Shown here: positions 1 through 64,000 of the stretch, piece by piece | Layout of the letters: each line of letters begins with the position of its first letter | How positions within the stretch are numbered: the first letter of the stretch is position 1 | Assembly (NCBI GenBank): GCA_020161575.1 | Contig: JAIUNR010000001.1 | Coordinates: 186,001 to 250,000 of the forward strand | Length of the DNA: 64,000 nucleotides | Reading direction: 5' to 3' | Source of the DNA: Pseudomonadota bacterium | Lineage (GTDB): Bacteria > Pseudomonadota > Alphaproteobacteria > Rhizobiales > Beijerinckiaceae | Notes under the pieces: model-generated | Told to the model about the DNA's origin: nothing | Databases searched by the model: none | The model's input: only the letters and a program-made list of their open reading frames with translations | Position numbers and translations under genes: made by a program

Positions 1-31
1 TTTCCCCGGAGATTTAACCCTCCTTGGAGTT

Positions 32-2074
32 TCAGCTATCCTTGTCTTCCGGTCGGGCGCGGAAATAATCGTCGGTGGTGACGACACGCGGGCGCTCCGG
101 CCCGCCATAGGGATCAAACCCCTGCACGCTCGCGGTCTCGATGCGGCATTCCTCGCAATAGCCGATGAGTTTCAGCCTGTCGGCATTGGGGCCGGAGAAC
201 ATCCAGTGCTGGCCGGCAAGCTTGCCCTTGATCTTCTCGATGGTGGAGCGGGTGCCGAAAAGCTTGCCGCATTTGTCGCAAGGATAGGGTTCTTCCTGCT
301 TGAGCGAGACCGGCGGCGCGCCGATGGCGGCGAAGTCGAGCCGGGGGGCGAGCGTGATCGCCTTTTCCGGGCAGGTCGGCGCGCAAAGCCCGCATTGCAC
401 GCAAAGATCCTCCTGAAAACGCAGTTCCGGCTGATCGGGATTGGCCGAAAGCGCGGCACTCGGGCAGGCCGAGACACAGGACAGGCAGAGCGTGCAGGCA
501 GCCTGATCGACGTTGATTGTTCCGAAGGGCGCGCCTTGCGGCAGCGTGATGCGTGCCGGCTTCTCGGGCGCATGGGCGTGCCATTCGCGCAAGGCCAGCA
601 TCATCACCTGCCGCTTGCCGCCGGCTGGCGCGAAACTGGCGGCGGGGGAGGCGAATGCCTCGCGCGGCATCCCGCGCAGGGCGGTGAGCAGGGCGTCGGG
701 ATCATCCGCCTGAAGGACGCGGAAGGCTTCGTCCTCATAACCCAGCGCGGGCAGGATCGGCGCGACCAGCGCCGCAAGGCGATGGAGCGCGGCCAGATCG
801 TGTTTTGGTTTTTCGCGCGCGAGAATGACGATTCCGGTCGCGCCATAGGCATAGGCCGCGGCGATCTCCGCGAGCGAGAGCTGCGTCGTCTCGTTGATCT
901 CGACCGGAAGGACGCGCGCGGGCAGCCCGTCGCCGAAGCGGGCGAGGGCGTCGATGAGCGGCAGGCCGTGCCCGGCATCATGGAAGAGGAGAAGCGGCGC
1001 CTCGCCTCCGGCCGCGCCATATCCACGCAGCAGGACGCGCAGATGGTTCATCAGGTCGTTGGTCGAGGGCAGGGCATAGGCGGCGGCGCCTGTCGGGCAG
1101 GCGGAAGCACAGGAGCCGCAACCGGCGCAGATCGCCGGATCGATCGAGACCTTGTCGCCCGCCGGAGTGATCGCCCCTGTGGGGCAAAGATCGAGGCAGC
1201 GCGTGCAGCCCGTGATTTTCGAGCGCGAATGCGCGCAAAGATCGGAATCGAAGGTGATGTATTTCGGTTTGTCGAACGTGCCGACAAGATCGCGTGCTTT
1301 GGCGAGAACTCCCTCGACCGCGAGGGGATTGCCCGGATCGGCGCGAAGATAGCCGTCACGCAGGCTGTCGGCGGAGATCAGCGGTGGATCGCCGGTCAGG
1401 TCGATGATGAGATCGCAGCGCGAGCGTGCGCCGTTCTTCATCGCGTCGAAACGCAGATTGCCGCGCGAGGAAGGCGCGGCGAGGGCGAAATCATCCACCA
1501 CCAGTTCGAAGGCGCCGAGATAGCCTTTCGCCTCGCGGATGCGTCCGCGCGCGAGAGGGAAATCACGCCGGGGCGGGGGGGCGACGTCGCGGGGCTCTTT
1601 CAGCAGGACGGTGATGTCGAGTGTGTCGGCGAGGCGCTGCCCGGCCTCGATCGCGCCTGCGTCACGGCCATAGACGAGCGCCACGCCCTCGCTCCCGAGC
1701 GTGACGAACGGCAGGGCAGGCGGCGGCAGGCGCGCGGCGGCGATCAGCGCTGCCATTTTCGGCCCCGCCGCGATGCTTTCGCTCGACCAGCCGGCACGGT
1801 CGCGGATATCGACGAAGCGGACATCGCGGTCAAAACCCAGGGCCTCAAGCTCCGCGCCAAGGCTCGCCTCCTCCTGCTTGCAGGCGATGGTGACGTTGGC
1901 GACCTTGAGCGCGCTCGCGAGCTTGTGCTTTTCCGTCCCGCAAAGCTGGGAACAGGCGACGACCTTGCCGGCGTTCAGCGCTTTCCCGATGCTGGCCGTA
2001 TCCGGCGCGAAACTATCCTCGCACGAGCAGACAAAAAGCAGCTCGCTCCCGTCCTTCGCAGATCTTGCATCCAT
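32..2074 (-). CDS. Multi-[4Fe-4S] ferredoxin-like protein of the formate dehydrogenase locus
   Basis: A 680-residue predicted cytoplasmic iron-sulfur protein, probably an electron carrier or maturation partner of the adjacent formate dehydrogenase (role inferred from position). Two pairs of 4Fe-4S motifs are visible: CTRCLDLCP and CAGCGSCASACP near the middle, CTLCLSCVSACP and CVQCGLCAPTCP near the C-terminus, so up to four clusters. Extra cysteines lie at the N-terminus (CSCEDSF) and in a C-terminal CDKCGKLF...CEECR zinc-ribbon-like region. No signal peptide or membrane segment. The ATG at 2074 is preceded by GGGAGGAGAGG; a longer frame begins at 2098 but lacks such a site. It is transcribed divergently from the accessory genes. 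Homologous large ferredoxins accompany FDH genes in other Hyphomicrobiales. Confidence 0.85.
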   Translation of the reverse strand: MDARSAKDGSELLFVCSCEDSFAPDTASIGKALNAGKVVACSQLCGTEKHKLASALKVANVTIACKQEEASLGAELEALGFDRDVRFVDIRDRAGWSSESIAAGPKMAALIAAARLPPPALPFVTLGSEGVALVYGRDAGAIEAGQRLADTLDITVLLKEPRDVAPPPRRDFPLARGRIREAKGYLGAFELVVDDFALAAPSSRGNLRFDAMKNGARSRCDLIIDLTGDPPLISADSLRDGYLRADPGNPLAVEGVLAKARDLVGTFDKPKYITFDSDLCAHSRSKITGCTRCLDLCPTGAITPAGDKVSIDPAICAGCGSCASACPTGAAAYALPSTNDLMNHLRVLLRGYGAAGGEAPLLLFHDAGHGLPLIDALARFGDGLPARVLPVEINETTQLSLAEIAAAYAYGATGIVILAREKPKHDLAALHRLAALVAPILPALGYEDEAFRVLQADDPDALLTALRGMPREAFASPAASFAPAGGKRQVMMLALREWHAHAPEKPARITLPQGAPFGTINVDQAACTLCLSCVSACPSAALSANPDQPELRFQEDLCVQCGLCAPTCPEKAITLAPRLDFAAIGAPPVSLKQEEPYPCDKCGKLFGTRSTIEKIKGKLAGQHWMFSGPNADRLKLIGYCEECRIETASVQGFDPYGGPERPRVVTTDDYFRARPEDKDS

Positions 2075-2206
2075 TCCGCCTCTCCTCCCGCGCAGCATAG
2101 AGCGAAGCCATGCGCTTGGCCTTGTCTTTTTTTGAATGAGTCAAATAACGTTGCCCATGCAAAAACAAGGGCGGGCATTTTCCGCTGCCCGGATTGGATC
2201 AAGACC
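2075..2206. promoter_or_regulatory. Divergent intergenic region, ferredoxin / FDH accessory operon
   Basis: This 132-bp AT-richer gap separates two divergent transcription units and must hold both promoters. On the plus strand a TTGTCT (2122-2127) is followed after 17 bp by ATAACG (2145-2150), a weak candidate promoter for the rightward genes. No convincing operator is visible, and the inverted repeat found at 5627 and 37490 is absent here. Confidence 0.3.
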
Positions 2207-2962
2207 TTGGACGGAACTGTTCACTTCCCGCCATTGATCGCGCCCGTGAAGTTGCGCGAGCGCGAGGACGCGTTTGCGCAGGCGATCGCGGCCGCCTCGG
2301 CGGGCGGCGAGGCGCATCGCGGCGCCGGCACGCTTTTCTATGTCGGTCGCTTCGAGCTGATCGAATTCGCGCTTGTGCTGGAGCCGGAAGAGCCACTTCG
2401 GCTCGCGCGCAAGATCTTCTATGCCGGCATGAACGCCCTGGCCGACACGCTCTCCATGCTGGCGCCGCCGGAAAAGCCGATCACCTTCCGCTACCCGGAT
2501 GCGCTTTGTTTCGATGGCGCGCTGGTTGGCGGCGCCCGGCTTGGCGTGCCTGCGGACGCGACCGAAGATATGGCGCCGGATTGGCTGGTTTTCGGCGCGA
2601 TGGTGCGCGCCGGCGGTTTGCGCATTTCCGAAACCGGCCTGATGCCCGAAATCACGACGCTTGACGACGAGGGGTTCGAAGCCTGGGAGCCGGCGGAATT
2701 CTCCGCTTCCTTCGCGCGCCATTTCATGGTGGCGGTCGATGCATGGCACGAGGGGGGGATGCGGCGCATCGCGCCCGATTATCTCGCGCGGCTGGAGGGC
2801 AAGGCAAAGGAAGTGCGGCACGGGATCGACGAAAACGGCGATCTGCTGATCGACGCCACGACCGGACGGCAGCGCACGGATTTCACCGCGGCGCTACGCC
2901 GCGCCCAATGGTATGATCCGCTTCTAAATGAGCCGAGAAGCGATCTCGGCGCCGGAGCGTGA
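2207..2962 (+). CDS. Biotin/lipoate-protein-ligase-like protein (DUF4444 type)
   Basis: About 251 residues if translation begins at TTG 2207; the frame is open far upstream but that part is antisense to the ferredoxin gene and not protein-like. The body (residues starting FPPLIAPVKL, then GRFELIEFALVLEPEEPL and ITFRYPDALCFDGALVGG) resembles the lipoate/biotin ligase fold family that regularly accompanies FDH genes in Hyphomicrobiales. I cannot point to the classical lipoyl-AMP binding loop, so ligase activity is uncertain. It is the first gene of a tightly packed five-gene accessory unit; its stop (2960-2962) abuts the next start by 1 bp. No ATG supports the start, so the first residues are a guess. 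Confidence 0.7.
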   Translation: MDGTVHFPPLIAPVKLREREDAFAQAIAAASAGGEAHRGAGTLFYVGRFELIEFALVLEPEEPLRLARKIFYAGMNALADTLSMLAPPEKPITFRYPDALCFDGALVGGARLGVPADATEDMAPDWLVFGAMVRAGGLRISETGLMPEITTLDDEGFEAWEPAEFSASFARHFMVAVDAWHEGGMRRIAPDYLARLEGKAKEVRHGIDENGDLLIDATTGRQRTDFTAALRRAQWYDPLLNEPRSDLGAGA

Positions 2963-2963
2963 G

Positions 2964-3512
2964 ATGCCGAAATTGCTGCGCACCATCCGGCTCGATCCCT
3001 CCGATGCCTTTGTCTTCACCCGCGCCGCCGAGCCCGGCGAATGGGCTGTTCCCGGCAGCTTCCTGTTCTGGGACCGGCCATCAGAAACGCTCATCGGCAA
3101 GGAGCGCGCGGCTTTCCGCTCAGGTCTGCTTGGAATTGCCAGCTTCGGCTGGTCCACCCTGACAACGGTTGTCGAGGCAAGCGAAGCGGATGTCGCTGGA
3201 GCGATCGAGCAGCTCGCGCAGGGCCTTGTTGATCGCTGCGGTGCGCCCGATATCGGGACCGCGCGTGCCGCGGCGCGCGAGGAAATCGCGGCAGCCATGG
3301 AGCTGGCCAGCCCGCCCGTCGGCACGCTGGTGGCGCTTCACCGCATCATCGAGCACGGAGAAATCGTGGAACGTTTCCGCACGCTCCTGCCGGGCACGGA
3401 TGACAGGCATTCGCGCGCTTTCACCTTCGAGGAAGTTCCCGGTGACGAGGCGCAGGAAATCGGGGAGGCGCTCGATCTTCTCGCGCTTTCCGGGCAGGGG
3501 GGGCGGACATGA
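2964..3512 (+). CDS. DUF6505 family protein
   Basis: A 182-residue soluble protein beginning MPKLLRTIRLDPSD. The opening and the GEWAVPGSFLFWD segment match the DUF6505 family, known to me only as an FDH-locus protein of unknown function in Hyphomicrobiales. The ATG at 2964 has GGAG seven bases upstream; an ATG at 2928 would overlap the previous gene and is less likely. No signal peptide, membrane helix or metal-binding cysteine pattern is seen. Its end overlaps the next start (ATGA), which suggests translational coupling. The function is unknown, and its constant position next to DUF6352, DUF3305 and DUF3306 implies a step in FDH assembly. Confidence 0.8.
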   Translation: MPKLLRTIRLDPSDAFVFTRAAEPGEWAVPGSFLFWDRPSETLIGKERAAFRSGLLGIASFGWSTLTTVVEASEADVAGAIEQLAQGLVDRCGAPDIGTARAAAREEIAAAMELASPPVGTLVALHRIIEHGEIVERFRTLLPGTDDRHSRAFTFEEVPGDEAQEIGEALDLLALSGQGGRT

Positions 3513-4522
3513 CCGGCGAGGCGGATTTCTGGGTGTCCAGCGGGCATCATCTCGTCGATCGCAGCGAGGGCGGAGGACTTGTCGTGACCGACGCCTTCCT
3601 GTCCGCCTATCTCGCGCGGCCCGAGCTGATGCCGCCGGACGAGGCTTGCCCGGTCGAGCGCGGCCTTCACGCGGAGCTTCTCGCCAATCCGCGGATGCTG
3701 GTTGCGCAGGAGGCTTTGGCATTGGTCGCCGATGCCGATGCGCGCGAGAATTTCGCGCTTTTCCTTGCTTTCCGTGACCGGCTTCTGATCCATCCCACGC
3801 TTGAAAGCGCCTGGCTTTCCCTCGCGCGGCATGGTGCGGGCAATACGCCGCCGCTCTTCCTCCAGCATCTTACGCATCTGATCGCGCGCAATGCCTTCGA
3901 CGATGTGGCGGATGCACGGGTTTTACGCGCGGCAGAGTGTTTCTGGCGTCCGCAGCGCGTGACCTTCCATGAAGGCGCGGTGCTTCTGGCCGATGAGGAA
4001 ACGATTGCCGGCCACGAGCATGCGCGGACGCATTCGCCGCTGATGTCGATGCTTGGCGGGCCGGCGGTTTCCGAGCTTGAAATCCTGACCGACGAGAATA
4101 CGCAAAGCTATCACGGCCGCTCGGATGCTTATGATCTGGTTTATGACCTTACCCATCCCGATCGGGGGCGGCAGGCGCTTGGCGAGGCAATGGCTATCTT
4201 GACGCGCCATCTCCTCGGTTTTTCGCCCGATTACCATCCGGTCGAGGCGCTGGATGAGGCGAGGGTAACGTGGTTCCTTTCGCTCGATAGCGACGGCACC
4301 ACCTTCGGCAACCGGATATGGGCGGGCGAGGCTCTTGAGGAAGCGGAACGGGGCCGCGTGCTCGCGCTCTTTTCCTTCACCTTGCCCGATCACCCGCGTA
4401 TCATGGAAGAGAAGCGCGGGCGCGAGGCTTTCGCGATCATGGGCTCGACGGCGGATCGCATGTTGCGCATCAAGCCCCAGAACCTGATCGCGGGGCTCCC
4501 CCTCGCGCCGGATGCGGGGTAG
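3509..4522 (+). CDS. DUF6352 family protein
   Basis: A 337-residue protein starting MTGEADFWVSSGHHLVDR, matching the DUF6352 family found beside formate dehydrogenase genes. It is probably soluble: no signal peptide and no hydrophobic segment long enough for a membrane helix. Several histidines are conserved-looking (SGHHLVD, TRHLLGF), but no catalytic motif is recognisable. The start overlaps the preceding stop by 4 bp (ATGA) and the next gene begins 2 bp after its stop, so it is surely co-translated. The role is unknown; the context suggests FDH maturation or quality control. Confidence 0.8.
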   Translation: MTGEADFWVSSGHHLVDRSEGGGLVVTDAFLSAYLARPELMPPDEACPVERGLHAELLANPRMLVAQEALALVADADARENFALFLAFRDRLLIHPTLESAWLSLARHGAGNTPPLFLQHLTHLIARNAFDDVADARVLRAAECFWRPQRVTFHEGAVLLADEETIAGHEHARTHSPLMSMLGGPAVSELEILTDENTQSYHGRSDAYDLVYDLTHPDRGRQALGEAMAILTRHLLGFSPDYHPVEALDEARVTWFLSLDSDGTTFGNRIWAGEALEEAERGRVLALFSFTLPDHPRIMEEKRGREAFAIMGSTADRMLRIKPQNLIAGLPLAPDAG

Positions 4523-4524
4523 CC

Positions 4525-5025
4525 ATGCTGGTCGAAGAGAATGTTGCCGTCGGGGTCATCGTCGAGAAGCGCAAGGCGGCGAGCCCGTGGATCGATCATC
4601 TCTGGGTGCCTGTGGCGGTCGTGCCCGGCCTGCCCGAAGCCGCGCCCATGACGCTGATCGATCGGGATGACACGATGGAGCGCTATTATCTCGGCGCCAG
4701 CGCGCTCGTCCTTGCCTCCACGGATACCGCGAATTACCGCGACAATCTTTCGAGCGGGGCTCCCAAGCTCTGGGTGGTGATGGCGGGTCAGCCGGAGGAT
4801 GCCAGCGTGGCGCTGCACACCGTCACCGCCGATCCCGCGGAAGGGGAAGCGCATACCGAAACCGGCACCAACCTTGTCGACGTGGTGCCGATGGTGCCGG
4901 AGATCGCGGCTTTCGTCGCTTCCTTCGTCGAGCGCCACCATGTCGATCGCGTGTTCATCAAGCGCAAGCGCGATGAGTTTCGCGAGGATGGCGGGCCGGA
5001 GCGCAAGAGCCGGAGGCGGCCATGA
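4525..5025 (+). CDS. DUF3305 domain protein
   Basis: A 166-residue protein whose start (MLVEENVAVGVIVEKRKA) and WIDHLWVPVAVVPG segment fit DUF3305, a small family regularly encoded upstream of FDH genes and paired with DUF3306. No signal peptide or membrane helix. The C-terminus is basic and ends in an arginine-rich tail. It starts 2 bp after the preceding stop and overlaps the DUF3306 start by 4 bp, so the pair is probably made in fixed ratio and may form a complex (inference). Biochemical function unknown. Confidence 0.85.
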   Translation: MLVEENVAVGVIVEKRKAASPWIDHLWVPVAVVPGLPEAAPMTLIDRDDTMERYYLGASALVLASTDTANYRDNLSSGAPKLWVVMAGQPEDASVALHTVTADPAEGEAHTETGTNLVDVVPMVPEIAAFVASFVERHHVDRVFIKRKRDEFREDGGPERKSRRRP

Positions 5026-5603
5026 CGGAGCCGCCGCGCTTTCTCGCCCGATGGTCCGAGCGCAAGCGCGCGGCAAATCACGACGGCGAAGAGAAGCCGG
5101 TCCAGCCCGCCCCGGAGAGCATCCCTGAGGAAGAAGAGGCGTTCGATCTCGCGAGCCTGCCCGCCATCGAGGATCTTGCGGGCGATTCCGACCTTTCCGC
5201 CTTCATGCACAAGGCCGTGCCTGAAACCTTGCGCAACGCCGCCCTTCGCCGCGTCTGGGCGCTCGATCCCTTCCTCAAGGATTTTACCGGGCCGGTCGAT
5301 TACGGTTGGGATTTCAACAAGCCCGAGACAATCCCCGGTTTTTCCGGTGAGGCGGTCGCGTTCGATGCGCAGGCCCTTGCCGACAAGATGCTCTCACCTT
5401 TGCGGGCCGATTCGCTCTCGATAGCCGAGAAGCTGCCGGATTTGCCGGAATCGCCTGCGGAAACCGGCTTGGCTTCATGTGCAAATACGCAAGAGCGAGA
5501 TGGCGCTTCTGAAGGTCATCTTATTGATAAAAAGCATGAAAATGAAGAAAAAACGGTTTCTTTACCCTCCCGTCGTCGGCATGGCGGCGCATTGCCAACC
5601 TGA
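5022..5603 (+). CDS. DUF3306 domain protein
   Basis: A 193-residue acidic protein starting MTEPPRFLARWSERKRAA and ending SRRRHGGALPT; both ends are typical of DUF3306. The middle contains FDLASLPAIEDLAGDSDL and DYGWDFNKPETIPGF. The segment just before the conserved tail is encoded by unusually AT-rich DNA (about 5510-5570), unlike the rest of the gene. It is the last gene of the accessory unit; a 93-bp gap with an inverted repeat follows before the HTH-TorD gene. Function unknown; the pairing with DUF3305 is conserved. Confidence 0.85.
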   Translation: MTEPPRFLARWSERKRAANHDGEEKPVQPAPESIPEEEEAFDLASLPAIEDLAGDSDLSAFMHKAVPETLRNAALRRVWALDPFLKDFTGPVDYGWDFNKPETIPGFSGEAVAFDAQALADKMLSPLRADSLSIAEKLPDLPESPAETGLASCANTQERDGASEGHLIDKKHENEEKTVSLPSRRRHGGALPT

Positions 5604-5616
5604 CCGGGATTTCTGC

Positions 5617-5646
5617 TTGCCGTCCCATAGGCTTGTCCTATAGTTG
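5617..5646 (+). promoter_or_regulatory. Candidate promoter with inverted-repeat operator upstream of HTH-TorD/FDH genes
   Basis: An inverted repeat ATAGG (5627-5631), 5-bp spacer, CCTAT (5637-5641) sits in the 93-bp gap before the HTH-TorD gene. A TTGCCG at 5617-5622 and TATAGT at 5639-5644, 16 bp apart, form a plausible sigma-70 promoter whose -10 overlaps the right arm. The 20-mer ATAGGCTTGTCCTATAGTTG (5627-5646) matches 18 of 20 positions of the element upstream of tupA at 37491-37510. An overlap with the -10 would suit a repressor. The binding protein is unknown. Confidence 0.6.
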
Positions 5647-5696
5647 CGACATATTCCAATGTAGGGCGCGGTTCAGAGCCGTATTCGGGAAACGCG

Positions 5697-6548
5697 ATGA
5701 GAGACGCAGGGCTTCAGGAAGCGATCCGGGCTGTCGGTGGCATTTCCGCGCTCGCGCGCAGGCTCGGCCTTGCGCAACCCTCCGTCTCGACCTGGACACG
5801 TGTCCCCGCCGAGCGCGTGGCCGCGGTCGAGAGCGTCACCGCGGTTGCGCGCCACGTCCTGCGCCCCGATCTCTATGCCGAGGCCGTGCCGGAGCTTGAT
5901 GCCGTCGACGAGGCGCGGCGCAATCTCTACTTGCTGTTGTCGAACCTCATCCTTCATGTGCCGCATGAGCGCGTGCTGATTGATCTCAAGCGCCTTGGTG
6001 GCGATGGCACCCTGCTCGGGGCGGCGATTTCCGCCCTTGCCGGCGCGGTGGACGTGCCGAATGCGCAGGCCATCGCGCGGGCGCATTTTGACCTCTTCGT
6101 CGGAGTGGGGCGTGGCGAGCTTCTGCCTTACGCCTCCTATTACATGACCGGCTTTTTGTATGAGCGCCCGCTGGTGCGCGCCCGGCAGGACATGAAGCGG
6201 CTCGGGGTGGAGCGCGGCGAGGATCTCTCCGAGCCCGAGGATCACATCGGTTTCCTTCTCGAAATGATGGCCAGCCTGATCGCAAAGCGCATTCCGGCCG
6301 AGCCCGAGGAACAGAAACGCTTCTTCCTGCGCCATCTTGCGCCATGGGCGGAGCGCTTCTTTGGGGATCTGTCGAAGGCGGAAGCCGCGACACCCTTCTA
6401 CCGGGCGGTGGGCCAGCTAGGACAGATTTTCCTCGCCATCGAGCGCGAGGCCTTCGCGCTCGATCCCGTACTCGACGATTCCAACGATCTTACCGCAACG
6501 CATGAGGGGCGCCCGGCGCCAGCGATCTCACAAGGAGCACGCGCATGA
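5697..6548 (+). CDS. YdaS/Cro-type HTH fused to a TorD-family FDH chaperone
   Basis: A 283-residue fusion. Residues about 1-65 look like a Cro/YdaS helix-turn-helix (GGISALARRLGLAQPSVSTW, then RVPAERVAAVE). Residues about 70-270 look like a TorD/DmsD-type all-helical chaperone (RRNLYLLLSNLILHVP, YASYYMTGFLYERPLV, FLLEMMASLI, FFLRHLAPWAERFF). TorD proteins bind Tat-signal molybdoenzyme precursors and hold them until the cofactor is inserted. The gene overlaps the Tat-signal small protein (ATGA at 6545) and precedes the catalytic subunit, so its client is almost surely the alpha subunit. A DNA-binding head on a client-binding chaperone suggests it may regulate its own operon, possibly through the repeat at 5627 (inference). 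The start has GGGAAA upstream. Confidence 0.85.
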   Translation: MRDAGLQEAIRAVGGISALARRLGLAQPSVSTWTRVPAERVAAVESVTAVARHVLRPDLYAEAVPELDAVDEARRNLYLLLSNLILHVPHERVLIDLKRLGGDGTLLGAAISALAGAVDVPNAQAIARAHFDLFVGVGRGELLPYASYYMTGFLYERPLVRARQDMKRLGVERGEDLSEPEDHIGFLLEMMASLIAKRIPAEPEEQKRFFLRHLAPWAERFFGDLSKAEAATPFYRAVGQLGQIFLAIEREAFALDPVLDDSNDLTATHEGRPAPAISQGARA

Positions 6549-6757
6549 GCACGACGAAGGACGAAAAGCGCGAAACGGTTGATCCCGCCCGGCGCAACTT
6601 CCTGCGCGCCGGCCTCGTCGGGGCATCCGCTGCCGCCGTGGGCACGGGCGCGGGCGTAGCCCAGGCGCAGGCTTCCGAGAGCGACAGCGAGAAGAAAAAG
6701 GCCCGTTACAAGGAAACGGACCACGTGAAGAAATATTACGCCACCAACCGCTACTGA
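6545..6757 (+). CDS. FDH-region Tat-signal small protein
   Basis: A 70-residue protein with a twin-arginine signal (ARRNFLRAGLVGASAA) and a short charged mature part ending HVKKYYATNRY. It fits the small FDH-locus Tat-target family (TIGR02811 type) often found directly before the alpha-subunit gene. The mature peptide after AQA would be only about 35 residues and is rich in Lys and Tyr. Probably exported with, or a small companion of, the FDH complex; the exact role is not known. It overlaps the chaperone gene by 4 bp and precedes fdhA by 10 bp. Confidence 0.8.
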   Translation: MSTTKDEKRETVDPARRNFLRAGLVGASAAAVGTGAGVAQAQASESDSEKKKARYKETDHVKKYYATNRY

Positions 6758-6767
6758 GGAAAACGCC

Positions 6768-9740
6768 ATGTTGATCAAGCGGAAAGAAGGACAGGCTTCA
6801 CGCGGCTCGCTGGTGGCGGGCCTTGCGGCGAGCGGCGCTGAGCGGCTGGACCGCCGCGCCTTCCTGCGGCGCTCCGGCCTGACGGCGGGCGGTGTCGCGG
6901 CGATCGGCTCCATCGGCTTCGGCGCGGTGCGCGAGGCGCAGGCGAACATGCCCAAGCCCGGTAAGCCGGTGGAGGTGAAAACCAACATGTGCACCCATTG
7001 TTCGGTGGGCTGCACGGTGAAGGCCGAGGTGCAGGAAGGCGTTTGGGTTGGTCAGGAACCGGCCTGGGACAGCCCGATCAATCGCGGCACTCATTGCGCC
7101 AAGGGCGCGGCCTCGCGCGAGCTGGTGAAGGGCGAGCGGCGCCTCAAATACCCGATGAAGCTCGTCAACGGCGAGTGGCAGCGGATTTCCTGGGATATCG
7201 CCTTCGATGAAATCTCGAAGAAGATGCTGGAAATTCGTGAGAAATCCGGTCCCGAATCGCTCTGGTTCCTTGGTTCGGCGAAGTTCACCAATGAAGCCGC
7301 CTATCTCTTCCGTAAATTCGCTGCCTATTGGGGCACGAACAACGTCGACCATCAGGCGCGCATCTGCCATTCGACGACGGTGGCGGGTGTCGCCAATACC
7401 TGGGGCTATGGCGCCCAGACCAATTCCTACAACGATATCCGCAATGCCAAGACCATAATCTTCATGGGGTCCAACGCGGCGGAAGCGCATCCGGTATCGA
7501 TGCAGCATATCCTCACCGGCAAGGAGACCAACCGCGCCAACGTGATCGTGCTCGATCCGCGCATGACGCGCACGGCCGCGCACGCGACGGAATATGTCCG
7601 TTTCCGCTCGGGCACCGATATCCCGATCATCTGGGGCATGCTCTACCACATCTTCAAGAATGGCTGGGAAGACAAGAATTTCATCGCCCAGCGCGTCTAC
7701 GGCATGGATCTGGTGCGCAAGGAAGTCGAGAAATGGACGCCCGATGAAGTGGAGCGCGTCACCGGCGTGCCGGGCGCCCAGCTGGAGAAGGTTGCCAAGC
7801 AATTCGCGACCGAAAAACCCGCTACCTTCATCTGGTGCATGGGCGCGACGCAGCACACGATCGGCACCGCGAATGTCCGCGCCTTCTGCACCTTGCTGCT
7901 TGCCACCGGCAATGTGGGCGGCTCGGGCATGGGGGCGAACATCTTCCGCGGTCACACCAACGTGCAGGGCGCGACCGATCTCGGCCTCGATGTGACGACG
8001 CTGCCGCTCTATTACGGCCTCGACGAAGCCGCCTGGCGGCATTGGGCGCGCGTCTGGGAGACCGATTATCAATGGTTCTTCGACCGCTTCGACAAGACGA
8101 CTGCGCCGGACGGCAAGGTCACCTCGATGATCAACACGCCCGGCATTCCCTCGACGCGGTGGTTCGACGCGGTGATGCTGCCGAAGGAACAGGTCCAGCA
8201 GCGCGACAAGCTCAAGGGCGTTTTCGTGATGGGCCATGGCGGCAACACGATTCCGCGCATGCCGGATATGGTGAAGGGGCTTGAGGCGCTCGACCTGCTC
8301 GTGGTTTGCGATCCGCACCCCACCACCTATTCCCACATTTCCGGTCGCAAGAACGGCACCTACCTGCTGCCGATCTGCACCAATTTCGAGGCATCCGGTT
8401 CGCGGACGGCGTCGAATCGCTCCATCCAATGGGGCGAGCAGGTTGTCGATCCGATCTTCGAAAGCGCGAACGATTACTGGGTGATGCTCAAATTCGCCGA
8501 GAAGCTCGGCTTCGCGCGGCAGATGTTCAAGAACATCAAGATGGTGAAGGGCAAATACGGCGACGAGCCGGAGGCCGAATCCATCCTGCGCGAGATCAAT
8601 CGCGGCGGTTGGTCGACGGGTTATTGCGGCCAATCGCCCGAGCGCATCAAGGCGCATATGAAACATCAGGACAAGTTCGATATCGTGACCCTGCGCGCGC
8701 CCAAGGATGCGCCGGCGGAGATCGCGGGCGATTATTACGGTCTGCCCTGGCCCTGCTGGGGTACGCCGGAATACCGCCATCCCGGTACCCACCAGCTCTA
8801 CAATACCAACCTTCATGTGAAGGAAGGCGGCGGCACCTTCCGCGCCCGTTTCGGCGTGGAATACGAAGAGCCGCAGGCGGATGGCTCCAAGAAGAAGATC
8901 AATCTCCTGTCGGAAGGCTCCTATTCCAAGGATTCGGAGATCAAGGACGGGTATCCGCAATTCACCTACGGCATGCTCAAGAAACTCGGCTGGGACAAGG
9001 ACCTGACAGAGAACGAGAAGACGGTGATCGAGGGGATCGGCGGCAACGCGCCGGACAATGTGAGCTGGGCGATCGACCTTTCGGGCGGTATCCAGCGTGT
9101 CGCGCTCGAGCATGGCTGCATCCCGTTCGGCAACGGCAAGGCGCGCGTCAATGCGTGGAACCTGCCCGATCCGGTCCCGGTCCATCGCGAGCCGATCTAC
9201 ACCCCGCGCCCGGAGCTGGTCGCCAAATATCCGACACGGCCGGATGTCGCCGCGCAGTTCCGCGTGCCGAATATCGGTTTCACGGTGCAGAAGAACGCGG
9301 TGGACAAGGGAATCGCGAAGGAATTTCCGATCATCCTCTCCTCGGGGCGGCTCGTCGAATACGAGGGCGGCGGCGAGGAAACCCGCTCCAATCCCTGGCT
9401 CGCTGAATTGCAGCAGGACATGTTCGTCGAGATCAACCCGGCCGATGCGGCGGATCGTGGCATCAAGGATGGCGGCTGGGTCTGGGTTTTCGGGCCGGAG
9501 GGCGGTTCGAAGGCGCGCGTGAAAGCGCTCGTCACGGAACGGGTCGGCAAGGGCGTCGCCTGGATGCCGTTCCATTTCGGCGGCTGGTTCCAGGGTGTGG
9601 ATCAGCGCGGCAACTATCCGAAGGGGACAGATCCGGTCGTGCTCGGCGAGAGCGTCAACACCGTGACAACCTACGGCTACGACCCGGTGACAGGCATGCA
9701 TGAAGGCAAGGTCACGCTTTGCCAGATCCGCGCAGCGTAA
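6768..9740 (+). CDS. fdhA: Formate dehydrogenase catalytic (alpha) subunit, Tat-exported, Cys type
   Basis: A 990-residue molybdopterin oxidoreductase that oxidises formate to CO2 in the periplasm and passes electrons to the beta subunit. The N-terminus carries a twin-arginine signal (RR at 29-30, then a hydrophobic stretch and AQA). One [4Fe-4S] cluster is bound by Cys75, Cys78, Cys82 and Cys110. The active-site motif is RICHSTTV with Cys200 in the position held by selenocysteine in E. coli FdnG/FdoG, so no Sec machinery is needed. Long segments typical of bis-MGD enzymes follow (GATQHTIGTANVRAF, GNVGGSGMGANIFRGHTNVQG), and a C-terminal cofactor-binding domain with VFGPEGG. The metal could be Mo or W; a tungstate transporter sharing its upstream repeat points toward W (inference). 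The antisense strand also has a long open frame, a composition artefact. Confidence 0.95.
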   Translation: MLIKRKEGQASRGSLVAGLAASGAERLDRRAFLRRSGLTAGGVAAIGSIGFGAVREAQANMPKPGKPVEVKTNMCTHCSVGCTVKAEVQEGVWVGQEPAWDSPINRGTHCAKGAASRELVKGERRLKYPMKLVNGEWQRISWDIAFDEISKKMLEIREKSGPESLWFLGSAKFTNEAAYLFRKFAAYWGTNNVDHQARICHSTTVAGVANTWGYGAQTNSYNDIRNAKTIIFMGSNAAEAHPVSMQHILTGKETNRANVIVLDPRMTRTAAHATEYVRFRSGTDIPIIWGMLYHIFKNGWEDKNFIAQRVYGMDLVRKEVEKWTPDEVERVTGVPGAQLEKVAKQFATEKPATFIWCMGATQHTIGTANVRAFCTLLLATGNVGGSGMGANIFRGHTNVQGATDLGLDVTTLPLYYGLDEAAWRHWARVWETDYQWFFDRFDKTTAPDGKVTSMINTPGIPSTRWFDAVMLPKEQVQQRDKLKGVFVMGHGGNTIPRMPDMVKGLEALDLLVVCDPHPTTYSHISGRKNGTYLLPICTNFEASGSRTASNRSIQWGEQVVDPIFESANDYWVMLKFAEKLGFARQMFKNIKMVKGKYGDEPEAESILREINRGGWSTGYCGQSPERIKAHMKHQDKFDIVTLRAPKDAPAEIAGDYYGLPWPCWGTPEYRHPGTHQLYNTNLHVKEGGGTFRARFGVEYEEPQADGSKKKINLLSEGSYSKDSEIKDGYPQFTYGMLKKLGWDKDLTENEKTVIEGIGGNAPDNVSWAIDLSGGIQRVALEHGCIPFGNGKARVNAWNLPDPVPVHREPIYTPRPELVAKYPTRPDVAAQFRVPNIGFTVQKNAVDKGIAKEFPIILSSGRLVEYEGGGEETRSNPWLAELQQDMFVEINPADAADRGIKDGGWVWVFGPEGGSKARVKALVTERVGKGVAWMPFHFGGWFQGVDQRGNYPKGTDPVVLGESVNTVTTYGYDPVTGMHEGKVTLCQIRAA

Positions 9741-9754
9741 GGGGGAATTGAAAC

Positions 9755-10351
9755 ATGGCACGCATGAAGTTTCTCTGCGACGCGGATCGGTGCATCGAAT
9801 GCAACGCCTGCGTCACCGCCTGCAAGAACGAGCACGAGGTGCCCTGGGGCATCAACCGCCGCCGTGTCGTCACCATCAACGACGGCAAGCCGGGCGAGCG
9901 CTCGGTCTCCATGGCCTGCATGCATTGCACGGATGCGCCCTGCGCCTCCGTCTGCCCGGTGAATTGCTTCTACACCACGGCGGATGCGGTGGTGCTGCAT
10001 TCGAAGGACCTGTGCATCGGCTGCGGCTATTGCTTCTACGCCTGCCCGTTCGGCGCGCCGCAATATCCCAAGACCGCGAATTTCGGTTCGCGCGGCAAGA
10101 TGGATAAGTGCACCTATTGCGCCGGCGGTCCCGAGGTTGATGGCAGCCAGGCGGAGTTGGACAAATACGGTCGCAACCGCCTCGCCGAAGGAAAATTGCC
10201 GCTCTGCGCCGAGATGTGTTCCACCAAGGCGCTGCTTGCCGGCGATGGCGACATCATCGCCCAGATCTATTCGCAGCGCGTGGCCAAGCGCGGCTACGGC
10301 TCCGGTGCCTGGGGCTGGAAGGTCGCGTACAAGGAAACGATTTCGCTTTGA
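9755..10351 (+). CDS. fdhB: Formate dehydrogenase iron-sulfur (beta) subunit
   Basis: A 198-residue ferredoxin-type subunit that relays electrons from the catalytic to the membrane subunit. Four Cys groups are visible: CIECNACVTACKNE, CMHCTDAPCASVCPV, CIGCGYCFYACPFG, and CTYC with a later LCAEMC, consistent with four [4Fe-4S] clusters as in other FDH beta subunits. No signal peptide, so it is probably co-exported with the Tat-carrying alpha subunit. There is no C-terminal membrane anchor of the FdnH type; the protein ends YKETISL. It lies 14 bp after fdhA, with GGGGGAA before the ATG. Confidence 0.93.
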   Translation: MARMKFLCDADRCIECNACVTACKNEHEVPWGINRRRVVTINDGKPGERSVSMACMHCTDAPCASVCPVNCFYTTADAVVLHSKDLCIGCGYCFYACPFGAPQYPKTANFGSRGKMDKCTYCAGGPEVDGSQAELDKYGRNRLAEGKLPLCAEMCSTKALLAGDGDIIAQIYSQRVAKRGYGSGAWGWKVAYKETISL

Positions 10352-10359
10352 ACCCGCCG

Positions 10360-10377
10360 CGCGGGCTTGGGCCCGCG
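10360..10377 (+). terminator. GC hairpin between beta and gamma subunit genes
   Basis: CGCGGGC (10360-10366) pairs with GCCCGCG (10371-10377) around a TTGG loop and is followed by a pyrimidine-rich stretch (TTGTTCTTTCTTT). It resembles a weak intrinsic terminator or an RNA-stabilising hairpin inside the operon and could lower gamma-subunit expression relative to alpha and beta. Confidence 0.5.
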
Positions 10378-10410
10378 TTGTTCTTTCTTTCGAAGAGAAG
10401 GAGCCGGAAA

Positions 10411-11424
10411 ATGGCTTCGACATTCTCCAAAGTCTTGCTTGCTGGGCTGACGGCGTTTTTCCTTTCTGTTTCCCTGCTCGCGCCTCCGGCCGCCGCGCAG
10501 GCACCCGCCAGCGTCAACCCCACCGCGCAATCGGTGAAGGAACAGCAGCTTCTCGATGCGCTCAAACCGGGGCAGGCCTTGTCCGGCCGCGCATCGATTC
10601 CCAACAAGAATGCCGCGACGCTTATCCAGCCGGGGCGCGATTGGCGGGCCTATAATCAGGAAACCCTGCCGCGCCTTGCCGCGATCGCCGTGCTGGGTGC
10701 ACTGGCGGCGCTGGTGTTGTTCTATCTCCTGCGCGGCAAAATCATGATCGATGCCGGGCGCTCCACCATGCGCATCCTGCGCTTCGGCGCGATCGACCGT
10801 TTCGTCCACTGGCTGACCGCGACGAGCTTCCTCACGCTGGCGCTGACCGGCGCGAATGTCACCTTCGGCAAGACCCTGCTCGCGCCGATCATGGGGGCGG
10901 AGGCTTTCGCCGCCTGGGCCGGCTTTGCCAAGCTCATCCATAATTATGTCGGTTTCGCCTTCATGGCGGGCGTGGCGCTGACCTTCCTCATCTGGGTGAA
11001 GGACAACATCCCGAACATGATCGATGTGAAATGGTTCGCGGCGGGGGGCGGTCTGCTCTCGAAAGGCTCGCATCCGCCGGCGAAACGCTTCAACGGCGGA
11101 CAGAAGATCGTCTTCTGGAGCGTGGTCCTTGGCGGAGCCTTCATGTCGATTTCGGGCTGGCATCTGCTCTTTCCGACCAATGAAGGGTTGGCCGAGGTGC
11201 AATGGCACGCAACCATCCACGGCACGCTTGCCTTCGTGATGCTCGCGCTCATCCTCGCGCATATCTATATCGGCTCCGTGGGCATGGAGGGCGCCTTCGA
11301 CGCGATGGGCTCCGGCGAGGTCGATCTCAACTGGGCCAAAGAGCATCACTCGCTCTGGGTCAAGGAAGAGCAGGCGCGCAAGGGGACCTCGCGGATTTCC
11401 GGCGCGGCGCAACCGGCGGAATGA
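10411..11424 (+). CDS. Formate dehydrogenase cytochrome b (gamma) subunit
   Basis: A 337-residue membrane subunit that anchors the complex and delivers electrons to quinone through b hemes. The ATG at 10411 follows AAGGAG and opens a signal-like hydrophobic segment (residues about 8-30, cleavage near AAAQA). A periplasmic stretch, a helix near 92-112, and the cytochrome b core with four more helices follow. Candidate heme ligands are the histidines in DRFVHWLTA, KLIHNYVGF, ISGWHLLF and LAHIYIGSVG. The extended N-terminus with an extra helix is typical of the alphaproteobacterial gamma subunit. It ends the structural gene set; a clear terminator follows. Confidence 0.93.
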   Translation: MASTFSKVLLAGLTAFFLSVSLLAPPAAAQAPASVNPTAQSVKEQQLLDALKPGQALSGRASIPNKNAATLIQPGRDWRAYNQETLPRLAAIAVLGALAALVLFYLLRGKIMIDAGRSTMRILRFGAIDRFVHWLTATSFLTLALTGANVTFGKTLLAPIMGAEAFAAWAGFAKLIHNYVGFAFMAGVALTFLIWVKDNIPNMIDVKWFAAGGGLLSKGSHPPAKRFNGGQKIVFWSVVLGGAFMSISGWHLLFPTNEGLAEVQWHATIHGTLAFVMLALILAHIYIGSVGMEGAFDAMGSGEVDLNWAKEHHSLWVKEEQARKGTSRISGAAQPAE

Positions 11425-11447
11425 CAGGCGGACAATTCCTCGCTAAG

Positions 11448-11471
11448 AAGGGCGCTTCGAGCGCCCTTTTT
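11448..11471 (+). terminator. Intrinsic terminator after FDH structural genes
   Basis: GGGCGCT (11450-11456) and AGCGCCC (11460-11466) form a perfect 7-bp stem with a TCG loop, extended by two A-T pairs and followed by five T residues. It lies 24 bp after the gamma-subunit stop and only about 12 bp before the mobB start. Confidence 0.85.
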
Positions 11472-11482
11472 GTTGGTTCTAC

Positions 11483-11998
11483 ATGAAAATCATCGGTTTC
11501 GCGGGCTGGAGCGGGGCAGGCAAGACGACGCTGTTGACCGCCTTGATCCCCGAGCTTGCCGGGCGCGGCCTGAAGGTCTCGACGCTGAAACACGCGCATC
11601 ACCGTTTCGAGATCGATCATCCCGGCAAGGACAGCCACAGCCATCGCATGGCTGGGGCATCCGAGGTGCTGGTCTCCTCGGCGAATCGTTATGCGCTTGT
11701 CCGCGAATTGCGCGGGGAGGCGGAAAGGACGCTGCCGGAGCTGCTCGCCCTTCTCTCGCCGGTCGATCTTGTGCTGGTCGAAGGTTTCAAGCGCGAGAAA
11801 CACCCCAAGATCGAGGTGTTCAGAAGCGCCAATCGCAAGCCCCTGCTTTACCCCGATGACTCGATGATCCGGGCCGTGGCGACCGATCTGCCGCTTCCCG
11901 ATTGCGCCTTGCCGCAGGCGGGGCTCAACGATATCGCCGCGATCGCGGATCATGCGATGGCCGCCGCAATGCCGGTCGCGGCGATTTTTCCGCGCTGA
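11483..11998 (+). CDS. mobB: Molybdopterin-guanine dinucleotide biosynthesis adaptor MobB
   Basis: A 171-residue P-loop GTP-binding protein that assists MobA in making the MGD cofactor. The Walker A motif GWSGAGKTT is at residues about 7-15, followed by STLKHAHH and later DLVLVEGFKREKHPKIEV, a typical MobB signature. The start ATG lies just 12 bp after the T-run of the FDH terminator and lacks an obvious Shine-Dalgarno, so expression probably depends on read-through. It is followed 10 bp later by moeA. Confidence 0.93.
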   Translation: MKIIGFAGWSGAGKTTLLTALIPELAGRGLKVSTLKHAHHRFEIDHPGKDSHSHRMAGASEVLVSSANRYALVRELRGEAERTLPELLALLSPVDLVLVEGFKREKHPKIEVFRSANRKPLLYPDDSMIRAVATDLPLPDCALPQAGLNDIAAIADHAMAAAMPVAAIFPR

Positions 11999-12008
11999 GG
12001 GAGGCTCG

Positions 12009-13271
12009 ATGGCCCAGCTTTCCGATGATCGTTTCGCCTTTGGCGGCTCCCTGTTGGGGCTCGACGCGGCGCTTGACGACCTTGCCCGGCGCCTGAGACC
12101 CGTCGTGAGTAGCGAGACCGTAGCGCTCGATGCGGCGCGGGGCCATGTGCTGGCGCAGGATGCCCTGTCCGGGATCGATGTTCCCGGTTTCGATAATTCC
12201 GCGGTCGATGGTTACGCTTGCCGCCATGCCGATCTTGGCGAGGGCGAGACATGCCTGCCGGTAAGCGCGCGCATCGCCGCCGGTATGCGCGATATCGCGC
12301 CGCTCGTCCCCGGCACGGCGGCACGCATCTTTACGGGCGCGATGATGCCGGAGGGGGCGGATACCGTCTTCATGCAGGAGGATGTGCGCGTCGAGGGCGA
12401 TCGCGTGATCCTGCCGCCGGGGCTGAAGCCGGGGGCGAACAGGCGCTTTGCCGGCGAGGATTTCGCCGCCGGAGCGCCGCTTCTGGCGGCGGGAACGCGG
12501 CTTGGGCCGCGTCATATCGCCGCCTTGGCGGCGACGGGCATGCGCAGGATCGCGGTGCGCAGGCCGCTTCGCGTCGCGATTTTCTCGACGGGCGACGAAG
12601 TGATGGACGGGGCGGCTACCACGGCCTCCGATCTGCCCAAAGGTGCGCAATTCGATTCGAACCGCCCGCTGCTCGCGGCACTTCTCGCCACGCGGGGCAT
12701 GGAAGTGATCGATCTGGGCATCCTGCCGGATCGCAAGGAGGCCATCGCGCGGGCCTTGGGCGAAGCCGCGCGAGCCTGCGATGCGATCCTGACTTCCGGC
12801 GGTGTTTCGACCGGCGAGGAAGACCATGTGAAAGCAGCGGTCGAGGCGGCGGGAAAGCTGGATTTCTGGCGTCTGGCCATCAAACCGGGACGCCCGATCG
12901 CCATGGGCACGATCGGCGGCAAGGCCTTTCTGGGCATGCCGGGCAATCCGGCGGCGGTTTACGTGACTTTCGTGCGCTTTGTCGGGCCGGTGCTGGATAT
13001 GCTCGCCGGCGCCGTGCCGCTCCGACCGGCGCCGATGTCCGTGATCTCGGGGTTCTCTTATCGGAAAAAGGCGGACAGGCGGGAATATGTCCGGGTTTCG
13101 ATAAGCGCCGGCGCGTCCGGGCCGGTGGCGCATCGCTATCCGCGCGATGGTGCGGCGCTGATCTCATCCCTGACGCAAACGGACGGGTTGGTCGAGCTGG
13201 AGGAGAGCCGTCTCGCGGTCGAGAAGGGCGATGTGCTTGCCTATTACCCCTATGCGAGCCTGTCGGGCTGA
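12009..13271 (+). CDS. moeA: Molybdopterin molybdenumtransferase MoeA
   Basis: A 420-residue enzyme that inserts molybdate (or tungstate, depending on paralogue) into adenylylated molybdopterin. Typical MoeA blocks are present: PGFDNSAVDGYA near residue 60, ARIFTGAMMPEGADTVFMQED, FSTGDEV, DAILTSGGVSTGEEDHV, and AFLGMPGNPAAVYVTF. The ATG at 12009 is chosen because GAGGGAGG precedes it and the protein then begins at the usual MoeA N-terminus; an upstream in-frame ATG at 11952 lies inside mobB. Because the locus also has tungstate genes elsewhere in the window, which metal this copy handles cannot be told from sequence alone. Confidence 0.93.
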   Translation: MAQLSDDRFAFGGSLLGLDAALDDLARRLRPVVSSETVALDAARGHVLAQDALSGIDVPGFDNSAVDGYACRHADLGEGETCLPVSARIAAGMRDIAPLVPGTAARIFTGAMMPEGADTVFMQEDVRVEGDRVILPPGLKPGANRRFAGEDFAAGAPLLAAGTRLGPRHIAALAATGMRRIAVRRPLRVAIFSTGDEVMDGAATTASDLPKGAQFDSNRPLLAALLATRGMEVIDLGILPDRKEAIARALGEAARACDAILTSGGVSTGEEDHVKAAVEAAGKLDFWRLAIKPGRPIAMGTIGGKAFLGMPGNPAAVYVTFVRFVGPVLDMLAGAVPLRPAPMSVISGFSYRKKADRREYVRVSISAGASGPVAHRYPRDGAALISSLTQTDGLVELEESRLAVEKGDVLAYYPYASLSG

Positions 13272-13283
13272 AACCTTGCCTGC

Positions 13284-13418
13284 TTAATGCGTGCCGACGC
13301 GCGCGCCCTGGGTTGCATAGGCCTGATCGGCGGTTTTCTGGAAGCCGGCATTGAGAACACCTGCGGCAGCGGCCGAGATCGCGATCATGGCCGCAACGGC
13401 GAGAATGAAGGATTTCAT
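13284..13418 (-). CDS. 44-residue exported or membrane-anchored small protein
   Basis: A short gene encoding MKSFILAVAAMIAISAAAAG followed by a polar tail (LNAGFQKTADQAYATQGARV...). The hydrophobic N-terminus (residues 4-22) is a signal peptide or single membrane anchor; the tail has FQKTAD and YATQGARVG. GAGGAGAAAACCGG precedes the ATG, a strong ribosome-binding site. I recall similar very short proteins (hydrophobic start plus FQ-[KR]-[ST]-A tail) in other Hyphomicrobiales. Function unknown. It points toward moeA (12-bp gap, convergent) and lies upstream of mobA's end. Confidence 0.75.
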   Translation of the reverse strand: MKSFILAVAAMIAISAAAAGVLNAGFQKTADQAYATQGARVGTH

Positions 13419-13479
13419 CCGGTTTTCTCCTCAAGACGGCGGACGCCGCATCTGCGGGTTTCATTTCCTCAAGTGCAGT

Positions 13480-14103
13480 CTAGGCATTCCCCTTGCCATC
13501 GACAAGAGCCGCGATGGTCTCGGCCTCGGTCAGTTCTTCCGGCGTATTGACGTTGAAGAATGGATCATGCCCCAGCACGGGCCATTCGGCGGAAGCGCAG
13601 CCGAAGCGTGCGGTGAAACGGTCGATCTTGCGCTCACCGGCATGAAGTGCTGCGCGAAGTTCATCGCGAAGGCTGATCGGCCAGAGGCCGATGACGGGAT
13701 GAGTCCACCCGGCGGAGGCGGCGCAGGCGAGCGGCTTGCCGGATTGGCGGCGTGCTTCCTCAAGCCGTTCAGGAAGATCGGCCGGAATGAAGGGACAATC
13801 GCCAGGTACCGAAAGCACGTCGCGCAGGCCGCCCTGCGCGACGGCCCAATCGAGCCCGGCGAGAATGCCGGCAAGCGGGCCGGGGTAATCGGGCATCGCA
13901 TCGGGGATCACCGGCAGGCCGAAAGGGGAGAAGCGCGCGCCATCCGCGTTGGCGTTGAGCACCATGGGGCGCTCCGGTGCCTGCAGCGTGGCGATGACCC
14001 GCGCGAGAATGGTCTTTCCGCCCACCTGTTTGAGCGGCTTGTCGCCGCCGCCCATGCGTGATGCGCGTCCACCCGCAAGAATGACGATGCCGAAGGACAT
14101 CAC
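13480..14103 (-). CDS. mobA: Molybdenum cofactor guanylyltransferase MobA
   Basis: A 207-residue nucleotidyltransferase that attaches GMP to molybdopterin, giving the MGD form FDH needs. The signature VILAGGRASRMGGGDKPL is at the N-terminus, followed by VPGDCPFIPADL and the GCASAEWPVLGHDPFFNVNTPEEL C-terminal region with the Asp/Asn motifs of the family. The start (ATGATG at 14103) overlaps the fdhD stop by 4 bp, so fdhD-mobA form a leftward operon, convergent with mobB-moeA. Confidence 0.95.
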   Translation of the reverse strand: MMSFGIVILAGGRASRMGGGDKPLKQVGGKTILARVIATLQAPERPMVLNANADGARFSPFGLPVIPDAMPDYPGPLAGILAGLDWAVAQGGLRDVLSVPGDCPFIPADLPERLEEARRQSGKPLACAASAGWTHPVIGLWPISLRDELRAALHAGERKIDRFTARFGCASAEWPVLGHDPFFNVNTPEELTEAETIAALVDGKGNA

Positions 14104-14984
14104 GCATCCTCCGCCAGCGCGCTCTTGCGGCGATGCTTGGCGCTCTCCTCCTCGACATAGGCAAGATCCTGATCATAGATCAGGCGATCCTCGCCCGAGA
14201 GCACCACGAAACGCTTGCCGCGCGCCCGCCCGATCAGGGTCAGGCCTGCTTTGCGCGCAAGTTCCACGCCCCAGGCCGTGAAGCCGGAGCGGGAGACCAA
14301 GGCGGGAATGCCCATCCGTACCGTCTTGATGACCATTTCGGAGGTGAGCCGTCCCGTGGTGTAGAAAATCTTGTCTGCTGCCGGCACGTCGTGGCGCTGC
14401 ATATAGCCGGCGATCTTGTCCACAGCATTGTGGCGGCCGACATCCTCCATATAGACCAAAGGGCGATCCTCCCGCGCAAGGACCGAGCCGTGGATCGCCC
14501 CGGATTCGAGATACAGCGAGGGGGTCTGGTTGATCTTGTGCGAGAGGGCATAAAGCCAGGAGGTGCGCAGGGGAGTCGCCGGAAGGCGCGCATTCTCGAT
14601 CACATCCATGAGATCGCCGAAGATCGTGCCCTGCGCGCAGCCGGAGGTCTGGGTACGCTTCTTCAGCTTTTCCTCGAAATCGGTTCGCGCGGGCGTGCGG
14701 ACAACGACAACGCCGAGATCTTCATCGTAATCGATTCCGGTCACGGGCGTTTCCGGGGCGAGCATGTTCTGGTTGAGCAGATAACCGAGCGCGAGGTATT
14801 CCGGGTGATCGCCGATCGTCATCATGGTCACGATCTCGCGCGAATTGAGAAAGAGCGTCAGCGCCCGTTCCATCGTGACGCGCGTCTCGACGACTTCGCC
14901 GGTTTCGTTGCGCCCTTGGACGGGGATAGAGAGGCGTGGGTCGCTGGGGTCCGGCCGGAGCCAGTAATCGTCGAGGAAATTCAT
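14100..14984 (-). CDS. fdhD: Formate dehydrogenase accessory sulfurtransferase FdhD
   Basis: A 294-residue protein that transfers sulfur from a cysteine desulfurase to the MGD cofactor of FDH, a step required for activity. Family features include ERALTLFLNSREIVTMM, GDHPEYLALGYLL, HKINQTPSLYLESGAIH, VYMEDVGRHNAVDKI, FYTTGRLTSEMVIKTV and MGIPALVSRS. The mobile cysteine loop reads TSGCAQGT: only one Cys is seen where E. coli FdhD has a CxxC pair (C121/C124). GGAGG precedes the ATG. It heads a two-gene operon with mobA. Confidence 0.95.
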   Translation of the reverse strand: MNFLDDYWLRPDPSDPRLSIPVQGRNETGEVVETRVTMERALTLFLNSREIVTMMTIGDHPEYLALGYLLNQNMLAPETPVTGIDYDEDLGVVVVRTPARTDFEEKLKKRTQTSGCAQGTIFGDLMDVIENARLPATPLRTSWLYALSHKINQTPSLYLESGAIHGSVLAREDRPLVYMEDVGRHNAVDKIAGYMQRHDVPAADKIFYTTGRLTSEMVIKTVRMGIPALVSRSGFTAWGVELARKAGLTLIGRARGKRFVVLSGEDRLIYDQDLAYVEEESAKHRRKSALAEDA

Positions 14985-16189
<1,205 letters not shown>

Positions 16190-16729
16190 TCAGGGATCGA
16201 GGCGGATGATGCGCGCGGCGATGGCCCGCGCCATCACCATCGTCGGGACCGAGGCGACATAGCCTGGCGCCCCGGCCGGAACCCAGACGCGCGCGAAACG
16301 CAGCAATTGCGTATCAAGCATAACGGGGATCCGGTTGAGATGCGGCATGGGCGGAATCGCCTCGTTCACATAGCCGGCGCAGCGCAAGGCGAAATCCGCA
16401 TCCGCGCGGTGCAGGTTTTCTCCGACGATCTGGCTGATGAAGCGCTCGTTGACCTGCGACGCGCCGGAATGAAACAGCAGGAACGGCTTCTTGGTGTTCT
16501 TGCTGCGGAACAGCACCGGCACCACGATGAAATTGACATCGCAATCGCAGGCCTCGGCGATTTCCTCGGTCGTCGTGGCCTCCGGGGGGAGATGCTTGAG
16601 CGTGAAGGGCAGCGCAGCGCGGGTCATGGCGTCAAGAACGCGCCGCACCGCCGCCGGAGCAAGGGCAGGGTCCGCGCCCGGCGGGAATTCACTATCGTGA
16701 AGCGAGTCGATCTGCTGCGCGCTGGCCAC
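16190..16729 (-). CDS. YbaK/ProX-type aminoacyl-tRNA deacylase
   Basis: A 179-residue member of the YbaK/EbsC editing family that hydrolyses mischarged tRNA. The family core is visible as TTTEEIAEACDCDVNFIVVP, then KKPFLLFHSGASQVNERF and the FALRCAGYVNEAIPPMPH stretch. N-terminal residues 1-30 are variable. Its stop codon abuts the stop of the flavoprotein gene (convergent, no gap; TGATCA serves both). Substrate amino acid cannot be told from sequence. Confidence 0.85.
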   Translation of the reverse strand: MASAQQIDSLHDSEFPPGADPALAPAAVRRVLDAMTRAALPFTLKHLPPEATTTEEIAEACDCDVNFIVVPVLFRSKNTKKPFLLFHSGASQVNERFISQIVGENLHRADADFALRCAGYVNEAIPPMPHLNRIPVMLDTQLLRFARVWVPAGAPGYVASVPTMVMARAIAARIIRLDP

Positions 16730-16773
16730 GTTCTGTGCCTTTTCCGATAAGGCCTGAACTTGCCAAAGCTTGG

Positions 16774-17688
16774 TTAAGAAACTCCTTGCGTCAGCGCCAT
16801 CTCGCTCAATGCGCCGATGCCATTGCCATCGGCCAGAAGGCCGCGGCGCTGGATATGAAGCCGGCGGGTTTCCGGCATGATCTCGATAAGGTGGTATTCC
16901 GCCCGATGATGGGGCGTGCCCGGCACCGCCGAAGCCGACGCCACACCGAGAATCGGAATGTCGCCGCCCTTCGCGGGCAGTTTGGCAAGCGAGTGGCGGT
17001 GATTATGGCCGTGCAGCACCAGTTCAGCCCCATGCTCGGCCAGAAGCCGTGTCAGAGATTTGGCATCCGTCAGTCCGCGACCGAATTTCGCTCCGGCAGC
17101 GAGCGGTGGATGATGGATCATCACCACGCGGAACAAGCCTTGCCTGCGTGTTTCATCGAGGAGTTCGCCCAGCTTCGCACGCTGCGCGCGTCCCACACGC
17201 CCGGTTGCGAAGAAGGGTAGGGTCGGCACGCCGGAATTGACTCCGATCAACGCGACTGCGCCTCGACGGCGCAGATAGGGAAACGTCACCTCCCGGGAGC
17301 TGTCGCCGAGCATGAAGGGCGAGAAAACGCGGCGCATCGCAGGCAGCGATTCGCGGATATAGGCGTCGTGATTACCCGGCACGATCGAGACATCCGCAGC
17401 ATCGCCCAGAAGGCGGGTCATGGCGAGCGCCTGAGGGAATTCGGGCTCATAGCCGACATTGACGAGATCGCCGGTGAGCGCGACATGATGGGGCGCATGT
17501 GCGGCGACATCGGCGAAAAGCGCGGCGAGCACATCCATGTTGTGGATGTTCGCGCGCGCCTTGTGCCAGTTCAGCGCGCCTGTGAGGCGCTTGTTGAGGA
17601 GGCGCCGGAAGGGTATGCGCGGCAGCGGGCCGATATGGGGGTCGGAAAGGTGAGCGAGCAGGAAAGTCACGTGCCGGGCCCCGGTCAT
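16774..17688 (-). CDS. Calcineurin-like metallophosphoesterase
   Basis: A 304-residue phosphoesterase with the complete dimetal motif set: LSDPHIG, LTGDLVNVG, VPGNHDAY, MIHHPPL, and LHGHNHRH. No signal peptide, so cytoplasmic; substrate unknown (cyclic nucleotide-, UDP-diacylglucosamine- or phospholipid-type roles occur in the family). It is divergent from the Nudix gene; the starts are only about 40 bp apart. Confidence 0.9.
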   Translation of the reverse strand: MTGARHVTFLLAHLSDPHIGPLPRIPFRRLLNKRLTGALNWHKARANIHNMDVLAALFADVAAHAPHHVALTGDLVNVGYEPEFPQALAMTRLLGDAADVSIVPGNHDAYIRESLPAMRRVFSPFMLGDSSREVTFPYLRRRGAVALIGVNSGVPTLPFFATGRVGRAQRAKLGELLDETRRQGLFRVVMIHHPPLAAGAKFGRGLTDAKSLTRLLAEHGAELVLHGHNHRHSLAKLPAKGGDIPILGVASASAVPGTPHHRAEYHLIEIMPETRRLHIQRRGLLADGNGIGALSEMALTQGVS

Positions 17689-17730
17689 GCCGCCTTGAGA
17701 GATGAGGCGTCTTCCCTCTCGCGCGCAGGC

Positions 17731-18234
17731 GTGGATGCGTCAAGCCGCAATCGCGGCGAAACGGCAGGCCTGCGCTGGTATCACCGGCTGTTGCGCAGGG
17801 GCATTCATCGCTGGTTCTGGCTTACCCGCGGCATGACATTGGGTGTACGCGCGGCGGTGCTCGATGGCGAGGGGCGCGTTTTTCTCGTCCGTCACAGCTA
17901 CATTCCGGGCTGGCATCTGCCGGGGGGTGGCGTGGAGCGCGGGCAACATCTGCGCGCGGCTTTGGAGGCGGAACTGCGCGAGGAGGGCAACATCCTGCTC
18001 GAGGGCGAACCGCACCTTTTCGCGGTCTATCACAACAAGATCGCGGCACCACGCGATCATGTCGCGCTCTATGTCGTGCGGCATTTTCGCCAGAGCGCCC
18101 CGCGTCTTCGGGATCGCGAGATCGTGGAGGCAGGGTTTTTCTCGCTCGGGGCGCTGCCGGAGGGCACGACGCCGGCGACAAGGCGGCGGCTCGCGGAAAT
18201 CATGGATGGCCGCACACCCGATCCATGCTGGTGA
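17731..18234 (+). CDS. Nudix hydrolase with atypical Nudix box
   Basis: About 167 residues starting at GTG 17731 (TTG 17695 is an alternative; neither has a strong ribosome-binding site). The protein has GMTLGVRAAVLDGEGRVFLVRHSYIPGWHLPGGGVERGQ, divided here as a normal Nudix lead-in. The Nudix box then reads G-x5-Q-x7-AELREEGNI instead of G-x5-E-x7-REUxEExGU: the first Glu is Gln and the Arg is Ala, while the EE pair is kept. Activity or substrate may therefore differ from canonical members. Encoded next to a GNAT acetyltransferase. Confidence 0.8.
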   Translation: MDASSRNRGETAGLRWYHRLLRRGIHRWFWLTRGMTLGVRAAVLDGEGRVFLVRHSYIPGWHLPGGGVERGQHLRAALEAELREEGNILLEGEPHLFAVYHNKIAAPRDHVALYVVRHFRQSAPRLRDREIVEAGFFSLGALPEGTTPATRRRLAEIMDGRTPDPCW

Positions 18235-18280
18235 AACGCCAAGGCTTGACATCGCGCGGATTTGGCGACGTTTTCAGCTT

Positions 18281-18787
18281 ATGAGCGAACTCCAGTTTTC
18301 CATCGATCCGCAGCAACCGCAGGATATCGATGCCGTCGAACGTCTTCACGCCCGCGCGTTCGGGCCGGGGCGTTATGCCCGAACCGCGTTCCGCATCCGC
18401 GAGCAGGCGGGCGAGGCGGGCGGCCCGGCCTTCGTCGCCCGCGTCGGCTCGCTGCTGGTTGCGGCGGTCCAGCTGACGCCGGTGACGATCGGCGGCACGG
18501 TGCGCGGCTTCATGCTGGGTCCGTTGACCGTGGATCCGTCCTTCGAGGGGAAGGGAATCGGTCGCGCCCTGCTCGACCATTGCGCCGAGGCGGTACGCGC
18601 CGCCAACCGGCCGATCATCGTGCTGGTGGGGGATGAACCCTATTATGCGCGTGTCGGCTACCGGCGGGTGCCGCCGGGACGCATCACCCTGCCGGGCCCG
18701 GTGGATCCGATGCGGCTGCTCGCGCTCGAAATCGTGCCAGAAACGCTCAAGACCCTCTCGGGCGAGGTGCGCGGCGATCCGGGTTGA
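18281..18787 (+). CDS. GNAT-family N-acetyltransferase
   Basis: A 168-residue acetyltransferase of the YhbS-like group. The acetyl-CoA loop motif is GKGIGRALLDHCAEAV; before it LGPLTVDPSFEG and after it VLVGDEPYYARVGYRRV, both typical. The ATG at 18281 is preceded about 30 bp upstream by a TTGACA (18246-18251), though the -10 is weak. The acceptor substrate is unknown. Its stop is 14 bp from the convergent membrane-protein gene. Confidence 0.85.
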   Translation: MSELQFSIDPQQPQDIDAVERLHARAFGPGRYARTAFRIREQAGEAGGPAFVARVGSLLVAAVQLTPVTIGGTVRGFMLGPLTVDPSFEGKGIGRALLDHCAEAVRAANRPIIVLVGDEPYYARVGYRRVPPGRITLPGPVDPMRLLALEIVPETLKTLSGEVRGDPG

Positions 18788-18801
18788 TCATTCGCGGTTG
18801 A

Positions 18802-20901
18802 TCAGGCCCGCTTGCGTCCAAGCCGTCCTTCCGCCAGCCAGGTGCCGATGAGCGGGAGCAGAAGCAGCAACAGCCCCAGCAGCCCCAGACCAAAAGGCGT
18901 GATGGAAAGCCCCTTGAGCACGGAGGCTTCCGTGGGCTTGAGCCCGATATAATCCGGCCCCGAAAAGACGGATCCGGTGCGGATATCGGCGAGGCGCGGT
19001 ACCTCCACATTGCCGTTCGCCGCCATCCGGCGGACCCCGCCGCCCGTTGCTTCCGCCACGGGACGCAAGGCTTCGAGCGTGCTGACCACTTGCCGGAACT
19101 CGCGGGGATTGGCTTGACCGGCATTGACGAAGGCGACGAGATTTCCGTTGCGCGCGCGGTAAAGCCCGGCGCGGCGAATGGCCATTTCCGCGCGCCACAG
19201 GCCCGGCTCAGCCTCGAATGGCGTCAGAGGCAGGGTCTCGCCGCCCGGTTCCGTGACCGAGAAATCGCCCGGCGCACCGCCGATCGTGCGTCGTTCGATG
19301 ACGATCCGGTTGCCTGAAATCGCCATGCGCAGGGCTTCTTCTTCGAGCTCAGGCTCTTTCATCAGCCAGTGGGAAAGGCGGCGCAGCAGGTCGAGATAGG
19401 GGCCACCCCCGGCATAGCCGCGTGCCCAGAGCCAGACATGATCGGAGAGGAAAAGCCCCACGCGCCCTTTGCCCTCCCGGCGAAGTTCGAGCAGCGGCAA
19501 TCCGTCGACGCCGCTCATCAGGCTCTGGCCGGCGCGCGGCCGCGCGGCGATCTGCCGGAACCATGGCGCCCATTGCGCGGTGCCCGGTGCGGCACCGGCG
19601 CCATCGAGATTGCTGGTCACTGGGTGGCGCCGGCCGAGATCGGTCACCTCGGCGCGATAGGCGCGCTCCAGGATCGAGCCCGTAGGCTCCGCTGGCATGA
19701 TCTCGCGCAAAGGCGTTGAGAGCAGCCCGCCGCGCGCGACGATTTCCGGCCCCACCGCGAAAAGGATCGCACCGCCGTCGCGCACATAGGAGACCATGTT
19801 CTCGAAATAGAGGGTCGGCAGGAAGGTCTGATTCGAGTAGCGATCGAAGATGATGAGGTTGAAATCGTTGATCTTTGTGACGAAAAGGTCGCGCGTGGGA
19901 AAGGCGATGAGCGAGAGTTCGTTGGTCGGGGTGTTGTCCTGCTTCTCGGGCGGGCGCAGGATCGTGAAATGAACCAGCTCCACATTGGGATCGGCCTTGA
20001 GCAGGTTGCGCCAGGTGCGCTCGCCCGCATGGGGCTCGCCTGAAACCAGCAGCACGTTGAGTTTCTCACGCACGCCTTCAACGGGCAACGCGATGAGATT
20101 GTTGAGCGGCGTCAGCTCTCCCGGAAGAGTTTCGATCTGGAGCTCGAAAAGATTGAGCCCCGCCCGGTCGAGCTTCAGTGCGATCTGGATCGGCTGACCG
20201 GCGCGCACGGTCTCGCTGGCCAGCGTCTCGCCGTCGCGGCGGATCGAAAGCCGTGCGGGCCCGCCATTGCCGCCCTGATCCTCGATGCGGATGGTCGCCA
20301 TGACCTCCTTGCCGACAATGCCGAAGCGAGGCGCCTCGACAAGCTCGATCCGGCGGTCGAATTCGTTGGCTCGCCCCGTGATCAGCGCGTGGAACGGCGC
20401 CGAGAAGCCGAGGCGCGCGAGATCGGCGGGAATATCATGCGCCTGCCCGTCCGTGAGGGCGATCACCCCGGCGAGGCGATCGGGCGGAACATCGCGCAAG
20501 GCGATCGCCAGCGCGTCGAACAGGCGCGTCCCGTCTCCCGCGCCATCGCGGTCGAATACATCGATCACGCGCAGTTCGGTATTGGGGCGTTGGCGCAGGC
20601 GCGCGGCAAGGGTGGAGAGCGCGGCTTCCGTTTCCGCCATCCGCGTGCCGATCCCCTGTGAACCGGAGCGATCAACCAGCAAGGCGACGATATCGCTCAA
20701 CCGCTCGCGCTTCTCGCTGACAAGGCGCGGATCCGTGAGCGCTGCGAGTCCGAGGAAGAGCGCGCCGAGGCGTATCCACGCGCCACGCCGCTTCTGCCGG
20801 ACAAGATACCCGCCGAGTGCGAGCGCGATCAGCGCGAGCGCCGCCAGGAATGGCCAGGGCAGCAGGGGAGAGAAATCGACAAACAGCCTGTCCGCGTTCA
20901 T
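18802..20901 (-). CDS. Membrane protein of the MoxR/DUF58/DUF4159 cluster (VWA/glutamine-amidotransferase-like)
   Basis: A 699-residue protein with two N-terminal membrane helices (residues about 13-50), a large extracytoplasmic part and a C-terminal helix (GLGLLGLLLLLLPLIGTWLAEG). Residues about 70-190 (IVALLVDRSGSQ ... GVIALTDGQAHD) look like a von Willebrand A-type fold with a DxSGS-type MIDAS; a segment around FNLIIFDRYSNQTFLPTLYFEN and GGAILFAVGP is amidotransferase-like. It overlaps the DUF4159 gene (ATGA) and is last in the leftward operon. Likely part of a MoxR-linked envelope or stress complex; precise function unknown. Confidence 0.8.
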   Translation of the reverse strand: MNADRLFVDFSPLLPWPFLAALALIALALGGYLVRQKRRGAWIRLGALFLGLAALTDPRLVSEKRERLSDIVALLVDRSGSQGIGTRMAETEAALSTLAARLRQRPNTELRVIDVFDRDGAGDGTRLFDALAIALRDVPPDRLAGVIALTDGQAHDIPADLARLGFSAPFHALITGRANEFDRRIELVEAPRFGIVGKEVMATIRIEDQGGNGGPARLSIRRDGETLASETVRAGQPIQIALKLDRAGLNLFELQIETLPGELTPLNNLIALPVEGVREKLNVLLVSGEPHAGERTWRNLLKADPNVELVHFTILRPPEKQDNTPTNELSLIAFPTRDLFVTKINDFNLIIFDRYSNQTFLPTLYFENMVSYVRDGGAILFAVGPEIVARGGLLSTPLREIMPAEPTGSILERAYRAEVTDLGRRHPVTSNLDGAGAAPGTAQWAPWFRQIAARPRAGQSLMSGVDGLPLLELRREGKGRVGLFLSDHVWLWARGYAGGGPYLDLLRRLSHWLMKEPELEEEALRMAISGNRIVIERRTIGGAPGDFSVTEPGGETLPLTPFEAEPGLWRAEMAIRRAGLYRARNGNLVAFVNAGQANPREFRQVVSTLEALRPVAEATGGGVRRMAANGNVEVPRLADIRTGSVFSGPDYIGLKPTEASVLKGLSITPFGLGLLGLLLLLLPLIGTWLAEGRLGRKRA

Positions 20902-23687
20902 TGCCCGAGCCTTTCGAGCAGGGCGGGCACATGCACCTGATCCGCCTTGTAATTGCCGGTCATCACATACATCACGATATTGACACCCGTGCGGAACGCC
21001 ATTTCGCGCTGACGCGGCTCACCCGGCACCAGCGGGTAAAGCGGATTGCCGAGCCGGTCGAGCGCCCAGGCGCTTGCGAGGTCATTCGAGGTGATGATGA
21101 TTGGTGAAACGCGGTCGCCCGCCCGAGCCGGGACTTTGGCATCGCTGGCCCCCGCAAGGGTTTCGACCCAGGTATCGCCCGCTGCATAACGCCCGACGAA
21201 GCGTTCAAGCAGATAGAAGGTTTTCGTCAGCACGTGATCGCTTGGGACAGGTTCGAGCGCGGGTAGATCGAGCGCGGAAAGCATCGCGCGCAGAGCGCGG
21301 GTCTCTGCCGTGGGCTGGCCGCCGGGGCGCTGGATGAAGGCATCGCGCGTGTCGAACAGCACGGTGCCGCCTTGCTTCATGAAGCTGTCTATGGCGCGGA
21401 TCGCCTGCTCGGATGGGCGTGACTGACCCAGAACGACGGGCCAGTAGATCATCGAATAGAAGACCAGCTCGTCGCGCGCGGGGTCGAGGCCGATCGGCTC
21501 GTCGAGATGGAGCGAGGTGCGCTGGCTCAGCATCCGGCCGAGGCCCTGCAGCCCGGCGCGGCTGGTTTCATCGACCTTCTGGTCGCCGGTGAGGATATAG
21601 GCGAGGCGGGGACGCAGGCTCGAGCGGATATCCTCGGGGCGGATTGAACGCAGATCGAGCGGTTCGGCCCTCGCCGCAGGGGCAATTTGCGCAAGCAGGG
21701 CAAGGCCGAGCAGGAGGGCTGCCGTGCTCTGCGCCGGTCGCCGGAGCGAGGCCAATGTACCGCCGATGAGGATCATCGCCAGCGCGTCGGCGAGGAAGAG
21801 CAGGACCGCAGCCACCATCAGCGCGGGGCGGAAGTCGATCACGCGCGGATTGGCCAGCGGCATTGGTGTGTGCCCGGCATAGGAGATCGGCTCGAAAGCG
21901 CTCGCCGGCGTGACGGCGTTGACGGCGAAGCCGGTTTCGGGTGGACCGTAGAAACCCGGCGGGTGATCACGGGTTGCCGGCTCCGAGAACCGCTGATCGA
22001 CCGGGCGAGCCTCCGCCGAGGCAGGGCCGAGCTGGCCGAATCCGTCGAGCGTGAGGCGCGGCGCGATTTTCGTCGTAACAGAGGCACCTCCGGCGGCCTG
22101 CGTGCCCGCCGGCCCCTTGGCGATCGTGAGCACACGCCGGAGCATATCCACGAACAGGCCGGAAAGCGGCAGGTTCGACCAGCTCGTATCCGCAGTGACG
22201 TGGAACAGGACGAGATGGCCCTTGCCGAGCATTTTGCCGGTCACGAGCGGTGTGCCGTCCTCCAGTATAGCCCAGCTCGCGCGGACAAGCTCGGAATCCG
22301 GTTCTGCCAGCACCTGACGCTCGACCCGCATATCCTTTGCTGGCGCCAGTGTCGCGAAAGGGGACGCCTCGGGGAAGGGGCCGAGTGCGCGCGGTTTGTC
22401 CCATGACAGCGCGCCGCCGAGAATGCGCCCGCCCCGGCGCAGGCGCACGGGAAGAAGGTCGTCTCCCGCTGCGGCGAGTCCCGGTCCGGCGAAGCGGATC
22501 AGCACCCCGCCATTCTCCACGAACCGGGCGACATGCGCCCCGGTTTCGCCGCCGATCGTGCCGATATCCGCGAGGACGAGCACATCCGGGCGATCCTCCA
22601 GCGCCTGCCGGATCGGATCCTTGGCGCCGGGGGGCGGTTCGCGCAGATCGCCATAGGGCGCGAGGGCCCGGGCAAGGAAATAGCGCGCGGAGACCAGCGG
22701 CTGCGCGGTATCGGTGGTCTCTCCCGAAATGAGCGCGACCCGCCGCCGCCGATTGGCGCCATCTACCAGATGAACCGCGCCGGCATGGTTCGCTTCCGCG
22801 ATTTCGAGCCGGTTGATGTCGTTGGCGATCTCGAGCGGAAGCGCGAGCCGTGCGCGCGTTTCGCGCGCATCCTGCGCGAAAGTCGCGGTTGCTTCGCCGA
22901 GCAGGCGGCCTTTCTCGTCGAGCGCGCGGATCAGGGAGGGCGCCCCGGCAGCGCCCGTGCCTGCGCGGCGGAGCAGCGCCTCCACCCCTTGCGCGTTCTG
23001 TGCCAGGCCGACCAAGGCCGTGGTCGGGGTGTCGTTCTGGGCGTAGATGTCGAGCCGCTCGCCCCCGCGCGCGAGGAAGGCGGCGATGCTGTCCTTCTCG
23101 CCCTCGCGGGTGATTCCGTCGCTGATCCAGACCAATCGGGCGCCGGCATGGCTCGAAAGCAGCGCGATGGCCGTGTCGAAGGCAGGCTGACGATCGACGA
23201 AGTAAGGGCGCGGCCGCAGCGGCTGAAGACGGGTCATCACCTGCCGGATCGGCTCGGGCGATAGAACCGGACGCTGTTCTCCGGCGGCAAGGAGAATGAC
23301 CGGGCGCTCCGGGCGGTCGTTCATGAGGCGGGCGGCACGCTCGAGACGCGCCTGCCAGTCACGCGCGGCGGCCCAGCCATCATCAAGGAGCAGGATGAGC
23401 GGGCCACTTCCTTCATGCGCTGCCGCCGGGTGCATGTCGGGCTCGAAACGGGGGCCGGCGAGGGCAAGGATGAGCGCGGCGGCGGCTGCAAGGCGGAGCA
23501 GCATCAGCCACCACGGTGTGCGGCGCGGTTCGCGCTCGGAGCCCAGAAGATCCGCGACCAGCGGCAAGGTCGGCAGCGGCAGGCGACGCGGTGGCGGCGG
23601 TGTCACGCGCAGGAGGAACCACAGCAGCGGCAAGGCCAGCAGGGCGAGCAGCGCGAGCGGGGCGGCGAAACCGAGACCGGCGATCAT
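20898..23687 (-). CDS. DUF4159 protein with BatA-type N-terminal membrane domain
   Basis: A 929-residue protein. The N-terminus (residues 1-80) has the two helices of the aerotolerance BatA N-terminal family (LALLALLALPLLWFLLRVTP, then RRTPWWLMLLRLAAAAALILALAGP). A VWA-like region follows but its MIDAS is degenerate (LLLDDGWAAARD). A further helix pair lies near residue 640-680, and the C-terminal 230 residues form DUF4159 (RPRLAYILTGDQKVDETSRAG, FVFYSMIYWPV-like, FMKQGGTVLFDTRDAF). Start and stop overlap both neighbours, indicating tight coupling with DUF58 and the 699-residue protein. Confidence 0.87.
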   Translation of the reverse strand: MIAGLGFAAPLALLALLALPLLWFLLRVTPPPPRRLPLPTLPLVADLLGSEREPRRTPWWLMLLRLAAAAALILALAGPRFEPDMHPAAAHEGSGPLILLLDDGWAAARDWQARLERAARLMNDRPERPVILLAAGEQRPVLSPEPIRQVMTRLQPLRPRPYFVDRQPAFDTAIALLSSHAGARLVWISDGITREGEKDSIAAFLARGGERLDIYAQNDTPTTALVGLAQNAQGVEALLRRAGTGAAGAPSLIRALDEKGRLLGEATATFAQDARETRARLALPLEIANDINRLEIAEANHAGAVHLVDGANRRRRVALISGETTDTAQPLVSARYFLARALAPYGDLREPPPGAKDPIRQALEDRPDVLVLADIGTIGGETGAHVARFVENGGVLIRFAGPGLAAAGDDLLPVRLRRGGRILGGALSWDKPRALGPFPEASPFATLAPAKDMRVERQVLAEPDSELVRASWAILEDGTPLVTGKMLGKGHLVLFHVTADTSWSNLPLSGLFVDMLRRVLTIAKGPAGTQAAGGASVTTKIAPRLTLDGFGQLGPASAEARPVDQRFSEPATRDHPPGFYGPPETGFAVNAVTPASAFEPISYAGHTPMPLANPRVIDFRPALMVAAVLLFLADALAMILIGGTLASLRRPAQSTAALLLGLALLAQIAPAARAEPLDLRSIRPEDIRSSLRPRLAYILTGDQKVDETSRAGLQGLGRMLSQRTSLHLDEPIGLDPARDELVFYSMIYWPVVLGQSRPSEQAIRAIDSFMKQGGTVLFDTRDAFIQRPGGQPTAETRALRAMLSALDLPALEPVPSDHVLTKTFYLLERFVGRYAAGDTWVETLAGASDAKVPARAGDRVSPIIITSNDLASAWALDRLGNPLYPLVPGEPRQREMAFRTGVNIVMYVMTGNYKADQVHVPALLERLGQ

Positions 23688-24628
23688 GGCGTGGCCCCCA
23701 GGGAGGAATGCGCGGCTGGCATCTGCCCGCCGATCATGCCCGCCAGCGCGAGCAGGGTCTCGGAGGCGGGGCGATGGGTGAGGTGTTTGACGAAACCGAA
23801 GCCATGGCGCAGGGCGGCGCGGCGTAGCTCCTCGTTTACGGCGGCGATCCGCTCGCGATAGCGGGCCGCGAGATCACGTGCTTCGCCGACCCGCCAGGTC
23901 TGGGGGGATTCGGGCGTCTCGAACTCGATCTCGCCCGTGAAGGGGAACTCCTCCTCCACGGGGTCGCGGATCAGCACCACGCTCGCGAGGAGCCCCCGCT
24001 CGGCGATCGCGGCGAGGCGCGCCTCGAATTCATCCGGGCGCATGATGAAATCGGAGATCAGCACGAGGTGATCGCGGCGTCTGAGCCGGGTGATATCCGG
24101 CATCGGCATCCTCGCAGCTTCCGGCAGCCGCAACATTGCTTCCGCAAGGCGCAGGACGATGTTCCGCGAGGCCATGGGCGCCGTCACACCCGCAAGGCCG
24201 GTGCGCTCGCCGGCATGCACGAGCAGGTCGCCGAGTGCCAGCGCGATCAGGATGGCGCGGTCACGTTTGGCGCGTGACGCAACGCGGGAGGTGAAATTCA
24301 TCGAGGGGGAGAAATCCACCCAGAGCCAATGCGTCGAAGCGCTCTCCCATTCGCGCTCGCGCACGAAAAGGCGTTCCTCGCGCGCGGAACGGCGCCAGTC
24401 GATGCGGGCGACGGATTCGCCGACGCCAAAGGGGCGGAATTCCCAGAATTCCTCGCCTGGCCCGGCCCGGCGGCGGCCATGGATGCCGAGCTGGAGCTGC
24501 GCCGCGACATTGCGCGCTTCCACCACGAGATGCGGCAGGATCTCCGAAAGCCGCGCGGCCTCGCCCGCGAGTCCCGCCGGGAGGGCAGGGCCGAGGCCGG
24601 GAACGAGGCTGGCATCCGGTTGCGCCAT
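23684..24628 (-). CDS. DUF58 domain protein
   Basis: A 314-residue protein with the DUF58 core GPGEEFWEFRPFGVGESVARIDWRRSAREERLFVREREWE and a VWA-like remainder (HWLWVDFSPSMNF with a DxSxS-like motif). Such proteins act with MoxR ATPases in several bacteria. The ATG at 24628 (MAQPDASLVPG) is chosen because a longer frame from 24688 would overlap moxR by about 50 bp. It starts 7 bp after the moxR stop and overlaps the DUF4159 gene by 4 bp. Confidence 0.88.
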   Translation of the reverse strand: MAQPDASLVPGLGPALPAGLAGEAARLSEILPHLVVEARNVAAQLQLGIHGRRRAGPGEEFWEFRPFGVGESVARIDWRRSAREERLFVREREWESASTHWLWVDFSPSMNFTSRVASRAKRDRAILIALALGDLLVHAGERTGLAGVTAPMASRNIVLRLAEAMLRLPEAARMPMPDITRLRRRDHLVLISDFIMRPDEFEARLAAIAERGLLASVVLIRDPVEEEFPFTGEIEFETPESPQTWRVGEARDLAARYRERIAAVNEELRRAALRHGFGFVKHLTHRPASETLLALAGMIGGQMPAAHSSLGATP

Positions 24629-24635
24629 GGCGGGC

Positions 24636-25649
24636 TCAGCGGTAGCGCGCGACGAGGGCGGCGATGATGGAGCCGATCGTCTCGCCATCCGCGCGGGCGG
24701 CGAAACTCAGCGCCATGCGATGCTTGAGCACCGGCTCGGCAAGCGCGACCAGATCGTCGAGCGAGGGCGAGAGCCGTCCGTCGAGCAGGGCGCGGGCGCG
24801 GATCGCGAGCATGAGCGCCTGGCTTGCGCGCGGGCCCGGCCCCCAGGCGAGCTTGCCGGCAAGCGGTGTGCCGGGCAGGGGGCGTGCCGAACGCACGAGA
24901 TCGAGGATAGCCTCTACAATCGCTTCCCCCACAGGCAGGCGGCGCACGAGCTGCTGCGCCTCCATGATGCCTTGGGGCGTGAATACGGCGGAGACGGCGC
25001 CAGCCTCGCTGCCCGTGGTTTCGATGAGGATCCGGCGCTCGGCATCGCGATCGGGGTAATCGACGTTGATTTCGAGGAGGAACCGGTCAAGCTGTGCCTC
25101 GGGCAGCGGGTAGGTACCTTCCTGCTCGATCGGGTTCTGCGTCGCCAGGACATGGAAGGGGCGGGGCAAATCGTGGCGCTGCCCGGCGATGGTCACGAAG
25201 CCTTCCTGCATCGCCTGGAGCAGGGCGGATTGCGTGCGTGGGCTCGCGCGATTGATTTCGTCCGCCATCAGCAATTCGGCGAAGACGGGGCCGCGCACGA
25301 AACGGAAGGCGCGCTTGCCGGGGCTGGGTTCGTCGAGGATTTCGCTGCCGAGAATGTCCGAAGGCATCAGATCAGGCGTGAACTGCACGCGGCGGGCATC
25401 AAGCCCCAGCACGTGCCCCATCGTCTCGACGAGTTTCGTTTTCGCGAGGCCTGGCACGCCGACGAGCAGGGCATGACCGCCCGCCAGCACGGTGACGAGC
25501 GCACGCTCGATCACCTCTTCCTGGCCGAAGATCGCCTTGCCGATTTCCGCGCGGGCCTTGGCAAGGCGGGTGGCGATGTCCTCGGCCTGTCGCACGAAAC
25601 CGGCGGTTTTATCGGCTTCGTGCGAGGGGTTTGTTTTGAGATCAAGCAT
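24636..25649 (-). CDS. MoxR-family AAA+ ATPase
   Basis: A 337-residue AAA+ chaperone-like ATPase. Walker A is GVPGLAKTKL, Walker B LLMADEINRASP, followed by QEGTYPLPEAQLDRFLLEI (sensor and arginine-finger region), all typical MoxR motifs. The ATG at 25649 has GAGAGGGTAGG upstream; the reading frame continues to 25796 without better start. It heads a four-gene operon moxR-DUF58-DUF4159-699-residue protein. MoxR proteins remodel VWA-domain partners, fitting the two VWA-like proteins downstream. Confidence 0.93.
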   Translation of the reverse strand: MLDLKTNPSHEADKTAGFVRQAEDIATRLAKARAEIGKAIFGQEEVIERALVTVLAGGHALLVGVPGLAKTKLVETMGHVLGLDARRVQFTPDLMPSDILGSEILDEPSPGKRAFRFVRGPVFAELLMADEINRASPRTQSALLQAMQEGFVTIAGQRHDLPRPFHVLATQNPIEQEGTYPLPEAQLDRFLLEINVDYPDRDAERRILIETTGSEAGAVSAVFTPQGIMEAQQLVRRLPVGEAIVEAILDLVRSARPLPGTPLAGKLAWGPGPRASQALMLAIRARALLDGRLSPSLDDLVALAEPVLKHRMALSFAARADGETIGSIIAALVARYR

Positions 25650-25867
25650 CCTACCCTCTCCGGCGATTCGCGCTCTGTCGCGCTTACCTTGCCAAATTGT
25701 CGCGCGGCGCGCATCCCGGCAATGGGGGTTGGCGCTCCGGTAGCCGATACACGCACAAGTTTTCGTGTTCCCGCCGACAGTCGAAGGGCCAATCATGGCT
25801 TTGCGAGGGCGGAGGCGGGTGCTTCCCTTGCCGCCCGGCCGGCGCTAGATGTCGGTGCGAGGGAGCC

Positions 25868-26437
25868 ATGAGCCAGACCGAACTGCCCAAACGTTTTCTG
25901 GAAGCTGCGGCCGGGCATGCGGGCAGGAATCCGCCGCCCGTCGAGAAATGGAATCCGGCTTATTGCGGCGAGATCGACATGCGCATCGCGCGGGATGGCC
26001 GCTGGTTCTATCTCGGAACGCCGATCACGCGGTTGCCGCTGGTGAAGCTCTTCGCCTCGATTCTCCGGCGCGATCCCGAGCGCTACGTGCTCGTGACGCC
26101 GGTCGAGCGCGTAGGAATCGTTGTCGAGGACGCGCCTTTTCTCGCCGTGGAAATGGCGCCGGTGGAAACGTCCGCGGGCCCGGCTTTCGCCTTCCGCACC
26201 AATCTGGACGAGATCGTTGTCGCCGGGGCGGATCACCCGATGCGGTTCGAACTCGATCAATATGGCGGGCTCAAGCCCTATCTGCATGTGCGCGGTGGTC
26301 TTTTTGCGCGCGCAACCCGTTCCCTTGCACTCGATCTCGCGGCGGTTCTTACAGAGGATGCGCAGGGGCGGCCCGGCCTTGCCTCGGCGGGCGCGTTCTT
26401 CGCGCTGCCGGATGAAGCGCTGGAGGTGAGCGTATGA
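25868..26437 (+). CDS. DUF1285 domain protein
   Basis: A 189-residue protein with the DUF1285 hallmarks WNPAYCGEIDMRIARDGRWFYLGTPITRLPLVKLFASILRRD, only partly quoted: the key pattern is GxIDMxIxxDGxWxYxGTPIxR. No membrane segment. The start ATG 25868 has GGGAG four bases upstream. It opens a rightward operon (DUF1285-NudL-DUF6111-cca) in which genes overlap or nearly touch. Function unknown. Confidence 0.87.
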   Translation: MSQTELPKRFLEAAAGHAGRNPPPVEKWNPAYCGEIDMRIARDGRWFYLGTPITRLPLVKLFASILRRDPERYVLVTPVERVGIVVEDAPFLAVEMAPVETSAGPAFAFRTNLDEIVVAGADHPMRFELDQYGGLKPYLHVRGGLFARATRSLALDLAAVLTEDAQGRPGLASAGAFFALPDEALEVSV

Positions 26438-27072
26438 GCGTGGCTGCGCCGCTCGCCCGTTTTCGAGACCGCGCGGGGCAGGTGCTGTTTACGGCGCCGC
26501 TCGAACCGGAAGCGGATCACCGGCCTTTCGGATGTCATGTCATCGCGCAGGTTCCTCCCGAGCCGGATTTCATCGCGAGGGCACGGCCTGCGGCGGTTCT
26601 TTATCCGGTGGTGATGCGCCCGGAAGGGTTATCGGTCCTGCTCACCGAGCGCGCCGGCCATCTGAGCAATCATGCGGGGCAGGTGGCCTTTCCCGGCGGG
26701 CGTATCGAGCCCGGCGAGACCCCGGAACAGGCAGCCTTGCGTGAGGCGCGGGAGGAAATCGGCCTCTTGCCTGCGCTTGTCACGCCCATCGGCTTCCTGC
26801 CGCCCTATTTTTCGGGCACCGGCTTTCGGGTGCAGCCCATGGTGGGGCTGGTCGATCCCGCGATGTCGCTCCAGCCCGATCCGGGCGAGGTCGCGCGTGT
26901 CTTCGAGGTGCCGCTCGATCACGCGCTGGATCTTGCGCAATACCGGCAATCGACCATCTTCTGGAAAGGTCGCGACAGGACCTTCTATATCCTTGACCAT
27001 GCATCCGCCTATATCTGGGGTGTAACGGCGGGAATCATGCGCTCTTTTGCGCAGCTCTATGCGAATGGGTGA
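26434..27072 (+). CDS. Nudix CoA pyrophosphatase (NudL type)
   Basis: A 212-residue Nudix hydrolase. The box G-x5-E-x7-REUxEExGU is complete in GRIEPGETPEQAALREAREE followed by IGL, and the preceding LLTERAGHLSNHAGQVAFPGG is the CoA-pyrophosphatase (NudL/PCD1) signature LLTxR..hxGqvxFPGG. It cleaves CoA to 4'-phosphopantetheine and 3',5'-ADP in its family. The start overlaps the DUF1285 stop (ATGA). Confidence 0.9.
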   Translation: MSVAAPLARFRDRAGQVLFTAPLEPEADHRPFGCHVIAQVPPEPDFIARARPAAVLYPVVMRPEGLSVLLTERAGHLSNHAGQVAFPGGRIEPGETPEQAALREAREEIGLLPALVTPIGFLPPYFSGTGFRVQPMVGLVDPAMSLQPDPGEVARVFEVPLDHALDLAQYRQSTIFWKGRDRTFYILDHASAYIWGVTAGIMRSFAQLYANG

Positions 27073-27078
27073 AATAAG

Positions 27079-27342
27079 ATGGGGCGTATCGTTTTCGAGC
27101 TTTCCGGGTTTTTCCTGCTGCCGTTCATCTGTTATGCCGCCTTCCTGGTCTGGCAGCAGAAGCATCCGGCCGCCGCGAAGAAAATCCTCACGGCCAAGGC
27201 CTTGCAGATCCAGAGCCTGATCGGACTGGCTTTCGTCGTCGCCGCGCTGCTTTTCTTCGGCCTGAGCGACGAAAAACATACCGGCCCGTATTCTCCGGCG
27301 ATCTTCAAGGATGGAAAGCTCATCCAGGGGAAGGTCGAGTGA
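27079..27342 (+). CDS. DUF6111 family small membrane protein
   Basis: An 87-residue protein with two membrane helices (residues about 8-27 and 48-64: FLLPFICYAAFLVW and LIGLAFVVAALLFFGL) and a C-terminal HTGPYSPAIFKDGKLIQGKV tail. The tail pattern Y-x-P-A-x-x-x-D-G-x-x-x-x-G is characteristic of DUF6111. It overlaps cca by 4 bp. Function unknown. Confidence 0.85.
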   Translation: MGRIVFELSGFFLLPFICYAAFLVWQQKHPAAAKKILTAKALQIQSLIGLAFVVAALLFFGLSDEKHTGPYSPAIFKDGKLIQGKVE

Positions 27343-28571
27343 GCCCACGCGATCTTCACGCCCGTCTCGTCGCGCTTGCCTCGGAGCCGCACCTTTCTGA
27401 CCTGATGGCCCTGCTGAACCCGGCGGGGGAGGAGACCCGTATCGTCGGCGGCGCGATCCGCAATACGATCCTGGGCGAGAAGACCAACGATATCGACCTT
27501 TCAACCACCCTCCTGCCCGACGCGGTGCTCCGCCTTGCACAAGCGGCGGGCTGGCACGGCGTGCCGACCGGGATCGAGCACGGCACGGTGACGCTTATCC
27601 GCGATATACATGCGTTCGAGGTCACCACCTTGCGCGAGGATATCGAGACCGATGGCCGCCACGCCAAGGTCCGCTTCGGCCGCGATTTCCGGGCGGATGC
27701 CGCGCGGCGCGATTTCACGATCAACGCGCTCTCGCTCGATCGCGACCACAAGCTCCACGATTATTTCGAGGGCGTCCACGATCTACGTCTGCACAAGGTG
27801 CGCTTCATCGGCCGGGCTGATCAACGGTTGCGAGAGGATTATCTCAGGGGGCTTCGCTTCCTGCGTTTTTCCGCGGAATACGGGCGTGGTCGGCTCGATT
27901 CGCTTGGCCTCGCGGCGGTTCTCAATCACCGCGGCGGTTTTGTTGAACTCTCGCGCGAACGCATCCGCGCGGAGATGATGAAGCTGGTCGACGCGCGCCA
28001 CGCCGCCGAGGTGATCAAGAAAGCCGAGGAGTTCGGGCTCATCACGCAATTGCTCGGCGTGCCGGCGGACCCGGCGGCTTTCGCCGCCCGCATCGCGCTG
28101 GAGGGACGCTTCGGGGAGATGCGGGTGCCACGCCTCGCCCGCTTCGCGGCCCTTGGCGTTCATGACGATCGCAATATCGCCTACCTGCGCGAGAGCATGC
28201 GCCTCACCAATGCCGAGGAGCGCTGGCTCCACCGGATCATCGACGTTCAGTACCGCTTTCGGCGGGATGGGTTGGCGAGCCTTCTTCTGCTTGGCCCCGA
28301 GGAGGCTGAAATCGGTGTCGAGGCGCTTCGGCGCGAGGCTTCGGCGCGCGGCAGTGTGTCCCTGCTGCTCGATATCGACCGCGTGGCGAACCCGCCCGTT
28401 TTCCATCTCTCGGGCAAGGACGCATTGGCGCTTGGCGTGGTCGCCGGGCCGGCGGTGGGGCAGGCGCTGGAGGCCACCCGCACCACCTGGGCGCGGGAAG
28501 GTTTTCCGCCCGGCTATGCCGATCAGCACGCGATCCTGGCCGGTGTCATACGGCGAATGCGCGAGCGCTGA
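27339..28571 (+). CDS. cca: CCA tRNA nucleotidyltransferase / poly(A) polymerase family
   Basis: A 410-residue class II nucleotidyltransferase. The head domain has IVGGAIRNTILGEKTNDIDLST (GG motif and DxD) and DGRHAKVRFGRDFRADAARRDFTINAL (RRDFTxNA motif), followed by a RNA-binding region with EDYLRGLRFLRFSAEYGRG. It adds or repairs the 3' CCA of tRNA; some members add poly(A). Starts by GTG at 27339 overlapping the DUF6111 stop. Convergent with yodC, 3 bp between stops. Confidence 0.92.
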   Translation: MSPRDLHARLVALASEPHLSDLMALLNPAGEETRIVGGAIRNTILGEKTNDIDLSTTLLPDAVLRLAQAAGWHGVPTGIEHGTVTLIRDIHAFEVTTLREDIETDGRHAKVRFGRDFRADAARRDFTINALSLDRDHKLHDYFEGVHDLRLHKVRFIGRADQRLREDYLRGLRFLRFSAEYGRGRLDSLGLAAVLNHRGGFVELSRERIRAEMMKLVDARHAAEVIKKAEEFGLITQLLGVPADPAAFAARIALEGRFGEMRVPRLARFAALGVHDDRNIAYLRESMRLTNAEERWLHRIIDVQYRFRRDGLASLLLLGPEEAEIGVEALRREASARGSVSLLLDIDRVANPPVFHLSGKDALALGVVAGPAVGQALEATRTTWAREGFPPGYADQHAILAGVIRRMRER

Positions 28572-28574
28572 CGC

Positions 28575-28778
28575 TCAATCCTCGTCTTCGCCGTCGTCCT
28601 CGTCGTCCTCTTCCTCGAACTCGACCGCCTCGAGGCAGGCCATCGGGAATGTATCGCGCTGGAAGGTCTCGCTACCCTCGGCGAACCACAGGCATTCCGC
28701 CTTCTCGTCCGTCGTCGAGACAACGCTCATGGCGGGACCACCCGATTTCATCTGAACCACGTCGCCGATCTTGAACAT
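28575..28778 (-). CDS. YodC/DUF2158 family small protein
   Basis: A 67-residue protein: MFKIGDVVQMKSGGPAMSVV is the DUF2158 signature, followed by CLWFAEGSETFQRDTFPMACLE and a highly acidic tail (EEEDDEDDGEDED). No signal peptide. Function unknown. GGGAG precedes the start. Confidence 0.87.
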   Translation of the reverse strand: MFKIGDVVQMKSGGPAMSVVSTTDEKAECLWFAEGSETFQRDTFPMACLEAVEFEEEDDEDDGEDED

Positions 28779-28841
28779 GCATGATCTCCCTTGTTGAGCG
28801 AGGGTGATAGCCGCACAGAATGACGAGATTGCGACATGCGC

Positions 28842-29735
28842 TCAGGGCCAACGCACGCTGGGCGGCATCGAGGAGAGGATGGAATCGATGTTTCCGCCCG
28901 TCTTGAGGCCGAAGATCGTGCCGCGATCATAGAGCAGGTTGAACTCGACATAGCGCCCGCGCCGGACCTGCTGCTCGTGGCGGTCTTCGGCGGTCCATGG
29001 ACGGGAAATGTTAGCCGTGAGAATGCGCGGATAGATATCGAGGAAAGCCTCGCCAACCGCCTTGGTAAAGGCGAAATCGGCTTCCCACTCATCCGCGACA
29101 TAATCGTAGAAGATGCCGCCGATTCCACGTGGCTCGTTGCGATGCTTGAGGAAGAAATACTCGTCGCACCAGCTCTTGAAGCGGTCGTAATCGCGGCCAT
29201 GCGTGCGACAGGGCGCTTCCATCGCCTCATGGAAGGCGCGCGCGTCGGCATCTTCCTGCACACGTCGGCGATCGAGCACGGGCGTGAGATCCGCGCCGCC
29301 GCCGAACCATGCTTTCGAGGTCACCACGAAGCGCGTGTTCATGTGGACAGTCGGCGCATTGGGGTTCCACGGATGCGCGATGAGCGAGATGCCGGTCGCC
29401 GCGAAGCGGGGATCCTTGTCCGCGCCGGGGATCTGACCGGCGAATTCCGGCGCGAAGGAGCCATGGACATGGCTGACATGCACGCCGGCCTTCTCGAAGA
29501 CGCGCCCACGCAGCATCCCCATGCGCCCACCGCCTCCCGGCGTGCTGTCATGATTGGTGCGGTTCCATGGCTTGAATTCCGGGATGCCCGCAGCCTGCGC
29601 TTCCTCGAAGAAGGGACCTTCCGCCTCCTGTTCGATGCGGGCGAAGACGGCCATGATCTGCGCCTGAAGGTCGAGGAACCATTCATGGGCGCGTTCGCGC
29701 CGGGCGGTGACCGTGGTATCGTCGATGAGGGACAT
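28842..29735 (-). CDS. hemF: Oxygen-dependent coproporphyrinogen III oxidase
   Basis: A 297-residue enzyme converting coproporphyrinogen III to protoporphyrinogen IX using O2 in heme synthesis. Conserved blocks are seen: [67 protein letters not shown] and [25 protein letters not shown]. Length fits. It lies 2 bp after trmL on the same strand. An O2-dependent enzyme suggests an aerobic lifestyle. Confidence 0.96.
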
Positions 29736-29737
29736 GA

Positions 29738-30244
29738 TCAGACTTTCGTTTCGGGGGGAAAGGCGTCGAGCTGGCGCAAGGCTTCGCCGATGATCATCGC
29801 GCCGGCAACCGCGATATTGAGCGAGCGCAGGCCGGCACGCTGGGGAATGTAGATCCGGGCCTCGGCTGCTTCATGCACATGCGCCGGCGCGCCCGCGCTC
29901 TCGCGCCCAAGCATGACGATATCGCCGGGCTGGAAGACGAAACGGGTATGCGCAACCGCGCCATGGGTTGTGGCCAACACGAGACGGGCTCTTCTTTCGG
30001 TGCAGAAAGCCTCGAAATGGCGGAAGGAAACGTGACGCCGGATGACGGCATGGTCGAGATAATCGAGCCCCGCGCGTCTGAGGTTCCGGTCGCTGGCGTC
30101 GAATCCGGCGGGCTCGATCAGGTCGACCGGGACACCAAGACAGGCCCCCAGCCGGAACAGCGTTCCGGCGTTCTGCGGAATGTCCGGCTCGAAAAGCGCA
30201 AGCCTCAGAGGGGCGATGCGCTCAATTTCCTTTTGATCAACCAT
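29738..30244 (-). CDS. trmL: tRNA (cytidine/uridine-2'-O-)-methyltransferase TrmL
   Basis: A 168-residue SPOUT methyltransferase that modifies the wobble base of tRNA-Leu. The N-terminal [23 protein letters not shown], and the C-terminal knot with [29 protein letters not shown] are diagnostic. It is divergent from petA with 230 bp between; the gene pair trmL / petABC is a common Hyphomicrobiales arrangement. Confidence 0.94.
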
Positions 30245-30308
30245 ATCTGTGGCATCTAGCTGTCGTGAAGGGGATGGACAAGCGGCATCGACGATGCCAT
30301 TGAGCCTC

Positions 30309-30337
30309 TTGTTCAGGATCGTTCCAAATTCTGATAT
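30309..30337 (+). promoter_or_regulatory. Candidate petABC promoter
   Basis: TTGTTC (30309-30314) and TGATAT (30332-30337) are separated by 17 bp in the 230-bp gap upstream of petA, leaving a leader of roughly 130 bases. It is the best sigma-70-like pair I can find there; unverified. Confidence 0.4.
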
Positions 30338-30474
30338 GCCCGAAGAATCAGGCAGGCTATGCGCGGCGCGACGCTGCGGGGAAGCTCCTGTTTTTCGCGG
30401 CGCATTTTTGGGCGCGAGGATGAGGCGGGTCTGCCCTACGAGGCACGGACCCTGCGACTGAGGAAGGGCTAAAC

Positions 30475-31014
30475 GTGGCTGACCATACGATGAGTGAACC
30501 GAACCGCCGTGATTTTCTGTTCCTCGCCACCGGCGCGGCGGGTGTCGTCGCGGGCGGCGCGGCCGTCTGGCCGCTGATTTCGCAGATGTCGCCGGATGCT
30601 TCGACGATCGCCGCCGGCGCGCCGGTCGAGGTCGATCTCGGGCCGATCGGCGAAGGCAAGGCGATCACGCTGAAATGGCGCGGCAAGCCGATTTTCGTCC
30701 GCCATCGTACGGCGAAGGAAATCGAAGAAGCCAAGAAGGACGACGCCGCCGCCCTGCCGGACAAGCAGGCCGATTCGGCCCGCGTGAAAGCCTTCGAGGG
30801 CAAGGCCCAGGAAAAATGGATCGTCGTTTACGGCAACTGCACCCATCTGGGCTGCGTGCCGATCGGCTTCTCCGGCGATTACAACGGCTGGTATTGCCCC
30901 TGCCACGGCTCGCATTACGACAATTCCGGCCGCATCCGCAAAGGTCCGGCCCCGCGCAATCTCGACATCCCGGAATTCGCGTTCCTGTCGGCGTCCAAGA
31001 TCCGCATCGGCTGA
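30475..31014 (+). CDS. petA: Cytochrome bc1 complex Rieske iron-sulfur subunit
   Basis: A 179-residue subunit that takes electrons from quinol and passes them to cytochrome c1. A Tat-type N-terminal anchor (NRRDFLFLATGAAGVVAGGAAVWPL) precedes the head domain with the two [2Fe-2S] boxes CTHLGC and CPCHGSHYD. The start is GTG at 30475 after GAGGAAGGGC; an ATG at 30490 is an alternative. First gene of petABC. Confidence 0.96.
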   Translation: MADHTMSEPNRRDFLFLATGAAGVVAGGAAVWPLISQMSPDASTIAAGAPVEVDLGPIGEGKAITLKWRGKPIFVRHRTAKEIEEAKKDDAAALPDKQADSARVKAFEGKAQEKWIVVYGNCTHLGCVPIGFSGDYNGWYCPCHGSHYDNSGRIRKGPAPRNLDIPEFAFLSASKIRIG

Positions 31015-31038
31015 TCGCATTCAAGGTGAGACAAGAGA

Positions 31039-32313
31039 ATGGCTGAGCATCATTCCTCCTATGTGCCGAAGACCGGCATCGAACGCTGGATCGACGCGCG
31101 GTTGCCGATCATCCGCCTGATGCACGATTCCGCGGTGTCCTACCCGGTTCCGCGCAACCTCAACTACTTCTGGACGTTCGGCGGCATCCTGATGTTCATG
31201 CTGGTCGCGCAGATCGTGACCGGCATCGTTCTCGTGATGCATTATACGCCGCATGTCGATTTCGCCTTCGCCTCCGTCGAGCACATCATGCGCGACGTGA
31301 ATTACGGCTGGCTGCTGCGCTACATGCACGCCAACGGCGCCTCGATGTTCTTCATCGCGGTCTATATCCACATCTTCCGCGGCATGTATTACGGCTCCTA
31401 CAAGGCGCCGCGCGAATTGCTCTGGATCCTCGGCGTCGTGATCTTCCTGCTCATGATGGCCACGGCCTTCATGGGGTATGTGCTTCCCTGGGGGCAGATG
31501 TCCTTCTGGGGCGCGACCGTGATCACCAACCTCTTCTCGGCCATTCCGGTGATCGGCGATCCGATCGTGACCTGGCTCTGGGGCGGCTATTCGGTCGACA
31601 ACCCGACGCTCAACCGCTTCTTCTCGCTGCATTACCTGCTGCCCTTCATGATCCTTGGCGTGGTGGTTCTCCATGTCTGGGCGCTGCATCATGTCGGCCA
31701 GAACAACCCGACCGGCGTCGAGGTGAAGAATGTCGCGAAGGATACGGTTCCCTTCACGCCCTTCGCGACCGTGAAAGACCTCTTCGCGATGGTCTGCTTC
31801 ATGATGGTGTTCGGCTGGTTCGTGTTCTATCACCCGAACTTCCTCGGCCATGCGGATAACTACATCCCGGCCGATCCGCTGAAGACCCCGGCGCATATCG
31901 TGCCCGAATGGTACTTCCTGCCCTTCTACGGCATCCTGCGCGCGATCCCTGACAAGCTTGGCGGTGTCGTGGCGATGTTCGCGGCGATCGCGATCCTGGC
32001 CTTCCTGCCCTGGCTCGATACCTCGAAGGTCAAGTCCGGCAAGTATCGCCCGACATTCAAGATCTTCTTCTGGATCTTCGTGGTGGTCTCGGTGCTGCTC
32101 GGCTATACCGGCTCGCAGCCGACCGACAAGGTGGTGCTCGCGCTCGGCGGCCGCACGATCCTCGACATGGTCGGCTTCGCGCAGATCCTCACCGTGATGT
32201 ATTTCGCCTATTTCGTGATCGCCCTGCCGTTGCTCGGTCTGTTCGAGAAACCGAAAGCGGTGCCGGCTTCCATCGCCGATTCCGTGCTCGGCGACGCCAA
32301 GGCGGCGAAGTGA
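31039..32313 (+). CDS. petB: Cytochrome b of the bc1 complex
   Basis: A 424-residue membrane protein with the two b-heme sites and both quinone sites. Typical blocks are [49 protein letters not shown] and the Qo-site [16 protein letters not shown]. Eight hydrophobic helices can be counted, with heme-ligand His pairs in helices two and four. It sits 24 bp after petA and 25 bp before petC. Confidence 0.97.
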
Positions 32314-32338
32314 GCGGGACGAGAGGAAGGAAAACGCT

Positions 32339-33211
32339 ATGAAAATCGCTTCTCGTCATCTTGTCGCGGCCTTTGCCCTTCTCGGGCTCTCCGGCCTTGC
32401 CGCCCCGGCCCTCGCGGCCGGCGGCGCCGAGCATCCGCCGGCGCAGAAATGGAGCTTCTCGGGCCCGTTCGGCACTTTTGACCGCGCGCAGCTTCAGCGC
32501 GGCTTCAAGGTCTATCGCGAGGTTTGCTCCTCCTGCCACGGGCTGGAAAAGATCTCGTTCCGCAACCTCTCGCAGCCCGGCGGTCCGGGCTTCACCGAGG
32601 GACAGGTCAAGACGCTGGCCGCGGAATACAAGGTCAAGGACGGCCCGAACGAAAGCGGCGACATGTTCGAGCGCCCCGGTCGCCCGGCGGATCGCTTTCC
32701 GGCGCCGTTCCCGAATGCCGAAGCGGCCAAGGCCGCGAATGGCGGCGCGGTACCGCCGGATTTCTCGGTGATCGCCAAGGCCCGCACCTATGAGCGCGGC
32801 TTCCCGATGTGGCTCATCGATATCTTCACGCAGTATCAGGAGCAGGGGCCGGATTACATCGTCGCGCTGCTCAACGGCTACGAGGTTGCGCCGAAGGGCG
32901 TCACCGTCGAGGCCGGGCTGCACTACAACAAGTACTTCCCCGGCAACAAGATCGCGATGGCCAACCCGCTCGTCGCGGTGATCGACGATAACGGCAAGCC
33001 GAATGATCCGGGTTTCTACACGGACGGCACGCCGGTGACGCGCGAGCAGGTCGCGCGCGATCTCGCGGCTTTCCTCATGTGGGCGGCTGAGCCCAAACTC
33101 GAGGAGCGCAAGCATCTCGGCGCCAAGGTGATGCTGTGGCTGCTGCTTCTGGCAGGGTTGCTCTATTTCACCAAGAAGCGCATCTGGTCGCGTCTCGAAG
33201 GCGCGCATTGA
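32339..33211 (+). CDS. petC: Cytochrome c1
   Basis: A 290-residue periplasmic, membrane-anchored cytochrome. A signal peptide (LVAAFALLGLSGLAAPALAAGG) is followed by the heme motif CSSCHG and, further on, the conserved PPDFSVIAKAR and KIAMANPL region. A C-terminal helix (VMLWLLLLAGLLYFTKKRIW) anchors it. It completes the bc1 operon and is followed by a strong terminator. Confidence 0.96.
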   Translation: MKIASRHLVAAFALLGLSGLAAPALAAGGAEHPPAQKWSFSGPFGTFDRAQLQRGFKVYREVCSSCHGLEKISFRNLSQPGGPGFTEGQVKTLAAEYKVKDGPNESGDMFERPGRPADRFPAPFPNAEAAKAANGGAVPPDFSVIAKARTYERGFPMWLIDIFTQYQEQGPDYIVALLNGYEVAPKGVTVEAGLHYNKYFPGNKIAMANPLVAVIDDNGKPNDPGFYTDGTPVTREQVARDLAAFLMWAAEPKLEERKHLGAKVMLWLLLLAGLLYFTKKRIWSRLEGAH

Positions 33212-33231
33212 GCGCCGCCTGATGGATCAGC

Positions 33232-33259
33232 AAGGGGCCCTGCGGGCCCCTTTTCTTTT
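33232..33259 (+). terminator. Intrinsic terminator after petABC
   Basis: AAGGGGCCC (33232-33240) pairs with GGGCCCCTT (33244-33252) around a TGC loop and is followed by TTCTTTTT. It lies about 20 bp after the petC stop. Confidence 0.9.
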
Positions 33260-33352
33260 TCTGTTGGCATGCGCCTTCGGGGACGGAAGCCGGCTTTATT
33301 CGCCCCGGTGGTTCTGGCAGGCTCGTATCGTCTTTTCTTTGCCGGGCCTTCC

Positions 33353-33883
33353 ATGCAGACACTTCGTGACGCGATCCGCACTATTCCCGATTATCCCAAG
33401 CCGGGTATCCAGTTTCGGGATATCTCGACGCTTCTGGGCAATCCCCGCGCTTTCCGCCGCGCGGTGGATGAGCTTGTTCAGCCCTATGCCGGCGCGCGCA
33501 TCGCCAAGGTGGCGGGGATAGAGGCGCGCGGCTTCATCCTCGGCGGCGCGATCGCCCATCAGCTTTCCTGTGGTTTCGTGCCGATCCGCAAGAAGGGCAA
33601 GCTCCCGCATCAGACGGTTTCGATCGCCTATGCGCTGGAATACGGCACCGACGAGATGGAGATCCATGTCGATGCGGTGGAGAAGGGCGAGAAGGTCATT
33701 CTCGTCGACGATCTGATCGCGACCGGCGGCACGGCTTCCGCTGCGGTGCGCCTTCTCCAGAAGCTCGGGGCGGAAGTGGTCGCGGCCTGTTTCGTGATCG
33801 ATCTGCCCGAACTGGGCGGGGCGGCGAAGATCGAGGCGCTCGGCGTGCCGGTGCGCACGCTCGTCGCCTTCGAGGGGCATTGA
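33353..33883 (+). CDS. apt: Adenine phosphoribosyltransferase
   Basis: A 176-residue purine salvage enzyme making AMP from adenine and PRPP. Diagnostic motifs are [13 protein letters not shown] near the N-terminus, [22 protein letters not shown], and the PRPP loop [13 protein letters not shown]. The ATG at 33353 gives the usual family length; longer frames start in the terminator region. Ends 3 bp from the convergent MaoC gene. Confidence 0.95.
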
Positions 33884-33886
33884 ACG

Positions 33887-34882
33887 TCAGTCCCGCGCCT
33901 CCAGCAGCGATATGCCGGAGAAAGCGAAAACGGGGATACCCTTCTGGTTCAGCGCGTAATTGCGCAGGTTGAGGATACCCCAGCCGGGACGCGAGGCGGA
34001 GCGCCGCGCGCCCTCGATGCGCGTGAAATAGGTAAGCGTATCGCCGGCGAGGACGGGCCTCAGCCACAGGAGATTGTCAAAGCCCATGCCCGGCCCGCGT
34101 TTCGGCGTGCTTTGCGCGGGTTGCCGCGCCCAGAAATCGGTCATCACGCGCATCCAGGCCGAGGCCGTATGCCAGCCGGAGGCGGAGAGCCCGCCGAAAT
34201 GCGTCGCGCGTCCGCCCTCTTCCGAGAGGTGGAAGGGCTGCGGATCGAAGCGTTTCGCGAAATCGATGATGTTCTCCGGCGTGAACGCATAACTTCCGAG
34301 GCGCAACACCACGCCGGGGCGAAGATCGTCGACATAGCCGAATTGCGCGGCATTCGCTTCCGCTGGAAACTCCTCGGCTGCTGGCGGCACGATCCGGCTT
34401 CCGGACAGATCATCATCGGCGGCGCCCGGCTCGCGACGGGCGAACATGATGAGATTGACCTGCTCCATCACCGAAACGCCATCCTGATTGGTGATATCGA
34501 AGCGGAAATCAACGAAGCCGCGATCAGGCTTGCTGGATGAGGCACGCCGCCCGAGAACTTCAAGCCGGCCCGTGAGCGTATCGCCCACGCGCACAGGGGC
34601 GAGCCAGCGCAATTTCGAGATTCCGGGCGCGCCCATGCCAGAAGAGTTGAGCAACATGCCATAGGTGAGCAGGCGCATGTTCACCCCGGCGCTGTACCAG
34701 CCCGAGGCGATCAGGCCGCCCATCATGCGCGCCTGATCCGAGGCCGCGTCGAGATGCATCGGCTGCGGGTCGAACTCGCGGGCGAAGGCCAGCATCGGCG
34801 CTTCGTCGATCCGCGCCGAGCCATATTCCCATGAGGCGCCGGGGACGAAATCCTCGAAGTAGAGTCTGTCGTTCCCCGTCAT
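33887..34882 (-). CDS. Tandem double-MaoC (hotdog) dehydratase-like protein
   Basis: A 331-residue protein made of two similar MaoC-type halves. Each half has a YFEDFVPGASWEYGS or VLRLGSYAFTPENIIDFAKR lead, a FDPQPMHLD / FDPQPFHLS catalytic-type motif, GGLIASGWYSA / GGLSASGWHTA and LRWLAPVRVGDTLTG / LLWLRPVLAGDTLTY. In many relatives these are two separate genes next to ychF; here they are fused. Probably hydrates or dehydrates an enoyl-CoA; the substrate is unknown. 9 bp separate it from ychF. Confidence 0.87.
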   Translation of the reverse strand: MTGNDRLYFEDFVPGASWEYGSARIDEAPMLAFAREFDPQPMHLDAASDQARMMGGLIASGWYSAGVNMRLLTYGMLLNSSGMGAPGISKLRWLAPVRVGDTLTGRLEVLGRRASSSKPDRGFVDFRFDITNQDGVSVMEQVNLIMFARREPGAADDDLSGSRIVPPAAEEFPAEANAAQFGYVDDLRPGVVLRLGSYAFTPENIIDFAKRFDPQPFHLSEEGGRATHFGGLSASGWHTASAWMRVMTDFWARQPAQSTPKRGPGMGFDNLLWLRPVLAGDTLTYFTRIEGARRSASRPGWGILNLRNYALNQKGIPVFAFSGISLLEARD

Positions 34883-34891
34883 GGCGCAGCT

Positions 34892-35989
34892 TCAATTCGC
34901 GAAGCGGAAATGCAGCACGTCGCCGTCCGCGACGACATATTCCTTACCTTCGAGGCGGAATTTGCCAGCTTCGCGCGCGCCGGCTTCGCCCTTGAGCGCG
35001 ACGTAATCGGCATAGGCGATGGTTTCGGCGCGGATGAAGCCTTTCTCGAAATCGGTATGGATCACGCCAGCGGCCTGCGGCGCCTTGGTGCCGGTCTCGA
35101 TGGTCCAGGCCCGCGCCTCTTTCGGACCGACGGTGAAATAGGTCACGAGGCCGAGCAGCGCATAACCTTCGCGGATGACGCGGTTGAGGCCAGGCTCCTC
35201 AAGGCCGATGGCATCGAGATAATCCTTCTGCTCGGCGGCATCGAGAACGGCGATCTCGCTTTCGATCTTCGCCGAGACGACGACGGCGCGCGCGCCCTCG
35301 GCCTTTGCCCGCTCGAACACCTTCGCGGTGAAGGCATTGCCCTTGTCCGCCGAGGCTTCCTCGACATTGCAGACATAAAGGACCGGCTTCGATGTGAGCA
35401 GCCCCAGCATCTCGAAAAGCTTGCGCTCATGCGGCTTCACATCCACGAGGCGTGCGGGCTTGCCGTCGCGCAGCAGGGTCAGCGCGCGCGACATGAGATC
35501 GAAGCTTTCCTTCGCCTCCTTGTCGCCGCCCTTGGCCTTCTTCTCGATGGCGGTGATCCGCTTTTCCATCGAGTCGAGATCCGCGAGCATCAACTCGGTT
35601 TCGATCGTCTCGATATCGGCCAGCGGGTCGATCTTGCCCTCGACATGGGTGATGTCCCCATCCTCGAAGCAGCGCACGACATGGGCAATCGCATCCACCT
35701 CGCGGATATTGGCGAGGAACTGGTTGCCGAGCCCTTCGCCCTTGGAGGCGCCGCGCACCAGCCCGGCGATATCGACGAAGGTGAGGCGGGTGGGGATGAT
35801 CTCCTTCGAACCGGCGATGGCGGCAAGCGCATCGAGGCGGCCGTCAGGCACGGCGACATCGCCGACATTCGGTTCGATCGTGCAGAACGGATAATTCGCC
35901 GCCTGCGCTGCGGCCGTTTGCGTGAGCGCGTTGAAAAGGGTCGATTTGCCGACATTCGGCAGGCCGACAATTCCGCATTTGAAACCCAT
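34892..35989 (-). CDS. ychF: Redox-regulated GTPase/ATPase YchF (OLA1)
   Basis: A 365-residue TRAFAC P-loop protein. The G1 motif is GLPNVGKSTLFNAL, followed by PFCTIEPNVG, the DIAGLV G3 motif, and the YchF-type TGS-like C-terminus (YFTVGPKEARAWTIETGTKAPQAAGVIHTDFEKGF, shortened here to the key residues). It associates with ribosomes and stress control. It lies between pth and the MaoC gene in a conserved leftward cluster. Confidence 0.95.
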   Translation of the reverse strand: MGFKCGIVGLPNVGKSTLFNALTQTAAAQAANYPFCTIEPNVGDVAVPDGRLDALAAIAGSKEIIPTRLTFVDIAGLVRGASKGEGLGNQFLANIREVDAIAHVVRCFEDGDITHVEGKIDPLADIETIETELMLADLDSMEKRITAIEKKAKGGDKEAKESFDLMSRALTLLRDGKPARLVDVKPHERKLFEMLGLLTSKPVLYVCNVEEASADKGNAFTAKVFERAKAEGARAVVVSAKIESEIAVLDAAEQKDYLDAIGLEEPGLNRVIREGYALLGLVTYFTVGPKEARAWTIETGTKAPQAAGVIHTDFEKGFIRAETIAYADYVALKGEAGAREAGKFRLEGKEYVVADGDVLHFRFAN

Positions 35990-36057
35990 TTGGGCGATCC
36001 GTTCCGTGCGTGAGAAGTGGTTTCCGGCGGTCTTTTCAGCCGCTTGGGCGGGGAAGT

Positions 36058-36675
36058 CTAGTCCTTTTTCGCGCCGGGAAGGGTGATGCCCTTATGCCCG
36101 CGCCCCTCCATGCGGAGATGGACCTTGGATTGAAAATGCTCGCCTTCGCCCTTGACGAGCAGATCCGCGAATTCTGCGGTGGCGTCGCACAGATCCTCGA
36201 CCCACGGCATCTCGGCCTTGGCGAAATCGCCGAGCACGAAATTATGCACCAGCGCCTTGTCGCCGGGATGGCCGATGCCGAGGCGCACGCGCGGATACTC
36301 GTTGCCGCAATGCGCCGTAATCGAGCGCAGGCCGTTATGGCCGGCATTGCCGCCGCCCTTTTTCATGCGCAATCTCGCCGGGGCGAGATCGAGCTCGTCG
36401 TGAAAGACATAAACGTCGTCGAGCGCAATCTTGTAGAAGCGCATGGCCTCGCCCACCGCGCGGCCGCTCTCGTTCATGAAGGTCGTGGGCTTGAGAAGAA
36501 CCACTTTCTCGCCGCCGATCGTGACCTCGCTCGCCTCCCCCTGGAAACGCGTGCGCCAGGGCGTGCCGCGCCAATGGCGCTGGATGGCGTCGAGCGCCAT
36601 GAATCCGATATTGTGACGATTGCCGGCATAGCGGGCGCCGGGATTCCCGAGGCCGACGAGAAGATGCATCGTCAT
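36058..36675 (-). CDS. pth: Peptidyl-tRNA hydrolase
   Basis: A 205-residue hydrolase that recycles peptidyl-tRNA. N-terminal [40 protein letters not shown], and [28 protein letters not shown] are the family fingerprints with catalytic His. The first codons ATGACGATG offer two starts six bases apart. Downstream of rplY in the conserved rplY-pth-ychF order. Confidence 0.96.
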
Positions 36676-36694
36676 GCCCTCATCAGGTTGGAAA

Positions 36695-36720
36695 GGATCG
36701 CGGCCTCATGGCCGCGATCC
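36695..36720 (-). terminator. Strong hairpin between rplY and pth
   Basis: GGATCGCGGCC (36695-36705) and GGCCGCGATCC (36710-36720) form a perfect 11-bp stem with a 4-base loop, followed on the minus strand by a short TTTCC. It can act as partial terminator or RNA-stabilising element between the ribosomal protein gene and pth. Confidence 0.65.
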
Positions 36721-36728
36721 GTTTTCAA

Positions 36729-37313
36729 TCAGGCTTCTTCCTTCGAGCCGCCGGCGGCAACGATGGTCGCGACGGTCGCGTCCTTCTCGTGGCTGATCAG
36801 CTTGGCGCCTGCCGGGAGGGAGAGCGCCGAAACATGGATCGAATCGCCGATCTTCGCCTTGGAGACATCGACGGTGATGTGATCCGGGATGTTGTCCGCC
36901 GGCACCATGAACTCGAGCGAATGATGCACGAGGTTGAGCGCGCCGCCGGCCTTGAGGCCCGGCGAAGTCTCCTGGCCCGTGACATGGACCGGGATTTCAA
37001 CCTTCACCATAGCGCCTTCGCCGAGGCGGAGGAAATCGACGTGGATGGGGAAGTCGCGCACGACATCGAGCTGGTAATCGCGCGGGATGGCGCGGATCTT
37101 CTCGCCGCCGACATTGATCTCGAACACCGTGGTCAGGAAGTGACCGGCATAGATCAGGCGGTTGGTCTCGCGGAAATCGAGCGAGATGGAAACGGGCGAC
37201 TGGCCGGCGCCGTAAATGACGGCCGGGACGCGGCCTTCACGACGAACAGCACGGGCGGCCCCCTTACCGGCCCGCTCGCGGCGCTGGGCCGAGAGCTGCT
37301 TAACTTTGGACAT
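36729..37313 (-). CDS. rplY: Ribosomal protein bL25 (Ctc/TL5 type)
   Basis: A 194-residue long-form bL25 that binds 5S rRNA. The N-terminal half begins MSKVKQLSAQRRERAGKGAA and includes GRVPAVIYGAG and AIPRDYQLDVVRDFPIHVDF; the C-terminal Ctc-type domain has VPVHVTG-like IPVHVTGQETSPGLKAGGAL and HITVDVSKAKIGDSIHVS. The ATG at 37313 follows GGAGAGACAC; an open frame reaching 37592 is only an extension into the tup promoter. prs-rplY-pth-ychF is normally contiguous; here tupAB separates prs from rplY. Confidence 0.94.
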   Translation of the reverse strand: MSKVKQLSAQRRERAGKGAARAVRREGRVPAVIYGAGQSPVSISLDFRETNRLIYAGHFLTTVFEINVGGEKIRAIPRDYQLDVVRDFPIHVDFLRLGEGAMVKVEIPVHVTGQETSPGLKAGGALNLVHHSLEFMVPADNIPDHITVDVSKAKIGDSIHVSALSLPAGAKLISHEKDATVATIVAAGGSKEEA

Positions 37314-37489
37314 GTGTCTCTCCAAACAAAAACAGGGGCCAACGGCGCTCCCTCGCGGAAGGCGCCAGCCCCGAACTTGCCGCTTCCTCCAAGGGTGTAA
37401 GAACGGCTCCGGTTCCATAAGGAAAAAACGTGGTCGATGCAAGCCGGCGCGGCGATCGCGCGGGGCGGGATGCCTACGCCACCATAAAA

Positions 37490-37510
37490 TATAGGCTTTT
37501 CCTATACTTG
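37490..37510 (+). promoter_or_regulatory. Inverted-repeat operator upstream of tupA
   Basis: TATAGG (37490-37495) and CCTATA (37501-37506) form a perfect 6-bp inverted repeat with a 5-bp spacer; TATACT (37503-37508) looks like a -10 overlapping the right arm, though I find no good -35. The 20-mer ATAGGCTTTTCCTATACTTG (37491-37510) matches the element before the HTH-TorD/FDH genes (5627-5646) at 18 of 20 positions. It ends 62 bp before the tupA ATG. Confidence 0.65.
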
Positions 37511-37572
37511 TCTTGCGGCTGGCCATGCTTGAAAAATGCGATATCCGCATCGCGCAGGGAGGAATGACCACG

Positions 37573-38403
37573 ATGGCAAAGCGCTTCGCCATGCTTTTTC
37601 ATGCGATTGTGATGGCGATCGCCGTAACCGGGCCGGTTGGCGCGGCGGAGCGGTTCATTACACTGGCCTCGACGACCTCGACCGAGCAATCCGGCCTCTT
37701 CAAGGCCATCCTGCCCGTCTTCCAGCAGGATACCGGCATCGAGGTGCGGGTAGTTGCCGTGGGGACAGGGCAGGCGCTTGCGCTCGCCGCCAAGGGCGAT
37801 GCCGATGCCTTGCTGGTGCATGACAGGGCGGCGGAGGAAAAATTCCTCGCGGATGGCCATGGCCTAGACCGGCGCGACGTGATGTACAACGACTTCGTGG
37901 TGATCGGCCCCAAGGATGACCCCGCCAAGGTGCGCGAGGTGAAATTGGCCGCCGAAGCGCTCAAGCGCATCGCGGGTGCGAAGTCGCCCTTCGTCTCGCG
38001 CGGGGACAAGAGCGGCACCCATGCCGCCGAGTTGCGGCTGTGGGACAAGGCAGGCGTGAAGCCGGCGCCCGTGGATGGCTGGTATCGCGAACTTGGCACC
38101 GGGATGGGCCCCACGCTGAATTCCGCCGCCGCGATGGGGGCCTATGTGCTTTCCGATCGTGGAACCTGGCTTTCCTTCGCCAATCGCGGCAATCTCGATA
38201 TCGTGCTTGAGGGCGATAACGCACTGTTCAACCCCTATTCCTCGATCCTCGTGAACCCGGCCAAAGGCGCGCATATCAAGGTCGCCGATGCGAGGATCTG
38301 GCATGAATGGATCACCTCGGAGAAAGGACGCGCCGCGATCTCGGCCTTCACGATCGGCGGCAAGCCGCTGTTCTTCCCACTTGTCGGCGCATCGAGAAGC
38401 TGA
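37573..38403 (+). CDS. tupA: Tungstate ABC transporter substrate-binding protein TupA
   Basis: A 276-residue periplasmic protein. After a signal peptide (MLFHAIVMAIAVTGPVGAAE) comes the tungstate-binding signature LASTTSTEQSGLFKAILP, then VRVVAVGTGQALALAAKGDADALLVHD, VMYNDFVVIGP and PFVSRGDKSGTH, the TupA pattern that distinguishes it from molybdate-binding ModA. ATG 37573 is chosen because GGGAGG lies 10 bp upstream; ATG 37564 is too close. Tungstate can replace molybdate in some FDHs, and this gene shares an upstream repeat with the FDH genes. Confidence 0.9.
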   Translation: MAKRFAMLFHAIVMAIAVTGPVGAAERFITLASTTSTEQSGLFKAILPVFQQDTGIEVRVVAVGTGQALALAAKGDADALLVHDRAAEEKFLADGHGLDRRDVMYNDFVVIGPKDDPAKVREVKLAAEALKRIAGAKSPFVSRGDKSGTHAAELRLWDKAGVKPAPVDGWYRELGTGMGPTLNSAAAMGAYVLSDRGTWLSFANRGNLDIVLEGDNALFNPYSSILVNPAKGAHIKVADARIWHEWITSEKGRAAISAFTIGGKPLFFPLVGASRS

Positions 38404-38420
38404 ATCCGAAGCTCAATCCG

Positions 38421-39113
38421 TTGTATCAATCGTTCCAAGAAGCCGTCGCCCTGATAGCCGGAGGGGAAAGCGAGGTTCTTGCCGTGGCGGCGCTTTCCTT
38501 GCGCATCAGCCTCACGGCGACTGCCTGCGCTTTTGCCCTTGGGGTTCCGCTTGGGGTCCTGCTTGCGATCCGACGCTTTTCAGGGCGATCAGGCCTGCTG
38601 CTGGTTGCGAACGCATTTCAGGGGTTGCCGCCGGTCGTTGTCGGGCTGGCCGTGTATCTGCTTTTGTCGCGGAGCGGTCCGCTGGGGACGCTCGGCTGGC
38701 TGTTCACGCCGCGCGGCATGATCCTGGCGCAGTTCGTCCTGGTCCTGCCGATCGTGGTCGCGCTGGTTCACCGCGTGACCGAAGGGCTGTGGCGCGATTT
38801 CGGCGATCTCTTCATCATGGACGGGGCGGGATACCGCAGCGCGCTTCGCCAATTGCTGGTCATGGCCGCGCCTGCTTTCGCGACCGTCTTCCTGACGGCT
38901 TTCGGGCGCGCCATCGCGGAGGTTGGCGCGATCATGATTGTCGGTGGCAATATCCGCGGTCACACGCGCACAATGACGACAACCATCGCGCTGGAAACCA
39001 GCAAGGGCGAGCTGGCGCTGGCCATCGCGCTCGGGCTTATCCTCATGGCGATCGTGATGGCAATCGCGGCGATCAGCCTCTTCCTGGGGCGCCGGGCCGA
39101 GAGACTGCGCTGA
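38421..39113 (+). CDS. tupB: Tungstate ABC transporter permease TupB
   Basis: About 230 residues with five to six membrane helices and the permease signature EVGAIMIVGGNIRGHTRTMT near the C-terminus (EAA loop with ...AGYRSALRQLLVMAAPAF). It starts at TTG 38421 by my choice, 18 bp after the tupA stop, because family proteins begin a few residues before LYQSFQEAVALI; an in-frame ATG at 38307 lies inside tupA. No ATP-binding partner gene (tupC) follows: prs begins convergently 3 bp later. Confidence 0.87.
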   Translation: MYQSFQEAVALIAGGESEVLAVAALSLRISLTATACAFALGVPLGVLLAIRRFSGRSGLLLVANAFQGLPPVVVGLAVYLLLSRSGPLGTLGWLFTPRGMILAQFVLVLPIVVALVHRVTEGLWRDFGDLFIMDGAGYRSALRQLLVMAAPAFATVFLTAFGRAIAEVGAIMIVGGNIRGHTRTMTTTIALETSKGELALAIALGLILMAIVMAIAAISLFLGRRAERLR

Positions 39114-39116
39114 AGT

Positions 39117-40058
39117 TCAGTCGAACAGGCTCGACACGCTCTCCTCGCCGGCGGTGCGGCGGATGGCTTCGCCCATCAGGGTCGCGACCGAGATGACGCG
39201 GATATTCTTGGCGACGCGCACCGCCTCCGTGGGCTGGATCGAATCCGTCACGATCAGCTCTTTCAACTTCGAGGCGGTGATACGCGCCACGGCGCCGCCG
39301 GAAAGCACGCCATGGGTGATATAGGCGGAAACGTCGTTCGCGCCCGCGGCGAGCAGGGCATCGGCCGCGTTGCACAGGGTGCCGCCGGAATCCACGATGT
39401 CATCGACGAGAACGCAGGAATAGCCGGAGACATCACCGATGATGTTCATCACCTCGCTCTCACCGGCGCGCGGGCGGCGCTTGTCGACGATGGCGAGCGG
39501 CGCGTTGATGCGGTTGGCGAGTTGACGGGCACGTACGACGCCGCCGACATCGGGCGAGACCACCATCACCTTGCCGCTCTCGAAACGGGACTTGATGTCC
39601 TGCACCATCACCGGCGCGCCGAAGAGGTTGTCCACCGGAACATCGAAGAAGCCCTGGATCTGCGCCGCGTGCAGATCGAGCGTCAGGACGCGATCACAGC
39701 CCGCATGGGTGATGAGGTTGGCGACGAGCTTGGCGGAAATGGGGGTGCGTGGCGCCGATTTGCGATCCTGCCGGGCATAGCCGAAATAGGGAACCACCGC
39801 CGTGATGCGCTTGGCCGAGGAGCGGCGCAGCGCATCGGTGATGATGAGCAGCTCCATCAGATGATCGTTGGTGGGAAACGAGGTGGACTGGATGACGTAG
39901 ACATCCTCGCCGCGCACGTTCTCCTGGATTTCGACGAAGATCTCCATATCCGCGAAGCGCCGTACCTGGCACTTGGCGAGCGGCTGTTCGAGATAGGCGG
40001 CGATCGCCTCGGCGAGGGGGCGGTTGGAATTCCCCGCGACGAGCTTGATCCTGTCCAT
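39117..40058 (-). CDS. prs: Ribose-phosphate pyrophosphokinase (PRPP synthase)
   Basis: A 313-residue enzyme making PRPP from ribose 5-phosphate and ATP. It shows [42 protein letters not shown] (quoted in part), the PRPP-binding [19 protein letters not shown] and [14 protein letters not shown]. The ATG at 40058 gives the standard N-terminus ([12 protein letters not shown]); a longer frame to 40142 has no support. In relatives rplY follows prs directly; here tupAB lies between. Confidence 0.95.
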
Positions 40059-40228
40059 GCCTCGACCTTCCTGATGTGGGGTGCGGGCGCGTTTCGCCGC
40101 CCTCGGGCTGCTGGTAGCGCGCCTTTGGAGCGGTTTCAACATGACAGAGTACTAACATCACAACCGAATCAGGTCGGCGTGATAAATTTTCAACGCCTCA
40201 CCACCTCTTCGCCGCCTTGGCGGGGTGA

Positions 40229-40744
40229 TTACTCCTCCGGCGTCGAGGCGCCGGATGCGGCGATCTGTCCGCCGCCCTGGATCTGGCGGATCATGTCTTC
40301 CACCGCGAGGCCGGCGATCTGACGCATGGCGGTCTCGTCGAAGGCGCTCCAGGGTGAGGCGCCGCCACCCGTCATTTCAGCGCCGCCCTTGATACGGATC
40401 GCACGGGTGCGCCCGTCCTCGGACGTATCGATCACCCAGGAAAATCCTGTTTTGCCGCCCTCGGCGGGGTAGGCATCGAGATAGGCCTTGACGCGCATGG
40501 CGGGTCCGGTGCTGCCGGCGGCGGAGAAGCCGCGCTTCTGCGCTTCCTCAAGGAAAACCGCTTCGAATTTCTGCGCCGCCTCCGTCTGCGGTCCCTGAAC
40601 GGCAACAACCTTCAACGGAGCTTGTGCGCTTGAAAGAGCGCCTGCCGGAGCCAGGGCGGTCATGCCGCCGCCGGTCGATTGGCAGCCGGCCAGGCCCAAT
40701 GTCGCCGTGAGCATGAGGATGAGCAGGGGAACGGTTCTGGGCAT
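40229..40744 (-). CDS. Putative exported lipoprotein, unknown function
   Basis: A 171-residue protein with a lipoprotein signal: hydrophobic LLILMLTATLGLAGC with lipobox LAGC, predicted Cys near residue 21. The mature part is soluble and has PLKVVAVQGPQTEAAQKFEAVF, GSTGPAMRVKAYLDAYPAEGG and a conserved-looking RQIAGLAVEDMIRQIQ. I do not recognise a named domain. It precedes prs on the same strand, and 170 bp separate them. Confidence 0.7.
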   Translation of the reverse strand: MPRTVPLLILMLTATLGLAGCQSTGGGMTALAPAGALSSAQAPLKVVAVQGPQTEAAQKFEAVFLEEAQKRGFSAAGSTGPAMRVKAYLDAYPAEGGKTGFSWVIDTSEDGRTRAIRIKGGAEMTGGGASPWSAFDETAMRQIAGLAVEDMIRQIQGGGQIAASGASTPEE

Positions 40745-40862
40745 GTCAGGCTTTCGTCTTTCCTGGCGTCGTAACGCCTATGGTTGACGAAGTCTTAACG
40801 CGGCGCGCGTGGATGGGGAAGCCTGGAAGGCGCTCGCCGCGCGGATATGGTAAATGCGCGGA

Positions 40863-41198
40863 TCAGGGTGCCTTCGCCGCGCTCTCGCCGGGGCAGGGGG
40901 TCACGGCACTGCTGGCCGTGGCGGCCGGGCGGCCATTGATGAAGACATTGGGCGAGCCGGAAACCACGATTCCCCCGCATTCCGTCCGCGAGCCGATCGT
41001 CGCCGCGCCACGCCCGTTGATGAAAACATTCGCGGAGCCGCCGGTGACGCGCGCGCCGGTGGATGTGTTGTCCTGCTGACGCGCGGCGGGTTGCCCGCCG
41101 ATCGTCACAGAAGGCGCGCCGTCAACCACGGTTCCAGGCGTCTGCTGGGCCAGTGCGGGGCTGGCGACGAGCGTGAGGAAGATGAACAGCCTGATCAT
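40863..41198 (-). CDS. Secreted PAAR-like repeat protein
   Basis: A 111-residue protein with a signal peptide (MIRLFIFLTLVASPALAQ) followed by PAAR-type repeats: TVVDGAPSVTIGGQPAARQQD, GSANVFINGRGAATIGS, GSPNVFINGRPAATASS. PAAR proteins usually cap T6SS spikes and lack a Sec signal. No T6SS gene is present in the window, and this protein is exported, so a different extracellular role is likely. The ATG at 41198 gives a clean signal peptide; a longer frame to 41234 does not. Confidence 0.75.
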   Translation of the reverse strand: MIRLFIFLTLVASPALAQQTPGTVVDGAPSVTIGGQPAARQQDNTSTGARVTGGSANVFINGRGAATIGSRTECGGIVVSGSPNVFINGRPAATASSAVTPCPGESAAKAP

Positions 41199-41202
41199 GC
41201 TC

Positions 41203-42354
41203 CTACCGGATGACGAGATCGAGCGAGGGCGCATTGATGGGTTCGGCGCCCCGCTCCGAGACGAGATAGGTGCGCCCGAGGCACATGGCGGTTTCGCTAT
41301 GCGAATCCATCAGGATCATATGCGCGAAAAGCACCATGCCGGCCTCTATCGGCCAGGGATTGGCCTGGTAGAACATCGGCCAATCCATCCAGCTCGGCGT
41401 GAATTTGGCGCCAAGCGAATAGCCGCAGGCGTTGAGCCGATGCGCGGAAAGTCCGTGCGCGTCGAAAACGCCGGCATGGGCGTTGAAAATATCGCCTGCG
41501 GTCGCGCCCGGTTTCATCGCGCCCTGGCAGGCATCGAGCGCCTCGCGCGCGGCGGCGTGATAGGCGAGATGCAGCGGCCGGGGCTCGCCGACCACATGCG
41601 TGCGCATGATCGCCGCGTGGTAGTGGCGGTAGGTGCCGGCGAATTCGAGCGTGATCTGGTCGTCGCGGTCGAGTTTTCGGCGCCCGGCCTTGTAGCGGCA
41701 CAGCAGCGCATCGCCACCGGAGCCGATGATGAATTCGTTCGCCGGATAATCCCCGCCATTGGCGAAGATCGCATTGTGCTGGGCGGCGAGGATTTCGCCC
41801 TCGTCCGCCCCGGCGTGAATCGCGTCGATCGCGGCCTTGTCGGCGAGGTCGGAAAGGCGCGCGGCCTGACGGACATAGATCAGCTCTTCGGGCGATTTCA
41901 CCGCCCGCAGGATTGTGACGATCCGGGAGGTGTCGATGAGTTCGGCGAAACCGTCGAAAGCAGCTTCGAGCCTGCGGCCATTGGAATGGACGAGGCCGTA
42001 GCTCTCGAATTCGCAGCCGATCCTTTTGTCGGCAAGGCCAAGCTCCCCGGCGAGCCTTCGCAGGTCCAGCGCGGGGTTGGCATCCGCTGAATCCTTCCAG
42101 ATGCGGATATCCGCGATATTCGAGGTGCGCTGGGCCTGTCTGAGATCGGCGGAGCGGGTCAGCAGCGCCATGCGCCCATCGGCGCGCATCACGAGGCACT
42201 GGAAGAAGCAGAAGCCGAAAGTGTCATAGCCCGTGAGCCAGAAGAGGCTCTCTTGCTGGAACAGGAACAGCGCATCGAGCTTTTCCGCCGCCATCCGGCT
42301 CTGGAGCGCGGCGCGTCGGCGCGCGAATTCGCCGGGCGTGAAATGAAGGGCCAT
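41203..42354 (-). CDS. M24-family (creatinase/ectoine-hydrolase-like) protein
   Basis: A 383-residue pita-bread-fold protein. N-terminal domain up to about 150, catalytic-type domain after it with YVRQAARLSDLADKAAIDAI and GEILAAQHNAIFANGGDYPANEFIIGSG. The first metal-ligand block reads LEFAGTYRHYHAAIMRT, where aminopeptidases have D...D; the acidic pair is replaced, as in creatinase- and ectoine-hydrolase (DoeA)-like members. Start at ATG 42354 (MALHFTPGEF); a TTG at 42417 would read through the inverted repeat. Substrate unknown; a Xaa-Pro peptidase role is unlikely given the lost ligands. Confidence 0.8.
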   Translation of the reverse strand: MALHFTPGEFARRRAALQSRMAAEKLDALFLFQQESLFWLTGYDTFGFCFFQCLVMRADGRMALLTRSADLRQAQRTSNIADIRIWKDSADANPALDLRRLAGELGLADKRIGCEFESYGLVHSNGRRLEAAFDGFAELIDTSRIVTILRAVKSPEELIYVRQAARLSDLADKAAIDAIHAGADEGEILAAQHNAIFANGGDYPANEFIIGSGGDALLCRYKAGRRKLDRDDQITLEFAGTYRHYHAAIMRTHVVGEPRPLHLAYHAAAREALDACQGAMKPGATAGDIFNAHAGVFDAHGLSAHRLNACGYSLGAKFTPSWMDWPMFYQANPWPIEAGMVLFAHMILMDSHSETAMCLGRTYLVSERGAEPINAPSLDLVIR

Positions 42355-42389
42355 GAAATCCTCGATATCCTCGTGATGAAGTGGCCCAA

Positions 42390-42415
42390 GGCTAATCAGG
42401 GGAGGGGGATTAGCC
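42390..42415 (-). repeat. Perfect inverted repeat upstream of the M24-like gene
   Basis: GGCTAATC (42390-42397) and GATTAGCC (42408-42415) form perfect 8-bp arms around a purine-only 10-base loop. It ends 36 bp upstream of the ATG at 42354, where a repressor operator or a leader hairpin would be expected. Confidence 0.6.
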
Positions 42416-42463
42416 AAGTGCCGCCACGGGGTGGAATTCAGAAGCCGTCATCGGGCGGATGGC

Positions 42464-42832
42464 TCAATCGCAAACGAGAACGCGCCTCGAGACCATGCGA
42501 CGATGAACAGGGTCCCAGCGCTTGAACACGCGCACCCAGCGGCAATCCCCGTCAGGTTCTGCCATGGCGACCGGCCCGTAGGCGCGGTAGGGCGAAGGGT
42601 CACTCCAGCCGAAACCAAGGCCGATACCGCCGCCGAAGCCGCCGCGATTCCAGCCGCCATGATGCCCGCCATGATGATGGCCACCGTGATGGCCGCCGTG
42701 GTTCTGCATCTGGCGCATGGCGCCCTTCTGGGTCATCTGGGCCTGCGCTGCGGGCGCGAATCCGAGCATCAGGATGGCCAGGCTCCCGGCGGCAAGGATG
42801 CTCGGGATCGGCAGGGTTTTCTTCTTGGTCAT
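42464..42832 (-). CDS. Small secreted His/Gly-rich protein
   Basis: A 122-residue protein with a signal peptide (SILAAGSLAILMLGFAPAAQAQ), a histidine/glycine-rich repeat region (HGGHHGGHHHGGHHGGWNRG), a glycine-rich stretch and a terminal block with two cysteines (CRWVRVFKRWDPVHRRMVSR then VLVCD). The His-rich region suggests metal binding. AAGGAG precedes the ATG. Its C-terminal block resembles the end of the next small gene at 43034. Confidence 0.75.
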   Translation of the reverse strand: MTKKKTLPIPSILAAGSLAILMLGFAPAAQAQMTQKGAMRQMQNHGGHHGGHHHGGHHGGWNRGGFGGGIGLGFGWSDPSPYRAYGPVAMAEPDGDCRWVRVFKRWDPVHRRMVSRRVLVCD

Positions 42833-42953
42833 GGCGGGCTCCTTGGGGTTGGTGTCAAGGCGATGACCAGACCTTAGCGAGGTCACCGGCCGGCGCCGTG
42901 CGCCGCCACACCGGGCAAACGCGCCCGCCTGAAGGCGCCCATTAACGCGGGAA

Positions 42954-42979
42954 CCCCGCCTTCCTTGCGGAAGACGGGG
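42954..42979 (-). terminator. Long hairpin between small secreted-protein genes
   Basis: CCCCGCCTTCC (42954-42964) pairs with GGAAGACGGGG (42969-42979) with one G-T wobble and a 4-base loop. It lies downstream of the gene at 43034 on the minus strand; no U-run follows, so it may be a stabilising or attenuating hairpin. Confidence 0.5.
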
Positions 42980-43033
42980 CCGCCGAAGCGGGCGCGGGAT
43001 GAGAAGCGTGATCCGCTCCGGCGAACCGGGCGA

Positions 43034-43309
43034 TCACTCGCAGACGGTGCGGGTGACGCGGACGTAGCGGCCGCGATAATCGTCCCACACGCGGTCGCGG
43101 ACGCGGTAGCATTCCGGGCCGTATTCATAGGCGCCGACCGGGGCGTAATGGCCGCGCGCGGCGATCGCGGTGCCGATCACGGCGCCGCCGATGAGGCCGG
43201 CGGCGAGCCAACCGTTGCGATGGAAGCGAGCCTCGGCGGCGGGGGCGAAGGCAACGGCGAGGGTGAGGGCGGCGGCGGCGGCGGTGAGGGTCTTCTTGAG
43301 GGCGGTCAT
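43034..43309 (-). CDS. Small exported glycine-zipper protein
   Basis: A 91-residue protein with a signal peptide (LTAAAAALTLAVAFAPAAEA), a glycine-zipper-like hydrophobic stretch (AAGLIGGAVIGTAIAARG) and a Cys-flanked C-terminus CYRVRDRVWDDYRGRYVRVT ending VCE. The C-terminal pattern C-x-R-V-x-R-x-W-D-x4-R-x-V-x5-V-C recurs in the previous gene. GGAGAGACTCCC lies before the start. Likely envelope-associated; function unknown. Confidence 0.75.
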   Translation of the reverse strand: MTALKKTLTAAAAALTLAVAFAPAAEARFHRNGWLAAGLIGGAVIGTAIAARGHYAPVGAYEYGPECYRVRDRVWDDYRGRYVRVTRTVCE

Positions 43310-43501
43310 GGGAGTCTCTCCTTTGGGGTTCGGGTGGGCTCTGGTTTCGTTCCCGCCGTTTTCTGTCCGGCGATGATCAGAAATTAGCGCCCCTTCTTCC
43401 CGCTTGCCGTGTGTTCGCGCACAGGGTGATCAATCTGCGAAAAACCCGCCGAAAACCCCTGCCGGGGCTTTGACGCTCCGCTCCAACCGCCTATCTCTTC
43501 C

Positions 43502-45517
43502 ATGATGACAGCCCGCCCCCCCCGCGATCACGATGATATCCCTGCCGATCAGCCCGATATGGGGGATGACGAGGATCGGCTCATGCAGGACGGGCCGGAT
43601 CATTCCCCGCCGGAGGTTATGGTCGAGGTGGTCGCGACGCCGCAGCGTCTGGCTTCCGGCATGGCCGTCATCCGCGCCTTCTGGGAGACGCTGCCCGGCT
43701 CGCCGGGTGTGTATCGCATGCTCAACGGCGCCGGAGAGGTGCTCTATGTCGGCAAGGCGCGCAATCTCAAGGCGCGTGTTTCTTCTTACGCGCGCGGTGA
43801 CGCACCCAATAACCGCATCGCGCGGATGATCGCCGAGACCGCGGCGATGGAATTCGTCACCACCACGACCGAAACGGACGCGCTGCTGCTCGAGATTAAT
43901 CTGATCAAGCAGCTCAAGCCTCGCTACAACGTGCTGATGCGGGACGACAAATCCTTCCCGTTCATCCTCATCACGGGCGATCACGCCGCCCCGCAAATTC
44001 TCAAGCATCGCGGCGCGCGCAACCGCAAGGGCAGCTATTTCGGCCCCTTCGCTTCGGGGCTGGCGGTCACGAACACGCTCAATGCGCTCCAGCGTGCGTT
44101 TCTGCTGCGCACCTGTGTCGACAGTTATTACGAGAACCGTTCGCGCCCCTGTCTGCTTTTCCAGATCAAGCGCTGTTCGGCGCCGTGCACGGGCGAGATC
44201 TCGCTTGAGGATTATGCGCTTCTCGTCCGGGAGGCGAAGGCCTTTCTCTCCGGCAAAAGCGGAACCATCCGTGACAAGCTCGCCGCAGAAATGCTTGCAG
44301 CTGCCGAGCGTCTCGATTTCGAGGCGGCCGCCCGCTACCGGGACAGGATTTCCGGGCTTTCGAGCGTACAGGCGAGCCAGGATATCAATCCCGCGGGGGT
44401 CGAGGAGGCGGATGTCTTCGCGATCCATGCCGAGGCGGGGCAATTCTGCATCGAGGTCTTCTTCTTCCGTACCGGGCAGAACTGGGGCAATCGCGCCTTC
44501 TTTCCACGCGCGGACAAGGCGCATGAAACGGCCGATGTACTCGATGCCTTTGTCGCCCAGTTCTATGATGAACGCCCGGCGCCAAGGCTGATCCTGCTTT
44601 CGGAGGAAATCGAGAACCGGGAATTGCTGACACAGGCTTTGTCCGAAAGGATGGATTATCGTGTCGAGATCGCCGTCCCCAAGCGCGGCGAAAAACGCGA
44701 TATGGTGGCCCATGCGCTCACCAATGCGCGCGAGGCGCTTGGCCGGCGCTTGTCGGAGAGCGCGAGCCAGGCCCGCCTGCTCGAAGGCGTGGCGCAAGCG
44801 TTCGGCCTCGCAACACCGCCGCGGCGGATCGATGTGTTCGACAATTCCCACATCATGGGCACCAACGCGGTCGGGGCGATGATCGTCTCCGGTTCGCGCG
44901 GCTTCTCGAAGACGCATTACCGCACGTTCAACATCCAATCGACGGAGATCACGCCGGGCGACGATTACGGCATGATGCGCGAGGTGATGCGCCGCCGCTT
45001 CTCGCGGCTTCTCAAGGACGCGCCGCGCGACGAAGTGCCCGACGACCCCGATGCCTTGCCCCAATGGCCCGATCTGGTGCTGATCGACGGCGGCAAGGGG
45101 CAGCTCGACGCGGTGCGGGGCGTTCTGGCGGAACTCGGGATCGAGGGGGTGCCGCTTGTCGGCGTCGCCAAGGGGCCGGACCGCGATGCCGGGCGGGAAA
45201 GCTTCTTCCTGCCGGACAAGCCGCCCTTCAAGCTGCCGCCGCGCGACCCCACTCTCTATTTCATCCAGCGCCTGCGCGACGAGGCCCATCGATTCGCGAT
45301 CGGCACGCATCGCGCGCGCCGCAAGCGCGACATTACCCGCAACCCTCTCGACGAGATCGCGGGGATCGGCCCGGCCCGCAAACGCGCGCTGCTGCTGCAT
45401 TTCGGCACGGCGAAGGCGGTAAGCCGGGCAAGCCAGTCAGATCTTGAAAAAGTGAATGGAATCAATGCGACAACGGCAAAAATTGTCTATGATTTCTTCC
45501 ACGAGAAACAAAGTTGA
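43502..45517 (+). CDS. uvrC: Excinuclease ABC subunit C
   Basis: A 671-residue nucleotide-excision-repair nuclease that makes both incisions with UvrAB. N-terminal GIY-YIG domain ([25 protein letters not shown]), UVR motif region ([17 protein letters not shown]), RNase H-like C-terminal nuclease domain ([34 protein letters not shown]) and a tandem HhH ([29 protein letters not shown]). The first 60 residues are a poorly conserved acidic extension. Antisense strand also open, a composition effect. Confidence 0.96.
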
Positions 45518-45542
45518 ATATGAAAAATCCCCGACTGGGCGC

Positions 45543-45571
45543 TTGACCCGTCCCGCTCGCCATGGTGCTAG
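45543..45571 (+). promoter_or_regulatory. Candidate promoter for pgsA-moaD-moaE
   Basis: TTGACC (45543-45548) and TGCTAG (45566-45571) are separated by 17 bp, just before pgsA. The good spacing and near-consensus -35 make it a credible sigma-70 promoter; if used, transcription would begin near 45578, which favours the downstream pgsA ATG at 45602. Confidence 0.5.
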
Positions 45572-45601
45572 AGAAACATGAATCAGGGAAGCGCAAGAAA
45601 C

Positions 45602-46210
45602 ATGGCGCATAATCAGCGGGGCCGAAGCCGCCGTCTGGCGATATCCCTTCCCAATCTGCTGACCTATGCCCGTATTGCAGCCATTCCGGCAATCGTCGGG
45701 CTGCTGTTCTGGCCCGGCGATGCGACGATGCGCTGGTGGGCCCTCGTGCTTTATGCTGCGGCGGGGATCACCGATTATTTCGATGGCTATCTCGCACGCA
45801 TCTATGCGCAGCAATCCTCGCTGGGGCGGATGCTTGATCCGATCGCGGACAAGCTGCTCATTGCCGCCTGCCTGCTGATGCTGGCCGCCGACGGGTCTAT
45901 CCGCTCCTGGTCCCTCTGGGCGGCGATCGTCATCCTCTCGCGCGAGGTGCTCGTTTCGGGGCTGCGCGAGTTCCTCGCCGAGGTGAAGGTCTCGGTGCCG
46001 GTGTCCAAACTGGCGAAATGGAAGACCACGGCGCAGATCGTCTCTGTCGGATTTCTTGTCGCCGGCCATGCGGGCGACGCGATCCTCCCCCGTGGCTGGA
46101 CCGTGCAGATCGGCATCGCCCTGCTCTGGGCTGCCGCGATCCTCACCATCATTACCGGATACGATTATATGAAAGCCTCGATCCGTCATCTCATGGAAGA
46201 TGGGGAGTGA
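45602..46210 (+). CDS. pgsA: CDP-diacylglycerol-glycerol-3-phosphate phosphatidyltransferase
   Basis: A 202-residue integral membrane enzyme of phosphatidylglycerol synthesis. The CDP-alcohol phosphatidyltransferase motif D-x2-DG-x2-AR is seen as ITDYFDGYLARI, with the rest DPIADKLL downstream. Four to five helices follow. The ATG at 45602 has AGGGAAG upstream and fits the promoter; an earlier ATG at 45578 adds eight residues. Overlaps nothing; moaD starts 2 bp after its stop. Confidence 0.94.
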   Translation: MAHNQRGRSRRLAISLPNLLTYARIAAIPAIVGLLFWPGDATMRWWALVLYAAAGITDYFDGYLARIYAQQSSLGRMLDPIADKLLIAACLLMLAADGSIRSWSLWAAIVILSREVLVSGLREFLAEVKVSVPVSKLAKWKTTAQIVSVGFLVAGHAGDAILPRGWTVQIGIALLWAAAILTIITGYDYMKASIRHLMEDGE

Positions 46211-46212
46211 GC

Positions 46213-46464
46213 ATGAAGGTCAGCTATTTCGCCTGGATTCGCGAGAGAATCGGTCGGCCGGAAGAGGAGATCGCGTTTCCCGCATCGGTAGTGACCGTCG
46301 CGGATGCGCTTGCGCATCTTCAAGGGCTTGGCGAGGAATATGCCTATGCCTTCGAGAAACCGGGGATCATTCGCGCCGCGCTGGATCGCAAGCATGTAAA
46401 GCCGGAAACGCCGATTGCCGGCGCTGGCGAGATCGCGTTCTTCCCGCCCATGACGGGGGGGTGA
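46213..46464 (+). CDS. moaD: Molybdopterin synthase sulfur carrier subunit MoaD
   Basis: An 83-residue ubiquitin-like protein ending in the di-glycine tail (FFPPMTGG) that carries sulfur as thiocarboxylate to cyclic pyranopterin. The N-terminal MKVSYFAWIRERIG and the AFFPPMTGG end are characteristic. Immediately downstream of pgsA and 1 bp before moaE. It supplies molybdopterin for all Mo/W enzymes, including this FDH. Confidence 0.93.
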   Translation: MKVSYFAWIRERIGRPEEEIAFPASVVTVADALAHLQGLGEEYAYAFEKPGIIRAALDRKHVKPETPIAGAGEIAFFPPMTGG

Positions 46465-46465
46465 A

Positions 46466-46924
46466 ATGGCGCGGATCAAAGTGCGCATCCAACCGGAGGA
46501 TTTCGATCCGACGGTGGAAATCGCGGCTCTGGGAGCAGGGCGGGCTGATATCGGCGGTATCGTGAGTTTTCTCGGGCTTTGCCGCGATGAAGGCGGACGC
46601 CTCGCCGCGCTGGAACTCGAACATTATCCGGGCATGGCCGAAGAAGAGATCACGCGCATCTGTGAGGAGGCGGTCTCCCGGTGGTCCTTGCTTGGTCTGA
46701 CGGCCATCCATCGCTATGGGAAGATCGCGCCGGGCGGCAACATCGTCTTCGTCGCGGCGGCGGCGGGACACAGACAGCCTGCTTTCGCCGCTGCCGAATT
46801 CGTGATGGATTTCCTCAAATCCCGCGCCCCTTTCTGGAAGAAGGAACACGGACGCGACGGAAATATCGGCGATTGGGTGGAAGCGCGTGATCAGGACGAG
46901 CAGGCGCTTATGCGCTGGCGCTAA
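46466..46924 (+). CDS. moaE: Molybdopterin synthase catalytic subunit MoaE
   Basis: A 152-residue partner of MoaD that makes molybdopterin. Family features are GAIVSFLG-like GGIVSFLGLCRDEGG, LELEHYPGMAEEEI, AIHRYGKIAPGG and FLKSRAPFWKKEHGRDGNIGDWVEA, with the catalytic lysine in PFWKKE. Shares a transcription unit with pgsA and moaD. Confidence 0.94.
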   Translation: MARIKVRIQPEDFDPTVEIAALGAGRADIGGIVSFLGLCRDEGGRLAALELEHYPGMAEEEITRICEEAVSRWSLLGLTAIHRYGKIAPGGNIVFVAAAAGHRQPAFAAAEFVMDFLKSRAPFWKKEHGRDGNIGDWVEARDQDEQALMRWR

Positions 46925-47014
46925 TTTTTTAGCGACGACGACGGTCGACGCGATTCTCTAAACGGTTATTTAAAACCAGTGGTTGTAGTCTGCGACTCCT
47001 GATGAGGGATCGCA

Positions 47015-47920
47015 ATGCCTATCCTTGCTCTGAACCAGAACAAAATCGACCAAGACGCCACGCAATCCGTGCGCATCCTCATCGTGGATGACCAGTTGGT
47101 TGCCCGCGGCGCCGTGCGTTCCGCACTCGACAAGCTTGACCGCTCCCTGACCGTGATCGAGGCTGATACGGGCGAGGAAGCCCTCTCGATCATGCGCAAT
47201 GCACGTGTCGATGTGATTTTTTGCGATATTCATCTGCCGGGCATTTCCGGGCCGGAGGCCCTCGCTCATGCCTATGGCGCCACGGATCGGCGACCTTTCA
47301 TGGTGCTGATGTCGACGATGCACGGCGACAGCGTCAGGCAAATCGGGCGCCGGATAGGTGTCTACGAATTCATGGCAAAGCCCTTCCGCCCCTCCGATGT
47401 GCTCAATGCGATTAGTGCCTATGATCGGCTCAAGCAGGTCACGAGAGTGTTGCTGGTCGACGACAGCGCCACCGCACGCAAGCTGATGACGCGCATCCTC
47501 GGCAGATCGCAATTCCACATTGAGTTGCAGGAGGCCGGTAGCGGCGAAGAAGCGATCGCGCTGATGAAGCAGATTCCCTATGACGTGATCATCTGCGATT
47601 TCAACATGCCGGGTCTTGATGGCGCGGAAACAGCGACGGCGCTTCTGAAGCTCAATCCCGCTGCGCAGATCGTGGTGGTCTCGACCGAGCAGCAGGCGGG
47701 CATGGTGCGCTCTGTGCAGTTTTCCGGCGCTTTTGCGTTTCTGAAGAAGCCGTTCGAGGCATCCGATGTCGATGCCGTTCTCCATGACGCTTTCGCCATC
47801 AAGCGGCCCAGTATCGCGCCGCCGACGCATGCGATTTTCTCAAACGAGGAAGGCGTGCGGGCCAAGGGACGGGGGGCCGTCACCGCGGGTGCGAAATTCG
47901 GCGGCGCCGGCGTGGCGTGA
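47015..47920 (+). CDS. Tandem two-receiver response regulator without an output domain
   Basis: A 301-residue protein with two complete receiver domains (about residues 20-137 and 143-262). Each has the acid pair (VDDQ and VDDS), the phosphorylatable Asp (CDIHLPG and CDFNMPG), a Ser/Thr (MST and VST) and Lys (KPF). The tail after residue 265 is short and not a known output domain. No histidine kinase or hybrid kinase gene is adjacent; it may be a phosphorelay hub or sink. GAGGGAT precedes the ATG. Confidence 0.88.
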   Translation: MPILALNQNKIDQDATQSVRILIVDDQLVARGAVRSALDKLDRSLTVIEADTGEEALSIMRNARVDVIFCDIHLPGISGPEALAHAYGATDRRPFMVLMSTMHGDSVRQIGRRIGVYEFMAKPFRPSDVLNAISAYDRLKQVTRVLLVDDSATARKLMTRILGRSQFHIELQEAGSGEEAIALMKQIPYDVIICDFNMPGLDGAETATALLKLNPAAQIVVVSTEQQAGMVRSVQFSGAFAFLKKPFEASDVDAVLHDAFAIKRPSIAPPTHAIFSNEEGVRAKGRGAVTAGAKFGGAGVA

Positions 47921-47930
47921 ACATTCTTGA

Positions 47931-47958
47931 AGCGGATGATCCGGTCAGACCATCCGCT
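47931..47958. terminator. Hairpin between convergent genes
   Basis: AGCGGATG (47931-47938) pairs perfectly with CATCCGCT (47951-47958), separated by 12 bases, in the gap between the response regulator and ilvE stops. It may terminate either transcript, but no T-run follows on either strand. Confidence 0.5.
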
Positions 47959-48018
47959 CCATCGCTTTGTTCAGGCTTGCCTTCTGATCAGCTGGAATTC
48001 GCCTGATCGGAAAGCGGC

Positions 48019-48912
48019 TCAGAGAGCGCCGACATCCTTCATGTAATCTTCCATCAGCACGCGGCTCATATTGCCGGGCGTGAAGGTGTAGGGGCCGATC
48101 TCGGCCACGGGCGTCACCTCCGCGGCGGAACCGCAGATGAAGCACTCGTTGAAGGTCGAAAGCTCTTCCGGCATGATCCGGCGCTCGATCACCTCCATCC
48201 CGCGCTTCCTTGCCAGCGCGATGACGCTCTGGCGCGTGAGGCCGTTGAGAAAGCAATCGGCGATCGGCGTATGGATCTGCCCGTCCTTGGTGAAGAAGAT
48301 GTTGGCGCCGGTGCATTCGGCGACGCGGCCCTGCCAATCCAGCATCATCGCATCGGCATAGCCGCGCTTTTCGGCGCGATGCTTTGAGAGGGTGCAGATC
48401 ATGTAAAGCCCGGCCGCCTTCGCATGAACCGGCGCGCATTGCGGATCGGGACGACGATACTCGGCGATATCAAGGCGGATGCCTTTCATCTTCGTCGCCG
48501 GATCGAACATGGACGGCCATTTCCACGTGGCGATGGCGACATGGATCTTATTGTTCTGGGCCGCCACGGCCATCATTTCCGAACCGCGGAATGCGACAGG
48601 GCGGATATATTGATCTCCGCCGCCATTCTTCTCGAGCACGGCGTGTTTGGCGGCTTCGATTTCGTCGATTGTGTAGGGAATGGCGAAATCGAGGATCTCG
48701 GCGGATTTGAACAGGCGCTCGGTATGGGCGCGGCTCTTGTAGATCTTGCCTTTGTAAGCGCGCTCACCCTCGAAGATCGACGAGCCGTAATGAAGGCCGT
48801 GGGTGAGGACGTGGACCTTGGCATCCTGCCAGGCGAGCATCTCGCCATTCATCCAGATGAAGCCTTCGCGCTTGTCGAACGGGACGAGCGCAGGTTGAGC
48901 ATGGGTCGACAT
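48019..48912 (-). CDS. ilvE: Branched-chain-amino-acid aminotransferase
   Basis: A 297-residue PLP fold type IV transaminase for Val, Leu and Ile. Signatures: EGFIWMNGEMLAWQDAKVHVLTHGLHYGSSIFEGERAYKG (opening block, partly quoted), GWGDGAD-type KAAGLYMICTLSKHRAEKRGYADAMML with the PLP lysine, and ECTGANIFFTKDGQIHTP. Divergent from the petP-type regulator gene (283-bp gap). Confidence 0.95.
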   Translation of the reverse strand: MSTHAQPALVPFDKREGFIWMNGEMLAWQDAKVHVLTHGLHYGSSIFEGERAYKGKIYKSRAHTERLFKSAEILDFAIPYTIDEIEAAKHAVLEKNGGGDQYIRPVAFRGSEMMAVAAQNNKIHVAIATWKWPSMFDPATKMKGIRLDIAEYRRPDPQCAPVHAKAAGLYMICTLSKHRAEKRGYADAMMLDWQGRVAECTGANIFFTKDGQIHTPIADCFLNGLTRQSVIALARKRGMEVIERRIMPEELSTFNECFICGSAAEVTPVAEIGPYTFTPGNMSRVLMEDYMKDVGAL

Positions 48913-49098
48913 GGCGGTTCCTTCCAGAGCGGTGATCAGCCGGAAAATCTTGGATGATCAGAAGATTAGCGAGCCGTTGATTCTCACGCCAGTGGCTGTT
49001 CGTTCGGTTGTCCGGGCCGCGTTCGCGCCGATCTGCTCCTTGGCAACACGGCAACACGACAAAAACAATTCACGAACTTTCATTGCGCGATATTCGCC

Positions 49099-49141
49099 TT
49101 GACGGGTAACAATCGTTCTGAAATATGTCAATAACGTTGAC
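49099..49141 (+). promoter_or_regulatory. Candidate promoter and operator for the MarR (PetP-like) gene
   Basis: TTGACG (49099-49104), 17 bp, AATATG (49122-49127) is a plausible promoter about 70 bp before the start. Overlapping its end is a small inverted repeat, GTCAA (49127-49131) and TTGAC (49137-49141) with a 5-bp spacer, the kind of site a MarR protein could use for autoregulation. Confidence 0.45.
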
Positions 49142-49195
49142 GCAAATAGGTCTGTCGATAACGGATCGACGCCCTGCTTCGAGTGGATTTCTCCT

Positions 49196-49714
49196 TTGAA
49201 AGTACGAAAAACTGCCGGTTTCCCGCCTGCCTCTGCGCCGGATGACACGCATGGGGATGGACCGGACTTCGAGCTGATCGAGCTGTTCTTCTTCGCCTAT
49301 CGCGATTTTGTCGGCGAGCCGGACCGGCTCCTCGAAAAGCACGGTTTCGGGCGTGCCCACCACCGGGTGTTGCATTTCGTCAACCGGAACCAGGGGCTCC
49401 ATGTCGCGGAATTGCTCGAATTGCTCGAGATCACCAAGCAAAGCCTCGCGCGGGTGCTCAAGGACCTGATCGAGGCCGGCTTGATCGAACAGCGGGCGGG
49501 CGAGACGGATAGGCGCCAGCGCCTGCTGTTCCTGACCGCCGAAGGCGCCGCGCTCGCGGCGAGCCTCGCGGAAATGCAGGATGCCCGTGTCGCGCGTGCA
49601 AAGGCGGCGATCGGCGCGCATAACCGGGGAACCATCGTGCGCTTTCTGAGCGAGCTGATTGATCCGCGTGCGTCCCTTTTGCCAAGAAAGGCGACAGAAC
49701 CGCGCCAGCCGTGA
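49196..49714 (+). CDS. petP: MarR-family transcriptional regulator (PetP-like)
   Basis: A 172-residue winged-helix protein with the MarR core GFGRAHHRVLHFVNRNQGLHV, LLEITKQSLARVLKDLIEAGLIEQR and the beta-wing ETDRRQRLLFLT. The position immediately before a response regulator and sensor kinase matches petP-petR of Rhodobacter-type alphaproteobacteria, where PetR is essential and linked to bc1/respiration control. The start TTG 49196 is uncertain: no ATG or GTG is in frame nearby. Confidence 0.8.
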   Translation: MKVRKTAGFPPASAPDDTHGDGPDFELIELFFFAYRDFVGEPDRLLEKHGFGRAHHRVLHFVNRNQGLHVAELLELLEITKQSLARVLKDLIEAGLIEQRAGETDRRQRLLFLTAEGAALAASLAEMQDARVARAKAAIGAHNRGTIVRFLSELIDPRASLLPRKATEPRQP

Positions 49715-49765
49715 TATGCGGAGCATCCTGCCCCGGGGGTGGAGCGCGATCGGAGGAGCTGGTGG

Positions 49766-50479
49766 ATGCCCAAAGGCGTGGTGATGGACGAGGCGCCGCA
49801 CATTCTTGTCGTCGATGACGATGACCGTATCCGCGCGCTGCTCCACCGCTTCCTCACCGAGAACGGATATCGCGTCACGACCGCCGATAACGCGCGTGAG
49901 GCGCGGGCCCGGATGGAAGGGCTGGTCTTCGATCTGGTTGTTCTCGATGTGATGATGCCGGGAGAGAGCGGCATCGAATTCGCCCGTTCGGTCCGCGTGA
50001 AATCCGCCGTCCCGATCCTGATGCTCACGGCTCGCGCCGAGATCGATGATCGCCTCGCGGGGCTTCAGACAGGCGTCGACGATTACCTGACCAAACCCTT
50101 CGATCCGCGTGAATTGCTGCTCAGGATCAATTCCATTCTGCGTCGCGCCGCGCTGGTGCCGCAGAAGAAGGAGGAAACCCTGCCGGAGAGTGTGCAGTTC
50201 GGCCCTTATTCCTTCCACTTCCAGCGTGGAGAATTGTGGCAGGGCGAAGAGCATGTGCGCATCACCGAGCGGGAGCGCGAAATGCTGCGCGTGCTCGCCG
50301 GGGGGCTGGGCGAGACCCTGCCGCGCGAATCTCTGGCCGAGCATGGCGCCGCCGCGAATGAGCGGACCATCGATGTCCAGATCAACCGCCTGCGCCGCAA
50401 GATCGAGGAGGACCCGTCCAATCCCCTCTACCTGCAAACGGTACGTGGCATCGGCTATCGGCTGGTGATCGATCGATGA
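49766..50479 (+). CDS. petR: OmpR-family response regulator (PetR-like)
   Basis: A 237-residue two-domain regulator. Receiver domain: ILVVDDDDRIRALL, LDVMMPGESG with the Asp and DDYLTKPFDPRELL with the Lys. DNA-binding winged helix: RITEREREMLRVLAGGLG, TIDVQINRLRRKIEEDP, YLQTVRGIGYRL. ATG 49766 has GGAGGAG upstream; an ATG at 49784 is possible. Overlaps the sensor kinase start (ATGA). Confidence 0.93.
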   Translation: MPKGVVMDEAPHILVVDDDDRIRALLHRFLTENGYRVTTADNAREARARMEGLVFDLVVLDVMMPGESGIEFARSVRVKSAVPILMLTARAEIDDRLAGLQTGVDDYLTKPFDPRELLLRINSILRRAALVPQKKEETLPESVQFGPYSFHFQRGELWQGEEHVRITEREREMLRVLAGGLGETLPRESLAEHGAAANERTIDVQINRLRRKIEEDPSNPLYLQTVRGIGYRLVIDR

Positions 50480-51990
50480 CGAAGACGCGGCGCGCGCTGG
50501 CTCTTTCCGGGCGTGCTCTTGCGGCAGGCTGGCGTTTTCTTGGGCGCGCCGCGGCGTTTCTCCTGCAGCTTTTGAGCGTGGTCTTTGCCTGGGTGGCGCG
50601 GGGGGGCAGGGCAATTCTCATGCAGCCCCATATCCGGCGTTTCCTCATGCCCGCGCGCCGGCTGGAAAAGCGCATCGGCCGCGCCCTCAACCGCATCTTG
50701 CCGAAGGGACTTCACACCCGCGCGCTGATGATTGTCATCGTGCCGATGGTGTTGCTTCAGGCCGTGATCGCCTATGTCTTCATGGAGCGGCATTGGCAAT
50801 CGGTCACGGCGCGGCTTTCCTCCGCGCTCTCCCAGGATGTCGCGGCGTTGATCGAGATCTACCAGCGGTTCCCGCAGGATGCGGAGGGGCGTGTCCTCGC
50901 GACGATCGCGGAGCAGAAGCTGGGGCTGGATGTGGATTTCCTGCCGCCCGAGCCTTTGCCGCCCCCCTTGCGCAAGCCCTTTTTCGATATTCTCGATCAG
51001 GTACTCTCGACAGAGTTGCGCACACGCATCCACCGTCCGTTCTGGCTCGATACAGTAGGATCGTCGTCGATCATCGAAATCCGTGTCCAGCTTGAAAAGG
51101 CGATGATGCGCGTCACGGCGCGGCGCAGTCAGGCCTATGCGTCGAATTCGCATATTTTCCTCGCCTGGATGGCCGGTTCCTCACTCGTGCTGTTCGGCAT
51201 TTCCATCCTGCTGATGCGCAACCAGATCCGCCCCATCCTGAAGCTCGCGGACGCGGCCGAGGATTTCGGCAAGGGGCGCGATGTCACGTTCCGTCCGCGT
51301 GGCGCGCGCGAGGTGCGCCGGGCAGGGATGGCCTTCCTTGAAATGAAGAACCGCATCGAAAGGTCGATCGAACAGCGCACGACCATGCTCAACGGGGTCA
51401 GCCACGACCTTCGCACCGTGCTCACGCGGTTCCGGCTCTCGCTTGCGCTGCTGCCGGAAGGGCAGGAGGTCGAGGACATGCGCCGCGATGTGGACGAGAT
51501 GAACCGCATGCTCGACGGTTATCTCGCCTTCGTGCGCGGCGAGGCTGCCGAGGGCGCCGCGCCGACGGATATCCGCGCTCTGCTGGAGGATTTTCGTGTC
51601 GATGCCGAGCGAACGGGGCATTTCGCCACCCTTGCCGTTGAAGGCGATCCCGTTGTTTCCGTGCGCCCCCAAGCCTTCCGTCGGCTTCTCGGCAATCTTG
51701 TCGCGAATGCTGCGCGTTACGGTGACCGGATCGAGATCCATGCCGTTCATGATGCCACCGATCTCACGGTAACCGTGGATGATGACGGGCCGGGAATTCC
51801 CGAGGAAATGCGCGAGGAGGTGTTCAAACCCTTCCTGCGGCTCGATCCCGCGCGCAATCAGGACGATCACGCGGGAACTGGCCTCGGCCTTGCCATCGCA
51901 CGGGATATCGCCCGCGGCCATGGCGGGGATATCAAGCTCGGGGAAAGCCCGCTGGGAGGCTTGCGCGCCACGGTGCGCGTGCCGGCGTGA
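50476..51990 (+). CDS. EnvZ-type sensor histidine kinase
   Basis: A 504-residue membrane kinase. A basic N-terminus and a first helix near residues 84-101 (MIVIVPMVLLQAVIAYVF), a periplasmic domain, a second helix near residue 232-253 (FLAWMAGSSLVLFGISILLM), a HAMP region, the H-box GVSHDLRT with His310, and the ATP-binding N, G1 and G2 boxes (NAARYGD, VDDDGPGIP, GTGLGLAIARDI). Encoded with and overlapping PetR, so almost surely its partner; ligand unknown. Confidence 0.93.
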   Translation: MTKTRRALALSGRALAAGWRFLGRAAAFLLQLLSVVFAWVARGGRAILMQPHIRRFLMPARRLEKRIGRALNRILPKGLHTRALMIVIVPMVLLQAVIAYVFMERHWQSVTARLSSALSQDVAALIEIYQRFPQDAEGRVLATIAEQKLGLDVDFLPPEPLPPPLRKPFFDILDQVLSTELRTRIHRPFWLDTVGSSSIIEIRVQLEKAMMRVTARRSQAYASNSHIFLAWMAGSSLVLFGISILLMRNQIRPILKLADAAEDFGKGRDVTFRPRGAREVRRAGMAFLEMKNRIERSIEQRTTMLNGVSHDLRTVLTRFRLSLALLPEGQEVEDMRRDVDEMNRMLDGYLAFVRGEAAEGAAPTDIRALLEDFRVDAERTGHFATLAVEGDPVVSVRPQAFRRLLGNLVANAARYGDRIEIHAVHDATDLTVTVDDDGPGIPEEMREEVFKPFLRLDPARNQDDHAGTGLGLAIARDIARGHGGDIKLGESPLGGLRATVRVPA

Positions 51991-52001
51991 GGTTCAGCCT
52001 T

Positions 52002-52352
52002 CTAGAAAAGCCGCCCGCCATTGGGCACTTCGCGTTCGGGCATAACCAGCACGACCTCGCCATTCTCGTCGGGAAAGCCGAGGGTCAGAACTTCGGACAT
52101 GAACTTGCCGATCTGCCGTGGCGCGAAGTTGATCACCGCCGCGACCTGACGCCCCTTGAGCGTCTCCGGCGTATAATGCCGGGTGATCTGCGCCGAGGAG
52201 CGCCGCGTGCCGAGCGGTCCGAAATCGATCGTGAGCTTGTAGGCGGGTTTGCGCGCCTCCGGAAAGGGCTCGACGGCGATGATCGTGCCGACCCGGATAT
52301 CCAGCGCGGAGAAGGTCGAGAAATCGGTCAGCGAGGCAGGGGTATCTGGCAT
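52002..52352 (-). CDS. csaA: tRNA-binding chaperone-like protein CsaA
   Basis: A 116-residue protein with the EMAPII-like tRNA-binding fold: [37 protein letters not shown] (key residues only), [25 protein letters not shown] and [17 protein letters not shown]. CsaA-type proteins bind tRNA or act in secretion. A preceding ATG at 52358 adds two residues. Confidence 0.9.
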
Positions 52353-52367
52353 GATCATTCCACGTCT

Positions 52368-53057
52368 TCAGGCGGCATCCGCCTCTCCCGGTGCGTGGCG
52401 GCGTTCCTCCCGCGCCTGTTTCGCGGCACGGCAGAAACCGCGCAATGGCGCGAAAAACCTGTCGATCCCCTCCGCCCGGGCCAATACCCATTCCCCGCGC
52501 GACAATTCGCGATCGAGAGCCGCCATGGTCCGCGTGAGCCCTTCATCCTCGTCGTCGAGGAAGACGGGGAAGATGCGGGCGAAGACGAGGATGGCGCCTT
52601 GCAGCTTCAGAAAGCCCATCGGACCTTCCGTTTCGATGCCGGCGGATGCGAGCAGGTAGCGCCAGGAGTTCAGGGCCTGCTGGTTGAGCGCGAGAAGTCC
52701 CGCGAGATCGGAACGGAAAGCGTTGTGGATTGTCCCGAGGGCGGCGCGATAGGGCAGGAGCGCGTCGAAGCGGCGCAGCATGAGATCGAGAACGCGCTCG
52801 CGTGCGGGGCTGTCGGCCAGGTCTTCCGCCCGCCCTTCCAGCGTGATCCGGTCGATGCGGCGGATGAAGCCGCCCAGCATGGCGCCTTTGGAAGGAAACA
52901 GGTCGCGAAGATCCGCCAGCGACAGCCCGGCTTCTTCCGCAATCATCGGCAGCGTGATGGCATTCCATTCATGCGCGGCGGCGAGCGTCATCAATGCATC
53001 GACGGCCCGTACGCGCGGATCCGGGGTTTGGGCATTGTCTCCGGCCTTGCGTGGCAT
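52368..53057 (-). CDS. TetR-type HTH protein (COQ9-like)
   Basis: A 229-residue all-helical protein. The first 60 residues hold an HTH (ITLPMIAEEAGLSLADLRDLFPSKGAML) with the TetR family spacing; the rest is a helical ligand or dimerisation part. COQ9 (ubiquinone) proteins share this architecture, so it may be a COQ9-like factor rather than a repressor. GGGAGAGCCGAC precedes the start. Confidence 0.75.
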   Translation of the reverse strand: MPRKAGDNAQTPDPRVRAVDALMTLAAAHEWNAITLPMIAEEAGLSLADLRDLFPSKGAMLGGFIRRIDRITLEGRAEDLADSPARERVLDLMLRRFDALLPYRAALGTIHNAFRSDLAGLLALNQQALNSWRYLLASAGIETEGPMGFLKLQGAILVFARIFPVFLDDEDEGLTRTMAALDRELSRGEWVLARAEGIDRFFAPLRGFCRAAKQAREERRHAPGEADAA

Positions 53058-53156
53058 GTCGGCTCTCCCTCAAGCGAATGGGTGACGGAAGGAGATTAGG
53101 CAGCAATCATGGCGTGGCAAGGGCCGCTCTCTTGAAAGGGAAGGATTTCCGCCCGC

Positions 53157-53966
53157 TCAGCCGGAAAGCGCCTTCGCGCGGGCATGGGCTGCCTTGACGG
53201 TCTGCGCCATCAGTTTTTCCAGCCCCTCCGGCCCCATCAGGATTTCGAGAGCGGCGGCGGTGGTGCCGCCGGGGGAGGTGACATTCTGGCGCAATGTCGC
53301 GGGTGAGGTCGCCGTCTCCTGGAACATCAGCTCGCCCGCGCCCTCGATCGTGGCCCGCGCGAGGCGCATGGCGAGATCCGCGGGCAGGCCGATCTGCTCG
53401 CCGGCTTTCGCGAGCGCCTCGACGAGAAAGAAGACATAGGCCGGGCCGGAGCCGGATACGGCGGTCACGCAATCGATCTGCGCTTCGCTTGTCAGCCATT
53501 CCACGCGCCCGGTTGTCTTGAGCAGGGCGGATACCAGTGTCTTCTCGCTTTCCGCGAGCGCATTGTCCGCATAGGCGCCGGTGATCCCGCGCCCGATCGC
53601 TGCGGGCGTATTGGGCATGGCGCGGACGATGCGCGAGAGTGCAGGCAGACGCGCCTTGAGATCGGCCACGCTCTTGCCGGCGAGGACCGAAACCAGCACG
53701 GTTTCCGGTGTGACGCACGTGGCGAGGGCGGCGGCCGCGGAATCGAGCATCTGCGGCTTGATCGCCAGAAGGACCAGCTTCGCGGGTGTTTGCGTTGTCG
53801 GATTCAGCGCGAATCCCTTGCGCTGAGCCTCATTGCGCAATGCGTCGGAGGGATGCGGATCGATCACGCTGATCAAGCTGGCCGGCCAGCCTGCCTTGAG
53901 CGCGCCATCCAGCATGGCGCCGCCCATCTTGCCGGCGCCGAAGACGAGAAGCGGCAGAAAATCCAT
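53157..53966 (-). CDS. proC: Pyrroline-5-carboxylate reductase
   Basis: A 269-residue NAD(P)H-dependent reductase, last step of proline synthesis. N-terminal VFGAGKMGGAMLDGALKAG is the Rossmann motif; the signature IVRAMPNTPAAIGRGITG and SGSGPAYVFFLVEALA plus QNVTSPGGTTAAALEIL complete the family hallmark. GGGAGTATACGCG precedes the ATG. Confidence 0.95.
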   Translation of the reverse strand: MDFLPLLVFGAGKMGGAMLDGALKAGWPASLISVIDPHPSDALRNEAQRKGFALNPTTQTPAKLVLLAIKPQMLDSAAAALATCVTPETVLVSVLAGKSVADLKARLPALSRIVRAMPNTPAAIGRGITGAYADNALAESEKTLVSALLKTTGRVEWLTSEAQIDCVTAVSGSGPAYVFFLVEALAKAGEQIGLPADLAMRLARATIEGAGELMFQETATSPATLRQNVTSPGGTTAAALEILMGPEGLEKLMAQTVKAAHARAKALSG

Positions 53967-53992
53967 CGCGTATACTCCCGGACGGGTAAGAG

Positions 53993-54493
53993 TCAGGCTT
54001 CGCCGGCGGTCTCGAACAAGACGGCTTCGAGCGCTTCACCAGCACTCTTGCCGGCCCAGACCACGAACTGGAATGCCTGATAGAAGCGTTCGCAGGCTTC
54101 AACCGCGATCTTGAGCGCTGTTTCGCATTGATCCGGCGACGGGCGCGCGCCGCCCGCGAGAAGGAGCGCGTGGCGATACATCACCATCGAGCCGCTGCTC
54201 CACAGGTCGAAATGGCCGATCCACATCTGCTCGTTGAGCCGCGCGATGAGCTGGCTGACTTCCATCTTGCGCCGCTCGGGCGCCTTGAGATCGAAGGAGG
54301 CCGAGAGATGCAGGGCTTCCATTTCCGCGAGCCAGGTGAAATTCACCTGATAATCGCACCAGCGACCGGCGACGGTGAACGAGATCTCGTCCTCGTCATC
54401 GCGCTCGAAGGACCAGGAATTACGCGTCGCGATCTGTTCGATCAGATCGACCGGGTTGCCGGCAAATACGCTTTCTGGTTCGCCAAAATTCAT
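53993..54493 (-). CDS. YbjN-domain protein (T3SS-chaperone-like fold)
   Basis: A 166-residue acidic protein with the YbjN signature SWSFERDDEDEISFTVAGRW, WLAEMEALHLSASFD, ARLNEQMWIGHFDLWSSGSMVMYRHAL and FQFVVWAGKSAGEALEAVLFET. No signal peptide. It is transcribed away from the 405-bp gap at 54494-54898. Function unknown. Confidence 0.87.
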   Translation of the reverse strand: MNFGEPESVFAGNPVDLIEQIATRNSWSFERDDEDEISFTVAGRWCDYQVNFTWLAEMEALHLSASFDLKAPERRKMEVSQLIARLNEQMWIGHFDLWSSGSMVMYRHALLLAGGARPSPDQCETALKIAVEACERFYQAFQFVVWAGKSAGEALEAVLFETAGEA

Positions 54494-54898
54494 CGATCGG
54501 GCCTGTTCTGGTCGTCGCGGAATGCCTCGGGCGAGCGGCGGAATCCTCCACCGTCCGCGCCATCGGCACGGTTTTCGAATAGGAACGCTCACGCAAGACA
54601 GGGTACGCCACGCTCACGGCGAAGGTTTCGGCCTTCGTCAACGCGGATCAATTTCGCGGCCCTCAACCCGGCGCGAATCACCCTGAGCGAAACTAGCATG
54701 GCCAGAATCGCGCTGTCGCCCGCTTTCTGGCGGATCGAACCTGCTCTCTTGGGGAAACGCGGCGCCGGAAGGCCCGTCCACAGATCATCGTCGAAACGGA
54801 ACTTCCGGGATTCGATGCGCCCTCACAACCGGGGAGGGCGGGGTGATCCACAGCGCCCTTCGATGTCCACAGGCGCCGGGCGATTTATTTGTCGCGGC
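54494..54898. other. Longest intergenic stretch, DnaA-box-like motifs
   Basis: No gene on either strand is convincing here. It must contain the promoters of the leftward YbjN gene (54493) and, on the right, the terminator side of ubiK. Three xTCCACA motifs lie in the right part: GTCCACAG (54776-54783), TGATCCACA (54844-54852) and TGTCCACA (54864-54871), similar to DnaA boxes (TTATCCACA; TGATCCACA is known as a moderate-affinity box in Caulobacter). GC content is high and no AT-rich unwinding region is clear, so I do not call an origin. Confidence 0.35.
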
Positions 54899-55156
54899 TT
54901 ATTTTTTGGTTGCGAGTTCCGCTTCGAGCGCGGCGACTCGTGCCGCGAGTTTCTCGTTCTCGTCCCGCGCGGCGATGGCCATTTCGCGAAAAGCCTCGAA
55001 TTCCTCGCGGCTCACGAAGTCAGAATCCCGGAAAACCCGCTCGATCTGGCTGCGCACGAAGGAATCCGCCTCTTTCTGGACACCCTGGGCCAGGCCGACG
55101 GCGCCGGTCATCACGCGCGACAATTCATCGAAAAGGCGGGTGGGGGGCTCACGCAT
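54899..55156 (-). CDS. ubiK: Ubiquinone biosynthesis accessory factor UbiK
   Basis: An 85-residue coiled-coil BMFP-family protein: MREPPTRLFDELSRVMTGAV, then REEFEAFREMAIAARDENEKLAARVAALEAEL. UbiK binds UbiJ/lipids to assemble the Ubi complex. A strong ribosome-binding site (GAAGGAGATTTGCG) precedes it. Divergent from lgt, 125 bp apart. Confidence 0.9.
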   Translation of the reverse strand: MREPPTRLFDELSRVMTGAVGLAQGVQKEADSFVRSQIERVFRDSDFVSREEFEAFREMAIAARDENEKLAARVAALEAELATKK

Positions 55157-55281
55157 CGCAAATCTCCTTCAGATGGCCTGCCAGGGCAAAGGCCGGAATT
55201 CGGAGGCGCTTCTAGCATGTGTTTGTGGCAGCGGTTAGAGAGATTTGGCAGAATGCGACCGCCCTCAAAGGAAAAGGCCCT

Positions 55282-56091
55282 ATGCAGCTTCCCGAATTCG
55301 ACCCGGTTGCGCTTCAACTTGGTCCGCTTGTCATCCGCTGGTACGCGCTCGCCTATATCGTCGGCCTGCTGGGCGGCTGGTATTATGCGCGGCGCCTTGC
55401 CGCCGATGCGCTTCTTTGGGGACGCCTTCGCCAGCCGCGCCCCGAGGAGCTAGACGACATGCTCGTCTTCGCTGCCCTCGGCGTGGTGATCGGCGGAAGG
55501 CTCGGTTTCGTCCTGTTTTATCAACCCGGCTATTATCTCGCGAATCCGCTTGAAATCCTGCAGGTCTGGAAGGGCGGCATGTCGTTCCATGGCGGGCTCG
55601 CGGGCGCCGCGCTCATGGTGTGCTTTTTTGCCCTGCGCCGCAGGCTCGATCCTTTCGCGATGATGGATCTGGCGGCTATTGTCGCGCCGCTCGGCCTGCT
55701 GCTCGGGCGCATCGCCAATTTCGTCAATGGCGAACTCTGGGGGCGTGTCGCGGATGTGCCCTGGGCTTTCATCTTTCCGCGCGCGGGCCCAGAACTGCGT
55801 CACCCCAGCCAGCTTTACGAAGCCGCGCTTGAAGGATTGCTGCTGCTTCTCGTGCTGGGCCTGCTGGTTCGGCGGGTGGGCTTTCGCCGTCCCGGCCTGC
55901 TTGCCGGGGTTTTTGGCATGGGCTACGCGCTCACGCGGATCACGGCGGAATTTTTCCGCGAGCCCGATCGGCATCTCGGCTTTCTGGCCGGCGGCTGGGT
56001 GACCATGGGCATGGTGCTTTCCGTGCCGATGCTGATCGCCGGGCTCTGGCTGGCGTCGCGGGCGCTCAAGCGCGAAAGGATTTCCGCATGA
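55282..56091 (+). CDS. lgt: Prolipoprotein diacylglyceryl transferase
   Basis: A 269-residue membrane enzyme that adds diacylglycerol to the lipobox cysteine of prolipoproteins. Motifs: VIRWYALAYIVGLLGGWYYAR, VVIGGRLGFVLFY, KGGMSFHGGLAGAALM, LGRIANFVNGELWGR and HPSQLYEAALEG, all Lgt hallmarks. The ATG at 55282 has AAAGGAAAAGG upstream. Overlaps midA by 4 bp. Confidence 0.95.
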   Translation: MQLPEFDPVALQLGPLVIRWYALAYIVGLLGGWYYARRLAADALLWGRLRQPRPEELDDMLVFAALGVVIGGRLGFVLFYQPGYYLANPLEILQVWKGGMSFHGGLAGAALMVCFFALRRRLDPFAMMDLAAIVAPLGLLLGRIANFVNGELWGRVADVPWAFIFPRAGPELRHPSQLYEAALEGLLLLLVLGLLVRRVGFRRPGLLAGVFGMGYALTRITAEFFREPDRHLGFLAGGWVTMGMVLSVPMLIAGLWLASRALKRERISA

Positions 56092-57191
56092 ACGCCCTCG
56101 AGCGCGAGATCGCGGAGGAAATCGCCGCCGGCGGGCCGATCGGGCTCGATCGCTTCATGGCTCTGGCGCTCAGTCACCCGCGTTACGGCTATTACATGAC
56201 CCGGGATCCCTTCGGTCTCGCGGGCGATTTCATTACCGCGCCGGAAGTCAGCCAGATTTTCGGGGAATTGCTGGGGCTTCTTGCCGGAATTACCTGGCAG
56301 ATGCTCGGGGAGCCCAAGCGCGTGGCTTTGGTGGAACTGGGGCCGGGGCGCGGCACGCTGATGGCGGATGCCCTGCGCGCGGCGCGGGCGCTGCCGGGGT
56401 TCATCGCCAGCCTTGAATTGCACATGGTCGAGATGAGCCCGGTGCTCCAGCAGGCGCAGGCGGAAAGCCTGAAGGGCTCGGGCATGCGCGCGCAATGGCA
56501 CGCCTCCATCGAGAGCTTGCCGGAGGATTGCCCGCTCATCGTGCTTGCCAATGAATTCTTCGACGCCATTCCCGTGCGTCAGTTCCAGCGGCGCGACGGC
56601 GAATGGCGCGAACGCCTTGTGGGAATCGCACCGGATGGCAAGCTGGGTCTTGGTCTGGGCGCTCCCGTGCCCGGATTGAAGCTCGAAGCGCCGGACGAGG
56701 CCGTTTTCGAAACCTCGCCGATTTCACTCGAAATCATGAAGCATCTCGCCAAGCGGATCGTGGCGCAGGGCGGCATGGCCTTGGCGATTGATTATGGCCA
56801 TGCGCGCTTCGGCTTCGGCGAGACGCTTCAGGCGGTGCGCCAGCATGCCTTTTCGCCCGTTCTCGCCGATGCCGGCGAGGCGGATATCACGGCGCATGTC
56901 GATTTCTCCGCGCTGTCGATTGCCGCGCGGCGATCGGGCGCAGCGGTTCATCCCGTGATCACGCAGGCAAGTCTGCTCGAACGGCTCGGCATCCGCCATC
57001 GTGCCGAGATCCTCAAGGCGAAGGCGGAGAATCCCGAGGAGATCGATCTCGCGGTCGAGCGGCTTGCCGGTACCGGGCCGCAGGCAATGGGCCTGCTGTT
57101 CAAAGCGCTCGCGATCACGAGCCCTGGTCTTGCGCCGCCGCCGGGCTTCGACGCACCCGATCCCCGTCTTGCCGCTCAGAAGGAAGATTGA
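56088..57191 (+). CDS. SAM-dependent methyltransferase, MidA/NDUFAF7-type
   Basis: A 367-residue class I methyltransferase of the family acting on complex I assembly in mitochondria. Motifs: GPIGLDRFMALALSHPRYGYYMTRDPFG, AGDFITAPEVSQIFGELLGLL, VALVELGPGRGTLMADALRA and DYGHARFGFGETLQAVRQHAF. Overlaps lgt and pgeF. Probably methylates an arginine of the NADH dehydrogenase; the target here is unproved. Confidence 0.9.
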   Translation: MNALEREIAEEIAAGGPIGLDRFMALALSHPRYGYYMTRDPFGLAGDFITAPEVSQIFGELLGLLAGITWQMLGEPKRVALVELGPGRGTLMADALRAARALPGFIASLELHMVEMSPVLQQAQAESLKGSGMRAQWHASIESLPEDCPLIVLANEFFDAIPVRQFQRRDGEWRERLVGIAPDGKLGLGLGAPVPGLKLEAPDEAVFETSPISLEIMKHLAKRIVAQGGMALAIDYGHARFGFGETLQAVRQHAFSPVLADAGEADITAHVDFSALSIAARRSGAAVHPVITQASLLERLGIRHRAEILKAKAENPEEIDLAVERLAGTGPQAMGLLFKALAITSPGLAPPPGFDAPDPRLAAQKED

Positions 57192-57193
57192 CC

Positions 57194-57961
57194 ATGCTCG
57201 CGCCGCTTCTCTCCCCCGCTCTCAAGCGCGCGGGGGTCCGGCATGCATTCTTCACGCGCGAGGGCGGCGTCTCCGAAGGCGTCTATGCTGGTCTGAACGG
57301 CGGGATCGGCTCAGCGGACAACCCCGATCATGTGCGCGAGAACCGCGCCCGCATGGCGGCTTATCTCGGGGTTGCTCCCGAGAAATTGCTCTCGCTTTAT
57401 CAGATTCATTCCGCGAATGCCCTGCTTGTGGATGAGAATTGGCCTCTTTCGGCGCGGCCTCAGGCGGATGCGATGGTTTCGGCTGCGCCGGGTTTCGCGC
57501 TTGGGGTCGGGGCCGCGGATTGCGGGCCGATCCTCTTCGCGGATGCCGAGGCCGGTGTGGTCGGCGCGGCGCATTCGGGCTGGAAAGGCGCCATCGGCGG
57601 CGTACTCGAAGCGACCATCGAACGCATGATCGAGGCCGGCGCGCGCCGGGAGCGGATCATCGCCGCGCTCGGCCCGATGCTCAGCCAGGAGAATTACGAG
57701 GTCGGCCCGGAATTCGAAGCGCAGTTTCTGGCCGAGGCGGACGCGAATGCGCGCTTCTTCCGGCCCGGCGCCAAGGCGGGGCATCCGCATTTCGATCTGC
57801 CGGGCTACATCGTTCACCGGCTTGCGGGCGCCGGCATCGCCGAGATCGACAATCTCGGTCTGTGCACCTATGCCGACGAGGCCCGGTTCTATTCCTATCG
57901 CCGCAAGACCCACCGTGGCGAGGCGGATTACGGCCGCCTTATCGCGGCGATCGTCCTGTAA
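57194..57961 (+). CDS. pgeF: Peptidoglycan-editing multicopper-oxidase-fold protein PgeF/YfiH
   Basis: A 255-residue cytoplasmic protein of the CNF1/YfiH fold. Family residues: GGVSEGVYAGLNGGIGSADNP, QIHSANALLV, VSAAPGFALGVGAADCGPILF and GAAHSGWKGAIGG with Cys/His zinc ligands. In E. coli it hydrolyses misincorporated peptidoglycan precursors. ATG 57194 has AAGGAAG upstream. Its stop overlaps the convergent SDR gene by about 23 bp. Confidence 0.92.
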   Translation: MLAPLLSPALKRAGVRHAFFTREGGVSEGVYAGLNGGIGSADNPDHVRENRARMAAYLGVAPEKLLSLYQIHSANALLVDENWPLSARPQADAMVSAAPGFALGVGAADCGPILFADAEAGVVGAAHSGWKGAIGGVLEATIERMIEAGARRERIIAALGPMLSQENYEVGPEFEAQFLAEADANARFFRPGAKAGHPHFDLPGYIVHRLAGAGIAEIDNLGLCTYADEARFYSYRRKTHRGEADYGRLIAAIVL

Positions 57962-58730
57962 GCGAGCGGAAGGCCTCGGTATCCGGGGTGATCCAACCGA
58001 GATGCTGGCCGGAATCCACCGCGATCATCTGCCCGGTGACGGCTTGGGCGCGTGCGAGATAGAGCACCGCTTCCGCGACCGCCATCGGATCGGAGGGCTT
58101 GCCCAGCAAGGTTCCCTCGGCTTCATGGTGAAAACCGGCTTGGCCATCCGCAACATTGGGGAGTGTCGGTCCCGGCGCGACCGCGTTGACGCGGATGCGC
58201 GGCGCCAGTGCCTGCGCGAGCGTCTTCGTGGCGTGGAAAAGCGCGGCTTTGGACAGCGTGTATCCGAAATCGACCGGGCTGGGACGCAGCACGCGCTGAT
58301 CCACCAGATTGATGACCGCGCCGTTCTCTGTCTCCGGGAGGGCGCGCGAGAAATGCTGCGCGAGCAGAACCGGGGCCTGGAGATTGACTGCCAGCGCCTC
58401 CGAAAAATCACGGGGGGTGAGCGTTTCCAGCCCGCCGCGCGGGAAGACCGAGGCATTGTTGACGAGCAGGGCGGGCACGCCGAAAGGCTCGCTTGCCCGC
58501 GCCATCAGCGCCGGAAGATCCTCCAAGGCGGCGAGATCACCGCCGGCGATATCGGCCTTCCCGCCTTCGCCGCGAATTTCCGCCGCGAGGCTTTCCGCCT
58601 CCGCGCGCGAGGCGTTGTAATGAATGACGACCGAGTATCCGGCCCGTGCCAGCACGCGGCAGATAGCGGCGCCGATACGCTTCGCGCCGCCGGTGACAAA
58701 GGCCGGGCCGGTCACGGGCGCTTGCGTCAT
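57939..58730 (-). CDS. SDR-family reductase (pteridine-reductase/FolM-like)
   Basis: A 263-residue short-chain dehydrogenase. N-terminal GPAFVTGGAKRIGAAICRVLARAG is the cofactor motif TGxxxRIG typical of FolM-like members; the YxxxK motif is YTLSK, and NNASVF completes the set. It could reduce dihydromonapterin or dihydrofolate but the substrate is not determined. Overlaps the glycosyltransferase gene by 4 bp. Confidence 0.85.
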   Translation of the reverse strand: MTQAPVTGPAFVTGGAKRIGAAICRVLARAGYSVVIHYNASRAEAESLAAEIRGEGGKADIAGGDLAALEDLPALMARASEPFGVPALLVNNASVFPRGGLETLTPRDFSEALAVNLQAPVLLAQHFSRALPETENGAVINLVDQRVLRPSPVDFGYTLSKAALFHATKTLAQALAPRIRVNAVAPGPTLPNVADGQAGFHHEAEGTLLGKPSDPMAVAEAVLYLARAQAVTGQMIAVDSGQHLGWITPDTEAFRSLTGRSPR

Positions 58731-59569
58731 GGGCGCTCCTTTTGGTCACGGGTGGCGGCCTTGCGCGCAAGCGCACGGCGTTCGTAATCCTTGGCGACGC
58801 GCAACCAGCGGAAGAAGGCGAAATTCATCGCCGTGATCACGCCGTAGATTCCACGCAGCGCATGACGCCGGCCAATATAGGCCTTGAGGAAGGCGAGCGG
58901 AAACTCCGTGAAGATACGGATTGCCGCCAGCGATTTTCCACGTGCCGCGAGATCGGCCACCTGCTGGTCGGCATAGGCGTTGAGCTTGTCGATCTGATCA
59001 CCGATCGAGCGCACGGAAAAATGATGGATCGTTCCCTTGAGCCGCCCGACGCGCGCGCCGGGCGCCAGATCCACGCGGTCATGGACCGGCGAGGCCGAAT
59101 AACGCCCGCGATCCTTGCGGTAAAGGCGCACCGGCGCCAGCGCATAGGCGAGCGGATGGGGCGCTTCCTCGCCCGGAAAGATCTCGGCGATGCGGATCTC
59201 GTAGGCGTCACGATCCGGCTCACCTTGCGCGAAAAGGGCGCGGATCTCTCTCACGAGTTCCGGCGGGAGCCATTCATCTGCGTCGATGTTGAGGAGCCAC
59301 GGTCCGGTCGAATGCTCTTCTGCGAAACGCTTCTGCGGGCCGTAACCCGGCCAGGGATTGAAGAGCACGCGGGCACCGAGCGCCTCGGCGCGGGCAACGG
59401 TGTCATCCGTCGAGCCGGAATCAATGACCACGATATCGCGGCTCAATGTCCGGGCGGCCTCAAGCACGCGGGGCAGGCGATCCGCCTCGTTCTTCGCGAT
59501 GATGAAAATCGTGAGGGGCAGCGAGGGCGCGGCGGCGTGCAAGATGGGCTCCGGAGGCAATGCCGCCAA
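58727..59569 (-). CDS. GT2-family glycosyltransferase (WaaE/KdtX-like)
   Basis: A 280-residue glycosyltransferase. LTIFIIAKNEADRLPRVLEAA, VVIDSGSTDDTVARAEALGARV, NIDADEWLPPELVREI with the DxD motif, and a C-terminal basic region. Relatives add sugars to LPS core. The start at TTG 59569 is uncertain. Shares a leftward unit with the SDR. Confidence 0.8.
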   Translation of the reverse strand: MAALPPEPILHAAAPSLPLTIFIIAKNEADRLPRVLEAARTLSRDIVVIDSGSTDDTVARAEALGARVLFNPWPGYGPQKRFAEEHSTGPWLLNIDADEWLPPELVREIRALFAQGEPDRDAYEIRIAEIFPGEEAPHPLAYALAPVRLYRKDRGRYSASPVHDRVDLAPGARVGRLKGTIHHFSVRSIGDQIDKLNAYADQQVADLAARGKSLAAIRIFTEFPLAFLKAYIGRRHALRGIYGVITAMNFAFFRWLRVAKDYERRALARKAATRDQKERP

Positions 59570-59769
59570 GCGATGGCATGGGGCGCGACGCCATGCAAGC
59601 GCTCTCGGTGGGCGTTAGGGAGGTATTAATATTAACAGTAATTCGAGTAGTTTAATAATTTTTTTCCCGTCTTTGGAGCGCTTTGTTTAGCTTAACAGGG
59701 CGCTATGCTAAATTCATGAAACGCTGAATGACGAATTATTTCCTGTTATCTCTTCCGAAGGAGGGAGCT
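59570..59769 (+). promoter_or_regulatory. AT-rich regulatory region upstream of Omp25/31-like gene
   Basis: A 200-bp gap containing the most AT-rich stretch I noticed in the window (59617-59665). TTTAGC (59686-59691) and GCTAAA (59707-59712) form a perfect 6-bp inverted repeat with a 15-bp spacer close to where a promoter would lie. A strong AGGAGGGAG ribosome-binding site precedes the gene. Confidence 0.5.
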
Positions 59770-60393
59770 ATGCGCGCAAAATCAAAAGTAACAGGCTTGT
59801 TTTTGGCCTGTATTGCTGCGGTTTGCATCCCTTCTTCAGCAAATTCGGCAGATCTTCCTGGGCAATCCAGCCGCTCAACACCGATGATGGCCAGCAATTG
59901 GGCAGGATTCTACGCTGGTGCGCATATCGGATATGGTTTCGGGCGTTCACGCGGGGCGGAAATCGATGGTTTTCTGGGCGGCGTTCAGGCCGGCATCAAC
60001 TTCCAGAGCGGCCCGGTCGTCTACGGCGTCGAAGCCGATATCGGCTATACCGGCATCGATTACCGCGCCTTTACGGAAACCTTTCGTCAGAAATGGATGA
60101 TGTCGGGCCGTGGACGCCTTGGCTATTCCTTTGACCGCTTCATGCCGTTCCTGACCGCCGGTCTGGCCTATACAAACGGCACCATGAAGGCCGGGGGTGC
60201 CAAATCCTCGAATGGTCATCTTGGATACGTTATTGGTATCGGTGGCGAAATGATGGTCACCGAACGCGTTTCTGCCAATGTCCAGTTCCTGCATTATCGT
60301 TTTGGCGCGCAGAACTATAATGTTCTTCCGGCAACAAGAAACGCGAATATTATTACAAATGAAATTCGCGCAGGAATTAATTATCGTTTCTGA
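59770..60393 (+). CDS. Outer-membrane beta-barrel protein (Omp25/31-like), first of pair
   Basis: A 207-residue 8-strand barrel with a signal peptide (MRAKSKVTGLFLACIAAVCIPSSANSA, only key residues quoted). Core: WAGFYAGAHIGYGFG, GGVQAGINFQSGPVVYGVEADIGYTG, RGRLGYSFDRFMPFLTAGLAYTNG, and a final aromatic YRF. It is distinctly more AT-rich than its neighbours. Paralogue of the next gene. Confidence 0.87.
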   Translation: MRAKSKVTGLFLACIAAVCIPSSANSADLPGQSSRSTPMMASNWAGFYAGAHIGYGFGRSRGAEIDGFLGGVQAGINFQSGPVVYGVEADIGYTGIDYRAFTETFRQKWMMSGRGRLGYSFDRFMPFLTAGLAYTNGTMKAGGAKSSNGHLGYVIGIGGEMMVTERVSANVQFLHYRFGAQNYNVLPATRNANIITNEIRAGINYRF

Positions 60394-60617
60394 GGTCTAG
60401 AAAAAAGCGTTGCACAGGATTGCCTTAATTTTTGAGGAAATACGGCATGAATTGGGAGGCGGGTGCCATTGAATCGACGCAACCGCCCTTCAATGAGGAA
60501 ACCACACGAGGGCTTCCGCAGCCGTGAAGGCGGCGGGTTTTCACTTCGATGGCACGGATCGGAACCCGGCCGATTCCTTGAGGAACGGTCGGACTTTGAA
60601 GTTGTAGGAGACTGACT

Positions 60618-61262
60618 ATGAACAGGAAATCGATCATCGCTGGCTTCGGCGCGGCTTTGCTGGCCACTGGCGCCATTGCGGCTGACCTGCCGCGCAAGGG
60701 CGCGCCCGCTGCGCCCGTGGCCTTCACCCGCGCGCCGGTCTTCAGCTGGACCGGCCTCTATGCCGGTGTCCATGCCGGCTATGGTTTCGGCTCGGCCACG
60801 GGGCGCGGCTCGGGCGTGTTCAAGGACCCGTCGGGTTTCGTCGGTGGCGGCCAGATCGGCTATAACTACCAGATGGGCCAGTTCGTCCTCGGCGCCGAGA
60901 CCGATCTGTCCTTCACGACCATGAGCGGCAAGAACAACGTCGCCGGCACCAAGGACAAGATCCCCTATTTCGGTACCGTGCGCGCCCGCGCCGGTGTCGC
61001 GGTTGATCGCTTCCTGCCGTATCTGACCGCCGGTTATGCCTATGGTGGTTCGACCGTGCGCGAGAACGGTGTCGGAAAGTCCTCGACGCTGCATCACGGC
61101 TGGGCGGCCGGTGGCGGTGTCGAATACGCGTTCACCAACAACCTCACGGCGCGTATCGAAGGTCTCTACGTCGATCTCGGCGATAAGCGCGTTCTCGGCG
61201 GCACACGGAAATACGGTGCGGAAAGCGGTGTCATCCGCGCCGGCATCAACGCCAAGTTCTGA
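60618..61262 (+). CDS. Outer-membrane beta-barrel protein (Omp25/31-like), second of pair
   Basis: A 214-residue barrel with a signal peptide (IIAGFGAALLATGAIAADLP). Core: WTGLYAGVHAGYGFG, GGGQIGYNYQMGQFVLGAETDLSF, VRARAGVAVDRFLPYLTAGYAYGG, and terminal AGINAKF ending in Phe. Shares the GLYAGxHxGYGFG pattern with the first barrel but is GC-richer. Followed by a strong terminator. Confidence 0.88.
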   Translation: MNRKSIIAGFGAALLATGAIAADLPRKGAPAAPVAFTRAPVFSWTGLYAGVHAGYGFGSATGRGSGVFKDPSGFVGGGQIGYNYQMGQFVLGAETDLSFTTMSGKNNVAGTKDKIPYFGTVRARAGVAVDRFLPYLTAGYAYGGSTVRENGVGKSSTLHHGWAAGGGVEYAFTNNLTARIEGLYVDLGDKRVLGGTRKYGAESGVIRAGINAKF

Positions 61263-61346
61263 GAAATTCCTTCGAAAGATCGGCGGTTGGCTTAGGCCTG
61301 CCGCCTCCGGCTACCACAGCGGGGAAACCCGACTGTTGGGGGGCGG

Positions 61347-61376
61347 AAAGGGTCCGGGAAACCGGGCCCTTTTTTT
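61347..61376 (+). terminator. Intrinsic terminator after barrel genes
   Basis: AAGGGTCCGG (61348-61357) pairs with CCGGGCCCTT (61362-61371) with one T-G wobble around a GAAA tetraloop and is followed by a run of T. Lies about 85 bp after the second barrel stop. Confidence 0.9.
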
Positions 61377-61387
61377 GTGGGCAGCGC

Positions 61388-61990
61388 TTATCGCGGCGCT
61401 GTCTCCTTGAAGGCCGGGATCGCGGCATTGAAATCCGCGAGAAAGGCATTGAGGCGGGGATAATTGTCGAGCCTGCCGGGAAAGCGGAAGCGATACCATT
61501 CGAGCATGCAGGCAACGGCGATCGTGCCGATATCGGGCGTGGCGCTCGCACGCGGAGGCGCGGCTTCGAGTGTGGAGAGGCCGCGTTCGACCTTGCCGCC
61601 CTGATGCGCGATCCAGGCCGGTTCGTGCATATCCGGTTTGCGGAAGCGTCCTTCATAGAGCTGGAGGATCGCGGCATCGGTGATGCCGTCCGCCAATGCC
61701 TGAAGCTTGAGCGCGGCGAGCCGTGCATCCCATGCGCCGGGGATCACTTTGTCGCCGCCGGCGATGTGATCGAGGTATTCGACGATCACGCGCGAATCAT
61801 AGAGCGTGGCGCCATCTTCGAGGATCAGAACCGGGATCTTGCCGAGCGGATTGTCCTTCCGCAGCGGATCATTGCTATCCATGGTGTCGGCGGCGAGGAT
61901 CTCGATCTTGTCCAGCAGGCCTGTGATCGTGGCGACGACCTTGACCTTCCGCCCGAAGGGAGAGGCGGCCGAAGAACGAAGTTTGAGCAT
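61388..61990 (-). CDS. Glutathione S-transferase-like protein
   Basis: A 200-residue thioredoxin-fold/GST protein. N-terminal LKLRSSAASPFGRKVKVVATITGL, GKIPVLILEDGATLYDSRVIVEYLD and helical C-terminal part with AWDARLAALKLQALADGITDAA. The active-site position has SSAASPF with serines rather than Cys, as in many bacterial GSTs. Substrate unknown. Confidence 0.88.
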   Translation of the reverse strand: MLKLRSSAASPFGRKVKVVATITGLLDKIEILAADTMDSNDPLRKDNPLGKIPVLILEDGATLYDSRVIVEYLDHIAGGDKVIPGAWDARLAALKLQALADGITDAAILQLYEGRFRKPDMHEPAWIAHQGGKVERGLSTLEAAPPRASATPDIGTIAVACMLEWYRFRFPGRLDNYPRLNAFLADFNAAIPAFKETAPR

Positions 61991-62117
61991 GGAATTCCAT
62001 TCCGGTCAGCGATGCGATGGCGGGAACATCGCCTGCCCCGAGGGCGCGGACAAGTCCTGCTTCCGTCCTAGCGTGTGGATTTCGCGGTGAATTGACCAGC
62101 ATTCGGCTGAGCTGATC

Positions 62118-62960
62118 TCACCCTTCGAGAACGGGATCGACGCGCCAGCGCGCGACATCGCCGCGTGCGAGGCGTTCGGCGAGAGCAGGGAGGAGAAGCT
62201 GCATCTCCTCGGCGAGTTTCCAGGGTGCATTGGCGATTGCGAGGCCGCAGGCGGCAAGCGGGCCTTCATCTTCCGCCCTGTCGACATGCAATTCGAGAAT
62301 CAGGAGCTTCGAGAAGCCGCTCTCGCGGATCGCAGCCTCGAAACGGGCGACAGCCGCAAGGTTCTTGATCGGGTACCAGAGCATGGCGGTGCCCGTCGGC
62401 CATTTGCGCGCCATCATCGCCAGATGCGCCGACATCCGGTCGAATTCGTCCTCCTTCTCGAAAGGCGGGTCTACCAGCACCAGCCCGCGCCGTTCTGGCG
62501 GCGGGACCTGCGCTTTCCACGCCATGTAGCCGTCCATCTCGTTGATGACGAGGTGGGAATCGCGCCCCATCGCGCGCCTCAGAAGGACACAGGTGCCGGG
62601 ATGAAGCTCGTTGAAGGAGGCGCGGTCCTGCGCGCGCAAGGCATGGCGGATGAGTGCCGGCGATCCGGGATAGGTTTTGGGACCAGGACACAAAGCGGCA
62701 AGCGCGGCGCGGTAGGGTGCGAGGACGGCTTCGGCGGGCCCGTCGAGCGGATCATCCGTGAGAAGGGCAATGCCCTCGCGCCACTCGCCGGTGCGGCTGG
62801 CTTCATCGCCGGAGAGGTCGTACATCCCCGCGCCGGCATGGGTATCGATGACGCGGAACGGCGTTTCCTTCATACGAAGATGGGTGAGTACGCGCATCAG
62901 GGCGGCATGTTTGAGCACATCCGCGAAATTGCCGGCATGGAAGGCGTGGCGGTAATTCAT
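62118..62960 (-). CDS. rlmJ: 23S rRNA A2030 N6-methyltransferase RlmJ
   Basis: A 280-residue methyltransferase. N-terminal MNYRHAFHAGNFADVLKHAA is a clear RlmJ signature; motif IV reads LVLVDPPFEKEDEF, and NEMDGYMAWKAQVPPPERRG and DTHAGAGMYDLSG support it. Start overlaps the RNase T2 stop by 4 bp, so it ends a three-gene overlapping leftward unit. Confidence 0.95.
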   Translation of the reverse strand: MNYRHAFHAGNFADVLKHAALMRVLTHLRMKETPFRVIDTHAGAGMYDLSGDEASRTGEWREGIALLTDDPLDGPAEAVLAPYRAALAALCPGPKTYPGSPALIRHALRAQDRASFNELHPGTCVLLRRAMGRDSHLVINEMDGYMAWKAQVPPPERRGLVLVDPPFEKEDEFDRMSAHLAMMARKWPTGTAMLWYPIKNLAAVARFEAAIRESGFSKLLILELHVDRAEDEGPLAACGLAIANAPWKLAEEMQLLLPALAERLARGDVARWRVDPVLEG

Positions 62961-63619
62961 CGCGCGGCGGGAACGGCGATGTCGCCTGACCGGCAGGAAT
63001 CGCGATCGACCTCCTCGCAGGGGCGGAAATTGCGCAGATCACGCGAGAGGCAGATGCGCACTTCCTTGAGCTTGCCGCCGCGGGCGCAGGTCACGGCCAT
63101 CATATCGGTGCGCAGCCCTGGATTGGTCTCGGCGAAAGCCCGCTCGATCTCCATCGGCGAGAGTCGGAGATCGCGTGCGGGCGCGACGAGGGCAGGGGGG
63201 ATCTTGATTTTCGCCTTGGCAAGCGCTGAAGCATCGAAATAGCCGGCTGGGCTTTCGCCCGAGCAAGTCCCGTGTTTCGACCATTCATGTCGCGCCAGCC
63301 CGAAATCGGGATAGACGCCATCCGCCCGCTCCAGCGCCTGCCGGGTCGGGTTGCGGTTGTCTGGTCCGCAGAAAACCGGGTAACCGCGCTCGAATTGTGG
63401 CCAAAGGCCGTGGAGGACAAAACCGGGATTGCGCCCGATCTCGCATTGGCGGGCGTTGCGCGCGTTTCCCTGTTCCTCGCAATAAGTCGCGGACCAGGAA
63501 AGCGAGACGACGTAGAAATCAAAAAAGCCGGGCTCGCCGCCTCTTTTCGCGCGCGGCTCCGCCAGGGTGCCGTTGCCGGCCATCGCGCCAAGCAGAAGGG
63601 CGGCGAGGAAGCGGATCAT
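62957..63619 (-). CDS. Periplasmic ribonuclease T2 family protein
   Basis: A 220-residue secreted nuclease with a signal peptide (FLAALLLGAMAGNGTLAEP) and both active-site boxes: CAS I FVLHGLWPQ and CAS II HEWSKHGTC, each with catalytic His. Cysteines are paired as in other T2 enzymes. Start ATG 63619 overlaps the previous stop (ATGA); a longer frame to 63679 would spoil the signal peptide. Confidence 0.93.
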   Translation of the reverse strand: MIRFLAALLLGAMAGNGTLAEPRAKRGGEPGFFDFYVVSLSWSATYCEEQGNARNARQCEIGRNPGFVLHGLWPQFERGYPVFCGPDNRNPTRQALERADGVYPDFGLARHEWSKHGTCSGESPAGYFDASALAKAKIKIPPALVAPARDLRLSPMEIERAFAETNPGLRTDMMAVTCARGGKLKEVRICLSRDLRNFRPCEEVDRDSCRSGDIAVPAAR

Positions 63620-64000
63620 CGGTCGAGACGATAGCATCCGGGCATCGCGGTGTGATTGCGATCGTACCCGTCGAGGCAATATTGCACGCCTTCGCCAAGG
63701 CCGCCGAAACCTGCGCCTTCGATGATCGCATAGCGCAGTTTCAGCTGCCGGCGATCATGCATCGTCGCCACGGCCTCGCAATAGCGGCGCGGGATCAGGT
63801 CGAGACCATGGGGGCGGAACGCAGCCTGCCGCACGCGGTCGATGGCGACGATCTCGGCCTGAGACTGCCAGAACCGGCCTTCCGTGCGCGAGAAACGCGC
63901 GCGGATCGTGCCGAGCACGCTCTCGGATTCGCAGGCGGAGAGGTTGGCGGCATAGGAGGTCTCGCGCGTTTCCGCAGGGATCTGCTCGCGCGCGGGCAGG
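63616..64000 (-). CDS. Conserved hypothetical protein, 5' end beyond window
   Basis: The frame is open to the right edge, so only the C-terminal about 127 residues are seen. Recognisable segments are YAANLSACESESVLGTIRAR, RTEGRFWQSQAEIVAID and RRYCEAVATMHDRRQLKLRY, ending LGEGVQYCLDGYDRNHTAMP then GCYRLDR. Four cysteines suggest disulfides and a periplasmic protein; any signal peptide would lie outside the window. I do not recognise a named domain. Overlaps the RNase T2 gene by 4 bp. Confidence 0.75.
   Translation of the reverse strand, partial: LPAREQIPAETRETSYAANLSACESESVLGTIRARFSRTEGRFWQSQAEIVAIDRVRQAAFRPHGLDLIPRRYCEAVATMHDRRQLKLRYAIIEGAGFGGLGEGVQYCLDGYDRNHTAMPGCYRLDR

Follow-up and report, generated by a model that had tools for sequence, protein, structure and literature searches.

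Why should a short inverted repeat recur almost unchanged in front of two sets of genes as distinct as those for the assembly of a formate dehydrogenase (FDH) and those for the likely uptake of tungstate? This question is raised by the 64-kb window analysed here, i.e. the entire stretch of 64,000 nucleotides. The first-pass annotation had described two 20-bp elements, each with an inverted repeat overlapping a possible -10 box, and had considered a chance match of this quality to be very rare; renewed inspection bears out these points. The two copies occupy positions 5627-5646 and 37491-37510 and are identical at 18 of 20 positions, and the possible -10 boxes, as read from the sequence, are TATAGT (5639-5644) and TATACT (37503-37508). 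The consensus, even with up to three mismatches, matches only these two places in the window, and 100 dinucleotide shuffles yielded no match at all. The core of the element is the 15-bp palindrome ATAGG-N5-CCTAT, which in the tup copy is extended to 6-bp arms (TATAGG, 37490-37495; CCTATA, 37501-37506) and which is separated from the next ATG, again by reading the sequence, by 55 bp in the case of HTH-TorD (ATG 5697) and by 58 bp in the case of tupA (ATG 37564, in frame with 37573). Most likely, the palindrome shared by the FDH operon and the tungstate-uptake gene is bound by an unusual chaperone with a repressor domain of the phage type, the HTH-TorD protein listed in Table 1.

Table 1. Predicted regulatory sites and genes of the two loci within the 64-kb window
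Feature	Coordinates	Strand	Basis and remarks
predicted HTH-torD promoter	5617..5644	+	-35 TTGCCG 5617-5622, 16-bp spacer, -10 TATAGT 5639-5644; read from sequence
predicted operator 1, ATAGG-CTTGT-CCTAT	5627..5641	.	between -35 and -10, overlaps -10
HTH-TorD, 283 aa	5697..6548	+	Cro-type HTH, residues about 6-62; TorD/DmsD chaperone domain, about 107-222
fdhA, molybdopterin-dependent formate dehydrogenase catalytic subunit	6768..9740	+	Pfam; TIGR01591 E 3.1e-138, below cut-off
fdhB, FDH3-type iron-sulfur subunit	9755..10351	+	NF038355 337 bits, cut-off 240
fdhC, cytochrome b subunit	10216..11424	+	TIGR01583 154 bits, cut-off 115.85, ORF residues 186-387
mobB, molybdopterin-guanine dinucleotide cofactor assembly protein	11483..11998	+	tblastn with MobB part of L195, 61.5% identity
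moeA, metal insertase of cofactor	11952..13271	+	PF03453, PF00994, PF03454
predicted operator 2, ATAGG-CTTTT-CCTAT	37491..37505	.	overlaps possible -10 TATACT 37503-37508
tupA-like substrate-binding protein	37564..38403	+	PF12849; NF041772 TupA 217.9 bits, cut-off 400; start inferred
tupB-like permease	38307..39113	+	NF038017 above cut-off; NF041773 TupB 143.4 bits, cut-off 320

Operator 1 is followed by HTH-TorD and the FDH genes and preceded by a DUF3306 gene, the stop codon of which ends at 5603. The true start of fdhC lies downstream of the start of its open reading frame, and that of moeA, the frame of which overlaps mobB, may likewise be later. Ahead of the operon (206-5603), the window contains genes for a biotin/lipoate-ligase-like protein, DUF6505, DUF6352, DUF3305 and DUF3306, and relatives of the first three hold the same place in G287, G227 and G230. 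HTH-TorD itself combines two domains with Pfam matches to PF15943 (E 6.6e-15) and PF02613 (E 3.3e-28). By sequence as well as by fold the helix-turn-helix (HTH) is a phage Cro-type domain: a profile search retrieved the Cro structures 3bd1 (E 7.9e-13) and P22 Cro 1rzs (E 0.0038), and in a structure model of the protein (mean pLDDT 84.6, pTM 0.70) the HTH part resembles Xfaso1 Cro (3bd1) with a TM-score of 0.78 to the target, 43% identity and a Foldseek E of 0.029. The remainder of the model matches DmsD and YcdY, with a Foldseek E of 2.8e-05 for 3efp_B; HTH-TorD has the Nitrate_red_del domain and the DmsD/YcdY-like fold of the TorD/DmsD chaperones.

In the whole genome (G000, 3.19 Mb), the exact 15-bp core is found three times and its reversed control not once. 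The third copy (C7:132909-132923; L003 1501-1515) is situated 50 bp ahead of a 483-aa reading frame that has neither a Pfam match nor a known FDH link; the end of this frame consists of GGTPGGGSA repeats. Looser searches are less telling, since a scan with one mismatch returned 27 places versus 50 for the control, so that near matches carry no signal, and the relaxed pattern CATAGSNNNNNSCTAT returned 65 places in 14 genomes versus 75 for the control, which renders a wider regulon unreadable by pattern alone. Of the places that were inspected, many fall within genes and some are at LysR or cupin genes; the matches of the relaxed pattern were not used. The first-pass annotation had also asked whether matches lie before mod or moa genes; no such target occurs among the element sites that the pattern searches found.

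If the element were scattered at random, as the first-pass annotation had asked to be checked, its distribution among relatives should reveal it. In a sample of 17 genomes of the genus, whose named relatives are Rhabdaerophilum, HTH-TorD is present in 15, and the exact core occurs 19 times, in 16 of the 17 genomes, as opposed to 8 occurrences of the reversed control. Fourteen of these cores precede HTH-TorD-fdhA, two precede tupA, one precedes a second FDH and two precede other genes (L003, as above, and L126, between LysR and CoA-transferase genes), which excludes random scatter. Both genomes devoid of HTH-TorD, G301 and G305, have one and no exact core, respectively, and one control match each, and the core in G301 has no evident FDH link. 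In the HTH-TorD site of G082, a T replaces one of the two G/C bases. The shorter motif ATAG-N7-CTAT is found at -160 to -40 of HTH-TorD in 15/15 genus genomes. Within a sample of 297 genomes of the order, 26 of which encode HTH-TorD, it holds the same interval in 25, the exception being G052 with the variant ATAA-N7-TTAT (L024 about 1381-1395). The HTH-TorD palindrome of G312 (L301 about 1418-1432) is close to this variant, both arms being changed alike as in G052. A third set of named genomes, which overlaps the genus and order samples just as these overlap each other, covered the best 80 of 235 HTH loci; the motif lies 63-141 bp ahead of the gene in 77 of these best 80, the loci without it being L161 and L182 (both HTH-TorD) and L214 (HTH-MobB). 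In the same 80 loci only five further sites occur in 716,515 bp, and none lies in the 5-kb regions ahead of 20 TorD genes that lack the HTH (100 kb altogether). One of these 20 genes, a paralogue, comes from a genome in which HTH-TorD is present as well. Conservation before fdh, which the earlier annotation had left to be examined, hence holds across the order and tracks the HTH domain. That two promoter regions came to look alike by mere chance is hardly credible in the face of the empty shuffles, the conservation before HTH-TorD and the footprint before tup described below, even though one of the three cores in this genome and the core of G301 lack an evident FDH link; for operator 1, chance resemblance was rejected on account of the shuffles, the reversed control and the conservation.

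Beside these main sites, G306 (C76) has an exact operator (L130 1501-1515) 142 bp before the ATG of an FdnG-like FDH (1658-2722). In this second FDH the usual selenocysteine position is taken by an in-frame TGA, and a selD-like gene with an AIRS domain lies on the other strand, which suggests, in this one genome, a selenoprotein. In addition, two Bradyrhizobium genomes (G171 and G194; L319 1487, L322 1552) have a CATAGS-N5-SCTAT palindrome about 110 bp ahead of related cupin genes.

The association with the HTH rather than with the chaperone becomes apparent where the former is joined to another protein. Three HTH-MobB fusions were found (L195 5001-5852, L225 5001-5822 and L214 5001-5777), of which the first two, with MobB parts matching PF03205 at E 8.6e-51 and 7.8e-52, carry the site 90 bp upstream. 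MobB genes without the HTH showed no full site in seven upstream regions of 1.5 kb, where the best score was 8.0 of 9. Accordingly, it is the HTH, not TorD, that the element accompanies. Moreover, recognition-helix residue 32 of HTH-TorD, which directly follows a predicted helix (27-31), varies together with base 5 of the site. When sites with a score of 8 of 9 or more were kept, there were 94 protein-site pairs, or 92 after duplicates were merged, and 89 rows remained once MobB fusions and short rows were left out. Base 5 is C in 42 of 45 rows with Asn32 and G in 31 of the 44 others, and with both half-sites scored, 81 of the 89 rows agree with residue 32. The pattern agrees with a recognition code for phage Cro proteins. 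On supported branches there are only four independent pairs, in about 3.2 of which the base follows the residue and in none of which, on average, it opposes it, so that the link falls short of significance.

A different protein could in principle recognize the same sequence, namely a LysR-type FDH regulator such as FdsR or a relative thereof. ATAG-N7-CTAT has the T-N11-A spacing of LysR sites, and fds promoters often bear a similar palindrome, commonly GATAG-N7-CTATC. Furthermore, a LysR gene, here called FdsR on account of its place, stands before fdsG in this genome, and the motif is no more than 350 bp away from fdsG in 8 of 12 loci of genomes with the HTH (the duplicate L327 left out) and in 16 of 27 loci without HTH-TorD. 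Such sites occur, for instance, at L337 about 1371-1385 (G000 C6) and, upstream of fdsG, in L339-L365, with or without HTH-TorD. At E <= 1e-40, however, no FdsR match exists in 16 of the 26 HTH-TorD genomes of the order sample and in 12 of the 15 of the genus, nearly all of which have the element, no LysR-like match was seen in the flanks of the best 80 of 235 HTH loci, and the element is absent upstream of the 20 HTH-less TorD genes. FdsR is thus not regularly present where the element is and, missing from most HTH-TorD genomes and from the locus flanks, cannot be its general binder; as the binder of the element a LysR-type regulator is quite improbable. The palindrome of the fds promoters is, by contrast, probably the site of the LysR regulator, and FdsR may well be bound there. 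As candidate targets of HTH-TorD the fds promoters were rejected because the motif is as frequent without HTH-TorD (16/27) as with it (8/12); fds sites that resemble HTH-TorD sites were found only in two Bradyrhizobium genomes, G171 (= G314) and G315, and none was found in G143 and G216.

With HTH-TorD as the preferred binder, the position of the element hints at the direction of control. The promoter arrangement of the window recurs in the upstream regions of HTH-torD throughout the genus, where the right arm forms the -10 box (CCTATAxT) behind a TTGC box, which in the window is 16 bp away. By a simple test, 32 of the 77 loci with a site have a right arm that merges with TTGAC, a likely -35 box; 8 show the -10 form, and 37 conform to neither promoter form. 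Overlap with the predicted core promoter in two ways, in two clades, fits a repressor better than an activator, and as in Cro systems a palindromic operator lies at the core promoter beside the gene of its own regulator, the promoter hexamers being predictions. Repression by HTH-TorD is therefore considered likely. An activator, or a repressor that senses tungstate, molybdate or the cofactor in place of unfinished FdhA, is a somewhat unlikely alternative: with tup and mobB-moeA among the targets, a metal or cofactor signal would make sense too, but an activator would need a fixed upstream place, and the nearest structures to the chaperone part of HTH-TorD include DmsD, of a family that binds signal peptides.

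Whether the same control extends to tungstate uptake depends on operator 2, which is flanked by rplY and the tupA-like gene with the permease gene behind. The open reading frame of tupB overlaps tupA at its start, and its true start is later. As the TupA and TupB models score under their cut-offs, tungstate is only the likely substrate, not a proven one. No ATPase gene (tupC) evidently adjoins tupA and tupB (37564-39113), and prs follows on the opposite strand. In both this genome and G082, the tup locus lies between prs and rplY; comparison of the two regions revealed that 12 of 12 arm bases are kept while the flanks are identical at 36 of 120 positions. The flanks therefore agree as unrelated DNA would, and only the element is shared. 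Elsewhere it is missing. Among 26 tupA copies in 24 HTH-TorD genomes of the order sample, a site within 300 bp of tupA occurs in these two genomes alone; over the same 300 bp the other 24 copies score 7.5 of 9 at best, and 19 of them have no score above 8.0 in up to 2.5 kb. In the genus, it is again only G000 and G082 among 15 HTH-TorD genomes (17 tupA copies), the 15 further copies having no score above 7.0 within 1.5 kb. In G106 and G070, an Mrp/NUBPL gene upstream of tup is preceded, at a distance of about 145 bp, by a site that was discarded, being located inside predicted reverse ORFs of near relatives. Conservation before tup, the second half of what the first-pass annotation had proposed to look for, consequently stands for these two genomes, in otherwise unalignable DNA, and fails in the other tup-bearing HTH-TorD genomes examined.

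This confinement, together with the third exact core before a gene without known link, would be expected if HTH-TorD bound operator 1 only, for autoregulation, and operator 2 were bound by nothing or by something else. Yet both tup sites keep all arm bases within diverged DNA, and exact cores number just 19 in 17 genomes, which makes this reading unlikely. The tungstate link by HTH-TorD thus appears well marked but confined to two related genomes. As the distance between tupA and HTH-TorD is less than 20 kb in 10 of 24 genomes but 31 kb in this one, tup, standing apart from the FDH cluster, may have gained its own operator in this lineage.

The shared regulator of FDH assembly and tungstate uptake suggested by the first-pass annotation, with HTH-TorD as the candidate, is supported by the genome scans and the conservation, and the tie between the operator and the Cro-type HTH of a protein for FDH maturation now has a wider base than the initial observation. 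Since the palindrome is the predicted site of HTH-TorD, the protein that helps to build the enzyme probably also controls the genes of the enzyme. The computation shows the element, how closely it accompanies the HTH, its position at the predicted promoter and the homology of the domain to Cro; on this basis, a regulatory circuit can be proposed in which a dimer of HTH-TorD would bind the 15-17-bp palindrome across the core promoter and thereby repress its own operon, HTH-torD, fdhA, fdhB, fdhC, mobB and moeA, in an autoregulatory loop, and in which the same repressor would control tupAB elsewhere on the chromosome in this species and G082. That the element is the operator of HTH-TorD, with repression of the own operon and additional control of tupAB in these two genomes, is regarded as probable. 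TorD-family chaperones bind the signal peptides of their enzymes, as established for DmsD. Occupation of the TorD domain by unfinished FdhA would weaken DNA binding, and enzyme awaiting its cofactor would in turn raise the expression of the chaperone, the cofactor genes and tungstate uptake; unfinished FdhA as the signal is a tentative proposal, slightly more doubtful than not.

Several known systems share parts of this design. Phage Cro repressors (Xfaso1 Cro 3bd1, P22 Cro 1rzs; PF15943 YdaS_toxin, PF14549 P22_Cro) have the HTH fold and sequence family in common with HTH-TorD and likewise have a 15-17 bp palindrome at a core promoter, whereas the HTH here is fused to an enzyme-maturation protein and stands ahead of metabolic genes, outside a phage switch. 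The chaperones TorD, DmsD and NarJ share the C-terminal domain, which is here encoded beside its own FDH, but a DNA-binding domain is absent from the members in the compared papers and structures. ModE and other Mo/W-responsive regulators would similarly link oxyanion uptake with Mo/W enzymes; however, the arms are ATAGG/CCTAT rather than of the TATATA type, and HTH-TorD consists of YdaS/Cro and TorD domains only and has no ModE domain. FdsR, the LysR regulator of the fds formate dehydrogenase, has a like core, ATAG-N7-CTAT, near FDH genes but belongs to another protein family and is missing from most element-bearing genomes. In working, though with no kinship claimed, the closest parallel is provided by BirA-like bifunctional enzyme-repressors, in which a protein of the pathway carries a DNA-binding domain and governs that pathway; the partner of the DNA-binding domain is here a chaperone or MobB.

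A search of the open literature, with subscription papers mostly outside its range, retrieved no paper that deals with an HTH-TorD regulator, with the element or, for these bacteria, with a regulator that links FDH assembly and tungstate uptake. According to the available part of PMC13197769 (2026), the W-dependent FDH of Methylorubrum extorquens needs MoeA1, MobB and FdhD, and coordinated control of the moeA1-mobB-tupBCA cluster is suggested there with no regulator named in that part. In PMC4464133, dmsD-fdhGHI operons are accompanied by DUF3305/3306, and the new molybdoprotein domain fusions in the accessible sections of PMC6147048 include none of the HTH-TorD kind.

Taken further, a phage Cro domain may have been joined to more than one W/Mo maturation protein (TorD and MobB), with its operator in front, to yield a factor through which the genes for FDH, cofactor assembly and tungstate uptake are informed of enzyme or cofactor that is still unfinished, a separate tup locus being tied in by a copy of the operator; this general scheme is put forward at close to, if just under, even confidence. 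The HTH-MobB fusions represent a natural domain swap that would separate DNA binding from the sensor. For the control of FDH, cofactor and tungstate supply, the analysis offers a candidate regulator that is known by name, together with its proposed 15-bp site and a few targets. If true, a chaperone would gauge its own client and set enzyme, cofactor and metal supply together, which would also be relevant to the making of CO2-reducing formate dehydrogenases.
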